A stretch of DNA of 49,047 nucleotides, taken from contig NZ_BCWP01000027.1 of the NCBI RefSeq assembly GCF_001592265.1, forward strand, positions 1-49,047. Reading direction: 5' to 3'. The translations under genes and the position numbers were made by a program. A model generated the notes under the pieces. That model had not been told where the DNA came from, ran no database searches, and saw nothing but the letters and a program-made list of their open reading frames with translations. This DNA comes from Curvibacter delicatus NBRC 14919 (GTDB taxonomy: Bacteria; Pseudomonadota; Gammaproteobacteria; Burkholderiales; Burkholderiaceae_C). Within the stretch, counting starts at the first letter, position 1; each line of letters begins with the position of its first letter. This document shows, piece after piece, positions 1-49,047 of the stretch.

Positions 1-448
1 TTGGTGTTACCTGGCCTTTATGCGCTACCAGGTGTTGGAGGATGCTGGCCCAGTTGTCGTGGCAGACTCGGCGCTTCTCGAAGTCGTCTATCAGAACCTC
101 CTTGAGAACAGCGCGCTCATCGCTCACCCATTTCTTGAATTCGTTATAGGCTCGTTTTTCCTTGCTCAGCTCAAATGCCTCGGCCTGTCTAACGAGAATG
201 TAAAAGGTGGGGATGCCGCCATTCAGAGCCCAAAAGTCGACCTGTCTTTTCGGCTTGATGTCGGGGATGAGTAAGGGGCGCTCGCAGAGCGCCGTGACCT
301 CAAAATCGGACTCCAACTCGATGAATTGGCAAAGCGCTGCTTTTCCATACAGCGTCATCCGCCTGTCAGCTTTCAAGCTGAAGACATCAAAACGGAATGA
401 TCCGTATGGACGTTTGACGTCCAGAGGCGTGCTAAATGAAAGAGCCAT
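1..448 (-). CDS. Partial TnsA-like transposase endonuclease subunit (C-terminus beyond left edge)
   Basis: An open frame starts at ATG 448 and stays open to the window edge, giving 149 visible residues. A GGAAG lies about 10 nt upstream, and the nearest in-frame stop upstream is near 510, so this is the first ATG. The visible part follows the TnsA N-terminal pattern: KRPYGSFRFDVFSLKADRR, then a helix with IELESDF, then CERPLLIPD, then RQVDFW, then a strand ending ILVR. In TnsA this is the nuclease that cuts the 5' ends of Tn7-like elements. The E of the expected LE pair reads as A (GKAALCQF) and the last catalytic K reads as R (ILVRQ), so cleavage activity is doubtful. The gene starts next to a repeat-rich putative transposon end, as tnsA does in Tn7. 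The family call is inference from pattern only. Confidence 0.45.
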   Translation of the reverse strand, partial: MALSFSTPLDVKRPYGSFRFDVFSLKADRRMTLYGKAALCQFIELESDFEVTALCERPLLIPDIKPKRQVDFWALNGGIPTFYILVRQAEAFELSKEKRAYNEFKKWVSDERAVLKEVLIDDFEKRRVCHDNWASILQHLVAHKGQVTP

Positions 449-744
449 TCCATTACTTCCGAAGAGATCCGGTAAGTAATAGTCTGGTCTTTTGAATTGT
501 CAAATTCCCTTGCTGAATTTGTGAAGGGATTTTGAACTTAACCTGCTTCAACTCCTTGGTAGGGTTGAGTTTTCTTCGGTGTCGCCATTGAAAACAAGGA
601 TTCGCGACTTGGTCAAAAAATCAAAATTTGACAGTTTTCTTTGGAAAATCCGGTGTTTGACATTTTTACTTCTGTTTTTTAGCAAGCAAAAATGTCCTTT
701 AAATTTGTAGTCTCCGAGGAAAACAGCGAATTTTTGATGAGACA
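449..744. mobile_element. Putative Tn7-like transposon end with transposase-binding repeats
   Basis: This AT-rich stretch has no gene and contrasts with the GC-rich gene beside it. It holds near-identical direct repeats: TTTGACAGTTTT near 627, TTTGACATTTTT near 656 and a weaker GAGACATTTTCC at 741, plus an inverted copy near 690. Read inward from 744 on the minus strand the sequence begins TGTCTCATC, matching the 5'-TGT termini of Tn7- and Tn5053-type elements. Another inverted repeat (CAAATTCCCTT and GAAGGGATTTTG, about 501-534) lies just upstream of the TnsA-like start and could be a hairpin or an operator. The exact end at 744 is a guess, and the far end of the element is outside the window. 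Confidence 0.4.
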
Positions 745-764
745 TTTTCCCTTCGCCGGATGAA

Positions 765-1679
765 TCAGGAAACACTGAATTTGACGATGGGCACGGACGG
801 GTCGGCAAATGAAGCGCCCAAGGCGATCTCGCCTCGCCCATGAAGGACGCATTCATCTCGACGTAGCTGGACATCGGTACCCGCACCTTCAAAACGCACC
901 CAGGAACCGTAGCTGCTGACGTCCACCAGCATGATGCTGCCATTGCGCCACTCGATACGGGCATGGGTCCGGGAGACCCGCGGGTCATTGACGACAAAGT
1001 CGGAATGGCGGATCCGGCCAATGTGGGCCGGCAATTCGAATGATCTGAGTGTTTTGACCTGGTCAAGCTGCGTGAGCTCGATCTGTCCGCCCAAGGCATC
1101 CCCCATTGCAGCCAGCTCAACCGGATCCACATCGGCCTGGCGCGTCAGGAACTCACTGGGGTCTTCCTCCTGCCATTCGACGCGGTAGACGGTACAGGGT
1201 TCGGCCCGGCCGCGAACATTGATGGGGCCCAGCAAACGGAAGCGCACGCCGTCCAGACGGTCGGCATAGTCAAGCTCAGCGCTGCTGACCCAGATTTCAT
1301 GGGCACCGCACAGATCATTCAGACGGGAGGCCACATTGACGGCGTCCCCGTAACAGTCGCCATCCACCGTCTCGACCTCGCCCGTGGAGACGCCAACCCG
1401 GATGGGCATGCGCAAGGCCGGTGATTGCTGCGCCAAGCGCTTCTGATGGGCACGCTGCATGTCGACCACGGCATCGACGGCACTGGAGGCCGTCGGGAAA
1501 ACTGCCAGCACGCCATCCCCCAGGGTCTTGACGACACGACCGCCATGAGAGGCAAACAGTTCGCTGATCCACCGGGTGAGTTGCGTCACGGCCTGGGTGG
1601 CCTTGGCGTTTCCCAATAATTCAAAGACAGCTGTGCTGCCAATCAAATCTGTGAATACGACGGTCGTCTGGACACCCAT
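765..1679 (-). CDS. Class III adenylate/guanylate cyclase fused to a C-terminal FHA domain
   Basis: The product is 304 residues. Residues 1-170 form a class III nucleotide cyclase homology domain: VVFTDLIGSTA carries the first metal-binding Asp (D11), KTLGDGVLAVF the second (D55), and GDAVNVASRLND is the conserved helix. Residues 210-300 form a forkhead-associated domain (HIGRIRHSDFVV, then VSRTHARIEWRNGSIMLVD), which binds phosphothreonine peptides. I chose ATG 1679 (MGVQTTVVFTD) because the domain begins there and AGGAAA lies upstream; a longer frame to 1979 would run into the neighbouring dehydrogenase. It probably makes cAMP or senses nucleotides under Ser/Thr-kinase control. Its stop codon is only about 20 bp from the putative transposon end. 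Confidence 0.85.
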   Translation of the reverse strand: MGVQTTVVFTDLIGSTAVFELLGNAKATQAVTQLTRWISELFASHGGRVVKTLGDGVLAVFPTASSAVDAVVDMQRAHQKRLAQQSPALRMPIRVGVSTGEVETVDGDCYGDAVNVASRLNDLCGAHEIWVSSAELDYADRLDGVRFRLLGPINVRGRAEPCTVYRVEWQEEDPSEFLTRQADVDPVELAAMGDALGGQIELTQLDQVKTLRSFELPAHIGRIRHSDFVVNDPRVSRTHARIEWRNGSIMLVDVSSYGSWVRFEGAGTDVQLRRDECVLHGRGEIALGASFADPSVPIVKFSVS

Positions 1680-1746
1680 GCGCTGGATTTCTGTTTCCTG
1701 TTCAGGGGGAGAGTTTAGGGCATAGACCGGCAGCCCGGAAATTCCC

Positions 1747-3168
1747 TCAACTGGGCTTGAACTGGATCGCCTTGTATTCGAGGAATTCCTCGAAACCGTA
1801 CTTGCCGTTTTCGCGGCCGATGCCGGATTGCTTGTAACCGCCAAACGGGGCATTGGAATTGAACGGCGCACCGTTGATGTCAACCTGGCCGGTACGGACA
1901 CGACGGGCCACCGCCACGGCACGTGCCTCATCCTTGCTCCAGACGCCGCCGCCCAAGCCATAAATCGTGTTGTTGGCAATGCGGACCGCCTCGTCCTCGT
2001 CGCGGTAGGTGATGATCACCAGCACCGGGCCGAAAATTTCCTCCCGTGCGAGCGTGTCGCCGGGCTGGACACGCAAAATAGTGGGCTGCACGAAGTAGCC
2101 TTTGTCAAAGGACGGGCGAGCCGCCCCACCGGCGATCACTTCGGCGCCCTCCTTGATGCCCTGCTCAATGAGCCCCAGCACGCGGTCACGCTGGGCGGCG
2201 CTGACCAAGGGGCCGAGACGGCTGGTTTCCTCCAGGCTGGGGCCGATGTTGTATTTGGCAATCGCCGCCTGCGCCAGGGCCTTGACTTCCGCCAACCGGT
2301 GCTCAGGCACCAGCATGCGGGTGTGTGCCGAGCAGGTCTGGCCGCTGTTGAGCAGGCAGGCCGACAAGGTGCCTTTGACGGCGGCCTCGAAGTCGGCATC
2401 GTCGAGGATGATGCTGGCCGACTTGCCGCCCAGCTCCAGCGCCACCTTCTTGACGCTCTGGCTGGCCAATTCGCCCACACGCTTGCCGGCACGGGTGGAG
2501 CCGGTGAAGCTCACCATGTCGACTTCCGGGTGGCTGGCCAGTACCTCGCCAACGACGGGGCCGGCCCCGTTGACCAGATTGAAGACACCGGGCGGCAACC
2601 CGGCCTCGTGGATGATCTCGGCCAGCAGCATGGCATTGACGGGTGCAATCTCGCTCGGCTTGAGCACCACGGTGCAGCCGGCGCCCAGCGCCGCCGCCAC
2701 CTTGAGGGTGATCTGGTTGAGCGGAAAGTTCCAGGGCGTGATGCAGCCGACCACCCCGATCGGCTCGCGTACCACCAGCGAGTTGCCTACCCTCTCCTCC
2801 CATTCAAAAGCACGGGTGACCTTGGCGAAGTTGGCCCAGTTCCAGACCGGCCCGCCCACCTGCACACTGCGTGCCAGCTTGAGCGGCATGCCGACCTCGC
2901 GGGCAATGGCGGTGGCCACCTCGTCCGTACGTGCCTTGAGGCCCGTCGCAATCTTGTCGAGGTAGTCCGCCCGGGTCTGCGCCGGCAAGCCGGCCCAGCC
3001 GTCAAACGCGGCACGTGCCGCCATGATGGCGACTGCAGTCTCCTCGGCCGTACCGGCGGGGACGCTGGCCATGACCTCTTCCGTGCTCGAGTCATGGACC
3101 AGGAAAGTCTCTTTGGACTTGGCCGGAACCCAATGGCCGGCAATGTAGTGGGCGTTGAAGGCGTGCAT
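1747..3168 (-). CDS. NAD(P)+-dependent aldehyde dehydrogenase
   Basis: This 473-residue protein has the full aldehyde dehydrogenase superfamily signature: [12 protein letters not shown] and [10 protein letters not shown] in the cofactor fold, [13 protein letters not shown], the general-base Glu in [10 protein letters not shown], and the nucleophile Cys in [12 protein letters not shown]. The C-terminal [17 protein letters not shown] is also typical. It oxidises an aldehyde to the acid with NAD(P)+; the substrate cannot be told from sequence. Starts are possible at 3249, 3180 and 3168. I prefer 3168 ([13 protein letters not shown]) because family members begin about ten residues before this motif and AAGGAA lies 13 nt upstream. 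It is probably a single-gene unit between the cyclase and a divergent small gene. Confidence 0.88.
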
Positions 3169-3337
3169 GCGGAAGCTCATTTCCTTGAAAACGGGACGTA
3201 CTGCTTTAGATACTACTTGATCTATCTCTGTTAACTCGCTGATTTTCATGTTGATTTCAGCAGGTGCCCCGGGGAAAACCCTAGTGCCTACCGGCGCGTG
3301 GCTGGCGTATGGTCCGGCACATAAGGGAGTCAAAAAA

Positions 3338-3676
3338 ATGATGCGTTGGATGCCCGCTAACATCATCAGCAGCATGCAAACCCTGCTTGGAGGGCCGCTT
3401 GCCGAGCCAGCGCACAGCAGTGCGCAGATCGAAGTCATACGGCAGACCATGCTTGACCGCCTGGCCAGCGGCGGTGACGCCGCCTTTCCTCAGATCAAAC
3501 GCCGCATTCTGCTGGTGACTGACCTGCAAGGCCTCTGGTATCTGCGCAGTGACTTGATGGGCGCCCTCTCCTCTCTGCATGGGGAGTTCCTTGCCCGTCA
3601 AAGCATCGAAGAGATCACGGGCATGTTCGAAGGGCTGTTGCCCAAAAGCATGTTTTCCCGCCCGCGCAGGCACTGA
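3338..3676 (+). CDS. Conserved hypothetical protein, 112 aa
   Basis: A plus-strand frame starts at ATG 3338, with AAGGGAG eight nucleotides upstream. The product contains [31 protein letters not shown] and a basic C-terminus ending SRPRRH. It has no signal peptide or membrane segment. It lies divergent from the aldehyde dehydrogenase, with its stop 11 bp from the end of the convergent carboxypeptidase. I do not recognise a family and assign no function. The good ribosome-binding site and ordinary codon use support a real gene. Confidence 0.65.
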
Positions 3677-3686
3677 GCCACCAGGC

Positions 3687-4691
3687 TCAATCCTGGTGAC
3701 CCCAAAGCAGCAGAACATCACGCCCCTGCACCACCAAGTCGGTTTTAGTGCCCACCGGCAACAGCACCTTGGTTGGCACGTGACCGAAAGGCAGATTGGT
3801 CAGTACCGGTACCTTGAGTTGGCTGCGCAGCCAGCTCACCACGCTTTGCAGTTTGAACCCCTTGTCGTGCGGCACCAGTTTGTACTCGGTGAACTGGCCC
3901 AGCACGATAGCCCTCTGCTGCGCCAGGACGCCCGCGTGCAGCAGTTGGCTGAGCATGCGTTCGATCCGGTAGGGGTGCTCCGCTACATCTTCCAGGAACA
4001 GAATGCCCCCCTGGATCTGCGGAAAGTACGGGGTGCCGACCAGCGAGCACAGCACCGCCAGGTTGCCGCCCCACAGCACGCCATCCTTGATGACAAATGA
4101 GGCTTCATCCCCCATGCGGCGGGCGTGAAAAGCTCCTGTTTTTATAGCATCCGGCAGGGCCTCGCGAGGCTGGCGCCAACCGGTGCCCTCCCCCTGGCCC
4201 TGGATCATGTCCTCAAAGCAGGCCTCCATGATCTCGTCCGGCCCGCCGCGGCCATGGTGACCGTGGCCATCGGCCGCATCGGCCTGATCCGTCACGCCAA
4301 AGCCTTCGCACAGTGATGGGCCGGCCCAGGTGGGGCTGCCAGTGCGGGCCAGCACGGCCAGCTGGAAAGCCGTGAAATCACTCAGACCGACGAACTGGGT
4401 GCCGCGCTCGATGGCCTTGGCCACCGCTTTGTAGGGAAGGTCACCCAGGATGCGCGTCAGGCCGTAGCCGCCGCGCGAAATCATGGCGACATCGGCGCCG
4501 CTGGCGGCGGCGCGCTGGATGGCGGCCAGGCGGGTGGCATCGTCGCCGGCGAAACGCTGGAATGAGGACAGTGCCGCCTCATCGACCTCGACTTCGTGCC
4601 CCAGGGCCTGCAGCCGCTTCACCCCACGGCGGAAAGCCGCCTTGTCGCGCACGGCACCGGAGGGGGAATAGATGTAGATGTGTTTTGACAT
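3687..4691 (-). CDS. LD-carboxypeptidase (peptidase family S66, MccF/LdcA-like)
   Basis: The product is 334 residues and matches the S66 serine carboxypeptidase layout. ISRGGYGLTRIL ends the N-terminal lobe, the nucleophile Ser is in FVGLSDFTAFQLA, the catalytic Glu fits LFLEDVAEHPYRIERML, and the His fits NLPFGHVPTKVLLPVG. LdcA members trim the terminal D-Ala from cytoplasmic murein tetrapeptides for recycling; MccF members cleave microcin C. Which applies here cannot be read from sequence. ATG 4691 (MSKHIYIYSPSG) begins at the first conserved strand, though no strong ribosome-binding site is visible; another ATG lies at 4709. A glycine- and histidine-rich loop (ADAADGHGHHGRGG) is an unusual insertion. 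Confidence 0.85.
   Translation of the reverse strand: MSKHIYIYSPSGAVRDKAAFRRGVKRLQALGHEVEVDEAALSSFQRFAGDDATRLAAIQRAAASGADVAMISRGGYGLTRILGDLPYKAVAKAIERGTQFVGLSDFTAFQLAVLARTGSPTWAGPSLCEGFGVTDQADAADGHGHHGRGGPDEIMEACFEDMIQGQGEGTGWRQPREALPDAIKTGAFHARRMGDEASFVIKDGVLWGGNLAVLCSLVGTPYFPQIQGGILFLEDVAEHPYRIERMLSQLLHAGVLAQQRAIVLGQFTEYKLVPHDKGFKLQSVVSWLRSQLKVPVLTNLPFGHVPTKVLLPVGTKTDLVVQGRDVLLLWGHQD
4128..4149. repeat. Short interspersed-repeat-like sequence inside the S66 peptidase gene
   Basis: On the minus strand these bases read TGCTATAAAAACAGGAGC followed by TTTT. They resemble the core of a short AT-rich repeat (TGCTAT..AAA..AGCT) that I recall as abundant between genes in Comamonadaceae. A related copy lies at 6115-6147. 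Here the copy is read in frame as DAIKTGAF within a linker of the peptidase. The family link is from memory and should be treated as tentative. Confidence 0.35.
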
Positions 4692-4729
4692 AAATCGATT
4701 GAAAATCAAGACCCCATTGTCGGGTCTGT

Positions 4730-6103
4730 TCAGGGCGTGAAGTGGCGTACGGCGGCTTGCGCAATGGACTCGCCCTGCTCCTGCACAAAATGGCCGGCGT
4801 TATCCAGCAGCAGCGGTTCGGGGCAGCCGCGAATCATGGTCTGCAGCTCGCGCATGACCGGCAGGCCCAGCACCGGGTCCTGGATGCCTACCGCCATCAG
4901 GCTGCGGCCCTGCCAATCATGGCGCCAGAACTCGCGCGCCTGGCGTGACATGGCCGCGCCGTCGGCATCCTCGGACTCCGGCACCATGGGCGGGAAAGCG
5001 CGCAAGGCAGCGCGGTGACCGCGGTCGGGAAACGGTGCGTTGTAGGCCTCGCACTCCGCCTCTGTCAGGTGCGGATTGCCGCGTTGCAGCAGCCGGCCGA
5101 CGTCGAAATCCGGCTTCTTGGCACACATCTCGCGCCAAGCGAGAAAGCCGGGGGACAGGGGGACATCGCCCGTAGCCAGCAACGTGTTCATCACCAGCAG
5201 GCCACGGTAGCGGCCCGGGTCGGCCATGGGCAGGGTCAGGCCGAGCAGGCCGCCCCAGTCCTGCACCACCAGCACCATGTTGTCGAGGTCCAGCCGCTGC
5301 ACGAATTCAAGCAATACCTGGCGATGCCAGCTGAAGCTGTGGGCACTTTCCTTTTTCGGCTTGTCGCTCTTGCCGAAGCCGATCAGGTCCGGCGCCACCA
5401 CGCGGTGGCCGGCCGCCAGAAACGTCGGGATCATCTTGCGGTACAGGTAGCTCCAGCTCGGGTTGCCATGCAGGCACAGCCAGGTCAGGTCGGCATCGGC
5501 CGGGCCTTCGTCCAGGTAATGCATGCGCAGCCCGGCCAGTGACGGCAGGTCGTTCAGATAACAAGGGGACCAGGGATAACCCGGCAGATCGGCAAAGCGT
5601 GCTTCCGGGGTGCGCAGGGCATCTTCGCGCAGCGGTTGGCTGGCGCTGCGCGACTGGCCCCGCTTGTTCTGGAAAAACGCCTGCAGCAAGGCGGCGCACT
5701 CCTGCGCCATGACGCCGCCTTCCACCTGCGTCTGGTGATTCAGTTGCGGCTGCGCGAAAAGGTTGAGCACTGAGCCGGCGGCGCCCGTCTTGGGGTCGGC
5801 TGCGCCATAGACCACACGCTGCAGCCGTGCATGCAGCATGGCGCCGCTGCACATGGCACACGGTTCGAGCGTGACGAACAGTTCGCAGCCATCGAGCCGG
5901 TAATTGCCCAAGGCCGCGGCGGCGGCACGCAAGGCCATGATCTCGGCGTGGGCGCTCGGGTCGTGGCCGCCAATCGGCGCGTTGTGGCCGACGCCGATGA
6001 CCTGCCCATGCCGCACCACCACGGCCCCGACCGGCACCTCGCCCGCCTGCCCTGCCAGGTGCGCCTGTTGCAGGGCGAGTGCCATGAACTGTGCATCCGT
6101 CAT
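4730..6103 (-). CDS. tadA: TadA-type tRNA adenosine deaminase fused to a haloalkane-dehalogenase-like alpha/beta hydrolase
   Basis: One 457-residue frame encodes two enzymes. Residues 1-145 are a tRNA adenosine(34) deaminase: EVPVGAVVV, zinc and proton-shuttle motif HAE (52-54), and PCAMC (81-85). TadA makes inosine in the wobble position of tRNA-Arg. Residues 170-457 are an alpha/beta hydrolase of the haloalkane dehalogenase group: HGNPSWSYLYRK oxyanion segment, nucleophile Asp in VVQDWGG (D282) followed by the halide-binding Trp, and His in DNAGHFVQEQGE. No stop, frameshift or internal ribosome-binding site separates the halves. The linker (about 146-165, NKRGQSRSASQPLRED) is polar. The dehalogenase substrate is unknown and it may act on other esters or epoxides. 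Confidence 0.88.
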   Translation of the reverse strand: MTDAQFMALALQQAHLAGQAGEVPVGAVVVRHGQVIGVGHNAPIGGHDPSAHAEIMALRAAAAALGNYRLDGCELFVTLEPCAMCSGAMLHARLQRVVYGAADPKTGAAGSVLNLFAQPQLNHQTQVEGGVMAQECAALLQAFFQNKRGQSRSASQPLREDALRTPEARFADLPGYPWSPCYLNDLPSLAGLRMHYLDEGPADADLTWLCLHGNPSWSYLYRKMIPTFLAAGHRVVAPDLIGFGKSDKPKKESAHSFSWHRQVLLEFVQRLDLDNMVLVVQDWGGLLGLTLPMADPGRYRGLLVMNTLLATGDVPLSPGFLAWREMCAKKPDFDVGRLLQRGNPHLTEAECEAYNAPFPDRGHRAALRAFPPMVPESEDADGAAMSRQAREFWRHDWQGRSLMAVGIQDPVLGLPVMRELQTMIRGCPEPLLLDNAGHFVQEQGESIAQAAVRHFTP

Positions 6104-6114
6104 GTCATTTGGCC

Positions 6115-6147
6115 TTTTTTGCTATCAAAAGTGTAGCTATTGGCGCT
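6115..6147. repeat. Intergenic short repeat, Comamonadaceae-like
   Basis: The gap between the PaiB-type gene and tadA contains TTTTTTGCTATCAAAAGTG followed by TAGCTATTGGCGCT. It shares the TGCTAT..AAA..AGCT core with 4128-4149. I associate this pattern with dispersed intergenic repeats in Comamonadaceae. It may also carry the tadA promoter region. The assignment is from memory. Confidence 0.35.
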
Positions 6148-6172
6148 GTGTTTAAAGGGTTCAATCTTACTT

Positions 6173-6820
6173 TTATGCCTGTTGCCCGATGCCGAGGCGG
6201 TCCATCCACTCGCCCAGCGCCTGCGCATTGGCATCGCCGGCGGCATAAGCCTGGCGCATCGCCGCGTGCGACTCGGGGCGGTGCTGGTTGAGGTTGAGCT
6301 TGAGCTTGAGCTTGAGCTTGAGCTTGCACTGCAGTTCCGTGACGCGCAACTCGAAGGCCACAATGCCGGCCAGCATCTTGTGCGCATAGTCTTCACCCAG
6401 ACTGCGCCATTGCGCGGCATAGGCCGGCTCATGGTCGCCGATGAGCTGTTTCAGCAGCCAGTCCTTGGCCTCGGCCTCCTCGATCAAGCGGGCCTCCACC
6501 TTGCAGTGCACGGCCAGGTAGTTCCAGGTCGGCACCCGCATCAGGTCGGGATAAACGGCAGGCGATAGATAGGCATGGGGGCCAAGAAAGGTGACGAGCG
6601 CCTGCGGTCGGGCCTGCAGGTAACGCCAGTGGGCATTGGGCTTGGCCACATGGCCGAGCAGGACCAGGTCATCGCCCTGCTCTTGCGCATGCAGCGGCAG
6701 ATGCGTCACATAGGGCCACCCGGCTTCGTCGGTGCTGATCAGGCTGGCCAGTGGATGGCCACGCATGAGTGCAAGCGCATGGCTGCGGTCGTCAGACTTG
6801 AATTGGGGCGGCAGGTACAT
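6173..6820 (-). CDS. FMN-binding negative transcriptional regulator, PaiB family
   Basis: The product is 215 residues and starts MYLPPQFKSDD, the usual PaiB opening. Family features include ASLISTDEAGWPYVTHLPLH, GHVAKPNAHWRYL, PHAYLSPAVYP and VPTWNYLAVHCKVEARL, which form a split-barrel flavin-binding fold. Members act as protease-production or sporulation repressors in Bacillus and as FMN-binding proteins elsewhere. The conserved C-terminal KLSQNR-type motif is stretched here into CKLKLKLKLKLNLNQHRPE by a hexanucleotide repeat. The gene sits upstream of tadA on the same strand, separated by a 69-bp gap that holds a repeat. Confidence 0.82.
   Translation of the reverse strand: MYLPPQFKSDDRSHALALMRGHPLASLISTDEAGWPYVTHLPLHAQEQGDDLVLLGHVAKPNAHWRYLQARPQALVTFLGPHAYLSPAVYPDLMRVPTWNYLAVHCKVEARLIEEAEAKDWLLKQLIGDHEPAYAAQWRSLGEDYAHKMLAGIVAFELRVTELQCKLKLKLKLKLNLNQHRPESHAAMRQAYAAGDANAQALGEWMDRLGIGQQA
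6288..6323. repeat. Hexanucleotide microsatellite (TTGAGC)n inside the PaiB-type gene
   Basis: One TTGAGG followed by five exact copies of TTGAGC (6294-6323) is read on the minus strand as repeated Lys-Leu codons. Because the unit is six bases, copy-number change would lengthen or shorten the KLKL stretch by two residues without shifting frame. It could arise by replication slippage. Confidence 0.9.
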
Positions 6821-6847
6821 GGTGGAGCGAGTGTAGCCCCACCGACG

Positions 6848-8650
6848 TCAGCCCCGTGCCGGCTTCCCGCGCGCCCGGAGCCACGCTTCGAGCTCCGGCA
6901 TAGGCAAGGCCTGTGCATAAAGAAAACCCTGCGCTTCATGGCACCCCATGGCCAACAAGGTTTGGGCCTGCAGCTCGTCTTCGACCCCTTCGGCAATGAT
7001 GGTCATGCCCAGGTTGCGCCCAAGTTCAACCACCATGTTGGCGATGTGCCCGCCTTGGACCTGCTGATTGAGCTCGCTCACAAACACACAGTCGATCTTG
7101 AGCCGGTCCACCGGCAGCTGGCGCAGCTGGCTGAGCGATGAGTAGCCGGTCCCAAAATCGTCGATGGCAATCGACACCCCGAGCGCCTTGATGGCCGTCA
7201 GCGTTTCGAGGATGAAATTGGCATCCTCCATGGCCACGGATTCGGTGATCTCAAGCTCCAGCTTGGCCGGCTCGATGCCGGTGTCTTGCAGGGCTGCCCG
7301 CAGCTTGTCCAGGAAGGTCGGGTGGCGGAACTGGATCAGCGAGACATTGACCGACATGCGCAGATCCGACCACCCCTTGGACCGGAGCCGGTTCAGCTCA
7401 TGGCATGCCGTGCGCAACACCCAGTCGCCCAGCACCACGATCAGGCCGGAGGTTTCCGCCAGCGGGATGAACTGCTCTGGCGGGACGAAACCGCCGTCGC
7501 CGTCACGCCAACGCAGCAAGGCCTCCATGCCGACAGGTTGGCCCGTCCGGAGGTTGATCTGCGGCTGGTAGACAATGAACAGGCGATCGTTGTCCACGGC
7601 GCTGCGCAGACCACGCAGCAAGCGCACCCGCTCCCGGATGTCGAAGCCCATCTCATTGGAAAAGACGACATAGTCGCCACGACGATTCTTCTTGGCGCGT
7701 TTGAGGGCGATATTCGCGTCCTTGAGGGCATCCAGGCCATCGCCAAGAACATTGCTCAGGCGCACCAGGCCGAGCGTGGCCGTGACGACCATGCTGTCAT
7801 CCTGAACGGCAAAGGGCTCACGGAACAAGGCCAGGATGCCGACCGGATCCAGGGTGTCCTGGTTGCCCATCAGACCGAAGGTGTCGCCACCGATGCGTGC
7901 CAGCACGGCACCGGCCCCCAGATTGTTTCGCAGCCGTTCCGACACGGCCAGCAACAGCCGGTCGCCCTGCTGATGTCCCAGCGCATCGTTGACTTCCGAA
8001 AAGTCATCCACGTCGAGGATGGCGATCATCTGATTGCCGACCTCCTTGTGCTGCAGCTGCTCGTTGATCAGGTCAACGAAGCGGTTGCGGTTGGGCAGGC
8101 GCGAGAGCCGGTCGTAAAAAGCCAGCTCATCCAGTGCGCGGATCTGCCGATAGGCACGCAGGGCGGAGGTGATCGTGGCAAAGAGCTTGGTGCGTGTCAG
8201 CTCTGATTTGGTCTTGTAGTCGTTGATGTCGTAATCGTGGATGGTCTCGATTTCCGGCGCCTGCCCGGGTTGTCCGGTGCGCAGGATGATGCGCACATCG
8301 GGCAGCTGGAGTTCATTGCGAATGGTTTTCACCAGATCGAGGCCGGCGTGCTCGCGCTCCATGACCACATCAAGCAACACCACGGCAATGTCGTCTTCCT
8401 TCTTCAGAAGATCGATGGCCTCGGCCGCGGAGTAGGCATGCAGAAACTCCAGCGTCTGGTTCAGGATGGTGACGCCGGCCAGCGCAAAGGTTGTGGCCCG
8501 ATGAACATCGGGCTCGTCATCCACAATCAGAACCCGCCAAGCCGCACGTACGATCTCCTGGTTCTCCTGACCATCGTCTGCGAACAGCAACTCGTCTGCG
8601 TCTCCAACTGACGCCACGGCATTCATGGGAAGCATGGGTTCATTTTGCAT
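6848..8650 (-). CDS. Response regulator with REC, degenerate GGDEF and EAL domains
   Basis: The product is 600 residues. Residues 38-160 are a receiver: acidic pair in LIVDDEPDVH, phosphoacceptor D94 in VVLLDVVM, and the later RTGQPGQAPE and YDINDYKTKSEL motifs. Residues 170-340 are a GGDEF-type domain whose signature reads GGDTF (254-258), with Thr in place of the catalytic Glu, so diguanylate synthesis is unlikely. Residues 345-595 are an EAL phosphodiesterase domain with MEALLRW (E376), NVS, ITES, DDFGTGYSSL, KID and EGVE all kept. It should degrade c-di-GMP when phosphorylated. ATG 8650 lies 28 bp after the stop of the histidine kinase gene, so the two are probably co-transcribed. Confidence 0.88.
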   Translation of the reverse strand: MQNEPMLPMNAVASVGDADELLFADDGQENQEIVRAAWRVLIVDDEPDVHRATTFALAGVTILNQTLEFLHAYSAAEAIDLLKKEDDIAVVLLDVVMEREHAGLDLVKTIRNELQLPDVRIILRTGQPGQAPEIETIHDYDINDYKTKSELTRTKLFATITSALRAYRQIRALDELAFYDRLSRLPNRNRFVDLINEQLQHKEVGNQMIAILDVDDFSEVNDALGHQQGDRLLLAVSERLRNNLGAGAVLARIGGDTFGLMGNQDTLDPVGILALFREPFAVQDDSMVVTATLGLVRLSNVLGDGLDALKDANIALKRAKKNRRGDYVVFSNEMGFDIRERVRLLRGLRSAVDNDRLFIVYQPQINLRTGQPVGMEALLRWRDGDGGFVPPEQFIPLAETSGLIVVLGDWVLRTACHELNRLRSKGWSDLRMSVNVSLIQFRHPTFLDKLRAALQDTGIEPAKLELEITESVAMEDANFILETLTAIKALGVSIAIDDFGTGYSSLSQLRQLPVDRLKIDCVFVSELNQQVQGGHIANMVVELGRNLGMTIIAEGVEDELQAQTLLAMGCHEAQGFLYAQALPMPELEAWLRARGKPARG

Positions 8651-8678
8651 GAGCGGGAAGCCATAGGGCAAGGGGTAT

Positions 8679-11606
8679 TCAGGCGCTGGGCATCCACAAA
8701 GTGACAGTGGTACCGACGTCGGGCTGGCTTTCAAGCACCATATCGCCACCATGAAGCTCGATGATTTCCTTCACGATGCTCATGCCAAGCCCCGTGCCGG
8801 GAATCTTGCCCGAGTTGTCGGCACGGTAAAACCGTTCGCTGACGCGCCTGAGCTGATCGGGCGTCATGCCAATGCCTTGGTCCGTGATCCGGATGCCGGT
8901 TCGCTGACCCTTGCCTTTCGGATCAGGAGCATCGATCAGCGCAATGGAGACGGAACCGCCACCAGGCGAGTACTTGTAGGCATTCGACAACACGTTGGTA
9001 ATCGCCAGCGTCAATTTCGTGCGGTCGGCCTGCACCCAGTGCGGCGTCGTGTCTTGCGGCCCTGAGGGACCCGGACGCTCATTGGGCGCCTTGAAGCTGG
9101 CGTTGATCTCCTGCACCAGCTCACGCACGTCAAGACGTTGAAAATTGAAATCCTTGCCACGCCTGGCATCGATGCGCGCCAGATCAAGCAACTCGTTGAC
9201 GATTGAAATCATCAGCTGCGATTGCCGGTGGATGGCGCTGACGCAGTCCTTTTTCTTTTCCTCCGACAGCCGGTGGTTCAGCAGCAGTTCAGAAAAACCG
9301 TAAATGCTGGCCATGGGGGTACGCAACTCGTGTGCTGCGGTCGAAAGAAACTGGCTTTTCATCCGGTCCACCTCGGTTTCGTGGGTCACGTCCCGCAGGT
9401 AAAGAATCTGTCGGACGGTTTCAGCATCCGACAGACGGACGCCGACCTCCAGCACGCGCTTGCCCTGCTGCATCTCGATCAGATGGCGTTGCTTGCTACG
9501 GCCCTCGCCTGCCGATTCAAGCTCCGACTGATGGGCCGCACGCAGTGCCGCCATGCCTGGGAATACGGCCTGTTCGCGGCATTGACGTGCCAGGCGCGTC
9601 GAGAATTCGGCTTCGTCGAGCCCCACTACATCCGATTCATCCAGCCCGGTCATGCGCCTGAATGCAGGGCTGGCGTATTTGACATGGTGTTCCGCATCAA
9701 AAGAGACAAAACCATCCGGGCTGAGCGAGAAGATGGCGTTGAGCTGCTCGGTTCGGTCACGAACGCGCGCTTCCGCCGCACGACGGTCGGTGATGTCGGT
9801 ATTGGAGCCCGCCATGCGAACGGGTATCCCGTCCTCGTCAAAAAGCGCCTTGCCCCGGCTCAGTACCCACTTGTAGTTGCCATCTCGACAGCGCAATCGG
9901 TATTCGGCTTCAAAGAACTCGGTTTCGCCCTTGAGGTGCCGCTGGTACAGCGCCGTGACCCGTTCGACGTCATCGGGGTGGACGCGCAGGCGCCAGTCGT
10001 CCGTGCTGTTGGCGGGCACATCGGCCGGGTAGCCCAGCATCGTTTTGATGCGGTCTGAATAAAAGACTTCACCCGTCGTCAGGTTCCAGTCCCATACCCC
10101 ATCGTTGGCGCCGCGCAGGGCCAGCTCCCAACGCTGCTCACTTTCTGCGAGTGCTTGCGCCGTGGTCTTGAACTCGGTGATATCGATCCGGTTGCCGACG
10201 ATATAGCCACTGGGCGTCCGGTGTTCGACGATCAGCAACCAGCGCCCGTCACTCAGATGTTGCTCAATGGGAATACCGCGGGCCTGCTGATGCTGGCTCG
10301 TCCGTTGTGCCACCCAAGCCTCAATGTTCCCCGCGGCCTCGTGGTATTGACCGCGCTCGGCGCCTTGCCGGATGATGTCTTCAAAGCGTGCACCGGGCAC
10401 GATCAGGTCGCGACTCTGTTCGTAGAAGCGCAGATACGCCTCATTGCACATCACGAGGCGGTCGTCCTGGTCATAGATGGTGAAGCCCACGGCAATGCTC
10501 TGAACCGCCTCGCGCAGAAGATTGCTCGCGGTTTCCGCCTCGCGCCGGCTAGCTTCGTATTCATGTGTGCGCTCGGTGACGCGGTTTTCAAGATCCGCAT
10601 AGGACTCGCGCAGGCGATCCACCATGGTGTTGAACGCGACCGAAATCCGGCCGAATTCATCATCGCGGCCGACCGGCAGCTTGGCGACCGGTCGACCTGA
10701 TGCCGCAATTTCCTCTGCGACCGCCGCAATTTCCCCCAATGGCCCCGCGATGAATCGGGCCCCCCATCGGGCGAAAGCGACAACCCCGACCAGCACGAAG
10801 GTTCCGATCACCGTGAAAACGATCAGCAGCAGATCCAGGGAGCGAAAGGTTGCCGTCTGGTCGCGCGACAGGACGATCCTGAAATCTGTCGTATCCAGTG
10901 GCGCCGGCAGCCGCAGCACGTTGGCGCGCTCGAAGGCCTTTTCTTGAGGACGCTCCCCCGCCAGCAGATTCCCCTCGGCATCGCCGATCCAGACGCTGTC
11001 ATCCCACTCCTTGCTGAGTAGCGGCACCAGGGGAACGCGCAAGATGACGCCGCCTTCGACATTGTTGGTCAGCCGGTAGCGTATCGGCAGCGCCAGCAAG
11101 AGTGTTGCCGATGGTTGGCCCGTCTGCTCAATCTGTTGCGTTGCCTGCCCGCTTTTCATCATGGCTTGAAAGCTGCTGTTCGTGCTGTAGTCGGGCGGGT
11201 TGGTGTGCGTGCTGGCAGCGATCCGCCCACGGTAGTCCACCACCGTGATGTCTGCCCCTGTCACGGTCAGCCGCTGATTGCGCAGCAAGGGGTCCAGATA
11301 AGTCTCACGACCACGCGAATCCGCCAGCGCATTGGCGGTGACGGGGTTGACGGCCAATGACTCGGCCAGCGTGATGATGCCGGCAAGCCGCAACTCAATT
11401 TCGCGCTGCTCCAGCAAGGCATGCGCTTCCAGCAGGGCTTCCGTGTTCTGGATCAACTGGTTGCGGAACAGCACATAGGAGGTCAGCACCATGACGGCGC
11501 CAAGCGCCAGTGCTGCGGCCAACAGAGTCGTCGTGATCTTGCCTCTCAGATCGAGCTGCAAGAAGCTGTTCAACACGAACTGCGGGAATTGCCTGAAGCG
11601 CCCCAT
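8679..11606 (-). CDS. Membrane-bound multi-PAS sensor histidine kinase
   Basis: The product is 975 residues. A first membrane segment (24-46) and a second (258-282) enclose a periplasmic sensor region of about 210 residues. HAMP (283-338) and a coiled linker follow, then three PAS modules (about 370-480, 487-608 with WDWNLTTGEVFYSDRIK, and 620-745). The HisKA domain has H759 in STAAHELRTPM. The ATPase domain (858-975) has NVLSNAYKYSPGGG, DQGIGM and GTGLGMSIVKEI. It has no receiver domain, so the downstream REC-GGDEF-EAL protein is the likely partner. ATG 11606 (MGRFRQ) is preferred over TTG 11624; GGGA lies 12 nt upstream. The binding-protein gene ends 7 bp upstream. Confidence 0.9.
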   Translation of the reverse strand: MGRFRQFPQFVLNSFLQLDLRGKITTTLLAAALALGAVMVLTSYVLFRNQLIQNTEALLEAHALLEQREIELRLAGIITLAESLAVNPVTANALADSRGRETYLDPLLRNQRLTVTGADITVVDYRGRIAASTHTNPPDYSTNSSFQAMMKSGQATQQIEQTGQPSATLLLALPIRYRLTNNVEGGVILRVPLVPLLSKEWDDSVWIGDAEGNLLAGERPQEKAFERANVLRLPAPLDTTDFRIVLSRDQTATFRSLDLLLIVFTVIGTFVLVGVVAFARWGARFIAGPLGEIAAVAEEIAASGRPVAKLPVGRDDEFGRISVAFNTMVDRLRESYADLENRVTERTHEYEASRREAETASNLLREAVQSIAVGFTIYDQDDRLVMCNEAYLRFYEQSRDLIVPGARFEDIIRQGAERGQYHEAAGNIEAWVAQRTSQHQQARGIPIEQHLSDGRWLLIVEHRTPSGYIVGNRIDITEFKTTAQALAESEQRWELALRGANDGVWDWNLTTGEVFYSDRIKTMLGYPADVPANSTDDWRLRVHPDDVERVTALYQRHLKGETEFFEAEYRLRCRDGNYKWVLSRGKALFDEDGIPVRMAGSNTDITDRRAAEARVRDRTEQLNAIFSLSPDGFVSFDAEHHVKYASPAFRRMTGLDESDVVGLDEAEFSTRLARQCREQAVFPGMAALRAAHQSELESAGEGRSKQRHLIEMQQGKRVLEVGVRLSDAETVRQILYLRDVTHETEVDRMKSQFLSTAAHELRTPMASIYGFSELLLNHRLSEEKKKDCVSAIHRQSQLMISIVNELLDLARIDARRGKDFNFQRLDVRELVQEINASFKAPNERPGPSGPQDTTPHWVQADRTKLTLAITNVLSNAYKYSPGGGSVSIALIDAPDPKGKGQRTGIRITDQGIGMTPDQLRRVSERFYRADNSGKIPGTGLGMSIVKEIIELHGGDMVLESQPDVGTTVTLWMPSA

Positions 11607-11613
11607 GTTGTTC

Positions 11614-12816
11614 TTATTTCCCAATCGACTTCAAGGTTCCATCCTTGGAAAAACGGGCCATGCGGACCTGCCGCTTCTCCAGCGCATCGTGCCGGGCCGG
11701 CGTGAAAGGCTTCGCATAGCGCCTGACCAGGCCATCGTAGGTATCCAGGCGTTCCAGGGCACTGCGGATGGCCGCGCGGTTGGTGCTGCCCGCCTTCTGG
11801 ATCGCTTGCGCCAGCAGATGCGTCATGTCATACGCATGGGCAAATCCCACCTGGGCACGCAGCTGGCTGACGTCCATCCCGTAGAGGCGCTTCACCCCGG
11901 CGGCGACCGCTTGCGCCTTGGCGCTGAGCGGATCGCTGAAGCTGAAGGTATGGACCACGGTGAAATCAATCTGCTCCAGATACGGACGTGCCGCGGCGCC
12001 GAAATCACCGCCCAGCAAGCCCCAGTGCGAAATGATGGGCAAGCGTTGCGCCGCCGGCAGCGCTGCCATCTGCTTGACGATTGGCAAACCCTCGAACTCG
12101 TTGGTCACGGTCAGCACTGCCCGCGCTCCCCTGGCATGAGCTTGCGCCAGGCGCTCACTGAAGTCGGTGTCGCCCCAGTTGTACCAGAACACCTCATGCC
12201 GGAGGTCCCTGTGGCGACTGGCATAAGCCAGCAGGGCGGCCTCACTGCTGCGTCCCCATGCGGTATTGGGCACAAACATGGCGATCTGTTTGATACCGCG
12301 CGCGCGCGCATGCTCCAGCATGGTCTCAATCGCCCAACTGTCGGTCAGCGACAGGCGAAACGCATAGTTGGGCTCGCCGCTGCGCGCTTTGGTAATGTCA
12401 TCTGCGGCCGACCAGGGATCCAGCAAAGGCAAGCCCAGCTTGCTGGCCAACGGGGCAATTTCCAGCGCGACGGGTGAGAAGCGGCCGCAGAACACGGCCA
12501 CGACATCGGACTGGCGGGCAAAGTCTGCAAAATTGTCGACGCCCCGTGCTGGCACACCGCGGTCATCACGGGTTTCCAGCTTGAGTGGACGCCCCCCAAG
12601 GACGCCGCCTGCCTCGTTGATTTCATCAATGGCCAGCGCAATGCCTTTTTCGATGGACTGCGCTGTGTGACTGCCCTGAACACCAAACTCAGCCGTCAGG
12701 CCAATCACGACTGGCGACAGAGGTTGCGCAGCAGCCAGCCAGTCCATGGTGCACAGGCTGAACAACAGGACGACAAGGAGTCGCCAACGCGATCGATGTA
12801 TTTTTGCCATAGGCAT
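11614..12816 (-). CDS. Periplasmic ABC-type substrate-binding protein, Leu/Ile/Val-binding family
   Basis: The product is about 400 residues with an N-terminal signal (RWRLLVVLLFSLCTMDWLAAA) and then the type I periplasmic-binding fold: PVVIGLTAEFGVQGSHTAQS, IDEINEAGGVLGGRPL and RDDRGVPARG. Members bind amino acids, urea or amides. No permease or ATPase gene is nearby; two-component signalling genes follow instead, with 7 bp to the kinase. I infer that this protein reports ligand to the kinase rather than feeding a transporter. Starts at 12816 and 12810 are both plausible; GGA lies eight bases before 12816. Confidence 0.85.
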   Translation of the reverse strand: MPMAKIHRSRWRLLVVLLFSLCTMDWLAAAQPLSPVVIGLTAEFGVQGSHTAQSIEKGIALAIDEINEAGGVLGGRPLKLETRDDRGVPARGVDNFADFARQSDVVAVFCGRFSPVALEIAPLASKLGLPLLDPWSAADDITKARSGEPNYAFRLSLTDSWAIETMLEHARARGIKQIAMFVPNTAWGRSSEAALLAYASRHRDLRHEVFWYNWGDTDFSERLAQAHARGARAVLTVTNEFEGLPIVKQMAALPAAQRLPIISHWGLLGGDFGAAARPYLEQIDFTVVHTFSFSDPLSAKAQAVAAGVKRLYGMDVSQLRAQVGFAHAYDMTHLLAQAIQKAGSTNRAAIRSALERLDTYDGLVRRYAKPFTPARHDALEKRQVRMARFSKDGTLKSIGK

Positions 12817-12902
12817 GCATTCTGTCCGTGGACACTTCCACGGACTTGACAAACAAGAACTTCAATTATGCGTTTTTATCACAATTATCAACTTCGGGCT
12901 AT

Positions 12903-12925
12903 AAAAAACGGCCTCGAAAGGCCGT
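12903..12925 (-). terminator. Rho-independent terminator of the original guaA
   Basis: Read on the minus strand, a perfect 7-bp stem (ACGGCCT with AGGCCGT, loop TTCG) is followed by six T's. It lies 9 bp after the TAA of the guaA-like tail, the expected place for the guaA terminator. It also separates ICE transcription from the binding-protein operon downstream. Confidence 0.85.
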
Positions 12926-12934
12926 CCGTTGCGT

Positions 12935-12962
12935 TTATTCCCACTCGATCATCAACAGGCCA
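12935..12962 (-). other. ICE attachment site at the 3' end of guaA (right-end junction)
   Basis: On the minus strand, GAGTGGGAATAA encodes E-W-E-stop, the invariant C-terminus of GMP synthase (GuaA, ...TIEWE). Only these last codons are recognisable: the codons before them (GLLM) are not GuaA-like, so guaA sequence stops inside this site. Downstream lies an ordinary terminator and chromosomal genes; upstream lies the end of a conjugation operon. The 3' end of guaA is a known integration site for genomic islands, with a core around this same sequence. The adjacent ICE-side bases GATCATCAACAGGCCA (12947-12962) recur at 35690-35705. The rest of guaA should lie at the far end of the ICE, beyond the window. 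Confidence 0.7.
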
Positions 12963-13152
12963 CGCAAGCCCGCGTGGTTAAAGGGATTTGCGATGATCGA
13001 CATGGGCCATTACCGTCGCTTTTACCGTCATCCGACAAGAGCTTGATCTGGTGCGGAAGATGGAAGGATTTGAGGGGCGACGACTCTAGCAACTCCATCG
13101 TCAATCGCCCTCTAGGATAGCGCAGACAAGCACAGCGGTCTTCCTCCAAGCC
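12963..13152. other. Non-coding ICE terminal region
   Basis: About 190 bp lie between the attachment site and the last transfer gene. I see no convincing open frame, hairpin terminator or repeat in it. It may hold integrase or excisionase arm-binding sites. Confidence 0.5.
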
Positions 13153-13395
13153 TCACTTCGCCGATGGCTTCGGCGCTGCCGGCCCTCCCCTCTTGAAACC
13201 ACGATCCCCCGCCATGAACGCCTCCAGCATGTGCGGGATCAACTTCTCTGCATCGACCGCCTCGCCATACGCCTGCGCGTGCAGCGCGGCGTAGCGGTCG
13301 AGGTCGGCTTTCAGGCCGGCCGGGCACGCGAAGGTAAGCTTGACGTTCTCGGTCTTGGGCAGCGGCCCAAGCCGCAGTTTCTTGGTCGCGTTCAT
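13153..13395 (-). CDS. DUF2274 protein, last gene of the transfer operon
   Basis: This 80-residue protein begins MNATKKLRLGPLPKTENVKL and continues with TFACPAGLKADLDRYAALHAQAYGE, the typical DUF2274 sequence found after trbI in Tn4371-like ICEs. The pattern resembles a small ribbon-helix-helix or Arc-type fold, so DNA binding is possible but not shown. The ATG overlaps the trbI stop by four bases (ATGA), indicating translational coupling. It is the operon gene closest to the attachment site. Confidence 0.85.
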   Translation of the reverse strand: MNATKKLRLGPLPKTENVKLTFACPAGLKADLDRYAALHAQAYGEAVDAEKLIPHMLEAFMAGDRGFKRGGPAAPKPSAK

Positions 13396-14678
13396 TGCGA
13401 AGCTCCCCGATTGAAGAACAGGGGCTGGTAGGGCCGCAGCACCAGATCCCGGTTGACGATGATCCGCACCGGCAGCCCGGGCCGCGTGGTCAGCGTCGGC
13501 TGGATGTTCATGTTGCGCCGGGTGATCTCCTGGCCGACCTGATTGATGCTGTCCTGGGCGCTGTCACGCCCGGCGATGACGATGCGGTTGCCGTCTTGGC
13601 GGTTCTCCGGCGCGGCCAGCTCTGCGCCGACGCCCAGCAGCGTCGTCAGCACCGCACCGGCAAAGATGCGGTTCCAGTGCCAGTCCACGTCATCCTCCAA
13701 GCCCGCGTAGCCGGCCGGGTCGGTGCCCACTAGATTGTCGAGCGTCAGCGAGGACGTGTCGGGCAAGATGATCCGGTTCCACACCACTTGCACGCGGCTC
13801 TGCCCGTAGCTGACCTGACTGTTGTAGCGCCCGAGGATGCGCGATCCCTGCGGGATCAGCAGGAACTTGCCGGTGGCCGTGTCATAGACCGGCTCCGTCA
13901 CCGTGGCGATCACGTCGCCCGGCAAGTCCGACTTGATGCCCGCCACCAGCGCGCCGGCGATCACCGTTCCGGCCATCACCTGATACGGAGACGCCGGCAG
14001 CGCCAGGTTGCCGGAATTGCGGGTTTCCGTAGAGCCAGCTTTCAGGAACGCTTCTTTCGGATCCTGTTGATTCTGCGTCGCAGTCGGATCGGCAGGCTGG
14101 GCCGCTGTCGAGGCCGGCCCAGCGGCGAGCGGATCAAAGGCCGCGAGCGCGTTTGCAGCGCCGGACGCCCCTGGCGCTGCTTGCGCGACCGTAGCGGCGG
14201 CCTGCCCTTGGCCGCCTGAGCGGAAGAATACCGACGAAGCCGCCGCCGCTTCCGCCTCCTTCCGCAAGGCGTCGTTGGGGTCGTGGCCGGGCGCCGCGTA
14301 GGCGGCCACGGCCGGCTGCTGCGAGTTCACGATGGCCGGGCCAAGGTCGCCAGGCAACGGCGGACCCAGCTCGGGCACATCGGGCGGCAAGGCTGGTGGC
14401 AGCTTCGAGTAGTCGGTCGGCAGCGCATCCAGCCCTTCGGACTTCGAGACGCGATCGACGTTGTAAAGCTCGGTTTGCTCGCCCGCACTGCGTCGCTGCG
14501 GTTGTAGCGACCAGATCGTGGCCCCAAGGACGGCGACCGACAGGCCGCCGGCGAGGATGGCCAGCGTGCGCCGGTTCAGGCGCGTGACCGGGCGCGGCTG
14601 GGCGCGCAGCGCCACCGCCTCGGGCGCTACCTTGCCCGTCTGCGGCGTGGCGAGGTCGGGGGGGTCGTCCTGGCTCAT
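13392..14678 (-). CDS. trbI: Conjugal transfer protein TrbI (VirB10 homologue)
   Basis: The product is 428 residues. After a cytoplasmic head, one membrane segment (TLAILAGGLSVAVLGATIWSL, about 36-56) is followed by a long proline- and alanine-rich periplasmic stalk. The conserved C-terminal beta domain has VMAGTVIAGALVAGIKSDLPG, LLIPQGSRILGRYNSQVSYG and VRIIVNRDLVLRPY. TrbI/VirB10 spans the envelope and links the inner-membrane motor to the outer-membrane pore. ATG 14678 follows GGAGG at good spacing; the longer frame upstream lies inside trbG. The gap to trbG is 2 bp. Confidence 0.93.
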   Translation of the reverse strand: MSQDDPPDLATPQTGKVAPEAVALRAQPRPVTRLNRRTLAILAGGLSVAVLGATIWSLQPQRRSAGEQTELYNVDRVSKSEGLDALPTDYSKLPPALPPDVPELGPPLPGDLGPAIVNSQQPAVAAYAAPGHDPNDALRKEAEAAAASSVFFRSGGQGQAAATVAQAAPGASGAANALAAFDPLAAGPASTAAQPADPTATQNQQDPKEAFLKAGSTETRNSGNLALPASPYQVMAGTVIAGALVAGIKSDLPGDVIATVTEPVYDTATGKFLLIPQGSRILGRYNSQVSYGQSRVQVVWNRIILPDTSSLTLDNLVGTDPAGYAGLEDDVDWHWNRIFAGAVLTTLLGVGAELAAPENRQDGNRIVIAGRDSAQDSINQVGQEITRRNMNIQPTLTTRPGLPVRIIVNRDLVLRPYQPLFFNRGASQ

Positions 14679-14680
14679 GG

Positions 14681-15673
14681 TCAGTTCCTCCGTGCAACGC
14701 CGTCCGTGCGCTCGATTCGCACCACGTCGCCCTTGTCCCCGCCCAGGCGCAGTTCGGCGGCACCGAACAGCCGATCCACGATGTAGTACGGCGAGCGGAA
14801 GCGGTAGTTGACCAGTTGCCCGTCGCCTTCTGGCCCGATCACGAACAGCGGCGGCAGCTCGCCTTGCGCGATGCCGGCGGGGAACTGGATATAGACCTTC
14901 TGCCCGTCGTCGAAGGCGCGCAGCGGCTTCCACGGCGGGTTGCTACCGCTGATCGCGTAGCGGAAGCGCAGGTTTTCCAGCGACAAGCCGGAGTCCACCG
15001 GCGCGGCGGCGCTGGCCGCCTGCGCCTGGCGCTGCAAGGCCAGTATCCGGTCACGCGGATACTCCCAAGAAGCCGACGCCATCCACGTCTTTTCCGTCGA
15101 AGCCAACTCCAGCAGGTACGTCCTGCGGTTGGTGGTGATGACGAGATTGGTCTTGAGGCCCGAGCGGATCGGCTTGACCAGCACATTGACGCGCAGGTCA
15201 GCACCGCTGCCGCTCGACGTATCGCCCACGATCCAGCGCACGGTATCGCCAGCGGCCACCGTCACCAGCTCCTCGCCCGACTGGAGCGAAATCACGGTCA
15301 CGCGGCCCACGGCTGCATAGACTTGGTAGAGCGCGCCATCCGTGAACGGCCACACCTGAATCGCGTTGACGTATCCCTCGCGCGTGGGTGCGACGCGCGC
15401 CTCGGCATTGGCCCGAGAGACGCGCACCTTCTCGTCGGCTGGCTCCGGCGTGGGCTTGGCGTCCTCGGCTTCGGGCAATGGCTTCAACTGCGCCGGCATC
15501 GGCAGCACCTCGGGCACCGCCACCACCTCCACCGGCGCGGGTGGCTCGGGTAGCTGCTGGGCCTGCACTGGCTCATCGAGCGAGATGGTCGGCGGTGGCT
15601 TACCCTGCGTGGCGCAGCCCGCCAGGGCAAGCAAGATCACCGGCAAGGCGGATTTACGGAAAAGATCATTCAT
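14681..15673 (-). CDS. trbG: Conjugal transfer lipoprotein TrbG (VirB9 homologue)
   Basis: The product is 330 residues. The N-terminus is a lipoprotein signal with lipobox LALAGC, followed by a proline-rich stretch. The VirB9-like body has VWPFTDGALYQVYAAVGRVT, SGEELVTVAAGDTVRW, LVITTNRRTYLLEL and the C-terminal lobe with VYIQFP and YIVDRLF. TrbG builds the outer-membrane pore ring with TrbI. It overlaps the trbF stop by four bases and has GAAGGAG before the ATG. Confidence 0.93.
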   Translation of the reverse strand: MNDLFRKSALPVILLALAGCATQGKPPPTISLDEPVQAQQLPEPPAPVEVVAVPEVLPMPAQLKPLPEAEDAKPTPEPADEKVRVSRANAEARVAPTREGYVNAIQVWPFTDGALYQVYAAVGRVTVISLQSGEELVTVAAGDTVRWIVGDTSSGSGADLRVNVLVKPIRSGLKTNLVITTNRRTYLLELASTEKTWMASASWEYPRDRILALQRQAQAASAAAPVDSGLSLENLRFRYAISGSNPPWKPLRAFDDGQKVYIQFPAGIAQGELPPLFVIGPEGDGQLVNYRFRSPYYIVDRLFGAAELRLGGDKGDVVRIERTDGVARRN

Positions 15674-16374
15674 GGCTTGGCTCCTTCGGAAGAATCCAGT
15701 TCGCGGCTCCACGACAGGCCGTTGACGTAGATGCCCAGGGGGTTCTTGCGCAGGCGTTCTTCGGTGCGCGGCGGCTGGAGCACGATGGACACCACGGCCG
15801 TCCACCGCTCCAAGCCCGCCGCGGCGCCGTTGACGTAGCGGCGTTCCGTCCAGCGCACGTTGAAAGACGTGTCGCTGGCGCGCACGACGCTGGTGATCTG
15901 CACCGTCACCGACTCCTTGCCGATGCGCGCGAACGGGTCGTTGACCCGTGCGTAGTCGTTGAGCACGGCCGCGCCCTTGTCGGTCATGTAATCGTAGGCG
16001 TCCAGCCAGTTCTGGCGGACGACGATGGGGTCGATGGACAGCGAGCGCACCAGCGTCACGAAGCGCGCGATGTGGTGCGCGGTCTGCGCATCGTTGGGCC
16101 GGTATGGCGTGGCGGCTTCACCCACGGCGCGTACCTGGCCCGCGTTGTCCACCTCCACGACGTAGGGCGTCACGATGGATTGCGCCGAGCGCCACACCAG
16201 GCCGCCGGCCATCAGCAGCGCAAGCGTCAGGCAGCCGAAGGCCATCAGGCGCCAGTTCTTCGCCTGCACGCGCGGCGAGCCGATGCGCTCGTCCCACACT
16301 TGGCCGGCAGCTTGGTACGGCGTGGCAGGTTGCGGCGTGTCGGCGTAGCGCACCTGCGGTTTCTTGAATCGCAT
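15670..16374 (-). CDS. trbF: Conjugal transfer protein TrbF (VirB8 homologue)
   Basis: The product is 234 residues with a short cytoplasmic head (MRFKKPQVRYADTPQPATPY), one membrane segment (LMAFGCLTLALLMAGGLVW, about 43-61) and a VirB8-type periplasmic domain (IVTPYVVEVDNAGQV, RRYVNGAAAGLERWTAVVSI). VirB8 proteins nucleate assembly of the type IV secretion channel. It sits between trbL (12-bp gap) and trbG (4-bp overlap). Confidence 0.93.
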   Translation of the reverse strand: MRFKKPQVRYADTPQPATPYQAAGQVWDERIGSPRVQAKNWRLMAFGCLTLALLMAGGLVWRSAQSIVTPYVVEVDNAGQVRAVGEAATPYRPNDAQTAHHIARFVTLVRSLSIDPIVVRQNWLDAYDYMTDKGAAVLNDYARVNDPFARIGKESVTVQITSVVRASDTSFNVRWTERRYVNGAAAGLERWTAVVSIVLQPPRTEERLRKNPLGIYVNGLSWSRELDSSEGAKP

Positions 16375-16386
16375 GGTCAGTTCTCC

Positions 16387-17772
16387 TTATGAATCGGAAT
16401 CGCGCAGGCTCGGCCCCTGGCCTGAGCCGCCGCCATCGCCACCGCGCAGCGCGTGGGCGGTGGTGGTCGCGGCGTGGGTGAGTTGCTGGCGGCGATGCAG
16501 GCGCTTGGCCCAAGCGGGCTGTTCCTGTGTCTGCGCCGTAGCGGCGCCGGATGCGGCCTCGCCTGCGGCACCCTGACCGGATGCCGCACCCGCGCCGCCA
16601 TCGGCAGCAGCGCCATTCCAGCCAGCGCGGAAGGGAGCGGCCATGCGTTGCCCGGCAGCGGAAGCGCGGGATGCAGCGCCTCGCCCGGCTGCCTGCGCGC
16701 CGGTCTTGGCGACGTTGCCCAGGCCCGCCATCGCGCCCTTTGCGCCGCCGCCAGCGGCGGCGGAACCGGCCTGGAACGCCGACTTCGCACTGCTGGCCGC
16801 CGACGTGGCGGCGCGCGCACCGCTACCGGCCAGCTTCGCGGCAGCCGGGGCCATGCGCGCACCAGCAGCCACGGCGCCACCCACGCCCGTCGCGGCGGCG
16901 CCAATGGCGACGGCCGTGCCGGCAGCGCCGACAGCAGCACCGGCCATTGCGCCAGCGCCGAGCTGCGGCGCACCGGAGACGAGGCCCGTGGCGATGCCGG
17001 GGCCGAAGATCCCTAGCGCCAGCAAGGTGAGCGAGGCCAGCATGATGACCAGCGCGTGGTCGATAGACGGCTCGGCGGGATGGACTTGGAACTGAGCGAA
17101 CAAGCCCGAGCCGATACCGACGATCACGGCCAGCACCAGAACCTTGACGCCGGAGGCCACCACGTTGCCCAAGACCTTTTCGGCGAGGAACGCGGTCTTG
17201 TTCCAGAGCGCGAATGGCACCAGCACGAATCCGGCGAGCGTGGTCAGCTTGAACTCGATCAGCGTGATGAACAGTTGGATCGCCAGCACGAAGAAGCACA
17301 AGACCACGACCAGCCACGCGAGGAACATCACCACGATGGGGTCGAGGTTCACGAACACTTCGGGAAAGCCCGCCATCTCGCCGATCTGCTCCAGAATCGG
17401 CGCCCCGGCGTCGATGCCGGTTTTCGCCAGCCGGCCCGGCTGCAAGAAGTTCTCCATCGTGATGGCCGAGCCGGTGGCGGTGATGCCCAATCCCGCAAAC
17501 GAGCGGAACACGATGCTGGCCAGCCAGTTGAAGTTATTGATGATGTAGGCGAAGGCACCGACGTAGAGCACCTTGCGCAGCAGCTTGGCGATCACGTCCT
17601 CGCCCTGGCCGGTGGCATGGCCCATGGCCCAATACAGGCCAGCGATCGTCATGTCGATGACGATCAGCGTGGCCGTGAGGAACGCCACTTCGCCCCGCAG
17701 CAGCCCGAAACCCGAGTCGATATAAGCGGCAAAGGTGTTGAGGAATTGGTCGATGATGGTCACGTCATTCAT
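16387..17772 (-). CDS. trbL: P-type conjugal transfer protein TrbL (VirB6-like)
   Basis: The product is 461 residues. The first 290 contain about six hydrophobic segments, for example VAFLTATLIVIDMTIAGLYW, IVVMFLAWLVVVLCFFVLAI and ALVIMLASLTLLALGIFGPG, as in VirB6/TrbL inner-membrane proteins. The last third is a low-complexity tail rich in Ala and Gly, which is characteristic of TrbL. It forms part of the inner-membrane channel. The start overlaps the stop of the TrbK-like gene by four bases. Confidence 0.93.
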   Translation of the reverse strand: MNDVTIIDQFLNTFAAYIDSGFGLLRGEVAFLTATLIVIDMTIAGLYWAMGHATGQGEDVIAKLLRKVLYVGAFAYIINNFNWLASIVFRSFAGLGITATGSAITMENFLQPGRLAKTGIDAGAPILEQIGEMAGFPEVFVNLDPIVVMFLAWLVVVLCFFVLAIQLFITLIEFKLTTLAGFVLVPFALWNKTAFLAEKVLGNVVASGVKVLVLAVIVGIGSGLFAQFQVHPAEPSIDHALVIMLASLTLLALGIFGPGIATGLVSGAPQLGAGAMAGAAVGAAGTAVAIGAAATGVGGAVAAGARMAPAAAKLAGSGARAATSAASSAKSAFQAGSAAAGGGAKGAMAGLGNVAKTGAQAAGRGAASRASAAGQRMAAPFRAGWNGAAADGGAGAASGQGAAGEAASGAATAQTQEQPAWAKRLHRRQQLTHAATTTAHALRGGDGGGSGQGPSLRDSDS

Positions 17773-18089
17773 GGCGTGTCCTCCGGTTCGGCGGGAACGG
17801 CCGGCGCCATGCCATCGGCCGGTTCCTCGAAGCTCGGCGGGATCGGCGGCAGGTCGGCCAGCGTCTGGTATTCATCCGGCCCGGCCTCGCCGGAAAAGAA
17901 GCGCCGCCGGAAGGCTTCGGCGGCGGCACGGCAAGCGTCCTCGCCCGTGGCCTGCCGGTCGGCCGCGCATTGCGCGCGCAATGCCTTGAGCCGCACGGGA
18001 TCGGCGGCCAGGGCATCGGCAAGGTGGTCGGCCGGCTGCTCGCCGCAAGCGGCCAGCAGCGCGACACACAGGACGAGGACGCATCGCAT
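17769..18089 (-). CDS. TrbK-like entry-exclusion lipoprotein
   Basis: This 106-residue protein has a lipoprotein signal ending LLAACG and a short domain with ALAADPVRLKALRAQCAADR and ACRAAAEAFRRRFF. Two Cys in the domain probably form a disulphide. The position between trbJ and trbL is that of trbK, the entry-exclusion gene that blocks redundant uptake of the same element. A paralogue with the same pattern is encoded at 25701-25928. Confidence 0.75.
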   Translation of the reverse strand: MRCVLVLCVALLAACGEQPADHLADALAADPVRLKALRAQCAADRQATGEDACRAAAEAFRRRFFSGEAGPDEYQTLADLPPIPPSFEEPADGMAPAVPAEPEDTP

Positions 18090-18101
18090 GGCGGCCTCCC
18101 G

Positions 18102-18827
18102 TCAGTTGCCGTAGAAGTTCACGGACTGCGGCGTGTACGGCGTGCCTTCGCCCAGGAAGCGGCGCCGCACCTCGCGGGCGCGCTCCGTGGCTGCCGCCTG
18201 CCGCGCCAGTTCCAGCGACGCCGCCCGGTCTTGCGTGATCTGGAGCCGCTGCGACTGGATCGACTGCTTGGCCTGCAAGGCCAGCAACTGGTTCATGGCT
18301 TGCATCGCCTGCAACGCACCTTCGGCCGACTGGCTCTTGCCCACGAGATCGGCCAGCACGCTCTCGTCTTCGCCCAGGTTCTGCGACACCCGCGCCTGCA
18401 TCTGCATGGTGGTCTGCAAGCCGTTGAGCGTGTTCCGCCAACGCTCCTGCGCGTCGCGGTACATCTGGTCGCCGCTGACGGTGGCGGCGTACTGCTCGGG
18501 ATACAGGCGTGCGAACTCCCGATCCAAATTCGTCACGTCGTAGGCCAAGCCGCGAGCCTGGGCGATCAGCCGCTCGGTCGTCGCCAGATTGGCGCGCAAC
18601 TGGTTCACCACGCTGGACGGCAGGCTGGCGAGGTTGCGCGCCTGGTTCATCAGCATCTGCGCTTCGTTCTGAAGCTGCTGGATCTGGTTGTTGATCTGCT
18701 CCAGCGTGCGGATCGCGGTCAGCGTGTTCTGCACGAGGTTCGTGGGGTCGATCACGACCCATTGCGCATGGGCGGTGGCGGTGCAAAGCATGGCCGCGAT
18801 GGCGGCGGCGACAAGACGCTTTTTCAT
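18102..18827 (-). CDS. trbJ: Conjugal transfer protein TrbJ (VirB5-like)
   Basis: The product is 241 residues with a cleavable signal peptide (AAIAAMLCTATAHA) and a long helical, Gln-rich body (QINNQIQQLQNEAQMLMNQA), as in TrbJ/VirB5 minor pilus proteins. It ends with YTPQSVNFYGN, a common TrbJ terminus. It overlaps the trbE stop by four bases and lies 12 bp from the entry-exclusion gene. Confidence 0.92.
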   Translation of the reverse strand: MKKRLVAAAIAAMLCTATAHAQWVVIDPTNLVQNTLTAIRTLEQINNQIQQLQNEAQMLMNQARNLASLPSSVVNQLRANLATTERLIAQARGLAYDVTNLDREFARLYPEQYAATVSGDQMYRDAQERWRNTLNGLQTTMQMQARVSQNLGEDESVLADLVGKSQSAEGALQAMQAMNQLLALQAKQSIQSQRLQITQDRAASLELARQAAATERAREVRRRFLGEGTPYTPQSVNFYGN

Positions 18828-21277
18828 GGCAGGTTCTCCAGGGGTTGGTCAGCGAGGGAACCCGGCGCGAGGCCGGGGAACGAGGGCAGCAAGTCAGCCG
18901 CCCAATCGAGGCCGCGATGGCGCAGCCAGGCGCCCGCGAAGCCGGGCACGCCGGCATCCAGCAGCACGCGATCTATGTCGCGCTGGTCTTGCGGCGTGGA
19001 GGCGCCCGCGAAGGCCAGCGTCGCCGGTCCCAGGTCGAGGTCGAACAGGCGGTTGCCCAGGCGCGATTGGTAGTAGTAGTCGCGCTTGGGCTGCGCGGTG
19101 GCGACGATCTCGATTTGCCGCCGGTTGAGGCCGAAGCCCTCGTAGATCGTGCGAATCTGCGGCTCGGTCGCCTGCGGGTTCGGCAGAAAGATGCGGCTCG
19201 CGCAGCTCTCGATGATTGCGGGCGCGATGCTCGAATCCTTGATGTCCGCCAGGCTCTGCGTGGCGAAGATGACGCTGACGTTCTTCTTGCGCAGCGTCTT
19301 GAGCCATTGGCGGATGCGCGCCGCAAACACCGGGTCATCGAGGAACAGCCACGCTTCATCGAGGATCAGCAGCGTCGGCGCACCGTCGAAGCGTTCATCG
19401 AAGCGCGCAAAGAGGTAATGCAGCACAGCCATGACGGCGGCCTTGCTGTGCATCAGCTCCTCCATCTCGAAGCACTGCACGTCGGCCATGCCGAGGCGAT
19501 CATGGTCGGCGTCCAGCAGTTTGCCGTGGGCGCCACCCAGCACATAGGGCGCGAGCGCCTGCCGCAGCGTGTTCGATTGCAGCAGCACGGAAAGTCCCGT
19601 CATCGTGCGCTGCTCCACCGGCGCACCGGCGAGACTTCCCAGTGCCGACCAGATAGCCGCCTTCTCGTCGGGGCCGACCGCCACGCCTTCGTGCAGCAAG
19701 CGGCCTTCGATCCATTCGGCGGCCCAGGTGCGGTAGCCCTCGCGGTCGATGCGGGCGAGAGGCTGAAACGCGATCTCGCCATCCATCCCGAGGTCGTAGT
19801 GCTCGCCGCCCAGACCGAGGATGGCGGCCCGCATGGAGCGGCCCATGTCGAAGGCGAAGGTGCGCGAGCCGCGATAGCGGCGGAACTGCATCGCCAGCGT
19901 GGCGAGCAAGACCGACTTGCCCATGCCGGTCGGGCCGGCGACCAGCGTGTGGCCCACGTCGCCGATGTGCGTCACCAGCCGGAACGGCGTCGCGCCATCG
20001 GTGCGCGTGACGATCAACGGCGGGCCGTCTAGGTGTTCGTTCTTCTCCGGCCCAGCCCATACCGCCGACACCGGCATCATGTGCGCCAGATTCAGCGTCG
20101 AGACGATGGGCTGGCGCACGTTGGCGTATGCGTTGCCGGGAATCGAGGACAGCCAGGCATCCACGGCGTTGAGCGTTTCAGGGATGGTGACGAAGCCGCG
20201 TCCCTGGATGACGCGCTCCACCATGCGCAGCTTCTCGTCGGCTGCGCTGGCGTCCTCGTCCATGACGGTGACGGTCGCCGTCAGGTAGCCGAAGGCGACT
20301 TGATCGCTGCCCAGTTCCTGCAAGGCGGCATCCGCGTCCGCCGCCTTGTTGTTGGCGTCGGTATCGACCAGCGGGCTTTCCTGCTGGAAGATCGTCTCGC
20401 GCAGCAGCGCGATGACGTTCTTGCGCTTGGCGAACCACTGGCGGCGCAGGCGCACCAGTTCCTTCTCAGCCTCGGCCTTGTCCATGCAGAGGAAGCGCGT
20501 GCTCCAGCGGTACGCAAAACCGAGGCGGTTGAGATCGTCGAGAATCCCCGGCCAGGTCGAGGTCGGAAAGCCCCGCACCGACACCACGCGCAGGTGCTGG
20601 TCGCCCAGCATCGGCGCGAGGCCACCGACCAGCACGGAATCGGTCAGCAGCGCGTCGATGTGGAACGGCACCTCGGGCACGCCGATGCGGTAGCGTCGCG
20701 TCGAGACGGTCGCGTGCAGGTAGGTCAACGTCTGGCTGTCATCGAGCCACGCGATCTCCGGCATCACGCCATCGAGCAGGTCGAAGATGCGATCCGTTTC
20801 AGCGACGAATGCGTGCAGCCGTTCGCGCCAATCCACGCCTTCGGTCGGCCGGTTTTCATACAGCAGGCCCGCAGCGCGAGCGCGAGATTCCACGGACGGC
20901 AGGAAGGCCAGCGTCAGGTGATAACCACTCTCGAAGTGGTTGCCGGACTCCTCGAAAGCGGCACGGCGTTCCGCGTCCACCAGCCACGACAGCGGTTCAG
21001 GAAACTCGGAGTGCGGATAGTCGGCGGCGGCGCGGCGTTCGGCTTCGATGAACAGCGCCCAGCCCGAACCCAGCCTGCGCAGCGCGTTGTTCAGGCGCGC
21101 CGATGTGGCGATCAGCTCGCCCTGTGTCGCGCTGTCGAGGTCAGGCCCGCGAAACCGGGCCGTGCGCTGAAAACTGCCGTCCTTGTTCAAGACGACGCCC
21201 GGCGCCACCAGTCCGGCCCAGGGCAGCCAGTCGGCGAGCAGCGCAGGACGCTGGCGGTATTCGGCGAGGTTCAGCAT
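18824..21277 (-). CDS. trbE: Conjugal transfer ATPase TrbE (VirB4 homologue)
   Basis: The product is 817 residues, normal for TrbE. Walker A is GPTGMGKSVLLATLA and Walker B is LLILDEAWLFLDDP; the motif SVIFATQSLADI follows. The N-terminal half matches the VirB4 CagE domain. It powers pilus assembly and substrate transfer at the inner membrane. I chose ATG 21277 (MLNLAEYRQRP), the family start, 14 bp from trbD; the frame stays open further upstream but that stretch overlaps trbD in another frame. Confidence 0.94.
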   Translation of the reverse strand: MLNLAEYRQRPALLADWLPWAGLVAPGVVLNKDGSFQRTARFRGPDLDSATQGELIATSARLNNALRRLGSGWALFIEAERRAAADYPHSEFPEPLSWLVDAERRAAFEESGNHFESGYHLTLAFLPSVESRARAAGLLYENRPTEGVDWRERLHAFVAETDRIFDLLDGVMPEIAWLDDSQTLTYLHATVSTRRYRIGVPEVPFHIDALLTDSVLVGGLAPMLGDQHLRVVSVRGFPTSTWPGILDDLNRLGFAYRWSTRFLCMDKAEAEKELVRLRRQWFAKRKNVIALLRETIFQQESPLVDTDANNKAADADAALQELGSDQVAFGYLTATVTVMDEDASAADEKLRMVERVIQGRGFVTIPETLNAVDAWLSSIPGNAYANVRQPIVSTLNLAHMMPVSAVWAGPEKNEHLDGPPLIVTRTDGATPFRLVTHIGDVGHTLVAGPTGMGKSVLLATLAMQFRRYRGSRTFAFDMGRSMRAAILGLGGEHYDLGMDGEIAFQPLARIDREGYRTWAAEWIEGRLLHEGVAVGPDEKAAIWSALGSLAGAPVEQRTMTGLSVLLQSNTLRQALAPYVLGGAHGKLLDADHDRLGMADVQCFEMEELMHSKAAVMAVLHYLFARFDERFDGAPTLLILDEAWLFLDDPVFAARIRQWLKTLRKKNVSVIFATQSLADIKDSSIAPAIIESCASRIFLPNPQATEPQIRTIYEGFGLNRRQIEIVATAQPKRDYYYQSRLGNRLFDLDLGPATLAFAGASTPQDQRDIDRVLLDAGVPGFAGAWLRHRGLDWAADLLPSFPGLAPGSLADQPLENLP

Positions 21278-21291
21278 CGCGGCGTCCTCCC

Positions 21292-21564
21292 CTACACGTC
21301 CAGCAGCGACTGGTGCTTGATGTGCCGCGCGAACACGGCCATGAACTGCGGATCGACGCGCGCGCCCCATACTGCGAGCGAATGGCCGACGATCCAGAGC
21401 ACCACGCCGGGAATCCACAGTTGCAGGCCCAGCCCGACAGCGGCGGCCAAGGTGCCATTGGCGATCGCCACGGTGCGCGGTGCGCCGCCCAGCAAGATCG
21501 GCTCGGTGAGCGAGCGGTGCAGCGGCACCTCGAACCCGGCCGCGAAAGTGTCCGGGCCGCTCAT
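21292..21564 (-). CDS. trbD: Conjugal transfer protein TrbD (VirB3-like)
   Basis: This 90-residue protein has two hydrophobic stretches (TVAIANGTLAAAVGLGLQLW and IPGVVLWIVGHSLAVWGARV) and the VirB3-like motif FEVPLHRSLTEPILLGGAPR. VirB3/TrbD is a small inner-membrane partner of the VirB4/TrbE ATPase encoded next to it. It overlaps trbC by four bases. Confidence 0.92.
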   Translation of the reverse strand: MSGPDTFAAGFEVPLHRSLTEPILLGGAPRTVAIANGTLAAAVGLGLQLWIPGVVLWIVGHSLAVWGARVDPQFMAVFARHIKHQSLLDV

Positions 21565-21947
21565 ACGACGGCCCCGCCCGAGAAGCTGAAGAACGACAGG
21601 AAGAAGCTCGAAGCGGCGAACGCGATGGACAAGCCAAAGACGATCTGGATCAGCTTGCGGAATCCGCCCGACGTGTCGCCGAACGCGAGCGCCAGGCCCG
21701 TGGCGATGATGATGATGACCGCGACGATGCGCGCCACCGGACCCTGGATGGATTCGAGGATGGATTGCAGCGGCCCTTCCCAGGGCATCGAGGAGCCGGC
21801 AGCCTGCGCAGTGCCCGCAAGCAGCAGCATGAAGGCAGCGAGCATCAAGCCTTGCATGGCCGGGCGAGCCAGGCCATCCAACCGCGCGGGACTGGAGCGG
21901 CGGGAAAGCGGATTTACAGAAATACGGAAAGCATCAACGTGCGTCAT
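21561..21947 (-). CDS. trbC: Conjugal transfer pilin TrbC (VirB2-like)
   Basis: The product is 128 residues. A long N-terminal leader ends MLLLAGTAQAAGSSMPWEGP, a likely signal peptidase site. Two membrane helices follow (ARIVAVIIIIATGLALAFG and LIQIVFGLSIAFAASSFFL), as in VirB2/TrbC prepilins. The mature subunit would form the conjugative pilus. It overlaps trbB and trbD by four bases each. Confidence 0.92.
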   Translation of the reverse strand: MTHVDAFRISVNPLSRRSSPARLDGLARPAMQGLMLAAFMLLLAGTAQAAGSSMPWEGPLQSILESIQGPVARIVAVIIIIATGLALAFGDTSGGFRKLIQIVFGLSIAFAASSFFLSFFSFSGGAVV

Positions 21948-22993
21948 GGCAGTTCTCCAGAGTTGTCAGGGGACAGAGAAGAAAGGTCGGACTGCGGCAG
22001 CAGCTCGGGAAACGGTGTTTCCAGCGCATCCGCCAGTTGGTAGCCCACGCCGTCGAAGCCATTGAGGCGGGCAATGCTCTCGATGCGGCGCTTGCGCCCA
22101 CGCCCGGCGATATAGATCACGACGTTGACCGCCTCGGCGATCAGTGCACGGGGCGGATTCACCGCCACTTCGAGAATCAGTTGCTCCAGGCGCAACAGCG
22201 CGCCCAGCGCGGAGCCGGCATGAATCGTGGCGATGCCGCCCGGATGGCCGGTGCCCCACACCTTGATGAGATCCAGCGCTTCGGCGCCGCGCACCTCGCC
22301 GACGACGACGCGATCCGGGCGCAGGCGCATGGAGGAGCGCACCAGTTCCGTCATCGACACGACGCCCGCGCGCGTGCGCAGCGGCACGTGGTCGCGGGCC
22401 GCGCATTGCAGCTCCACCGTATCTTCGAGCACAAGCACGCGGTCGCCCGTGGCGGCAATCTCAGCCAGCAGCGCATTGGCGAGCGTGGTCTTGCCACTGC
22501 TTGTCGCGCCGGCAATCAAGATGTTCTGACGCTCATGCACGGCGCGCACCAGAAAGCCCGCCTGTTGAGCCGTCAGCATTCCGTCTTCGATGTAGCGCGA
22601 AAGTGGAATGACGCCCACGGCGCGCTTGCGCAAGGCGAAGGCCGGCCCAGGCGCTGCGGGTGGCAGGATGCCCTCGAAGCGTTCGCCGGTCTCTGGAAGC
22701 TCGGCGGACAGCAGCGGCTGGCCGCGATGCACTTCCGCGCCGACGTGGGCGGCGACAAGGCGGATGATTCGCTCGCCATCGGCCTCGGACAGCTCCACGC
22801 CCATCGGCGCGCGGCCCGAGGACAGGCGATCAATCCATAGCGTCTGGTCGGGGTTGAGCATGATTTCCACCACGTCCGGGTCTTCGAGCGCGGCGGCGAT
22901 CAGCGGCCCCATCGCCGTGCGTAGCATCTGGATCCGGCGATCCAGCGAAGTGGCGGTCATGGACTGCCCTTCAATGGAAATTCGGGCGCTCAT
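21944..22993 (-). CDS. trbB: Conjugal transfer ATPase TrbB (VirB11 homologue)
   Basis: The product is 349 residues, of the type II/IV secretion ATPase family. Walker A is AGATSSGKTTLANALL; the Asp box is VLVLEDTVELQC; Walker B is RPDRVVVGEVRGAEALDL; the His box is GHPGGIATIHAGSA. VirB11 proteins are hexameric cytoplasmic motors for pilus assembly and DNA transfer. ATG 22993 overlaps the upstream stop by four bases; an internal ATG at 22960 is also possible. Confidence 0.94.
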   Translation of the reverse strand: MSARISIEGQSMTATSLDRRIQMLRTAMGPLIAAALEDPDVVEIMLNPDQTLWIDRLSSGRAPMGVELSEADGERIIRLVAAHVGAEVHRGQPLLSAELPETGERFEGILPPAAPGPAFALRKRAVGVIPLSRYIEDGMLTAQQAGFLVRAVHERQNILIAGATSSGKTTLANALLAEIAATGDRVLVLEDTVELQCAARDHVPLRTRAGVVSMTELVRSSMRLRPDRVVVGEVRGAEALDLIKVWGTGHPGGIATIHAGSALGALLRLEQLILEVAVNPPRALIAEAVNVVIYIAGRGRKRRIESIARLNGFDGVGYQLADALETPFPELLPQSDLSSLSPDNSGELP

Positions 22994-23454
22994 GACGCAC
23001 GCTCCCACGCCTGCGCGTCCGCTGCCGCGTCCTCCATCCGCATGGGGTCGGGATGTAGTTCCTCCACCACGTCGCGCACCAGGCTGCGCCCGCGCAGCAG
23101 GTGGCGGCCCAACTGCTCCACGAACTGCTCGAAGCGCGCCTTGCCCTGGGCGCGTGCAGCGTCCTGATGCGCTTCAGGTACGGGCGTGCTCACCGTGAGG
23201 AAGTAGCGGATGAACAGCGCCAGCGTTTCGATCTGGATGTTCTGGTCGCGCTCCATGCGCTCGGCCTGGCGCGACAGGCGATCCAGCCGCTTGGCAATGG
23301 CCGCCTCACGCTGGTCGGCAGCATCGGGCGACAGCCACGATGCGAGCGCCGCCGCGACGATGGACGACTTGGAAACGCCTTTCTTGGCGGCCAGCTCGTC
23401 CAGGCGCTTGGCGTGCTCTGGCTGGATGAACAGGTTGAGGCGGTAGTGGCTCAT
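22990..23454 (-). CDS. CopG-family (ribbon-helix-helix) protein of the transfer operon
   Basis: The product is 154 residues. The N-terminus, MSHYRLNLFIQPEHAKRLDE followed by LAAKKGVSKSSIVAAALASWL, is a ribbon-helix-helix DNA-binding pattern. The rest is helical and charged. The gene regularly lies between traG and trbB in Tn4371-like ICEs, so it may regulate the operon or assist the relaxosome. It overlaps both neighbours by four bases. Confidence 0.8.
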   Translation of the reverse strand: MSHYRLNLFIQPEHAKRLDELAAKKGVSKSSIVAAALASWLSPDAADQREAAIAKRLDRLSRQAERMERDQNIQIETLALFIRYFLTVSTPVPEAHQDAARAQGKARFEQFVEQLGRHLLRGRSLVRDVVEELHPDPMRMEDAAADAQAWERAS

Positions 23455-25457
23455 AGCTCGATTCCGTCGTTGGGGTTCAGCGATGCCAGCCGGGCCGTGC
23501 GCTGCATGGCCGGATCAAGCTGGCGAGGAAGGGGAAGCGGCAGATCGTCGTCATCGAGCAGCGCGAGGTCGGCCGCGGACGCGGCCAACTCGGGGTCGTA
23601 GACGACGGCCTCAGTTAGTTCGGGCTGACGGCGCGGGCCACCGTCGTCGGCTGAACCCAAGTTCTCCAGGCCATCGACGGATGCCGTGGCCGGCGCGGCG
23701 GGCACGGCGGGAATCGCCAGCGCGCTCCAGTCGTCAGGCCGCGATGGCGGGGCGTCGGCGTACTGCCCGCCTGCCAGCACGGGCGGTGGGAGCACGCGGC
23801 GCTTGAAGTTGCTGTCCGCGTAGTAGCGCAGCTTCTTGGCCTTGATGGGCGCCACGCCGGACACCATCACCACGGCTTCGTCGGGCGGAAGCTGCATCAC
23901 TTCGCCCGGTGTCAACAGCGGGCGCGCGGTTTCCTGGCGTGACACCATCAGGTGGCCCAGCCACGGCGCGAGCCGGTGGCCCGCATAGTTGCGCTGCGCG
24001 CGCAATTCAGTGGCCGTGCCCAGCGTTTCGGAAATGCGCTTGGCCGTGCGTTCGTCGTTGGTGGCGAACGTCACGCGCACATGGCAGTTGTCGAGGATCG
24101 AATGGTTCTGACCGTAGGCCTTGTCGATCTGGTTGAGCGACTGCGCGATGAGGAAGCTGCGGATTCCATACCCCGCCATGAAGGCCAGCGCCGTCTCGAA
24201 GAAGTCCAGGCGCCCCAGCGCTGGGAACTCGTCAAGCATCAGCAGCAGCTTGTGGCGGCGCATGATGCCGTCGCTGCCGTCGAGCGATTCGGTGAGGCGC
24301 CGCCCGATCTGGTTGAGGATCAGGCGAATGAGCGGCTTCGTCCGCGAAATGTCCGACGGCGGCACCACCAGGTACAGCGATACCGGGTGCTCCGCAGAAA
24401 TCAGGTCGGCGATGCGCCAGTCGCAGCGCGACGTGACCTCGGCCACCGTGGGGTCGCGGTACAGGCCGAGGAACGACATGGCCGTGGACAACACGCCGGA
24501 GCGCTCGTTGTCCGACTTGTTGAGCACTTCGCGCGCGGCGGATGCGACAACGGGGTGCGGTGCATCGCCAAGATGCCGCGTGGTCATCATCCGGTGCAGC
24601 GTCAGCTCGAATGGGCACGACGGATCGCTGAGGAAGTTGGCAACTCCGCGCAGCGTCTTGTCCTCGCCCGCATAGAGCACATGCAGGATGGCGCCGACCA
24701 GCAGCGCGTGGCTGGTTTTCTCCCAATGGTTGCGCTTCTCCAGCGCGCCTTCGGGATCGACCAGAATGTCCGCGATGTTCTGAACGTCACGCACTTCATG
24801 CGCGCCTCGCCGCACTTCGAGCAGCGGGTTATAGGCCGCCGACTTGGCATCGGTCGGGTTGAACAGCAAACAGTGCGAGAAGCGCGAGCGCCAACCTGCG
24901 GTGATCTGCCAGTTCTCGCCCTTGATGTCGTGGATGACGGCGGATGCAGGCCAGGAAAGCAGTGTCGGCACCACCAGGCCCACGCCCTTGCCCGAGCGCG
25001 TGGGCGCGAAGGTCAGGACGTGTTCCGGGCCTTCATGGCGCAGGTACTGGCGATCGTGCTGGCCGAGAAACACACCGGTCGGCTGTGTGAGGCCGGCCTT
25101 GCGAATGTCCTGCGCGTTCGCCCAGCGTGCCGAGCCGTAGGTCGTGACCAGGCGCGATTGCCGCGAGCGCCAGACCGACATGCCAATGGCGACCAGCACA
25201 GCGACGAGCCCGCTGCCGCCCGCCATCATGCCGCCAGTGTTGAAGACTTCCGGCGCGTAGGCATCGAAGACGAACCACCACTCAAACAGCTTCCACGGGT
25301 GGTAGACCGGCGTGCCAAGAAAATCGAACCACGGCGAGCCCAAGCGTAGCTGGTAACCCAGGGCAGTGGCTGTCCATTGTGTGGCTGCCCACACTCCGGC
25401 GATCACGATGCCGAATACCACGGCGATCTGACCGAACAGCACGTTCGTCCCTTGCAT
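23451..25457 (-). CDS. traG: Type IV coupling protein TraG (VirD4 homologue)
   Basis: The product is 668 residues. Two membrane segments occur near the N-terminus (about 10-30 and 78-95). The nucleotide-binding domain has Walker A FAPTRSGKGVGLVVPTLL and Walker B LLLMLDEFPALGRL, with IAQSLNQIDKAYG after it. The C-terminal tail is acidic (LALLDDDDLPLPLP). Coupling proteins bring the relaxase-DNA complex to the secretion channel. ATG 25457 follows GGAGG. Since the matching relaxase is decayed here, its partner would have to come from elsewhere on the ICE or from another element. Confidence 0.93.
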   Translation of the reverse strand: MQGTNVLFGQIAVVFGIVIAGVWAATQWTATALGYQLRLGSPWFDFLGTPVYHPWKLFEWWFVFDAYAPEVFNTGGMMAGGSGLVAVLVAIGMSVWRSRQSRLVTTYGSARWANAQDIRKAGLTQPTGVFLGQHDRQYLRHEGPEHVLTFAPTRSGKGVGLVVPTLLSWPASAVIHDIKGENWQITAGWRSRFSHCLLFNPTDAKSAAYNPLLEVRRGAHEVRDVQNIADILVDPEGALEKRNHWEKTSHALLVGAILHVLYAGEDKTLRGVANFLSDPSCPFELTLHRMMTTRHLGDAPHPVVASAAREVLNKSDNERSGVLSTAMSFLGLYRDPTVAEVTSRCDWRIADLISAEHPVSLYLVVPPSDISRTKPLIRLILNQIGRRLTESLDGSDGIMRRHKLLLMLDEFPALGRLDFFETALAFMAGYGIRSFLIAQSLNQIDKAYGQNHSILDNCHVRVTFATNDERTAKRISETLGTATELRAQRNYAGHRLAPWLGHLMVSRQETARPLLTPGEVMQLPPDEAVVMVSGVAPIKAKKLRYYADSNFKRRVLPPPVLAGGQYADAPPSRPDDWSALAIPAVPAAPATASVDGLENLGSADDGGPRRQPELTEAVVYDPELAASAADLALLDDDDLPLPLPRQLDPAMQRTARLASLNPNDGIEL

Positions 25458-25700
25458 GACCTGGCCTCCGATTCCTCCTACGCGGATTGCTCATAGAAGA
25501 AGCGGCACTAAGGACGTGCCACAGGCGTCAGGATCGGTGCCGGGTCAGTGCCGGTCAAAGGCCGTTATGGCGGGGATTGAGGCTGAAAGAGCCAGATTTC
25601 GCGCGGAAGCGAAAGCAATAGAAACACCACAGACGCGAGCGCGTTGCGGCGTGGTGATGTATCAGCGAGAACTTCGTGCGGTAAAACGACGACAAGGAAG
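25458..25700. other. Non-coding leader of the transfer operon
   Basis: The 243 bp between the EexN-like gene and traG hold no convincing gene. The only clear site is the GGAGG ribosome-binding site of traG. This is a likely place for the promoter of the long traG-trb operon, but I cannot point to a strong -35/-10 pair. Confidence 0.4.
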
Positions 25701-25928
25701 TTACTTGGATTTTTGCTCAGGCCGATCACCGAAGAAGCGCCGGTTGGCGGCTTCTGCCGCACGCAAGCAGAGTTCGTCGCCGACCTTCGATCGATCTTCC
25801 CTGCATTGGCGCTGGATCTCCTTGATGCGGTCGGGATTGGCGGCGAGCGCATCCACGGTTTCCGAAGGTTGGGAGGGGCCGCATGCGGTCAGCGCAGCAA
25901 CCACCATCAGCAGCATCACTTTGTTCAT
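25701..25928 (-). CDS. EexN/TrbK-like small lipoprotein
   Basis: This 75-residue protein has a lipoprotein signal (MLLMVVAALTACGPS) and the sequence ALAANPDRIKEIQRQCREDR, then LCLRAAEAANRRFF. It is clearly related to the TrbK-like protein at 17769-18089, sharing the A(A/L)xPxR...QC..DR...C..AAEA.RRRFF pattern. EexN-type lipoproteins mediate entry exclusion. It sits upstream of traG and 13 bp downstream of lysR. Confidence 0.75.
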   Translation of the reverse strand: MNKVMLLMVVAALTACGPSQPSETVDALAANPDRIKEIQRQCREDRSKVGDELCLRAAEAANRRFFGDRPEQKSK

Positions 25929-25941
25929 GGGGTCAATCCTT

Positions 25942-26868
25942 TCATCGAGTGGATCGTGGATTCCCGATGCTGCTCAGAGATTCTGCTGAATCAATGGAGG
26001 CCACCCGGTCGATGAATCGGGCCAACATCTCTGGAGCCTCTGTATCGCGACACAGTAGATAGGTCGTCAGCATTGGCGGTTTACCCGCCAACGGCCGAGC
26101 CACTACACCAAGCTCACGGCTGGACGCAACGTGTGCCGCTCCGGCCAAGCCCAAGGCCAGCCCGGCGGAAACCAAGGTCATCATGAGGTCAAAAGAGGCA
26201 ACGTGCTGAACGATGAGCGGCTCTCGTTCGTACTTGCGCAAGATTCGATCGACCTGACGTGCATGTCCTTCGCAAATCAATGGGTCGCCCAGCACCAGCG
26301 GGTAGTGCAGAACCTCCTCCAGCGGAATCTGCTTGAAGGCCAGAACAGGATGGCGAGCGGGCACCGCCACCATCAACTCATCCTCCCAGGCAGGCGTAAC
26401 CACGATGCCATCACCTACGTCTTCGGCCATCGAAAATCCTGCGTCGTATAGCTCATCGTGCAGACCCTTGATTTGTTGGGCCATCGAAACTTCGAACAAC
26501 CGAACCTCGACCTCGGGGTCTTCTTCGCGGCACTGCGCAAGTAGCGCCGGCAAGCGTGATGGCGTGATGCCGTCGGACAAGGCAATGCGCAATTGCCCGT
26601 GATAGCCATTGGAGGCAGACCTGACGCTATCGCGTGCTTGCTCCAGCGCAGCGAAGATGCGCGGTACGTGCTCCAACAGCAACCGACCCGCACGGGTCAA
26701 TTGCGTGCTGCGAGTAGTGCGAACGAACAGGCGCGCACCAAGGTCTTCCTCCAGTTCCTTGATGGTGCGAGACAGCGGCGATTGATCGATGTGTAACCGT
26801 TCAGCGGCCCGAGCAAAATGAAGCTCTTCCGCGACTGCGGTAAAACATCGAAGGTGGCGTAGCTCCAC
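25942..26868 (-). CDS. LysR-family transcriptional regulator
   Basis: The product is 308 residues. The N-terminal winged helix-turn-helix reads ELRHLRCFTAVAEELHFARA and then AAERLHIDQSPLSRTIKELE. The effector domain follows (GQLRIALSDG, ELMVAVPARHPV). The start is GTG 26868, supported by AGGAAGGA just upstream. LysR genes often sit at this place in Tn4371-like ICEs, next to traG. It may control the transfer genes or the adjacent cargo; no target is proven. A long palindrome lies about 145 bp upstream. Confidence 0.88.
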   Translation of the reverse strand: MELRHLRCFTAVAEELHFARAAERLHIDQSPLSRTIKELEEDLGARLFVRTTRSTQLTRAGRLLLEHVPRIFAALEQARDSVRSASNGYHGQLRIALSDGITPSRLPALLAQCREEDPEVEVRLFEVSMAQQIKGLHDELYDAGFSMAEDVGDGIVVTPAWEDELMVAVPARHPVLAFKQIPLEEVLHYPLVLGDPLICEGHARQVDRILRKYEREPLIVQHVASFDLMMTLVSAGLALGLAGAAHVASSRELGVVARPLAGKPPMLTTYLLCRDTEAPEMLARFIDRVASIDSAESLSSIGNPRSTR

Positions 26869-27010
26869 TTCTGTCCTTCCTAGCGTGTCAGATCATCCAC
26901 GTTCCGTGGGATGCAGCCGGATGCTCCGCTCGTGTGTGAACACCAAGGACGCCGCCCTTCCAAACCGAAAATATCCACGGTGCGATGCAAGCGATTCAGC
27001 CAAGACCACA

Positions 27011-27034
27011 TAGTAAGTGATATGTTACTTACTA
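27011..27034. promoter_or_regulatory. Perfect 8+8 bp palindrome, putative operator
   Basis: TAGTAAGT, eight bases, then ACTTACTA form a perfect dyad in the 191-bp gap between lysR and the lipase gene. On the minus strand it contains AGTAACATATCACT, nearly the same as AGTAACATATTACT at 33833-33846 in front of phaC. The rest of the gap shows no gene. A regulator shared with the cargo island could bind here. Confidence 0.5.
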
Positions 27035-27059
27035 TGCTTCGAAAAATCAATGACTGAAC

Positions 27060-29075
27060 TCATCGTTGGGGTGGGCAACTCCCTCTCCGGACGGAAGACG
27101 AATCAGCGGCTATCAACCGATGCTTGGAAATATCTTTGCGCAGGATTCGCCGGATTTCGACGACGGATGCCGCGGTCTCCTGCACGCTGTGTCCGGACAC
27201 GATGATTTCTTCCGACTCGGCGCCCTCCAGATGCGCGCTTCGATAGGGAACCAAACCATCGTCCGATTCAGCGAGAGGGCCGTTAGCCTGCCGCCTGGCA
27301 ATGATCGAGTGATAGGACACCTGATCCGAAATCGGAAGCTCGCTCGTAGCTTTGACGAAGGGATCGTTTTCGTCGAGTTGGTCAATGCTGTTGGGGATGT
27401 TCTGCAAGATCGTGGCCTGTGCCGTGGCCATGATCTCCGCGCGAGCCGGGAAGGCGTCGCCGAGGGTTGACAGCAGCGTCAATGGCAAGCGGATCAATCC
27501 GGCCACCCAACGCCCAAGTCCCTGCCCGGCAACCACGGTTCCACGGTGCGGTGTGGCAACGAATATCACGCGATCAACACCTGGGAATGGCTGAAAGCGC
27601 AAAAGGGGGTCAAGTTGGGAACGGGTGCTCCCAAGACGGTTCAGATCGATTCTTGGATCCGATGCAGCCCACTCCCACAGCTGCTGGTCTGCCGTGGAAA
27701 CCATCAGCCGCGCCAGCAGTCCTCCCATGCTGTGCCCAATCAACACCAGCCCGTGGGAAGCCAAGGTTTCCTCTTCAGGGTCGAAGTGATGCAAAGCTGC
27801 CGCCAGAACTTGGCGGATTGCTGCATGACTGGCTGGTACAGGCATATTCGTGGGGTAATAGATCTCCCACACTTGGAATTCGCATCGCAGCTCTTCATCG
27901 GCCAGAAGCTCATTGGCAACGTTGACCCATGCTTCGGGGCTGCTCGCCAGTCCATGCACCATCACGATGATGCGCCGCCGCGGGTCGAACGGCTGCATCA
28001 GATACAGATGCGGCTGATCGATGCCACGCTCACGCCCAAACAGCCCTCGCAAGGATTGCTGGTTGAATCCCGAACGCGCCAACCATAAGCCGTAGCCAGC
28101 CGTGAAGTTACCAGCCAGTGGAACGCGTTGGCCGTGGAGTTGCAGATAGTCCTGTACCAAGGGGTCATACACACCGACGACGAGTTCACGCGAGGCAAGC
28201 AGCTCATCGACGGTGAGTGCATCAAAACGAAGCACTACTGTCACGTTGGGCGTTGGCATTTCGCTCCAGGCGGGAAATACCCCCGGGCGCTCGTTACCGG
28301 CGGAAGATTCGTCTGATTCGTCCAGTGACTTCGGATCTGCCTCCGTTACGGCCACCAATTCCGCACCCAAGCCGTCCCTGCGATAGATGCCGCGCAGGCC
28401 TTGGAATGCCAGAGCGTTCGCAGGCAGCAACTCGCGTGGCGTGGTCGCATCGTTGGGCAGCCGGGCGTTCAAGTCGACTCGCAAAGCCCAGTCACCCAAG
28501 CGCAATGTCGCTTTGGTTTCGCCAGCATGTGCACGAAGTGCTTGGTGCTGTAGGCCAAACAATTGCGTGACCGTTTTTTGCACCGCATAGTTGTACCAAT
28601 CGCGCACCTGCGTCTGCCGTTCCTCAAACGCGCGCTCGCCGGGCGAGCGCCTGGTGAAAAAGAGATACGCGTAAGCGTGCCGAGCCGTCTCGATCCAGGC
28701 GGAAGTAGAAACGATGCGACTATTTGGGACTGCCGTCGAGATCGACATGGCATGCTGCAACCAGAGTTCAGCCAGTGCCGACAGCCTCGTTTCGCCGTCC
28801 AAGTCCTTCATCATGGTCAACGCCTCGATGCAAGTGAGCGAGGTGTTCGTTGCGCAAACTCGCTCATCGAGCCCGGTCACGCGGATTGTCTGCAAGGTCG
28901 GTGCGCTGAGTTTGCCTCTGCCGAGGAGATCGCCGCGTCGTAGGGCAACGTATTCATCCGGCGTCATCGCGCGTACAGCGACAGAAGGTTTGAATTCACT
29001 GACGACCGCGCAACCACCAAGTGCAAACGCGGCGGTGATCACGATCAACCAACGCCAGAGAGATGCAAGGAGCAT
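27060..29075 (-). CDS. Alpha/beta-hydrolase lipoprotein (lipase/esterase-like)
   Basis: The product is 671 residues. The start has a lipoprotein signal (WRWLIVITAAFALGGCA). The N-terminal 350 residues are of unknown type. The hydrolase domain begins at RRIIVMVHGLASSPEAWVNV, with nucleophile Ser in LVLIGHSMGGLLARLMV; FVATPHRGTVVAG and the late His in VSGHSVQET complete a triacylglycerol-lipase or PGAP1-like layout. It is probably anchored in the outer membrane. ATG 29075 is preferred to GTG 29084 because GAGG lies just before it. Its role in the ICE is unknown; a link to membrane lipid or PHB turnover is speculation. Confidence 0.75.
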   Translation of the reverse strand: MLLASLWRWLIVITAAFALGGCAVVSEFKPSVAVRAMTPDEYVALRRGDLLGRGKLSAPTLQTIRVTGLDERVCATNTSLTCIEALTMMKDLDGETRLSALAELWLQHAMSISTAVPNSRIVSTSAWIETARHAYAYLFFTRRSPGERAFEERQTQVRDWYNYAVQKTVTQLFGLQHQALRAHAGETKATLRLGDWALRVDLNARLPNDATTPRELLPANALAFQGLRGIYRRDGLGAELVAVTEADPKSLDESDESSAGNERPGVFPAWSEMPTPNVTVVLRFDALTVDELLASRELVVGVYDPLVQDYLQLHGQRVPLAGNFTAGYGLWLARSGFNQQSLRGLFGRERGIDQPHLYLMQPFDPRRRIIVMVHGLASSPEAWVNVANELLADEELRCEFQVWEIYYPTNMPVPASHAAIRQVLAAALHHFDPEEETLASHGLVLIGHSMGGLLARLMVSTADQQLWEWAASDPRIDLNRLGSTRSQLDPLLRFQPFPGVDRVIFVATPHRGTVVAGQGLGRWVAGLIRLPLTLLSTLGDAFPARAEIMATAQATILQNIPNSIDQLDENDPFVKATSELPISDQVSYHSIIARRQANGPLAESDDGLVPYRSAHLEGAESEEIIVSGHSVQETAASVVEIRRILRKDISKHRLIAADSSSVRRGSCPPQR

Positions 29076-29157
29076 ATGCCTCACGATCGAGAGCTGCGTA
29101 CCGGCACTGCAGAATCATTACCTGAAACGAACGGAACATTGCCCGTGAAATTGCATT

Positions 29158-30132
29158 TCATACGCGGCTCCCTTCGCCCTGAACAAAAGCACGCTGGCGA
29201 TGCGCCAAGATCAGTGCAATGGCGCATGAAGCTATTCGCGTGCGGCGCGAGTCCGAGCGACTGGTGAGCACAATCGGCACGCGCGCGCCCATCACGATCC
29301 CCGCGCTATCGGCTTGGCCCATGTATTCCAGTTGCTTGGCCAGCATGTTGCCGCTTTCCAGGTCGGGAACGACCAGGATGTCGGCTTGCCCGGCCACGGC
29401 GGACTTGATGCCCTTGACGCGCGCGGCATCGGGAGAGACGGCGTTATCAAAGGCCAGTGGCCCGTCGAGCACACCTCCGGTGATCTGGCCACGATCGGCC
29501 ATCTTGCACAGTGCCGCAGCATCCAGGGTTGAAAGCATGCGCGGGTTGACGGTTTCGACCGCCGCCAGGATCGCCACCTTGGGCTCGGCAATGCCGATGG
29601 CGCGCGCCAAGTCGATGGCGTTGCGCACGATGTCGGCCTTGATTTCGAGCGTCGGAGCGATATTGATGGCGGCGTCGGTGATGATGAAGGGCCGTGGGTA
29701 GCTGGCCGTCTGCATGATGTAGCAGTGCGTCAATCGGCGCTCGGTGCGCAGGCAGGCTTCGGGCGCCAGGATGGCACCCAGGTACTCATCGCTGTGCAAG
29801 CTGCCTTTCATCAGCGCCTGCACCTCGCCCTTGCCAGCCAGCCGGGCGGCGGTGGCCGCTGCGGCGTGGCTGTGCGGCACATCGACGACCTCGCTGTCTC
29901 CCAGTTCCAACCCCGTGTCGGCCGCAACGGCACGCAACTTGGCGAGCGGCGCCACCAATACTGGCGAGATGACGCCGGCATCGCGCGCGTCCAAGGCACC
30001 CCCCAAGCTGAGCGCGTCGCAAGGGTGCACCACCGCGGTGCGAACCGGGGCCATGGTTTTGACATGGGCGATAAGACGCTCGACACCACTTGGAGGATCG
30101 GCGCGAACGCCCTCAGGGGCTTGTTCATTCAT
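29158..30132 (-). CDS. pta: Phosphate acetyl/butyryltransferase
   Basis: The product is 324 residues, the short single-domain form. It has ALMKGSLHSDEYLGAIL, RRLTHCYIMQT, FIITDAAINIAPTLE, AILAAVETVNPRML, then GGVLDGPLAFDNAVS and DILVVPDLESGNML, as in the Pta/Ptb family. It interconverts acetyl-phosphate and acetyl-CoA (or butyryl forms). In this island it would connect phosphoketolase-derived acetyl-phosphate to acetyl-CoA for PHB. It overlaps uspA by eight bases and is the last gene of the phaC-led operon. Confidence 0.88.
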   Translation of the reverse strand: MNEQAPEGVRADPPSGVERLIAHVKTMAPVRTAVVHPCDALSLGGALDARDAGVISPVLVAPLAKLRAVAADTGLELGDSEVVDVPHSHAAAATAARLAGKGEVQALMKGSLHSDEYLGAILAPEACLRTERRLTHCYIMQTASYPRPFIITDAAINIAPTLEIKADIVRNAIDLARAIGIAEPKVAILAAVETVNPRMLSTLDAAALCKMADRGQITGGVLDGPLAFDNAVSPDAARVKGIKSAVAGQADILVVPDLESGNMLAKQLEYMGQADSAGIVMGARVPIVLTSRSDSRRTRIASCAIALILAHRQRAFVQGEGSRV

Positions 30133-30688
30133 GTGATTTCTTTGCCTTGCTTGCGCCAGTTGAACGCCAGCCTGACGTACCGATGTTGTCGCTGGCCTTC
30201 ACTGGCGCCCGTGCGGCTGAAGATGGCGGGCCACCATCTCGGCTCGACTGGCGCACCAGCATTACCGGAACTGGCGCGATGCGCGCTACTTGCTCCGCAT
30301 CGCTGCCCAGCAGCAGCCGGTTCATGCCGCGACGTCCGTGGGTGCCCAGGATGACCAGGTCGCAATCGTTGATCTCGGTCTGATGCGCGATCTGTTCCGA
30401 CACGCGTTCGGTGCCGCTTTCAAGCAGCACCGTCTCTGTGGCAATTCCTTCCCGGCGGAGCCGACTCGCAGCCTCATCCAGCAACGTCTGGCCGGCTTTG
30501 AGGAAGCGTGGGCGGACATCCTTGATGTAGACCTCGGGACGTTCGAAACCCGTGCTGTGGCGGGTTGGTTCGACGATATGCAGCAAGATCACGGTGGCGC
30601 CGCTCAGGCGTGCCAGTTCTGCCGCATGATCGAGCGCCAGGAAGGATGTGGGACTGCCGTCCAGCGGCACCAGAAATCGGGAATACAT
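30125..30688 (-). CDS. Universal stress protein UspA family
   Basis: The product is 187 residues. It begins MYSRFLVPLDGSPTSFLALD and has the ATP-binding loop in VILGTHGRRGMNRLLLGSDAEQV with VMLVR after it, the ATP-binding subgroup pattern. The last 35 residues are a low-complexity tail. A strong GGAGGAG precedes ATG 30688. Usp genes accompany acetate kinase and PHB genes in oxygen- or redox-controlled clusters, which suits this context. Confidence 0.88.
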   Translation of the reverse strand: MYSRFLVPLDGSPTSFLALDHAAELARLSGATVILLHIVEPTRHSTGFERPEVYIKDVRPRFLKAGQTLLDEAASRLRREGIATETVLLESGTERVSEQIAHQTEINDCDLVILGTHGRRGMNRLLLGSDAEQVARIAPVPVMLVRQSSRDGGPPSSAARAPVKASDNIGTSGWRSTGASKAKKSHE

Positions 30689-30756
30689 GGAACTCCTCCG
30701 GGAGGCGCTGACTGCCGCGCGGGAAACCGCCCGCAAGGGCTGCGGGCTCTCCCGAC

Positions 30757-31503
30757 TCATGACATGTGCTGGCCACCGTTCATCGCCACGTTGCTGCCCG
30801 TCATGAAAGCAGCAGCGTCACTGGCGATGAAGGCCACCAGCGCCGCGATCTCATCCGGCTGGCCGAGGCGACCCACCGGAATCGCTTCGATGACCTTCTG
30901 GCGCACGTCCTCGCGCACCGCCATCACCATTTCGGTGGCCAGATAGCCCGGCGAGACGGTGTTGACCGTCACGCCCTTGCGTGCCACCTCCTGCGCCAGC
31001 GCCTTGGTGAAGCCATGCACGCCAGCCTTGGCCGCCGAGTAATTGGTCTGGCCGAACTGACCCTTGCTGCCGTTGATGGACGAGACGTTGACGATGCGCC
31101 CCCAGCCACGCTCCACCATCGGATCGATGAATGGCTTGGTGACATTGAACATGGAGTCCAGGTTGGTGCGCAGCACGGCGTCCCAGCCGGCCTTGTCCAT
31201 CTTGCGCAGGGTCGCGTCGCGGGTGATGCCGGCGTTGTTCACCAGGATGTCAACGTGGTGGCCGTCCGCCTGAATCTGACGCGCCAAGGCCTGGGTCGAT
31301 TCCCAGTCGCCGACATCGACGCCGTAGGCCGTGAACCGGTAGCCTTTGGTGTCCTGCGCGTCAAGCCAGGCGGCGACCTTCTCGTTGCCGGGCGTGTGCG
31401 TAATGATGACGCGGTGGCCCGCGTCGTCCAGCGCGCGGGCAATGGCCGCGCCAAGGCCGCGATTGCCGCCAGTGACCAGGGCGGTTCGTCCCGAACTGCT
31501 CAT
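30757..31503 (-). CDS. phaB: Acetoacetyl-CoA reductase PhaB
   Basis: The product is 248 residues of the short-chain dehydrogenase family. The cofactor motif is ALVTGGNRGLGAAIARAL, then NNAG, catalytic Ser in NVSSINGSKGQFGQ, and YSAAK (NYSAAKAGVHGFTKAL). The GQFGQTNY context is typical of PhaB. It reduces acetoacetyl-CoA to (R)-3-hydroxybutyryl-CoA with NADPH, the step before polymerisation by PhaC. GGAGG precedes the ATG. A phasin gene lies 10 bp upstream. Confidence 0.92.
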   Translation of the reverse strand: MSSSGRTALVTGGNRGLGAAIARALDDAGHRVIITHTPGNEKVAAWLDAQDTKGYRFTAYGVDVGDWESTQALARQIQADGHHVDILVNNAGITRDATLRKMDKAGWDAVLRTNLDSMFNVTKPFIDPMVERGWGRIVNVSSINGSKGQFGQTNYSAAKAGVHGFTKALAQEVARKGVTVNTVSPGYLATEMVMAVREDVRQKVIEAIPVGRLGQPDEIAALVAFIASDAAAFMTGSNVAMNGGQHMS

Positions 31504-31513
31504 ATGCGCCTCC

Positions 31514-31957
31514 TCACTTTTTGGCCTTGCCCTGAGGCGCGGCGCCTGGCGCAGTCCAGGGCTGCGTCCATTGCTGAAAAAACTGCGCGAAAGAGGCTGT
31601 GCCGCCGCTGGCGCCGAATACCTCGGAGACAGATGCCTGCCAGGTGGTCAGCGCTTCGCGCAGGCCATCGGCGAATGCCGCCTGGCTCTTGGCAGCAGCC
31701 CGGCCGACCGCCTGTGTGTCGCCCATACGGCCTTGGCACAGGCGCCAGAACACCTCGGACGGCAAGGTGGCAAGCGCCTGCCAGTCCGCTGCCTGTTGGA
31801 GGTTCTGGATGCGCGAGGTGGTCTCCAGCACGCCACCGGCACTGAGCTGCTGCATGGCTTCGAGCCAGTGGTGGCCGCTTTCTTGAAGCAAGCGGGTGAT
31901 CTGAAGCTGCAACTCGGCATTGGCCTTGTAGAGTTGGATGGGCAGTTCGCTGTTCAT
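31514..31957 (-). CDS. Phasin-like polyhydroxyalkanoate granule protein
   Basis: The product is 147 residues, mainly amphipathic helix (YKANAELQLQITRLLQESGH, then WLEAMQQLSAGG), with a Gln-rich middle and an Ala/Pro-rich basic tail (APGAAPQGKAKK). This is the usual phasin layout for coating PHB granules. Position between phaC and phaB supports the call. GGAG lies seven bases before the ATG. Short helical families are easy to misname, so confidence is moderate. Confidence 0.75.
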   Translation of the reverse strand: MNSELPIQLYKANAELQLQITRLLQESGHHWLEAMQQLSAGGVLETTSRIQNLQQAADWQALATLPSEVFWRLCQGRMGDTQAVGRAAAKSQAAFADGLREALTTWQASVSEVFGASGGTASFAQFFQQWTQPWTAPGAAPQGKAKK

Positions 31958-32064
31958 GTCAATGCTCCACGGTCATGATGTGCCCCTCCGGGGCGGGTGT
32001 AGGCCATGGCTGCGCAACGGCCCGATGAAAGTTGAGGGTGTATTCTTGGCGGTGTTTTGTCCTG

Positions 32065-33812
32065 TCATCGCATGGCCACATAGGTTCCCGGCGCATCGCC
32101 AAGCGGTGCTTGCGTCCCGCCCATGGCAGGCGGCGCGACGCGCCCGGCAGAGCGCTGGGCCAGCCATTGCTGCCATGCCGGCCACCAGGAGCCTTCGTTC
32201 ATCGGGGTCTCGGCACGCCACAGTTGCGGATCGATATAGCGATCGCCGGCCGCACGGGTCGCAATCTGGAAGCTGCGCCGGGGGTGTCCCGGCTCGCTGA
32301 CGACGCCGGCGTTGTGCCCCCCGCTGGTGAGAACAAAGGTCAGTTCCGCATCGCTGAGCAGGTGCATCTTGTACACGGACGGCCAGGGGGCGACGTGATC
32401 GCGCACCGTGCCGACGATGAACATGGGCACCTCGATGTCGGCCAGCGCCACGGGTCTCCCGCCGACGCGGTAGCGCCCCTCGGCCAGGTCGTTGTCCAGA
32501 TACAGGCGCCGCAGGTACTCGCTGTGCATGCGGTACGGCATGCGGGTCACGTCGGCATTCCAGGCCATCAGGTCATTGAAGGTCTGACGCTCACCCAACA
32601 GGTATTCGCGCACCCGTCGCGACCAGATCAGGTCGCGTGAGTTGAGCATCTGGAACGCGCCAGCCATCTGCTTGCCGTCGAGATAGCCCTTGTCCCACAT
32701 GCCGGCTTCCAGCCATGCCAGTTGACTGTCGTCGATGAAAAGCGCGATCTCGCCCGACTCGCGGAAATCAGTCTCCGATGCCAGCAGCGTCAGGCTTTGC
32801 AGACGCTCGTCGCCATCGCGGCGGCGGCGATCGCGAGCAAGGTGCCGCCCAGGCAATAGCCGACCGCCTGCACCTTGCGTTCGGGCACGATGGCCGTGAC
32901 CGCATCCAATGCGTCCATGACCCCCAGCCAGCGGTAGTCCTCCAGGCCGAGGTCACGATCGGCCGCCGTCGGGTTCTTCCATGAAAGGATGAACACCGTG
33001 TGCCCCTGATCGACCAGGTACTTCACCATCGAGTTGTGCGGCGACAGGTCGAGGATGTAGTACTTCATGATCCAGGACGGCACGATCAGTACCGGCTCCG
33101 CATGCACATCCGGCGTCGTGGGTGAGTACTGGATCAACTCGATCAGGTGGTTTCGAAACACCACCTTGCCTGGGGTGACCGCCACGTCCTTGCCGACCTC
33201 GAACCCTTCGACCCCTGCAGGCGCATCGTCGAGCGCGAGGCGCCTTGCATCTTCCAGAAAGTTCATGGCGCCGCGCCACAGGTTTGCGCCCCCGCTTTGC
33301 GTGATGGCGTGCAGCACCTCGGGGTTGGTCCAGATGAAATTCGAAGGCGACCACATGTCCAGCCACTGCCGCCCGGCGAAAGTGACCATGTTCTCGTGAT
33401 GGCGCGACACGCCACGCACGCCCGTGGTGGCGTTGTGCCACCACTGCTGCTGCAGCAAAAAGCCCTGGTGAATCACGTTGAAGGGCCACTGCTGCCACGC
33501 CGGGGCGGCAAAGCGCCGATCCTGCTCCAGCGGTTCGATGCAGGTCGGGCAGTCGTGCGCACTGGCAACGCGCAAGGCATAGCGCGCAAGGCGCTGCTGC
33601 TTGTGCAAACCCTTTTCGATCAAGCTGCGTTGCTTGCCTGGTGAAAGGCTCAGGTGCAACGCCCAGTCGTACCAGGCCAGCAGGCCGGCCGCCGGTGACA
33701 GCCCACCCGTGCTGCGCGCCCGCCAGGCGTTCGCAAGCGTATCCAGGGTGTCAGGGCGACAGGCTTCGGGCTGCGCCAGATCGGCCTTGCCGTGTGTTGC
33801 GACGTTGCTCAT
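32065..33812 (-). pseudogene. phaC: Poly(3-hydroxyalkanoate) synthase PhaC, frameshifted
   Basis: Two minus-strand frames together encode one PhaC of about 580 residues. The first (start 33812, with AAGGG upstream) covers the N-terminal domain, the LSWKNPTAADRDLGLEDY region and the nucleophile Cys in AVGYCLGGTLLAIAAAAMA, then runs into a stop at 32790. The second continues the family sequence from about 32835 (DGDERLQSLTLLASETDF) through the Asp (VGTVRDHVAPW) and His (TSGGHNAGVV) of the triad. The frames join near 32825-32840, where GCGATGGCG-type repeats favour slippage. The nucleophile and the other triad residues are in different frames, so no active enzyme is expected unless this is a sequencing error or recoding occurs. 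Confidence 0.85.
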
Positions 33813-33832
33813 CTCCAACCCTTCATTTAGCG

Positions 33833-33860
33833 AGTAACATATTACTATCTTATCGCTTAC
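33833..33860. promoter_or_regulatory. Dyad at the phaC promoter, putative operator
   Basis: AGTAACATATTACT (33833-33846) is nested in a larger imperfect dyad from AGCGA (33829) to TCGCT (33853). Read on the minus strand, TTGCAA and TAAGAT with 16-bp spacing form a possible phaC promoter whose -10 overlaps the dyad. Related sequence occurs at 27011-27034 and 34091-34107. A TetR-type regulator would fit a site of this kind. Confidence 0.5.
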
Positions 33861-33990
33861 AGGAAAAGTTGCAAGCCTTCCGCAGGGGCGCCAAATTTTT
33901 CAGCCACCCAAAGCTCAATCACTACCGCTGCTGATGCTGCAGTCCGACGATCAAGCACTTTTCGATCTGTCTGGAAGGCCATACAGCTTC

Positions 33991-34004
33991 TTGAGTTGCA
34001 TCAA
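33991..34004. promoter_or_regulatory. FNR/ANR-like box
   Basis: TTGAGTTGCATCAA differs from the FNR/ANR consensus TTGAT-N4-ATCAA at a single half-site base. It lies in the 320-bp divergent region between phaC and the TetR-NodT gene. Oxygen-responsive control is consistent with the acetate, alcohol dehydrogenase and PHB genes on both sides. This is a sequence match only. Confidence 0.5.
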
Positions 34005-34090
34005 GTTGACCGATCCGCTCTCCCCAGGAAAGGGCCCACAGTCCTGCCTCACCCGACAAGTTTCCGATCTTGCATCATGGTCATTTTGCG

Positions 34091-34107
34091 TGTTACGATA
34101 GTAATAG
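34091..34107. promoter_or_regulatory. Putative operator upstream of the TetR-NodT gene
   Basis: TGTTACGATAGTAATAG has dyad arms GTTAC and GTAAT. Its reverse complement shares TATTACTATC with the phaC site. It lies about 30 bp before the start at 34134 and would overlap that gene's promoter, a usual arrangement for TetR autoregulation. Confidence 0.4.
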
Positions 34108-34133
34108 ATCACTAACTACATGGAGTCCGAATC

Positions 34134-35726
34134 GTGAGTCAACGCCCCCAATACCTGTCCGCCGAAGATCGGCGTGCGGCCACAGTGCAAGCCGTGGTTG
34201 ATCTGGCAGCCGAGCAGAACCCGGCCGAGATCACGACCACGGCGATTGCCGACCGAATGGGCCTGACACAGGGCGCGCTGTTTCGCCACTTCCCCACCAA
34301 GGAAGCCATCGTGGAAGCCACGATGTCGTGGGTCGGCGAACGTCTTCTGGTCACCGTGGACAAGGCGGCCGAGGGCGCCGCATCTCCCGCCGCAGCGCTC
34401 GAAGCGATGTTCATCACGCACATCGACTTCGTGTCCAAGCACCCGGGCGTGCTGAACCGACGCGGGCAAAGCAAGAACGGCCCCTTGCCCGTGGGCTCGA
34501 TTCCCGGCATGGACGCCACCCAGACCATCTACGATGCGGGCTTCGATGCGGCCTGGGAGGCCGATCTATTCGGCGCCAAGCGCCGCGCCCTGGAAGGCGC
34601 CAGCGCCCGCCTGCAAGCCACCGAAGTCGAAGCACAGGGTGTGCGCATGCGCATCGTGGCCGAGGTCGCACGCACCTGGTTCACCGCCGTTGGTGCTGGA
34701 TACGAACTGCATGCACAACAAGCCACGCTGGATACGCTGCAGCAGACCTTGGAGCTGGTGCGCCTGCGGCATGCATTGGGCGACGCATCCGCCGCCGATG
34801 TGGAGGCGGCTTATGCGCAGTGGACTGCCGTCAACGCACTGCTGCCGGACATCCAGGCCCGCCAGCGCGCCGCGGTGCTGGGCCTGGGCGTGCTCTTGGG
34901 CGCTCCACCGGAGCGTGAACTGGCATTGCTCGACGGCCCCTTGGCACCGTGCACGCTGCGGGCCCTGCCGGTGGGCGAACGTGCTGATCTTCTGCGCCGC
35001 CGCCCTGACGTGCTGGCCGCGGAACGGCGTCTGGCGGCGAGTTCTGCCGACATCGGCGTGGCCACGGCCGAGCTGTTCCCCAAGCTCTCCATCGGTGTCG
35101 GCGGCGGGTTTCAGGCGCTCAGCACGGGCAACTGGTTCGATGCATCCAGTTCACGGTTTTCCATCCTGCCGCTGATTTCCTGGCGTCTGTTCGATGGTGG
35201 CCGCGTGCGTGCCGAGATTCGGGCACGCGAGGCCGCCGAGCAGCAGGCGGCGCTGGCCTATGAGCAGGCGGTGTTGGCGGCGCTGGGTGACGCCGAGCGT
35301 GCGCTGGGCGACTACCACGGCGGGCTGGACACGTTGGAGCGCCGTGCCATGGCCCTGGATGCGGCACGAACCAGCTACGGCTACGCCAAGGCTCGCTACG
35401 CCGCGGGCGATGTTGCACTGGTGGAGCTGCTGGCCGCCCAGCGCAGCCTGCACGAAGCCGAGACTGCGGCCGCACGTGCGCATACCAGCGCCGCCGTGCA
35501 ATTGGTGGCGCTGTACAAGGCGCTCGGGGGCGGCTGGGAGGTATCCAACATGACGCCAAGCGCCGCCCATTCGCCTACAGGCGCCGCCGCACCCACGCCT
35601 CGTGCAAGTCGCTCCGGCATGCCTGCAAGCGCCGCCGCGACGGAACACCTCACAAGCCAAAGCGCGGAACGCGAAACCCTTACTCACTTGATCATCAACA
35701 GGCCAACCGAAGGAGCCAAGCCATGA
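34134..35726 (+). CDS. Chimeric frame: TetR N-terminus joined to a NodT-type outer-membrane efflux protein
   Basis: The frame has 530 codons. Residues 15-65 are a TetR helix-turn-helix ([27 protein letters not shown]), and the start of the ligand domain continues to about 105 ([14 protein letters not shown]). From about residue 132 ([20 protein letters not shown]) the sequence is the middle and C-terminal part of a NodT/OprM efflux channel ([31 protein letters not shown]). The signal peptide and first third of NodT are absent, as is the rest of TetR. A deletion most likely removed the end of tetR, any pump genes and the start of nodT, leaving an in-frame join near 34450-34525. The product is unlikely to reach the outer membrane, but its DNA-binding domain may still work. 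Confidence 0.8.
35685..35705. repeat. Second copy of the ICE-end sequence (att-like)
   Basis: GATCATCAACAGGCCA at 35690-35705 is identical to 12947-12962 beside the guaA attachment core. The match extends leftward over CACT with one mismatch, 20 of 21 bases in all, in the same orientation. It lies at the border between the NodT remnant and the alcohol dehydrogenase gene. It may be a relic of an earlier integration or recombination at an ICE end. Chance is possible but unlikely given the position. Confidence 0.5.
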
Positions 35727-36874
35727 CCACCACCGCCTTTTTCATTCCGCCCGTGAACCTGATGGGCGCGGGCTGTCTTCGTGATGCAGCCAAGGCCATC
35801 CAGTCCTATGGCTTCAGGAAAGCGCTGATCGTGACCGACCTTCCCTTGGTTCGTCTCGGACTGGTCGGCAACGTGCGCGACCTTCTTGCCAGCCACGGCG
35901 TGGATACCCTGGTTTTTCATGGAGTGCAGCCCAACCCGACGACCAAGAACGTGGCCGATGGGCTGAAGCAACTGCGCGACAACGATTGTGATTTCGTCAT
36001 CTCGCTCGGCGGCGGTTCGCCGCACGACTGCGCCAAGGGAATCGCATTGGTCGCTGCCAATGGCGGAACGATCAAGGACTACGAGGGACTTGACCAGTCG
36101 GCCAAGCCGCAGCTGCCCTTGGTGGCGATCAACACCACGGCTGGAACGGCCAGCGAAATGACGCGCTTTTGCATCATCACCGACGAGGCGCGCCACGTGA
36201 AGATGGCGATCGTCGACAAGCACACGACGCCCATTCTCTCGGTCAACGACCCCGAGCTGATGCTGCTCAAACCCGCCAGCTTGACCGCCGCCACCGGCAT
36301 GGATGCCCTTACGCACGCGGTGGAGGCCTATGTTTCAACCATTGCCACGCCGATCACCGATGCCTGCGCACTCAAGGCCGTGGCATTGATAAGCCAATGG
36401 CTGCGCAAGGCGGTGGCTGACGGGCGAAACGTCGAAGCGCGCGAACAGATGGCCTATGCGCAGTTCCTCGCCGGCATGGCCTTCAACAATGCCTCGCTGG
36501 GCTACGTGCACGCCATGGCGCATCAACTGGGCGGCTTCTACGACCTGCCGCACGGTGTGTGCAACGCCGTCCTGCTGCCGCACGTGCAGGCCTACAACAA
36601 GCAGGTCGCTGCGGGACGCCTCGCCGACATCGCCCGCGCGATGGGGGAAAAGACCGATGGCCTGGGCGACGAGGCCGCCGCGGATCTGTGCCTATTGGCG
36701 ATTCGCCAATTGTCCGCCGACATCGGCATTCCCCACGGGCTGTCACAGCTTGGCGTTCAGGCCAAGGACTTTCCCACCCTGGCCACCAATGCGCTCAAGG
36801 ACGCGTGCGGACTGACCAATCCAATACAGGCGTCGCACGAGGAAATCAGTGCCATTTTCGCGGCGGCCATGTAG
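35723..36874 (+). CDS. Iron-containing alcohol dehydrogenase
   Basis: The product is 383 residues of the group III Fe-dependent alcohol dehydrogenase family. It has [15 protein letters not shown] (cofactor binding), [30 protein letters not shown], and the metal ligands in [20 protein letters not shown]. It reduces an aldehyde such as acetaldehyde with NADH, or acts on 1,2-diols. AAGGAG precedes the ATG, and the start overlaps the upstream stop by four bases (ATGA). In the island it could dispose of excess reductant. Confidence 0.93.
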
Positions 36875-36927
36875 CCGTCGGCGTGATTTCCCGAACCCGT
36901 TCTATCCCACCATCAAGGAGTGCCTCC

Positions 36928-37137
36928 ATGCAAACGAACGTAGGAAACCTCGATCGCATCGCGCGCGTCGTCATCGGCCTGATCCTGCTCAGCTTGCCGT
37001 TGTGGCTGGATTCGCCATGGCGGTGGCTGGGGCTCATCGGAATCATGCCGCTGATTACCGGCCTGGCGGGTCACTGTCCGGGCTATCGCCTGCTCGGCGT
37101 GAACACCTGTCCAATGCAAAAGAAGAAGCCCGAGTGA
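36928..37137 (+). CDS. DUF2892 membrane protein
   Basis: This 69-residue protein begins MQTNVGNLDRIARVVIGLIL and has two hydrophobic stretches (VVIGLILLSLPLWL and LGLIGIMPLITGLAGHCPGY) followed by LLGVNTCPMQKKK. DUF2892 (YgaP-like) inner-membrane segments carry this N-x-D-R-x-x-R start and the late Cys. The family often lies near rhodanese or redox genes. AAGGAG precedes ATG 36928. Confidence 0.85.
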   Translation: MQTNVGNLDRIARVVIGLILLSLPLWLDSPWRWLGLIGIMPLITGLAGHCPGYRLLGVNTCPMQKKKPE

Positions 37138-37144
37138 GCATCCC

Positions 37145-38557
37145 ATGAAACTGAAATTTCTGGGTGCTGCGCGCGAAGTCACCGGGTCGTGCTTCCTGGT
37201 GGAGGCGGCGGGCCTGCGCTTCCTGGTGGATTGCGGCATGGTTCAAGGGGGCTCTGCGGCGGCGGCGCGCAACCGCGAGCCATTTCCGTTCGACCCGGCA
37301 GCTATCGATTTCGTGCTCCTGACCCATGCCCACATCGACCACAGCGGGCTATTGCCCAAACTCACCCGCGCCGGGTTCAAAGGGGCCATCTACACCACTC
37401 CCGCCACGGTTGATCTGCTGGGCGTGATGCTGCCCGACAGTGCACACATCCAGGAGAGCGATGCAAAACGCAGTGCCAAGCGGTTCCGCGGAAAGGACCC
37501 GCTGCCGCCGCTGTACACGCTGCAGGATGCGCGCGAATGCCTGCAGCAGGTACGAGGCATCGAATACGACCGGGAGTTCGCGCCCCGGGTCGGGGTGCGC
37601 GCGCGCTTTCGCGATGCCGGGCACATCCTCGGTTCGGCCATCATCGAAGTCTGGGTCACCGAGTACGGCTACCCGACAAAACTGGTATTCAGCGGCGACC
37701 TTGGCCAGCCGGGACGCCCGATATTGCGCGACCCGACACCCATCGAGGACGCCGACATCCTCGTCATCGAGTCCACCTATGGCAACCGCCAGCACAAGGA
37801 CTTTTCGGCAACCGAAGAGGAGATGATCGGCATCGTCGAGAAAACCCTGTTCGAACGCGGTGGCAACGTCATCGTGCCGGCCTTCGCGGTCGGTCGAACC
37901 CAGGAAGTCCTGTACCACCTGCACCGTCTCACCAGCGAGGGGCGGCTGCGGCAACCGAGGGTATTCGTTGATTCGCCGATGGCCACGGAAGCCACGCGCA
38001 TCACGCGCGAGCACCTTGAGCTGTTCGACGAGCAGGCCAAGCGCTTGGCCGGGTGGCACGCGCGGGGCGAAAACCTGCCGTATCTGCATTTCACGGAAAG
38101 CGCCGACGAATCCATGGCGCTGAACCAGATTCGTTCGGGCGCGATCATCATTTCCGCCAGCGGCATGTGCGACGCGGGACGCATCCGGCACCACCTGCGC
38201 CACAATTTGCCGCGCAAGGAATGCAGCGTCCTGTTCTCCGGCTTTCAGGCGCAGGGAACACTGGGCCGCCAACTGGTCGATGGCGCGGCGCGCGTGCGCA
38301 TCTTCGGCGACGACATTCCGGTGCGCGCGGCGATCCACAGTGTCGATGGGCTCTCGGCGCACGCCGACCAACCAGCCCTGATGGCCTGGGCCCGAGGCTT
38401 CAAGCAAGCCCCCGAGCAAACCTTTGTAGTGCATGGGGAGCCGTCCGCCGCGCAGGCTTTGGCGGAACTCCTGCAACAGCAGCTTGGCTGGCAGGTCTCG
38501 GTGCCCGAGCGCGGCCGGGTCGTTCCGTGGCCGGATTTTCTGGTGGTCGAGCGATGA
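37145..38557 (+). CDS. Metallo-beta-lactamase/beta-CASP ribonuclease-like protein
   Basis: The product is 470 residues. The metallo-beta-lactamase part has LLTHAHIDHSGLLPKL (HxHxDH zinc site), DAGHILGSAII and FSGDLGQ. The beta-CASP insert and final motifs follow: ESTYGNR, NVIVPAFAVGRTQEVLYHL, ISASGMCDAGRIRHHL and SVDGLSAHADQ. This matches RNA-processing exonucleases of the YsgH/CPSF-like group. A target is not known. The gene overlaps the LOG gene by four bases. Similar genes recur beside phosphoketolase and acetate kinase in PHB or stress islands, but why is unclear. Confidence 0.88.
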   Translation: MKLKFLGAAREVTGSCFLVEAAGLRFLVDCGMVQGGSAAAARNREPFPFDPAAIDFVLLTHAHIDHSGLLPKLTRAGFKGAIYTTPATVDLLGVMLPDSAHIQESDAKRSAKRFRGKDPLPPLYTLQDARECLQQVRGIEYDREFAPRVGVRARFRDAGHILGSAIIEVWVTEYGYPTKLVFSGDLGQPGRPILRDPTPIEDADILVIESTYGNRQHKDFSATEEEMIGIVEKTLFERGGNVIVPAFAVGRTQEVLYHLHRLTSEGRLRQPRVFVDSPMATEATRITREHLELFDEQAKRLAGWHARGENLPYLHFTESADESMALNQIRSGAIIISASGMCDAGRIRHHLRHNLPRKECSVLFSGFQAQGTLGRQLVDGAARVRIFGDDIPVRAAIHSVDGLSAHADQPALMAWARGFKQAPEQTFVVHGEPSAAQALAELLQQQLGWQVSVPERGRVVPWPDFLVVER

Positions 38558-39420
38558 CACCGCCCGCTGATCCTGACGAGCGCCTGCGCGCCATCCTCGA
38601 TTCACCCACATACCGCCTTGCGTATGAAGACATCGATTTGCTTGGCCAGGACGATCTGCGCCCGCTGCGTCTCCAACTCGAACTGCTCAAGCCCGAACGC
38701 ATCTTGCGTGAGCAAGGCGTGCATTCGACCGTGGTGGTGTTTGGCAGTGCGCGCGTAAGCGATGCTGCCACTGCACGCGACCGGCTCGCTGTGCTGGAGC
38801 AGCGAGCGGGCACCATGCCGGGGAATCCAACGTTTGGGCGGGACCTGACCTTGGCCCGTCGCCGCGTGGAACAGGCACGCTATTACGAAGAGGCACAGCG
38901 CTTCGCCCAACTGATCTCTGCTCGTTTCCAGCAGGAGGGGCGGTGCGACTTCGTCGTCATCACCGGTGGCGGCCCCGGCATCATGGAAGCCGCCAATCGC
39001 GGTGCTTTCGATGCCGGGGCCCGCTCGATCGGCCTCAACATCACTTTGCCGCACGAACAAGCGCCGAACCCCTACATGTGTCCGGAGCTGGCGTTTCGGT
39101 TCCACTATTTCGCGCTGCGCAAAATGCATTTCTTGCTGCATGCGAAAGGTTTGGTGGCCTTCCCCGGTGGCTATGGAACGCTCGACGAACTGTTCGAGGT
39201 GCTGACCCTGATCCAGACCGGCAAGATGCAGCGGATTCCGGTGGTTCTGGTCGGCCGCGGCTTCTGGAGCCGAGCCGTTGATTTCGATCTTCTGCTCGAC
39301 GAAGGCTACGTATCGCCATCCGATCTCGACTTGTTTACCTGCGTGGACAAAGCCGAGGAAATCATGGGTGCCTTGGAACGCTTTTACGTCGATAGAGCAA
39401 CAGATGGCGCGCCATCATGA
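38554..39420 (+). CDS. LOG family protein (cytokinin riboside 5'-monophosphate phosphoribohydrolase-like)
   Basis: The product is 288 residues. It has VVVFGSARVSD, ITGGGPGIMEAANRGAFDAG, and the family signature FPGGYGTLDELFEVLTL. LOG enzymes hydrolyse nucleotide monophosphates such as AMP to free base and ribose 5-phosphate. The long N-terminal part (about 95 residues before the core) matches the longer bacterial subgroup. ATG 38554 overlaps the upstream stop. Released ribose 5-phosphate could feed phosphoketolase after epimerisation, which is speculation. Confidence 0.85.
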   Translation: MTPPADPDERLRAILDSPTYRLAYEDIDLLGQDDLRPLRLQLELLKPERILREQGVHSTVVVFGSARVSDAATARDRLAVLEQRAGTMPGNPTFGRDLTLARRRVEQARYYEEAQRFAQLISARFQQEGRCDFVVITGGGPGIMEAANRGAFDAGARSIGLNITLPHEQAPNPYMCPELAFRFHYFALRKMHFLLHAKGLVAFPGGYGTLDELFEVLTLIQTGKMQRIPVVLVGRGFWSRAVDFDLLLDEGYVSPSDLDLFTCVDKAEEIMGALERFYVDRATDGAPS

Positions 39421-40616
39421 TGCGCATCGGCAGCCTTCACGCGCGGCTGCCAAAGGCCAATGCGCAATGGTCGATGCGCAGTATCACGCCGCTGATTGCG
39501 TGCGCGGTACTCGGCTCGACTGCCGCCCGTGGCGCAGAGCCCGCATCCTCGGATGGTATTTCCCGCTGCCTGCCAGAGCACGCCTTGCACTGGAGAGGTG
39601 GAACCCTGCGCCTGGAGAACGATTTGTTCACCGGTACCGACCGCAACTACACCAACGGCGTGGCGTTGAGCATGGTTTCGCGCGATCTGCAAGGCGCGCT
39701 CCGCCCGGAGTGTCTGCCCCAACCGATTGCCTGGTACACCCGCTTCATCGGCTGGGCTGATCCTGAGTTCTGGCGCGACTCCGGTGCCCGGTCGGCGTCG
39801 CAAAACATCGTCGTGCGCTTCGGCCAGTCCATGTACACACCCGAGGACAAGGCACGCACCGATCTGATTTCTGACGATCGCCCGTACGCCGGCCTGCTGT
39901 ATCTGGGTCTGGCATGGAATCGCCGCGTCCACCCACAGGCCGTCAGCTATGAAATACTTGATGTGCGCGAACTGACCCTGGGCGTGATTGGCCCCTGGTC
40001 GTTGGCGGAGCAATCGCAGGATCTGGTGCATCGGGTGCGGGGCATCGATCGTTTTCGCGGCTGGGACAACCAGTTGCGCAACGAACCCGCGTTCCAGATG
40101 GCGATGGAGCGCAAGTTCAAGTCGTACACAGAGGGTGCCGTCCGGCCGGGATGGAGCGGCGACGTGATCGGCAGCTATGCCCTGCGGATCGGAAACATCG
40201 AAACCGCAGCCAGCACCGGCATGGAATTGCGTGCGGGCTGGAACATTCCGAACGACTTCGGCAGCTATCCGATTCGGCCCGGCGCGGAGAATCGCCCGCC
40301 CTCGGGCGTTTCCGACCTGCGCAGAACAGAGCCTCAATCAGCGCGCGCGCCCAAACCCGGAGCGCATGCATTCCTGAATCTGGAGGCCAAAGCCGTTGCC
40401 TGGGATTTCTCGCTCGACGGGAATCTGTTTCGGCACAGCCATCACGTCAGTCGACGACCCTGGGTCGCTCAGGCAGCCATTGGCATCAGCAGCCAATGGA
40501 TTGTTGCCGGGCATGGCGTGCGGCTTGCCGTGATGCGCGTCTGGAGAACCCGCGAGTTCGACCAGCAGATCGGCCATCACGCCTTCGGATCGATTGCGTT
40601 GAGCATGGAATTTTGA
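39417..40616 (+). CDS. LpxR-like outer-membrane lipid A deacylase
   Basis: The product is 399 residues with an N-terminal export signal (ITPLIACAVLGSTAARGA). The LpxR (DUF2219) signature follows: LRLENDLFTGTDRNYTNGVA, then DRPYAGLLYLGLAW, and YALRIGNIETAAS. LpxR removes the 3'-acyloxyacyl chain of lipid A in the outer membrane, which alters recognition and permeability. The start overlaps the LOG stop by four bases. A paired ATGATG makes the exact start uncertain. Confidence 0.82.
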   Translation: MMRIGSLHARLPKANAQWSMRSITPLIACAVLGSTAARGAEPASSDGISRCLPEHALHWRGGTLRLENDLFTGTDRNYTNGVALSMVSRDLQGALRPECLPQPIAWYTRFIGWADPEFWRDSGARSASQNIVVRFGQSMYTPEDKARTDLISDDRPYAGLLYLGLAWNRRVHPQAVSYEILDVRELTLGVIGPWSLAEQSQDLVHRVRGIDRFRGWDNQLRNEPAFQMAMERKFKSYTEGAVRPGWSGDVIGSYALRIGNIETAASTGMELRAGWNIPNDFGSYPIRPGAENRPPSGVSDLRRTEPQSARAPKPGAHAFLNLEAKAVAWDFSLDGNLFRHSHHVSRRPWVAQAAIGISSQWIVAGHGVRLAVMRVWRTREFDQQIGHHAFGSIALSMEF

Positions 40617-40676
40617 AATCCCGAAGCCATGCGCCCGCCTGCGAAGCATTCACCAACAACCTCCATGGAGAATCCC

Positions 40677-41138
40677 GTGAGTTACCTCTTGAACCCTCGA
40701 CAGCTTTTGACGATCACGTTGTCAGTAGCCTTGGCCACCGCCACCACGGGACTGGGCGCGCAGTCCGCTGACGCTGCAAAGCCGATGGCGCTTCGCAGCG
40801 TCATGGAGCGACTTGGCCGTGACATGCAAGCCGTCACCGGTGCGATTTCCAAGGAGGAATGGACACTGGTCGCCGAGTTGGCGCCCAAAATCGCCAAGCA
40901 TGCCGAGCCACCTCTGGGCGAAAAGATGCGCATTCTTGGCTGGCTTGGCACGGATGCCGGGAAATTCCGGGGTTTCGATGGACAGGTCCAGGACGCTGCG
41001 AGCGCCATGGGGGATGCCGCCAAGCGCGGCGACGGCCAGGCCGTTATCGCCGCATTCTCCAAGACACAACAAAGCTGCCTCGCTTGTCACCAAAGCTTCC
41101 GACAATCGTTCGTGGAACAGTTTTATGGGAGTCGCTGA
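40677..41138 (+). CDS. Cytochrome c'-type protein (cytochrome c556-like)
   Basis: The product is about 153 residues. A signal peptide (LTITLSVALATATTGLGAQSADA) precedes a four-helix body with a single heme site near the C-terminus, SCLACHQSFRQSF, the arrangement of cytochrome c'. Such proteins bind NO or carry electrons in the periplasm. I prefer GTG 40677 because GGAG lies six bases before it; ATG 40665 and ATG 40629 are in frame. It fits a low-oxygen or redox role in the island. Confidence 0.82.
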   Translation: MSYLLNPRQLLTITLSVALATATTGLGAQSADAAKPMALRSVMERLGRDMQAVTGAISKEEWTLVAELAPKIAKHAEPPLGEKMRILGWLGTDAGKFRGFDGQVQDAASAMGDAAKRGDGQAVIAAFSKTQQSCLACHQSFRQSFVEQFYGSR

Positions 41139-41177
41139 CACGCATTTGTCCCAGGCCGGTTTGTATGGGGCATCACG

Positions 41178-42386
41178 ATGAGCAACTCCCAGCCGAGCCT
41201 CATCCTGGTGCTCAATTGCGGCTCCTCAAGCATCAAGTTCGCCTTGTTCGATGCACAGGTGCGCCCGTTGCCGCGCGAGCCGCTCTGGCACGGCAAGGTG
41301 CAAGGGATTGCTGGGCCCGCGCCTGAGTACAGCGACAGTGGCACTGCACAGCAGCGCATCCATCTGGATCACGAACACCCTCACACCGCCGCTCTGGCGC
41401 TGGTTCAAGCGCGCATCGTGGCCCGACTCGATGGCCGCCGCATTGTGGCCATCGCGCATCGTGTCGTCCATGGCGGCAGCAGGTACTTCGAGCCAACCGT
41501 GGTGACCGATGGCTCCATCGCGGAGCTGCGGGCCTTGATTCCTTTGGCGCCGTTGCACCAACCCTTTCCCCTGAAGGCCATGAGTTTGCTGTTCGAGCAG
41601 TGGCCCGGAATTGTTCAGGTAGCGTGCTTCGATACAGCCTTTCACCGCACGGCGCCGAAGGTGGAGCAGATCCTGCCGCTGCCGTACTCGGCCTGGGAAC
41701 GCGGTCTGCGCCGCTACGGCTTTCACGGCCTTTCATACGACTACATGAGCCACGTCCTGCCCGAGCGCCACGGTGATCTGGCACGCGGCCGCACCATCGT
41801 CGCGCACCTCGGCAGCGGGGCCAGCCTGTGCGCGATGCAGAACCTGCAAAGCATCGCCACCACGATGGGATTTTCCGCGCTCGACGGCCTGATGATGGGC
41901 ACCCGTACCGGCTCGCTCGATCCGGGCGCCCTGCTCTACCTGATGGAGATCGAAAAGCTCTCACTGGAAGAAGTAGGCCGCACGCTCTACAACCAGTCCG
42001 GCCTGCTCGGTGTTTCCGGGATTTCGGCCGAGCCGCGCGTGGTGGTGAAGCACGAGAGCGATTCCGGCGAAGTCGGCGAACGCGCCCGCATCGCGTTGGC
42101 GCTCTACGTGCGCCGTATCGTGCGGGAGATTGGCGCACTGATCGCAGTCATTGGCGGCCTGGATCTGCTCGTGTTCACTGCCGGTGTCGGTGAGCACAAC
42201 GCCTTCGTGCGCGAGCGCGTCTGCCGCGACCTGGCATTTATCGGCATCAAGCTGGATGCCGATGCCAACGCCATCGATGCCCCGGTTATCTCCACCACCG
42301 ACAGCCGGGTGCTGGCCGCGGTGGAGCCTACCAACGAGGAATGGATCACAGCGCGCTATACGCAGGATTTGATAGGCGGCGCGTGA
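41178..42386 (+). CDS. ackA: Acetate kinase
   Basis: The product is 402 residues. It has LVLNCGSSSIKFALFD (N-terminal phosphate site), HRVVHGG, ACFDTAFHRTAP, RRYGFHGLSYDYMS, IVAHLGSGASLCAM, and LVFTAGVGEHNAFVRERV, all diagnostic. It converts acetyl-phosphate and ADP to acetate and ATP. It precedes phosphoketolase by 83 bp, so the two likely work as an ATP-yielding pair. Confidence 0.95.
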   Translation: MSNSQPSLILVLNCGSSSIKFALFDAQVRPLPREPLWHGKVQGIAGPAPEYSDSGTAQQRIHLDHEHPHTAALALVQARIVARLDGRRIVAIAHRVVHGGSRYFEPTVVTDGSIAELRALIPLAPLHQPFPLKAMSLLFEQWPGIVQVACFDTAFHRTAPKVEQILPLPYSAWERGLRRYGFHGLSYDYMSHVLPERHGDLARGRTIVAHLGSGASLCAMQNLQSIATTMGFSALDGLMMGTRTGSLDPGALLYLMEIEKLSLEEVGRTLYNQSGLLGVSGISAEPRVVVKHESDSGEVGERARIALALYVRRIVREIGALIAVIGGLDLLVFTAGVGEHNAFVRERVCRDLAFIGIKLDADANAIDAPVISTTDSRVLAAVEPTNEEWITARYTQDLIGGA

Positions 42387-42469
42387 TGTCCCAGCCAGGC
42401 CGAGCGCGCTCAACTCAACTGACTCTGTAGCCACGCAGGGATTCATCGACATCAAAGAGGGGAAATCGC

Positions 42470-44842
42470 ATGACCACCGCTTCCACCATCCGCCAGTGCT
42501 GGCTTGCCGGGCACGGCCCCATCGTCCATCGCGACGAGACCATCAAACGCATGGAAACCCTGGTGACCCGTTTGATCGTCGAGGGCCGTGTTGCCGACGA
42601 GACGACGGCCTACACCCTGCTTGCCGCCGCCGACCGCCTGAGCTGCGTGGCCATGAACGTGGTCGCGCACATGACCTATGCGCGCCGCATCGATCTTTCC
42701 GGCGCGGCGCTGTCAGCCGAGGACTTCAAGCCCACGCCCGAAGGCCACACCGGCGGCTCGCTGAATATGGTGCAGGCCTTCGTCGGCTACCTGCTGGCCA
42801 ACGCGCTCACCGGCAGCACACGCGGCTGGATCATGGGCCAGGGCCATTGTGTCGCCGCCATCGAAGCCGTCAATGTGCTGACCGGCGATGTCTCGCCCGC
42901 GCAGCGGGGCCGCTACGACCGCAGCGAGCAAGGCCTGTCGCGCCTGTGTGCCGATTTCTATTCCTATGCCATCGATGCGCAGGGCCGCCCGGCCGTGCCG
43001 CTGGGCAGCCATGCCGGCCCCAACACCGCCGGTGCCGTGTCCGAAGGCGGCTACCTCGGCTTTGCCGAACTGCAGTACATCCACATGCCGCTGCCTGGCG
43101 AATCGCTGGTCGCCTTCCTCAGTGACGGCGCCTTCGAGGAGCAGCGTGGCCCGGACTGGGCGCCGCGTTGGTGGCGCGCGCAAGACAGCGGCTTCGCTGT
43201 ACCGGTGATGATCCTCAACGGCCGCCGCATCGAGCAACGTACCCAGATCATGCAGGAAGGGGGTGCGCAATGGCTGGCCGACGACGTGCGCCACAACGGC
43301 TTCGACCCGGTGATCGTCGATGGCCGCGACCCGGCCGCGATCGCCTGGGCAATCGTCGAAGCCGAGGGCGCGCTGCGTGCGTTTGCCGCCGATCCGGATC
43401 GCCGCTATCCGGCGCCTCTGCCCTACGTGATCGCCGAGACCGAGAAGGGCTTCGGCTTTCCCGGTGCTGGCAGCAACGCCGCGCACAACCTGCCGTTGGG
43501 CGGCAACCCCCACACCGATGTCGCCATGCGTGGGCGGTTCAACGAAAGCGCGGCTGCGCTCTTCGTTGCTCCGGTCGAACTCGACGCGACGCTCACCGCC
43601 TTCGCAACCCACGCCGCCCAGCAGCGCCCGCTGGAAAGCGCGCATCCGATGGCGCACCGCCACCCCGCTGCGCCCAGGCTGCCCGAACCGCGCTGGGAAA
43701 TATCAGGCAGCGAAGGCAGTGCGATGACGGCGCTGGATCAGTGGTTCGTTGAATTCGCCAAAGCCAATCCCGAGCTGCGCATGCGCATCGGCAACCCTGA
43801 CGAATTGGCCAGCAACAAGATGGGCGGCACGCTGGCGCTGCTCAAGCACCGCGTCAACGAGCCCGAACCCGGTGTGCCTGAGGATTTGCACGGCGCCGTC
43901 ATCACCGCGCTCAACGAAGAGGCCGTGGCCGCCGCCGCACTCGGCAACAAGGGTGGACTGAACCTGATCGTCAGCTACGAGGCCTTCGCCGTAAAAATGC
44001 TCGGCCTGATGCGGCAGGAAATCATCTTCGCCCGCCACCTGCGTCAGGTCGGCCAGCCCGCCGGCTGGCTGTCGGTGCCACTCATCGTCACCTCGCACAC
44101 CTGGGAGAACGCCAAAAACGAACAGTCGCACCAAGACCCGACGATCGGCGAAGCCCTGCTGGGCGAGATGTCGGACACCTCGCGCGTGTTGTTCCCGGTG
44201 GATGGCAACACTGCGGTCGCCGCGCTGCGCGAAATCTATGCCGGACGCGGGCAACTGGCCTGCCTCATCGTTTCCAAGCGCGACGTGGAGAACCGCTTCG
44301 ATGCCGAATCGGCGCAACGCCTGATCCGTGACGGCGCGGCCCATCTGATCGGTGACCCCGCCGAGGCCGAAGTGCAGCTCATCGCGCTGGGTGCCTACCA
44401 ACTCGACGAGGCGATCAAGGCGCAGCAGCACCTTGCCGGGATGGGCAAGCGCGCCTGCGTCACCGTCATCCTGGAACCTGGCCGCCTGCGCATCCCGCGC
44501 GATGCCATGGAAGCGGAGTTCGTCGATGAAGACGCCACTGTCAGCACGCTGTTCCCGCAAGGCCTGCCGCGCGTGATCCTCACCCACACGCGCCCCGAGC
44601 CCATGCTCGGCATTCTGCGCCGCATCGACAACGGCCCGACCAGGACGCACGCCCTCGGCTACATCAGCCGCGGCGGCACCTTCGATGTCCCCGGCATGCT
44701 GTTCGCCAACCGCTGTACCTGGGCGCATACGGTGGATGCCGCAGCGACCGTGGCCGGCTGGAATCGTGAAGCACTGCTCGACCCTGCGCAGCGCGCGGCT
44801 CTTGATGGCACCGGCGATCCCAAAGATTTATTGAGCCCGTGA
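42470..44842 (+). CDS. xfp: Xylulose-5-phosphate/fructose-6-phosphate phosphoketolase
   Basis: The product is 790 residues, the usual length. Thiamine-diphosphate and substrate motifs include PEGHTGGSLNMVQAFVGYLL, GHAGPNTAGAVSEGGYLGFA-like sequence, SDGAFEEQRGPDWAPRWW, PGAGSNAAHNLPLGGNPHTD and HTWENAKNEQSHQDPTIGEA. It splits xylulose 5-phosphate (or fructose 6-phosphate) with phosphate into acetyl-phosphate and glyceraldehyde 3-phosphate (or erythrose 4-phosphate). A GAGGGGA site precedes the ATG. It is the last intact gene of the cargo island; relaxase debris starts within 10 bp of its stop. Confidence 0.95.
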   Translation: MTTASTIRQCWLAGHGPIVHRDETIKRMETLVTRLIVEGRVADETTAYTLLAAADRLSCVAMNVVAHMTYARRIDLSGAALSAEDFKPTPEGHTGGSLNMVQAFVGYLLANALTGSTRGWIMGQGHCVAAIEAVNVLTGDVSPAQRGRYDRSEQGLSRLCADFYSYAIDAQGRPAVPLGSHAGPNTAGAVSEGGYLGFAELQYIHMPLPGESLVAFLSDGAFEEQRGPDWAPRWWRAQDSGFAVPVMILNGRRIEQRTQIMQEGGAQWLADDVRHNGFDPVIVDGRDPAAIAWAIVEAEGALRAFAADPDRRYPAPLPYVIAETEKGFGFPGAGSNAAHNLPLGGNPHTDVAMRGRFNESAAALFVAPVELDATLTAFATHAAQQRPLESAHPMAHRHPAAPRLPEPRWEISGSEGSAMTALDQWFVEFAKANPELRMRIGNPDELASNKMGGTLALLKHRVNEPEPGVPEDLHGAVITALNEEAVAAAALGNKGGLNLIVSYEAFAVKMLGLMRQEIIFARHLRQVGQPAGWLSVPLIVTSHTWENAKNEQSHQDPTIGEALLGEMSDTSRVLFPVDGNTAVAALREIYAGRGQLACLIVSKRDVENRFDAESAQRLIRDGAAHLIGDPAEAEVQLIALGAYQLDEAIKAQQHLAGMGKRACVTVILEPGRLRIPRDAMEAEFVDEDATVSTLFPQGLPRVILTHTRPEPMLGILRRIDNGPTRTHALGYISRGGTFDVPGMLFANRCTWAHTVDAAATVAGWNREALLDPAQRAALDGTGDPKDLLSP

Positions 44843-44849
44843 GTCAGGT

Positions 44850-45285
44850 ACGCGAATCCTGTGCCGGTCATGAAGTGCGCCGGCAGCTCCAGGCCGGTGG
44901 AGGCGATGTCCTCGCGGTCTGCGCCAGTTCTCAACTGCGCAACGTGCCCAGCAGGTTGCATGTCAGGATCACGCATCGCCTGCACCGCTTATCCAGTCCC
45001 TGTTCGTCCAGGGAGTCGGCGCGCTGCTGCATCGCCTGCTTGGTTCCCTCACCGGAGCCCAGGTTGCTCAGGCCCGCCCTGCTGCCATTCGAGCCGGGTG
45101 GCCCCGATCACGCGGGCCTGCCGCTCGATGGGCAGGTACGATTTCAGCTCAATGGCCACACCACCCAGACGCTGCACGTCATGGCGGCGGCCCTGCTCGG
45201 GCTGATCGTTCGGCACCTTCCATAGCCCTTCGACCACGCGCTCCATGGTGCTGGCACGGCGTGGTGCCTCCAAGTGCCCGAACGT
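44850..45285 (-). pseudogene. Decayed ICE relaxase fragment (DUF3363 region, RlxS/TraI-like)
   Basis: Minus-strand translation gives VEGLWKVPNDQPEQG, DVQRLGGVAIELKSYLPIER and QARVIGATRLE, then after a frameshift near 45065 LSNLGSGEGTKQAMQQRADS and VILTCNLLGTLRS, then a stop and ELAQTA. This follows the DUF3363 domain that forms the C-terminal part of Tn4371-type relaxases (family pattern ELKSHLPIERQARVIGATWLD, RVILARNLLGTLR.RELA). At least one frameshift and one nonsense codon are visible. The N-terminal nickase part is not found within the window. An overlapping plus-strand frame (44839-45225) is a by-product. Confidence 0.72.
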
Positions 45286-45354
45286 GGCTAGACACTTTGC
45301 ACGGGGGCGAATGGGCCTGCCTTGGGCATACCCTCACCCTGCTTGGCATGTCCT

Positions 45355-45834
45355 TCAATGGGGCAGCTTGACGGCCTTCCAGCCGCTGTGGCTGAAATAC
45401 TTGCCGTAGGCGTTGGAGGCCTGCGCGACCTGCACCACGCCGGCGGCGCGCTTGCCTTCTCCGTGCTTGCCCTGGGCGGCCTCGGCGCCCGCCACCAGGT
45501 CGGCCACGATGATGTGCAGCTGGGCGTCCGCCTCGGGGGGCAACTTGCAGTTTTCCACCATGTAGGCGACCTGCTGGCCGACGGCGTTGCCGAAGGCGTC
45601 GTAGTCGGCCGCCGTGGCCTTGCCTGCATGGGCCGCGGGCAGGATTTTCGTCACCGATGCATGGACGGCCGTCATGGCCTGGCGCAGCGGCGCGTCGGTG
45701 TCCCATTTCTTGCCGGCGTTGAGTTGCAACTGGTGGGTTTCGGCGCTGCCGTGGCTGTCGTGCGCGCTCGCGGCCATCGAGGTCAGGGGGACTGCCAGGG
45801 CGGCGGCCAGCAGCAGTGTGGTGAGTTGTTTCAT
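45355..45834 (-). CDS. Small exported protein of unknown function (DnrO-like)
   Basis: The product is 159 residues with a signal peptide (LTTLLLAAALAVPLTSMAASA) and then HDSHGSAETHQLQLNAGKKW. It continues with MTAVHASVTKILPAAHAGKA, QQVAYMVENCKLPPEADAQL and HIIVADLVAGAEAAQGK. It is mostly helical and periplasmic, with a His-rich mature start. Similar proteins occur near metal-response genes in Burkholderiales; the name is from memory and no function is claimed. CGGAG precedes ATG 45834. Confidence 0.6.
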   Translation of the reverse strand: MKQLTTLLLAAALAVPLTSMAASAHDSHGSAETHQLQLNAGKKWDTDAPLRQAMTAVHASVTKILPAAHAGKATAADYDAFGNAVGQQVAYMVENCKLPPEADAQLHIIVADLVAGAEAAQGKHGEGKRAAGVVQVAQASNAYGKYFSHSGWKAVKLPH

Positions 45835-45957
45835 GGAAATGCTCCGTTGAAAGTTGAACCATGCAAGGTGGCCGTGCGGGTTGCCTGGCTGCCTTGCCCT
45901 CTTCAACGAAGCGCGCGTCTGAATGTTCCATGTGTTTTGCATCTTTGGTGCACGGCC

Positions 45958-46419
45958 TTATTTGCGGTGCAGCAGCTCCTCCTCGGTCGCCTCCTGCGCG
46001 TAGCGACCCAGCAACAGCTGCAGCAGGCGCTCGCGCTGGGCGGTGTCCAGCAGCTCGCGCTCGGCCAGCAATTGGGTGATCACGCGCTGCTGCTGCGCGG
46101 CCTGCAGGCGGGCAATGGCGGCCTGCTCGGCGTCGATGGCCGCGCGGTCGGGTGCGGCGGCGAAGATGTGGCGCACCAGGGCTTCGCGGCGGTGGCGTAT
46201 GTCGTCCCAGTTGGATGACAGGTCGTGCAGGAACGGCGCCTCCAGCGCCTCCCAGCGCGTGCGTTGCCCGGGCGTGAGCGCCAGGTAGTCCGGCAGGTGC
46301 ACGGCCGGCGCCGGGGGCGGCGCCACGCGGGCAGGGCGCAGCACGAGCGCCGCAAGAATGCCCAGGTTGAGCGCCAGCGAGACGGCCAGCAGGGTGCGGA
46401 TCCAGGTGGGGTGTTTCAT
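45958..46419 (-). CDS. Periplasmic heavy-metal sensor/Spy-CpxP-like protein
   Basis: The product is 153 residues. One N-terminal membrane segment (IRTLLAVSLALNLGILAALV) is followed by a helical domain with LALTPGQRTRWEALEAPF, resembling the LTxxQ region of Spy/CpxP, and a Gln/Arg/Leu-rich coiled stretch. Such proteins act as chaperones or tune envelope-stress sensors. It overlaps the anti-sigma gene by four bases, so the pair is translationally coupled. Confidence 0.7.
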   Translation of the reverse strand: MKHPTWIRTLLAVSLALNLGILAALVLRPARVAPPPAPAVHLPDYLALTPGQRTRWEALEAPFLHDLSSNWDDIRHRREALVRHIFAAAPDRAAIDAEQAAIARLQAAQQQRVITQLLAERELLDTAQRERLLQLLLGRYAQEATEEELLHRK

Positions 46420-46883
46420 GGCAGATTCCTTGGCAGTCGGCAAATCTCGGTGGCGGCGCACAGCCCGCCCGGCGGCACGGGGTCGAACACGCGCGCCATG
46501 GCGGGGTCGGCGGCCGCAAACGTGGTAGGAATGGCTGCCCCCGTGCCCAGCAGCAGCCCGCCCATCCACAGGCCCGAGACCAGCGCCGCGCCAGCCGCCA
46601 GGCCCGTGGGCATCCAGCCCAGAAGGTCCCAGCCGGCACGCCGGGGCCTGGCGGCGCGCGGTGGCCGCCGGTCGCGCAGGCGCTCCTGCAGCTGCGCCGC
46701 GAGATCGAAGCCCAGCGTGGGCGATGGCAGGGCGTGCAGTTCCTGGCGCAGCGCCCGCAGCGCATCGAGCTGCTGGCTGCAGACAGGGCAAGCCCGCAGG
46801 TGGCTCTGCAGCGCGGCCTGTCTGCGCGCGGGCAGGGCGTGATCGACAAAGGCGGAAAGGTCTTCGATGCGTGGGCAGGTCAT
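46416..46883 (-). CDS. Anti-sigma factor with zinc-finger domain
   Basis: The product is 155 residues. The N-terminus is a zf-HC2 domain (ALQSHLRACPVCSQQLDALR, HxxxCxxC). One membrane segment lies near TGLAAGAALVSGLWMGGLLL. The periplasmic tail is short and Ala/Pro-rich. It should hold the sigma factor encoded immediately upstream (15-bp gap) and release it on an envelope signal, perhaps sensed with the Spy-like protein. Confidence 0.82.
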   Translation of the reverse strand: MTCPRIEDLSAFVDHALPARRQAALQSHLRACPVCSQQLDALRALRQELHALPSPTLGFDLAAQLQERLRDRRPPRAARPRRAGWDLLGWMPTGLAAGAALVSGLWMGGLLLGTGAAIPTTFAAADPAMARVFDPVPPGGLCAATEICRLPRNLP

Positions 46884-46898
46884 GGTGGCTCCTTGCGG

Positions 46899-47453
46899 TC
46901 AGCGTGGCATGTGCTGCAGCAGCCCGGCGCGGGCGCGGGCGATGCGGGATTTGACGGTGCCCAGGCCGATGCCCAGCACCTGGGCAATGTCCTCGTAGGG
47001 CATGTCCTCGATGTCGCGCAACAGCAGGATCTCACGGTGCTCCACCGACAGCCGCGCCAGCGCGCGCTCCAGCTCCGCGATGCGCTGGCGCGCCTGCAGC
47101 ATGGCCTCGGGCGTGGGCGTATCCGCCGGTACCTGCTGATGCAGCGCGTCGTCTAGCGCCACGAACTCCACGTGCCGCGCGCGACGCAGCCGGTCCAGTG
47201 CCTGGTTGCGCGCGATGCGGAACAGCCACGTGGACAGCTGCGCCTGCGGGCGCCAGCTGGGCAGTGCCTGGTAGACGCTCAGAAAGGTTTCCTGGGTCAA
47301 CTCGCGCGCATCCTCCTGTGACCGAGTCATGCGCACCAGAAAGCGGTAGATGCGATCCTGGTTGCGCGTCACCAGCTCAGAGAACGCCGCAACCTCCCCG
47401 CGCTGGGCGCGGGCAATGCAGTCAGTCTCGTCAAACTGGCTCGGTTGGGGCAT
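46899..47453 (-). CDS. RNA polymerase ECF sigma factor
   Basis: The product is 184 residues. Region 2 reads FSELVTRNQDRIYRFLVRMT, EDARELTQETFLSVYQAL and STWLFRIARNQALDRLRRA. Region 4 reads LSVEHREILLLRDIEDMPYE, DIAQVLGIGLGTVKSRIARA. It leads an operon with its anti-sigma factor. I chose ATG 47453 (MPQPSQFDETD), where the family starts; ATG 47489 is also in frame. No clear ribosome-binding site is seen at either. Confidence 0.88.
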   Translation of the reverse strand: MPQPSQFDETDCIARAQRGEVAAFSELVTRNQDRIYRFLVRMTRSQEDARELTQETFLSVYQALPSWRPQAQLSTWLFRIARNQALDRLRRARHVEFVALDDALHQQVPADTPTPEAMLQARQRIAELERALARLSVEHREILLLRDIEDMPYEDIAQVLGIGLGTVKSRIARARAGLLQHMPR

Positions 47454-47711
47454 TGGGGCATTAACGCATGAGGAGCGCAAAAGTTCCATCTTCGGGCAAG
47501 CCCTGACGAACCCGTCTTCGTCAGTCCAGCCAGACTCGCGATTCGCTTCATGCTTCTCATCAATACGTCCGATGGGGGCATGTGGCAACGTGAACTGACC
47601 GTTGGCTCGATCGGATGAACACGAGGTGAACAGAAGGTTCAGTGTTGATTCACCCCCGGTTCGTCAAAATTATTGGCATCAACAGCTCTGATGCTGTGAA
47701 AGGAACCGACG
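47454..47711. other. Divergent promoter region
   Basis: The 258 bp between the sigma-factor gene and the PepSY-like gene contain no gene. They should hold promoters for both directions. I see no perfect repeat; the ribosome-binding site GAAAGGAA of the PepSY-like gene is at the right end. Confidence 0.5.
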
Positions 47712-48122
47712 ATGAAACGAAACCTACACCTCAAGCCCCGGCTGGCCACCCTGGTGCTGGCCGTCGCGGCGCTGCCAGCGGTGGCATCCAGCGACTGCGA
47801 TGCCCCGGCCGCGCGATGGCAGTCGCGCGAAGCGGTGCGCCAGATGGCGGCGCAGCAGGGCTGGCAGGTCGAGCGACTGAAGATTGACGACGGCTGCTAC
47901 GAAATCCGTGGCACCGACGCCCAGGGCCAGCGCTTCAAGGCCAAGCTCGACCCCGAGACCCTGCAGGTGCTGAAGATCAAGTCGCGCGAGCGCGATGACC
48001 ACCACAAAGACCGGGACCGGGAGCGCGAGCGCCGGCGCGACCACACGCCGCAGGATGCGGGCACTGCCCCTTCCTCACCCCTCTTTACCCCGGGCAGCGC
48101 GCCGCGCGGCCAGGTGCAATGA
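47712..48122 (+). CDS. PepSY-domain exported protein
   Basis: The product is 136 residues with a signal peptide (LATLVLAVAALPAVASSDCD). The core, AVRQMAAQQGWQVERLKIDD then CYEIRGTDAQGQRFKAKLDP and ETLQVLKI, is a PepSY-type fold. The C-terminal tail is very polar (DDHHKDRDRERERRRDHTPQ). PepSY proteins often accompany cytochromes or metal-response systems. GGAA precedes the ATG. It runs divergent from the sigma-factor operon. Confidence 0.75.
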   Translation: MKRNLHLKPRLATLVLAVAALPAVASSDCDAPAARWQSREAVRQMAAQQGWQVERLKIDDGCYEIRGTDAQGQRFKAKLDPETLQVLKIKSRERDDHHKDRDRERERRRDHTPQDAGTAPSSPLFTPGSAPRGQVQ

Positions 48123-48151
48123 ATCGCCTCCCCTCTTTCCAGGAGAACCCT

Positions 48152-48223
48152 ATGTCCAAACCCCTGATCACCGCCATTGCCGCAGCTTGCGCGTGTCCCC
48201 GGAACCATATCCGGGCCGCATAG
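48152..48223 (+). pseudogene. 5' fragment of an exported-protein gene, truncated at a mobile-element end
   Basis: AGGAGAACCCT before ATG 48152 is an excellent ribosome-binding site, and the codons read MSKPLITAIAAACAC, the start of a signal peptide. After about 14 codons the sequence changes character and the frame ends at 48223. The gene lay directly after the PepSY-like gene, so it probably belonged to the same operon, for example a membrane cytochrome. Truncation by the element starting near 48194 is inferred. Confidence 0.6.
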
Positions 48224-48480
48224 GCCCACATATGCTTCCCAAAAGGGGCGGAACACTTATGCTTTCACTCCGGTTACAGCCGCTCATAACTCGCTGCTAT
48301 CACCGCACGCGAGAGATTTCTTAATAAACTCAATGGGTTAGATTTTTGGGGAGCAAACTTGGCGCATCTTCGATGACATCATTTTTCTGCATTTCCGGCA
48401 CGCTTATGGTTCTCTGCGGCACGGATATGCTTCCCCAAGAATTTCCGAAATCTGACGACCCTAGCCAGCGTTCGATGACC
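48194..48480. mobile_element. Putative second transposon end with short direct repeats
   Basis: TGT at 48194 begins a non-coding stretch holding four similar words in one direction: CATATGCTTCCC (48229), CTTATGCTTTCA (48256), GCTTATGGTTCTC (48402) and GATATGCTTCCCC (48424). Repeated transposase-binding sites inside a TGT terminus are the layout of Tn7-, Tn402- and Mu-like ends. The repeats differ from those at the left edge of the window, so this is another element. No transposase gene is visible before the window ends. Confidence 0.4.
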
Positions 48481-48714
48481 AACTAACGTTTTGTCGTATG
48501 TTGCCGGCTGCCGACCCAAAGCCGCCGGTCCACCTCCCAAGGTCCATGGCCGGTAGGCAGCGGTTCCGGTCGGTCGGCAGCCCACATAGTGAGTCGCCTT
48601 TCGGCGGTAGGGGCGGGCATTCGTTCGCAGTGGTTGGCGTTAACGGACTACTCGTAGTCCGGCGAGCCGTCGCCGGCTAATGACCGTTGATATTCAAATC
48701 CTGCGTCGGGTTGA
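48481..48714. other. Non-coding stretch with two adjacent hairpins
   Basis: No convincing gene is seen here. Two inverted repeats lie side by side at 48644-48661 (CGGACTAC, TC, GTAGTCCG) and 48659-48676 (CCGGCGA, GCCG, TCGCCGG). They follow the stop of the minus-strand gene at 48715 and could end its transcript, although no T-run follows. Confidence 0.45.
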
Positions 48715-49047
48715 CTATGGCTTTCGCGATTCGGCGCCAGATGGTTCCATGCCTTGTAGAGCCCGGCTAGCGCCTTCCCTAATGTCCAACTCCTTATCCG
48801 TCAGCAGCCGGTGGCTCTCATCGCGCACTTGGTCCGGCTGGAGATACTTCACGTCAAGGATGGGTAATGCGGCATAACGCAAGCGAGCGTCCTCACTGTG
48901 GAGCAAGCGTACGACTGTGATCGCCTCATCTCCCGAGTACAAGCCTTTCGACACAGCTGTACGAAGAAGCCCAGGCTGCAGCCGATTGTTTTGGACGCCT
49001 TCCAAGAGCCTTGAACGCAGGAGGGCTGAGCCCGCCGCTTCAGCGAA
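48715..49047 (-). CDS. C-terminal part of a HEAT-repeat-like protein (starts beyond right edge)
   Basis: A minus-strand frame is open to the window edge and gives 110 visible residues. Alternating helices such as GDEAITVVRLLHSEDARLRY, AALPILDVKYLQPDQVRDES and LDIREGASRALQGM resemble HEAT or armadillo repeats (LL.SED..LRYAAL pattern). No start is visible. Function is unknown; HEAT proteins usually bind protein partners or act in DNA repair or restriction systems. It lies inside the putative second mobile element and may be its cargo. Confidence 0.6.
   Translation of the reverse strand, partial: FAEAAGSALLRSRLLEGVQNNRLQPGLLRTAVSKGLYSGDEAITVVRLLHSEDARLRYAALPILDVKYLQPDQVRDESHRLLTDKELDIREGASRALQGMEPSGAESRKP

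Follow-up and report, generated by a model that had tools for sequence, protein, structure and literature searches.

The window, that is, the whole 49,047-nucleotide stretch of Curvibacter delicatus NBRC 14919 DNA that was analysed, carries a block of genes arranged in two divergent arms, and Pfam matches confirmed nearly all the genes that the initial annotation had listed between positions 29158 and 44842. The left arm, on the minus strand, comprises phaC (32065-33818), a marginal phasin (31514-31957; 24.8 bits against a Pfam cut-off of 24.9), an acetoacetyl-CoA reductase of the SDR/PhaB type (30757-31503; also above the TIGR01829 cut-off), a universal stress protein, Usp (30125-30760), a phosphate acetyl/butyryltransferase, Pta/Ptb (29158-30132; Pfam and NCBIfam profile scans), and an alpha/beta hydrolase (27060-29084) that lies within the collinear blocks of all six reference elements. 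A LysR-type regulator, recognised by domain match, follows on the same strand (25942-26868). The right arm, on the plus strand, begins with an open reading frame missing from the earlier list (34134-35726), which Pfam and comparison with the references revealed as an in-frame chimera of a TetR N-terminal part and the C-terminal part of an outer-membrane protein (OEP). It continues with an iron-containing alcohol dehydrogenase, Fe-ADH (35723-36874), a beta-CASP RNase (37145-38557), a LOG-family phosphoribohydrolase with an uncertain start (38662-39420), an LpxR-type lipid A deacylase (39417-40616), a cytochrome c' family protein with a CLACH haem motif (40629-41138), an acetate kinase, AckA (41178-42386), and a divergent phosphoketolase with an XFP domain, Xfp (42470-44842). 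The solved protein closest in sequence to the beta-CASP protein is RNase TTHA0252; the label 'Type VII CRISPR Cas14' was rejected because the score of 411 bits falls short of the cut-off of 800. Two further open reading frames (44839-45225, plus strand; 45179-46849, minus strand) had no Pfam match and were taken as shadow ORFs.

The block had been described as a complete programme, which does not apply to this copy, in which phaC is broken and a pump and about half of the TetR regulator are deleted. The N-terminal part (32790-33818) and the C-terminal part (32065-32856) of PhaC lie in different frames because 10 bp are missing near position 32810 relative to Comamonas badia, whereas phaC is a single open reading frame for 585-633 aa in all six reference loci. 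The chimera, which joins the first ~106 residues of TetR to the OEP, was produced by a 6,281-bp deletion between positions 34452 and 34453, with 0 bp of microhomology. The deleted stretch is present in 6/6 references and encodes, in Dechloromonas agitata, an HlyD/ABC/ABC-2/ABC-2 pump. Matches to the TetR C-terminal domain were many and weak, and among solved relatives the top matches were SlmA and mixed TetRs, with no clear ligand. The phaC, TetR-OEP and relaxase breaks (for the latter, see below) are known from one draft assembly of 108 contigs and could be assembly errors. An intact real copy, with the phaC break and the TetR-OEP fusion introduced by faulty assembly or sequencing, would fit the occurrence of both in a single assembly and the intact phaC of the references. 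However, the joint without microhomology and the presence of just one other 2-bp indel in ~27 kb compared with C. badia argue against such errors, which we consider quite unlikely.

On the left, the block is followed on the minus strand by the conjugation genes trbI, trbG, trbF, trbL, trbE, trbB, an RHH gene and traG (13392-25457; Pfam). The order of traG and the mating-pair genes trbB to trbI, the position of the LysR gene as traR downstream of the cargo, on the same strand as traG, and the placing of the cargo with the relaxase gene on one side and traG on the other are all shared with Tn4371-family elements such as Tn4371 and ICEKKS102Tn4677. Unlike these, the copy studied here sits at guaA and retains only a relic of the DUF3363 relaxase (44907-45279, minus strand; internal TGA), found by homology. 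This relic was the only match in a search of the 108-contig assembly for DUF3363-type relaxases, and no intact one was found there, whereas all six reference elements carry a full-length gene; for the ParA-like ATPase carried by the C. badia element, the best match in the assembly had 33% identity. The block is mobile, as had been claimed, in the sense that it is the cargo of elements that have moved between genera, but with such a relaxase and ParA complement the analysis does not support the transferability of this copy as it stands. The element does retain a tyrosine integrase and its two att ends at guaA: the attR core (TCCCACTCGAT) lies at the 3' end of guaA (12939-12949), and the matching core was found on contig C38 (2625-2635), beside an intact guaA and an integrase gene. 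Homology with the reference elements begins 237 bp inward of the att core at guaA (13183-13194 in five of the six; the contig of C. badia sets in at window position 21237, and its match ends at 48193, ~0.9 kb before the window end), so that a nested insertion is possible. No 8-mer of the TTTTTCAT-type Tn4371 integration sites was found at 12600-13300; in the part of PMC2789088 available to us, this type is given as the att sequence of the family, and members without one are also listed. The gene order and content point to a Tn4371-like integrative conjugative element (ICE), present as a damaged copy, with the block as its cargo.

About 27-32 kb of the window are collinear with six other genomes at 84-99% DNA identity, so the block is not a chance assemblage. 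A search for the gene set in other ICEs, proposed by the initial annotation, was fruitful: the same block was found in Tn4371-like elements of Comamonas, Dechloromonas, Diaphorobacter, Cupriavidus, Acidovorax and a Burkholderiaceae MAG, with 45.5 kb common to Diaphorobacter and Cupriavidus at 98.9% identity. The phosphoketolase of the block was not found in any of the 25 other genomes of the same genus that were searched. Fe-ADH, earlier counted as part of the module, is optional cargo, missing from four of the six reference elements. Among the best 80 of 159 related loci, some of which are shortened by contig ends, LOG was present in 67 (directly downstream of beta-CASP in 65), TetR in 58, LpxR in 47, OEP in 43 and PhaC in 27, the last also in rearranged gene orders (e.g., L036, L060 and L073). 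AckA and Xfp each occurred in only 11 of these 80 loci and are therefore outside the common core. The higher counts of TetR, LpxR and OEP compared with AckA and Xfp, together with the pump stretch found in every reference, are what would be expected of an efflux or envelope-stress island, in which selection would act on TetR, the ABC pump, OEP and LpxR, with the metabolic genes carried along as passengers. Such an island is possible, although somewhat unlikely, as LOG and PhaC recur too, PhaC even in other gene orders, and as the pump is gone here while the metabolic genes are still open; the OEP is also cut in the FR11 MAG.

Motif search revealed near-identical putative TetR-type operators at the two divergent promoters, one on the phaC side (33833-33849, minus strand; 14/14 positions) and one on the tetR side (34097-34113, plus strand; 13/14). 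Three matches were found in the window versus 0.01 expected, and the whole genome contained the two sites, a third match overlapping one of them, one further site with two mismatches, and no others. The phaC-side operator was conserved at 12/14 or better in 18/18 loci in which phaC and tetR are divergent in this arrangement, and the tetR-side operator at 11/14 or better in 45 of 53 usable loci versus 25 of 3000 background stretches, these counts not being independent because many of the loci are close relatives. The usable loci come from the 58, among the best 80 of 159, whose TetR match reached at least 40% identity; L030 and L059, which begin too close to the gene, and L071, L072 and L074, which have it on the other strand, were left unscored. 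In six of the eight loci lacking the tetR-side operator, PhaC has another arrangement and the phaC-side site is missing too. A sigma-70 scan of the phaC-tetR intergenic region gave nothing above threshold (count of 1 versus 3.7 in shuffles), and the promoters were inferred by eye (~8/12 matches) from the operator positions. Since near-identical operators sit at both promoters, the two arms apparently form one regulon under a single TetR repressor acting in both directions, with the left arm running towards traR. Weak terminator-like stems at the end of pta (29208-29194) and between traR and traG (25522-25502) count against this reading.

These common operators, the conserved gene order and the coupling of LOG to beta-CASP make it improbable that unrelated accessory genes simply piled up in the ICE cargo slot, even though the optional ADH, an ECF cassette and the relaxase relic could be read in this way and the stretch separating the relaxase gene from traG is known to house accessory genes (PMC11448139).

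A complete programme for overflow and survival under low oxygen was also suggested previously; read as oxygen-controlled, it would be driven by ANR/FNR and would yield PHB and ATP when oxygen is scarce. An FNR-like box with one mismatch does lie between the arms (33991-34004, plus strand), and five such boxes were found in the window versus 0.8 expected, of which those at 42237, 42442 and elsewhere were set aside. The lxa (low-oxygen-activated) locus of Burkholderia cenocepacia, linked to persistence in limited oxygen, resembles the block, by its gene table alone (PMC6127331, Table 2), in containing PhaB, Pta/Ptb, an alcohol dehydrogenase, a 51-kDa metallo-beta-lactamase protein, USPs and a cytochrome c. 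It differs in being a 50-gene locus with six USPs, the available part of the same article makes no mention of a conjugative element or a TetR operator for it, and we regard it as an indirect precedent. In Burkholderia aenigmatica, a candidate for a second beta-CASP of the lxa-like kind was discarded, the match being weak and limited to 68 residues. Of the 18 loci in which the phaC-side operator is always kept, only 8 have the box between the arms with at most one mismatch, and its distance to the two start sites is estimated at ~110 and ~155 bp. With phaC and the pump broken here and the ADH optional, an oxygen-controlled programme of this kind is unlikely.

The best overall explanation is thus a repressor-switched ICE cargo that is damaged in this strain, to which we assign a probability of roughly 0.6. 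In intact relatives, TetR, encoded between the divergent arms, would bind the operators at both promoters until an inducer, probably a pump substrate or an acyl metabolite, frees it. The right arm would then supply the efflux pump, beta-CASP and LOG for RNA and nucleotide turnover, LpxR as an envelope modifier, cytochrome c', AckA and the phosphoketolase, and the left arm Pta, Usp, PhaB, phasin and PhaC. As the left arm points towards traR and traG, into which its transcription could continue, induction of the cargo could be tied to transfer of the element; in ICEKKS102Tn4677, traR is transcribed together with cargo and acts as an activator of transfer (PMC11448139). Xfp would convert sugar phosphate to acetyl-phosphate, from which AckA would make ATP and acetate, and Pta would form acetyl-CoA for PHB synthesis with a host thiolase. 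The beta-ketothiolase is indeed missing from the block, as had been remarked, and the host carries phaC, thiolase and acetoacetyl-CoA reductase genes in a row on another contig. AckA and Xfp are the only acetate kinase and the only phosphoketolase (sole XFP-domain match) of the host genome. In this copy, both arms are predicted to be derepressed because TetR is truncated; the pump, the PhaC of the module and the relaxase are lost, and the surviving new functions would be the AckA/Xfp route beside the host phaCAB genes.

The phosphoketolase scored at most 130.5 bits on six NCBIfam phosphoketolase models with cut-offs of 777-1518, and hence belongs to a divergent subfamily. Its XFP domain was recognised (PF03894, 139 bits), and it matched 10 PDB phosphoketolase sequences, the best at 1.3e-20. 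The catalytic set H64, H97, H142, H320, E437, E479 and H553, in what we take to be the standard numbering, is conserved in the protein of the window and in aligned relatives of at least 54% identity, and the H548 position is Lys. Plasmid records label this phosphoketolase-like family as an epimerase. Fifteen plasmid records (H41-H55) carry a divergent Xfp of at least 46% identity, and 10 were examined (H44, H45, H46, H48 and H53 being left out). Genes for PRPP synthetase and a 'thymidine phosphorylase family' protein were found near Xfp in 8 of the 10 neighbourhoods, lying within 6 kb in seven of the 10, and an MBL protein was annotated in seven of the 10, whereas 0/4 ordinary phosphoketolases had such neighbours in their 6-kb flanks. 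The four phosphorylases scanned, out of eight, are similar to AMP phosphorylase, with scores that do not reach its cut-off; the four MBL proteins scanned, out of seven, are beta-CASP RNases. These plasmid clusters (pLA4, pAK2, pAtCFBP6623a and others) share the Xfp subfamily with the block at 54-68% identity and, in pLA4, a related beta-CASP protein (42% identity), but have an AMP-phosphorylase-like enzyme where the block has LOG, and no annotated PhaC/TetR arm in the stretches examined, H52 having a TetR gene 5 kb away. Such neighbourhoods suggest, without proving, that RNA and nucleotides feed acetyl-phosphate. More tentatively still, and in our view rather unlikely, the element might carry a mobile 'RNA-to-energy' route, in which beta-CASP and LOG would free ribose-5-phosphate from RNA or nucleotides, host isomerases would pass it to Xfp, AckA would take the ATP, Pta, PhaB and PhaC would bank the rest, and the TetR switch would tie the route to pumping and, via traR, to transfer. 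On this reading, the Xfp subfamily may even have another pentose (bis)phosphate as its substrate.

The pump of the intact relatives resembles the YbhGFSR-type ABC efflux systems, D. agitata having the HlyD adaptor, the double-ATPase subunit, two ABC-2 permeases and TetR; unlike such systems, the block has its own OEP and adjoins metabolic genes, and its pump is deleted in the window. The words polyhydroxy-, phosphoketolase and acetate kinase are absent from the main text of the Tn4371 literature searched (PMC11448139, PMC2789088); a UspA homologue is described in a Tn4371-like element of P. aeruginosa PACS171b in the available part of the latter. Among titles and abstract starts, we recognised no paper on this cargo or on a link between phosphoketolase and AMP phosphorylase, and PMC2864759 (C. 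metallidurans CH34) contains both 'Tn4371' and 'polyhydroxy'.

If the proposed mechanism is correct, a single conjugative element would give its recipient a repressor-controlled switch joining efflux with the storage of carbon and the substrate-level formation of ATP, and, via traR, induction of the cargo may be coupled to the element's own spread. If the link to nucleotide catabolism also holds, it would provide a function for this phosphoketolase-like family, and RNA would become a fuel that the host learns to use through a mobile element. The damaged copy would constitute a natural test, in which the pump, the repressor and the relaxase are gone and the acetate-kinase route, new to the host, is still open.

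The block, whose left arm runs from phaC to pta and whose right arm runs from tetR to the divergent phosphoketolase gene, was described in the initial annotation as a mobile module that might recur in other ICEs. A collinear block was indeed found in six other genomes, those of Comamonas badia, Dechloromonas agitata, Diaphorobacter nitroreducens, Cupriavidus gilardii, Acidovorax benzenivorans, and a Burkholderiaceae MAG (FR11), with mean DNA identity lowest for Acidovorax (84.2%) and highest for C. badia (98.8-99.4%); the alcohol dehydrogenase (ADH) gene is missing from four of the six. Diaphorobacter nitroreducens and Cupriavidus gilardii have 45.5 kb of the element and its edge in common at 98.9% identity, which argues for recent transfer, and D. 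agitata and the MAG have 28.1 kb in common at 96.7% identity. A phosphoketolase match of any kind was found in 12 of the 60 genomes searched, own genome included, and a match of at least 50% identity in only three besides it; none was found in the 25 other same-genus genomes searched, some of which are only 70-90% complete. The block is thus real and mobile in relatives, as had been proposed, but the copy in the window is decayed.

Among the genes at 13392-25457, Pfam scans detected TrbI, TrbG (CagX), VirB8/TrbF, TrbL, TrbE, TrbB, and TraG, and a LysR gene precedes these trb/TraG genes on their strand. Homology to five of the six references begins at 13183-13194 (the C. badia contig begins at window position 21237), and chromosomal homology to two same-genus genomes stops at 12949, the 3' end of guaA. 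The window covers bases 1-49047 of contig C27. On contig C38, a tyrosine integrase gene follows an intact guaA gene (GMP synthase), whose end coincides with a matching 11-bp core. The position of this homology boundary, together with the core and the integrase, indicates that the element sits at guaA, with 237 bp separating the core from the start of element homology. The chromosomal neighbours of the element (6848-12852) comprise, side by side, a Cache/PAS histidine kinase, a receiver-GGDEF-EAL protein, and a periplasmic binding protein, and an ORF at 4730-6103 joins cytidine-deaminase-type and alpha/beta hydrolase domains.

A full-length relaxase gene is present in all six references. The only match to the DUF3363 relaxase in the assembly (3.76 Mb, 108 contigs) is a stop-containing relic (44907-45279). 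A search with the ParA-like ATPase of the C. badia element gave a best match of 33% identity. The region of the relic (44886-45287) displays only ~77% DNA identity to the relaxase of cognate elements, and C. badia contains both the relic and, further on, a full relaxase gene, suggesting that the relic may stem from another element. A predicted metal- or envelope-stress cassette (45355-48122) is located after the phosphoketolase gene and, in C. badia, before the full relaxase gene; it contains an ECF sigma factor (46899-47588, minus strand), a zf-HC2 anti-sigma ORF, a Metal_resist (CpxP-like) ORF, a small secreted ORF without Pfam match, and then PepSY.

The gene list of the initial annotation was borne out by Pfam scans at the level of domains, but PhaC is split, the ORF at 34134-35726 is a fusion, and the phasin has a marginal Pfam score. 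The two halves of PhaC lie in different frames, 10 bp being missing near 32810 when compared to C. badia, and phaC is a single ORF of 585-633 aa in all six reference elements. The ORF at 34134-35726 holds TetR_N and OEP domains within one frame and contains a 6,281-bp deletion relative to C. badia (joint between 34452 and 34453, 0 bp microhomology). At this site, D. agitata encodes the rest of TetR, an HlyD protein, a double ABC ATPase, two ABC-2 permeases, and a full OEP, as well as a 163-aa ORF without Pfam match. The deleted stretch is kept in all six references, the OEP end being cut in the FR11 MAG.

Three matches to GATAGTAATNNNTTACT with at most two mismatches were detected in the window versus 0.01 expected. 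They correspond to two predicted operator sites, one of them read on both strands, located at the phaC and tetR promoters, respectively; genome-wide, a single further site was found, with two mismatches. Among the best 80 of 159 loci, 53 were usable for the tetR-side site, which scored at least 11/14 in 45 of them; 5 further loci with TetR were not scorable. The site usually lay 37 nt upstream of the start codon, and the identity of the TetR N-part among scored relatives was 60 to 95%. As a background, 25 of 3000 random 160-bp stretches scored at least 11, true sites probably being among them. The phaC-side site scored at least 12/14 in all 18 loci with the arrangement of the window, and was found in none of the six loci where PhaC is placed differently. 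Several loci (L045, L047, L052-L054, and L066) carry PhaC, TetR, beta-CASP, and LOG (phosphoribohydrolase) together without the operator present elsewhere. We infer that both arms belong to one TetR regulon, and these shared operators suggest that the block would be regulated as a unit. A role in survival under low oxygen, as envisaged in the initial annotation, was not supported: an FNR-like box with at most one mismatch occurred in just 8 of 18 loci.

The left arm is oriented into traR. In ICEKKS102Tn4677, traR is described as activating transfer and as co-transcribed with cargo (PMC11448139). Two features argue against free read-through of the left arm: a weak terminator-like stem where pta ends and another in the interval separating traR from traG. 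As only about 106 residues of TetR are left in the window, loss of repression is predicted for this copy.

The divergent phosphoketolase Xfp (42470-44842, plus strand) is related in sequence to solved phosphoketolases, and scores far under the cut-offs of all six NCBIfam phosphoketolase models matched. The catalytic His/Glu set is kept across aligned relatives of at least 54% identity, with Lys at the H548 position. Fourteen of 15 plasmid rows (at least 46% identity) name the subfamily member 'xylulose 5-phosphate 3-epimerase'. A PRPP synthetase gene and a 'thymidine phosphorylase family' gene were found near Xfp in 8 of 10 plasmid neighbourhoods (flanks of 14 kb for three and 6 kb for seven), in 7 of 10 within 6 kb, and an annotated metallo-beta-lactamase (MBL) protein in 7 of 10. 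None of these three was found within 6 kb of four ordinary plasmid phosphoketolases, and acetate kinase was near three of these four versus 2 of 10 divergent Xfp neighbourhoods. Of the phosphorylases, four were scanned: they passed two broader models for 'thymidine phosphorylase' and scored 432-483 bits with the AMP phosphorylase model, whose cut-off is 535. All four scanned plasmid MBL proteins matched beta-CASP RNase models or domains, one being 42% identical to the window beta-CASP. A plasmid cluster of PRPP synthetase, divergent phosphoketolase, beta-CASP RNase, and AMP-phosphorylase-like enzyme recurs in the stretches L123, L125, and L151-L156.

The window has LOG as the partner of its beta-CASP gene product; LOG scores above the TIGR00730 cut-off and contains the PGGYGTLDE motif; LOG lies directly downstream of beta-CASP in 65 of the best 80 of 159 loci. 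On the basis of this pairing and of the plasmid neighbours (PRPP synthetase, phosphorylase, and beta-CASP), we propose, as the most far-reaching interpretation, that the block may provide a route from RNA or nucleotides to acetyl-phosphate. The presence of Xfp and acetate kinase (AckA) alongside beta-CASP in just 11 of the best 80 of 159 loci argues against this route.

The only acetate kinase and XFP matches of the genome are those of the block, indicating that AckA and Xfp are new to the host. The broken phaC is backed up by the host, since another contig carries phaC (572 aa), thiolase, and acetoacetyl-CoA reductase genes in a row. The lxa locus of Burkholderia cenocepacia, tied to low oxygen in PMC6127331 and described as lacking in strain H111 (PMC3759415), is listed in the former source with PhaB, Pta/Ptb, a 51-kDa metallo-beta-lactamase protein, ADH, USPs, and cytochrome c. 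These are shared with the block at the level of listed gene names, and lxa may be a relative. The block is a variant of known ICE cargo.
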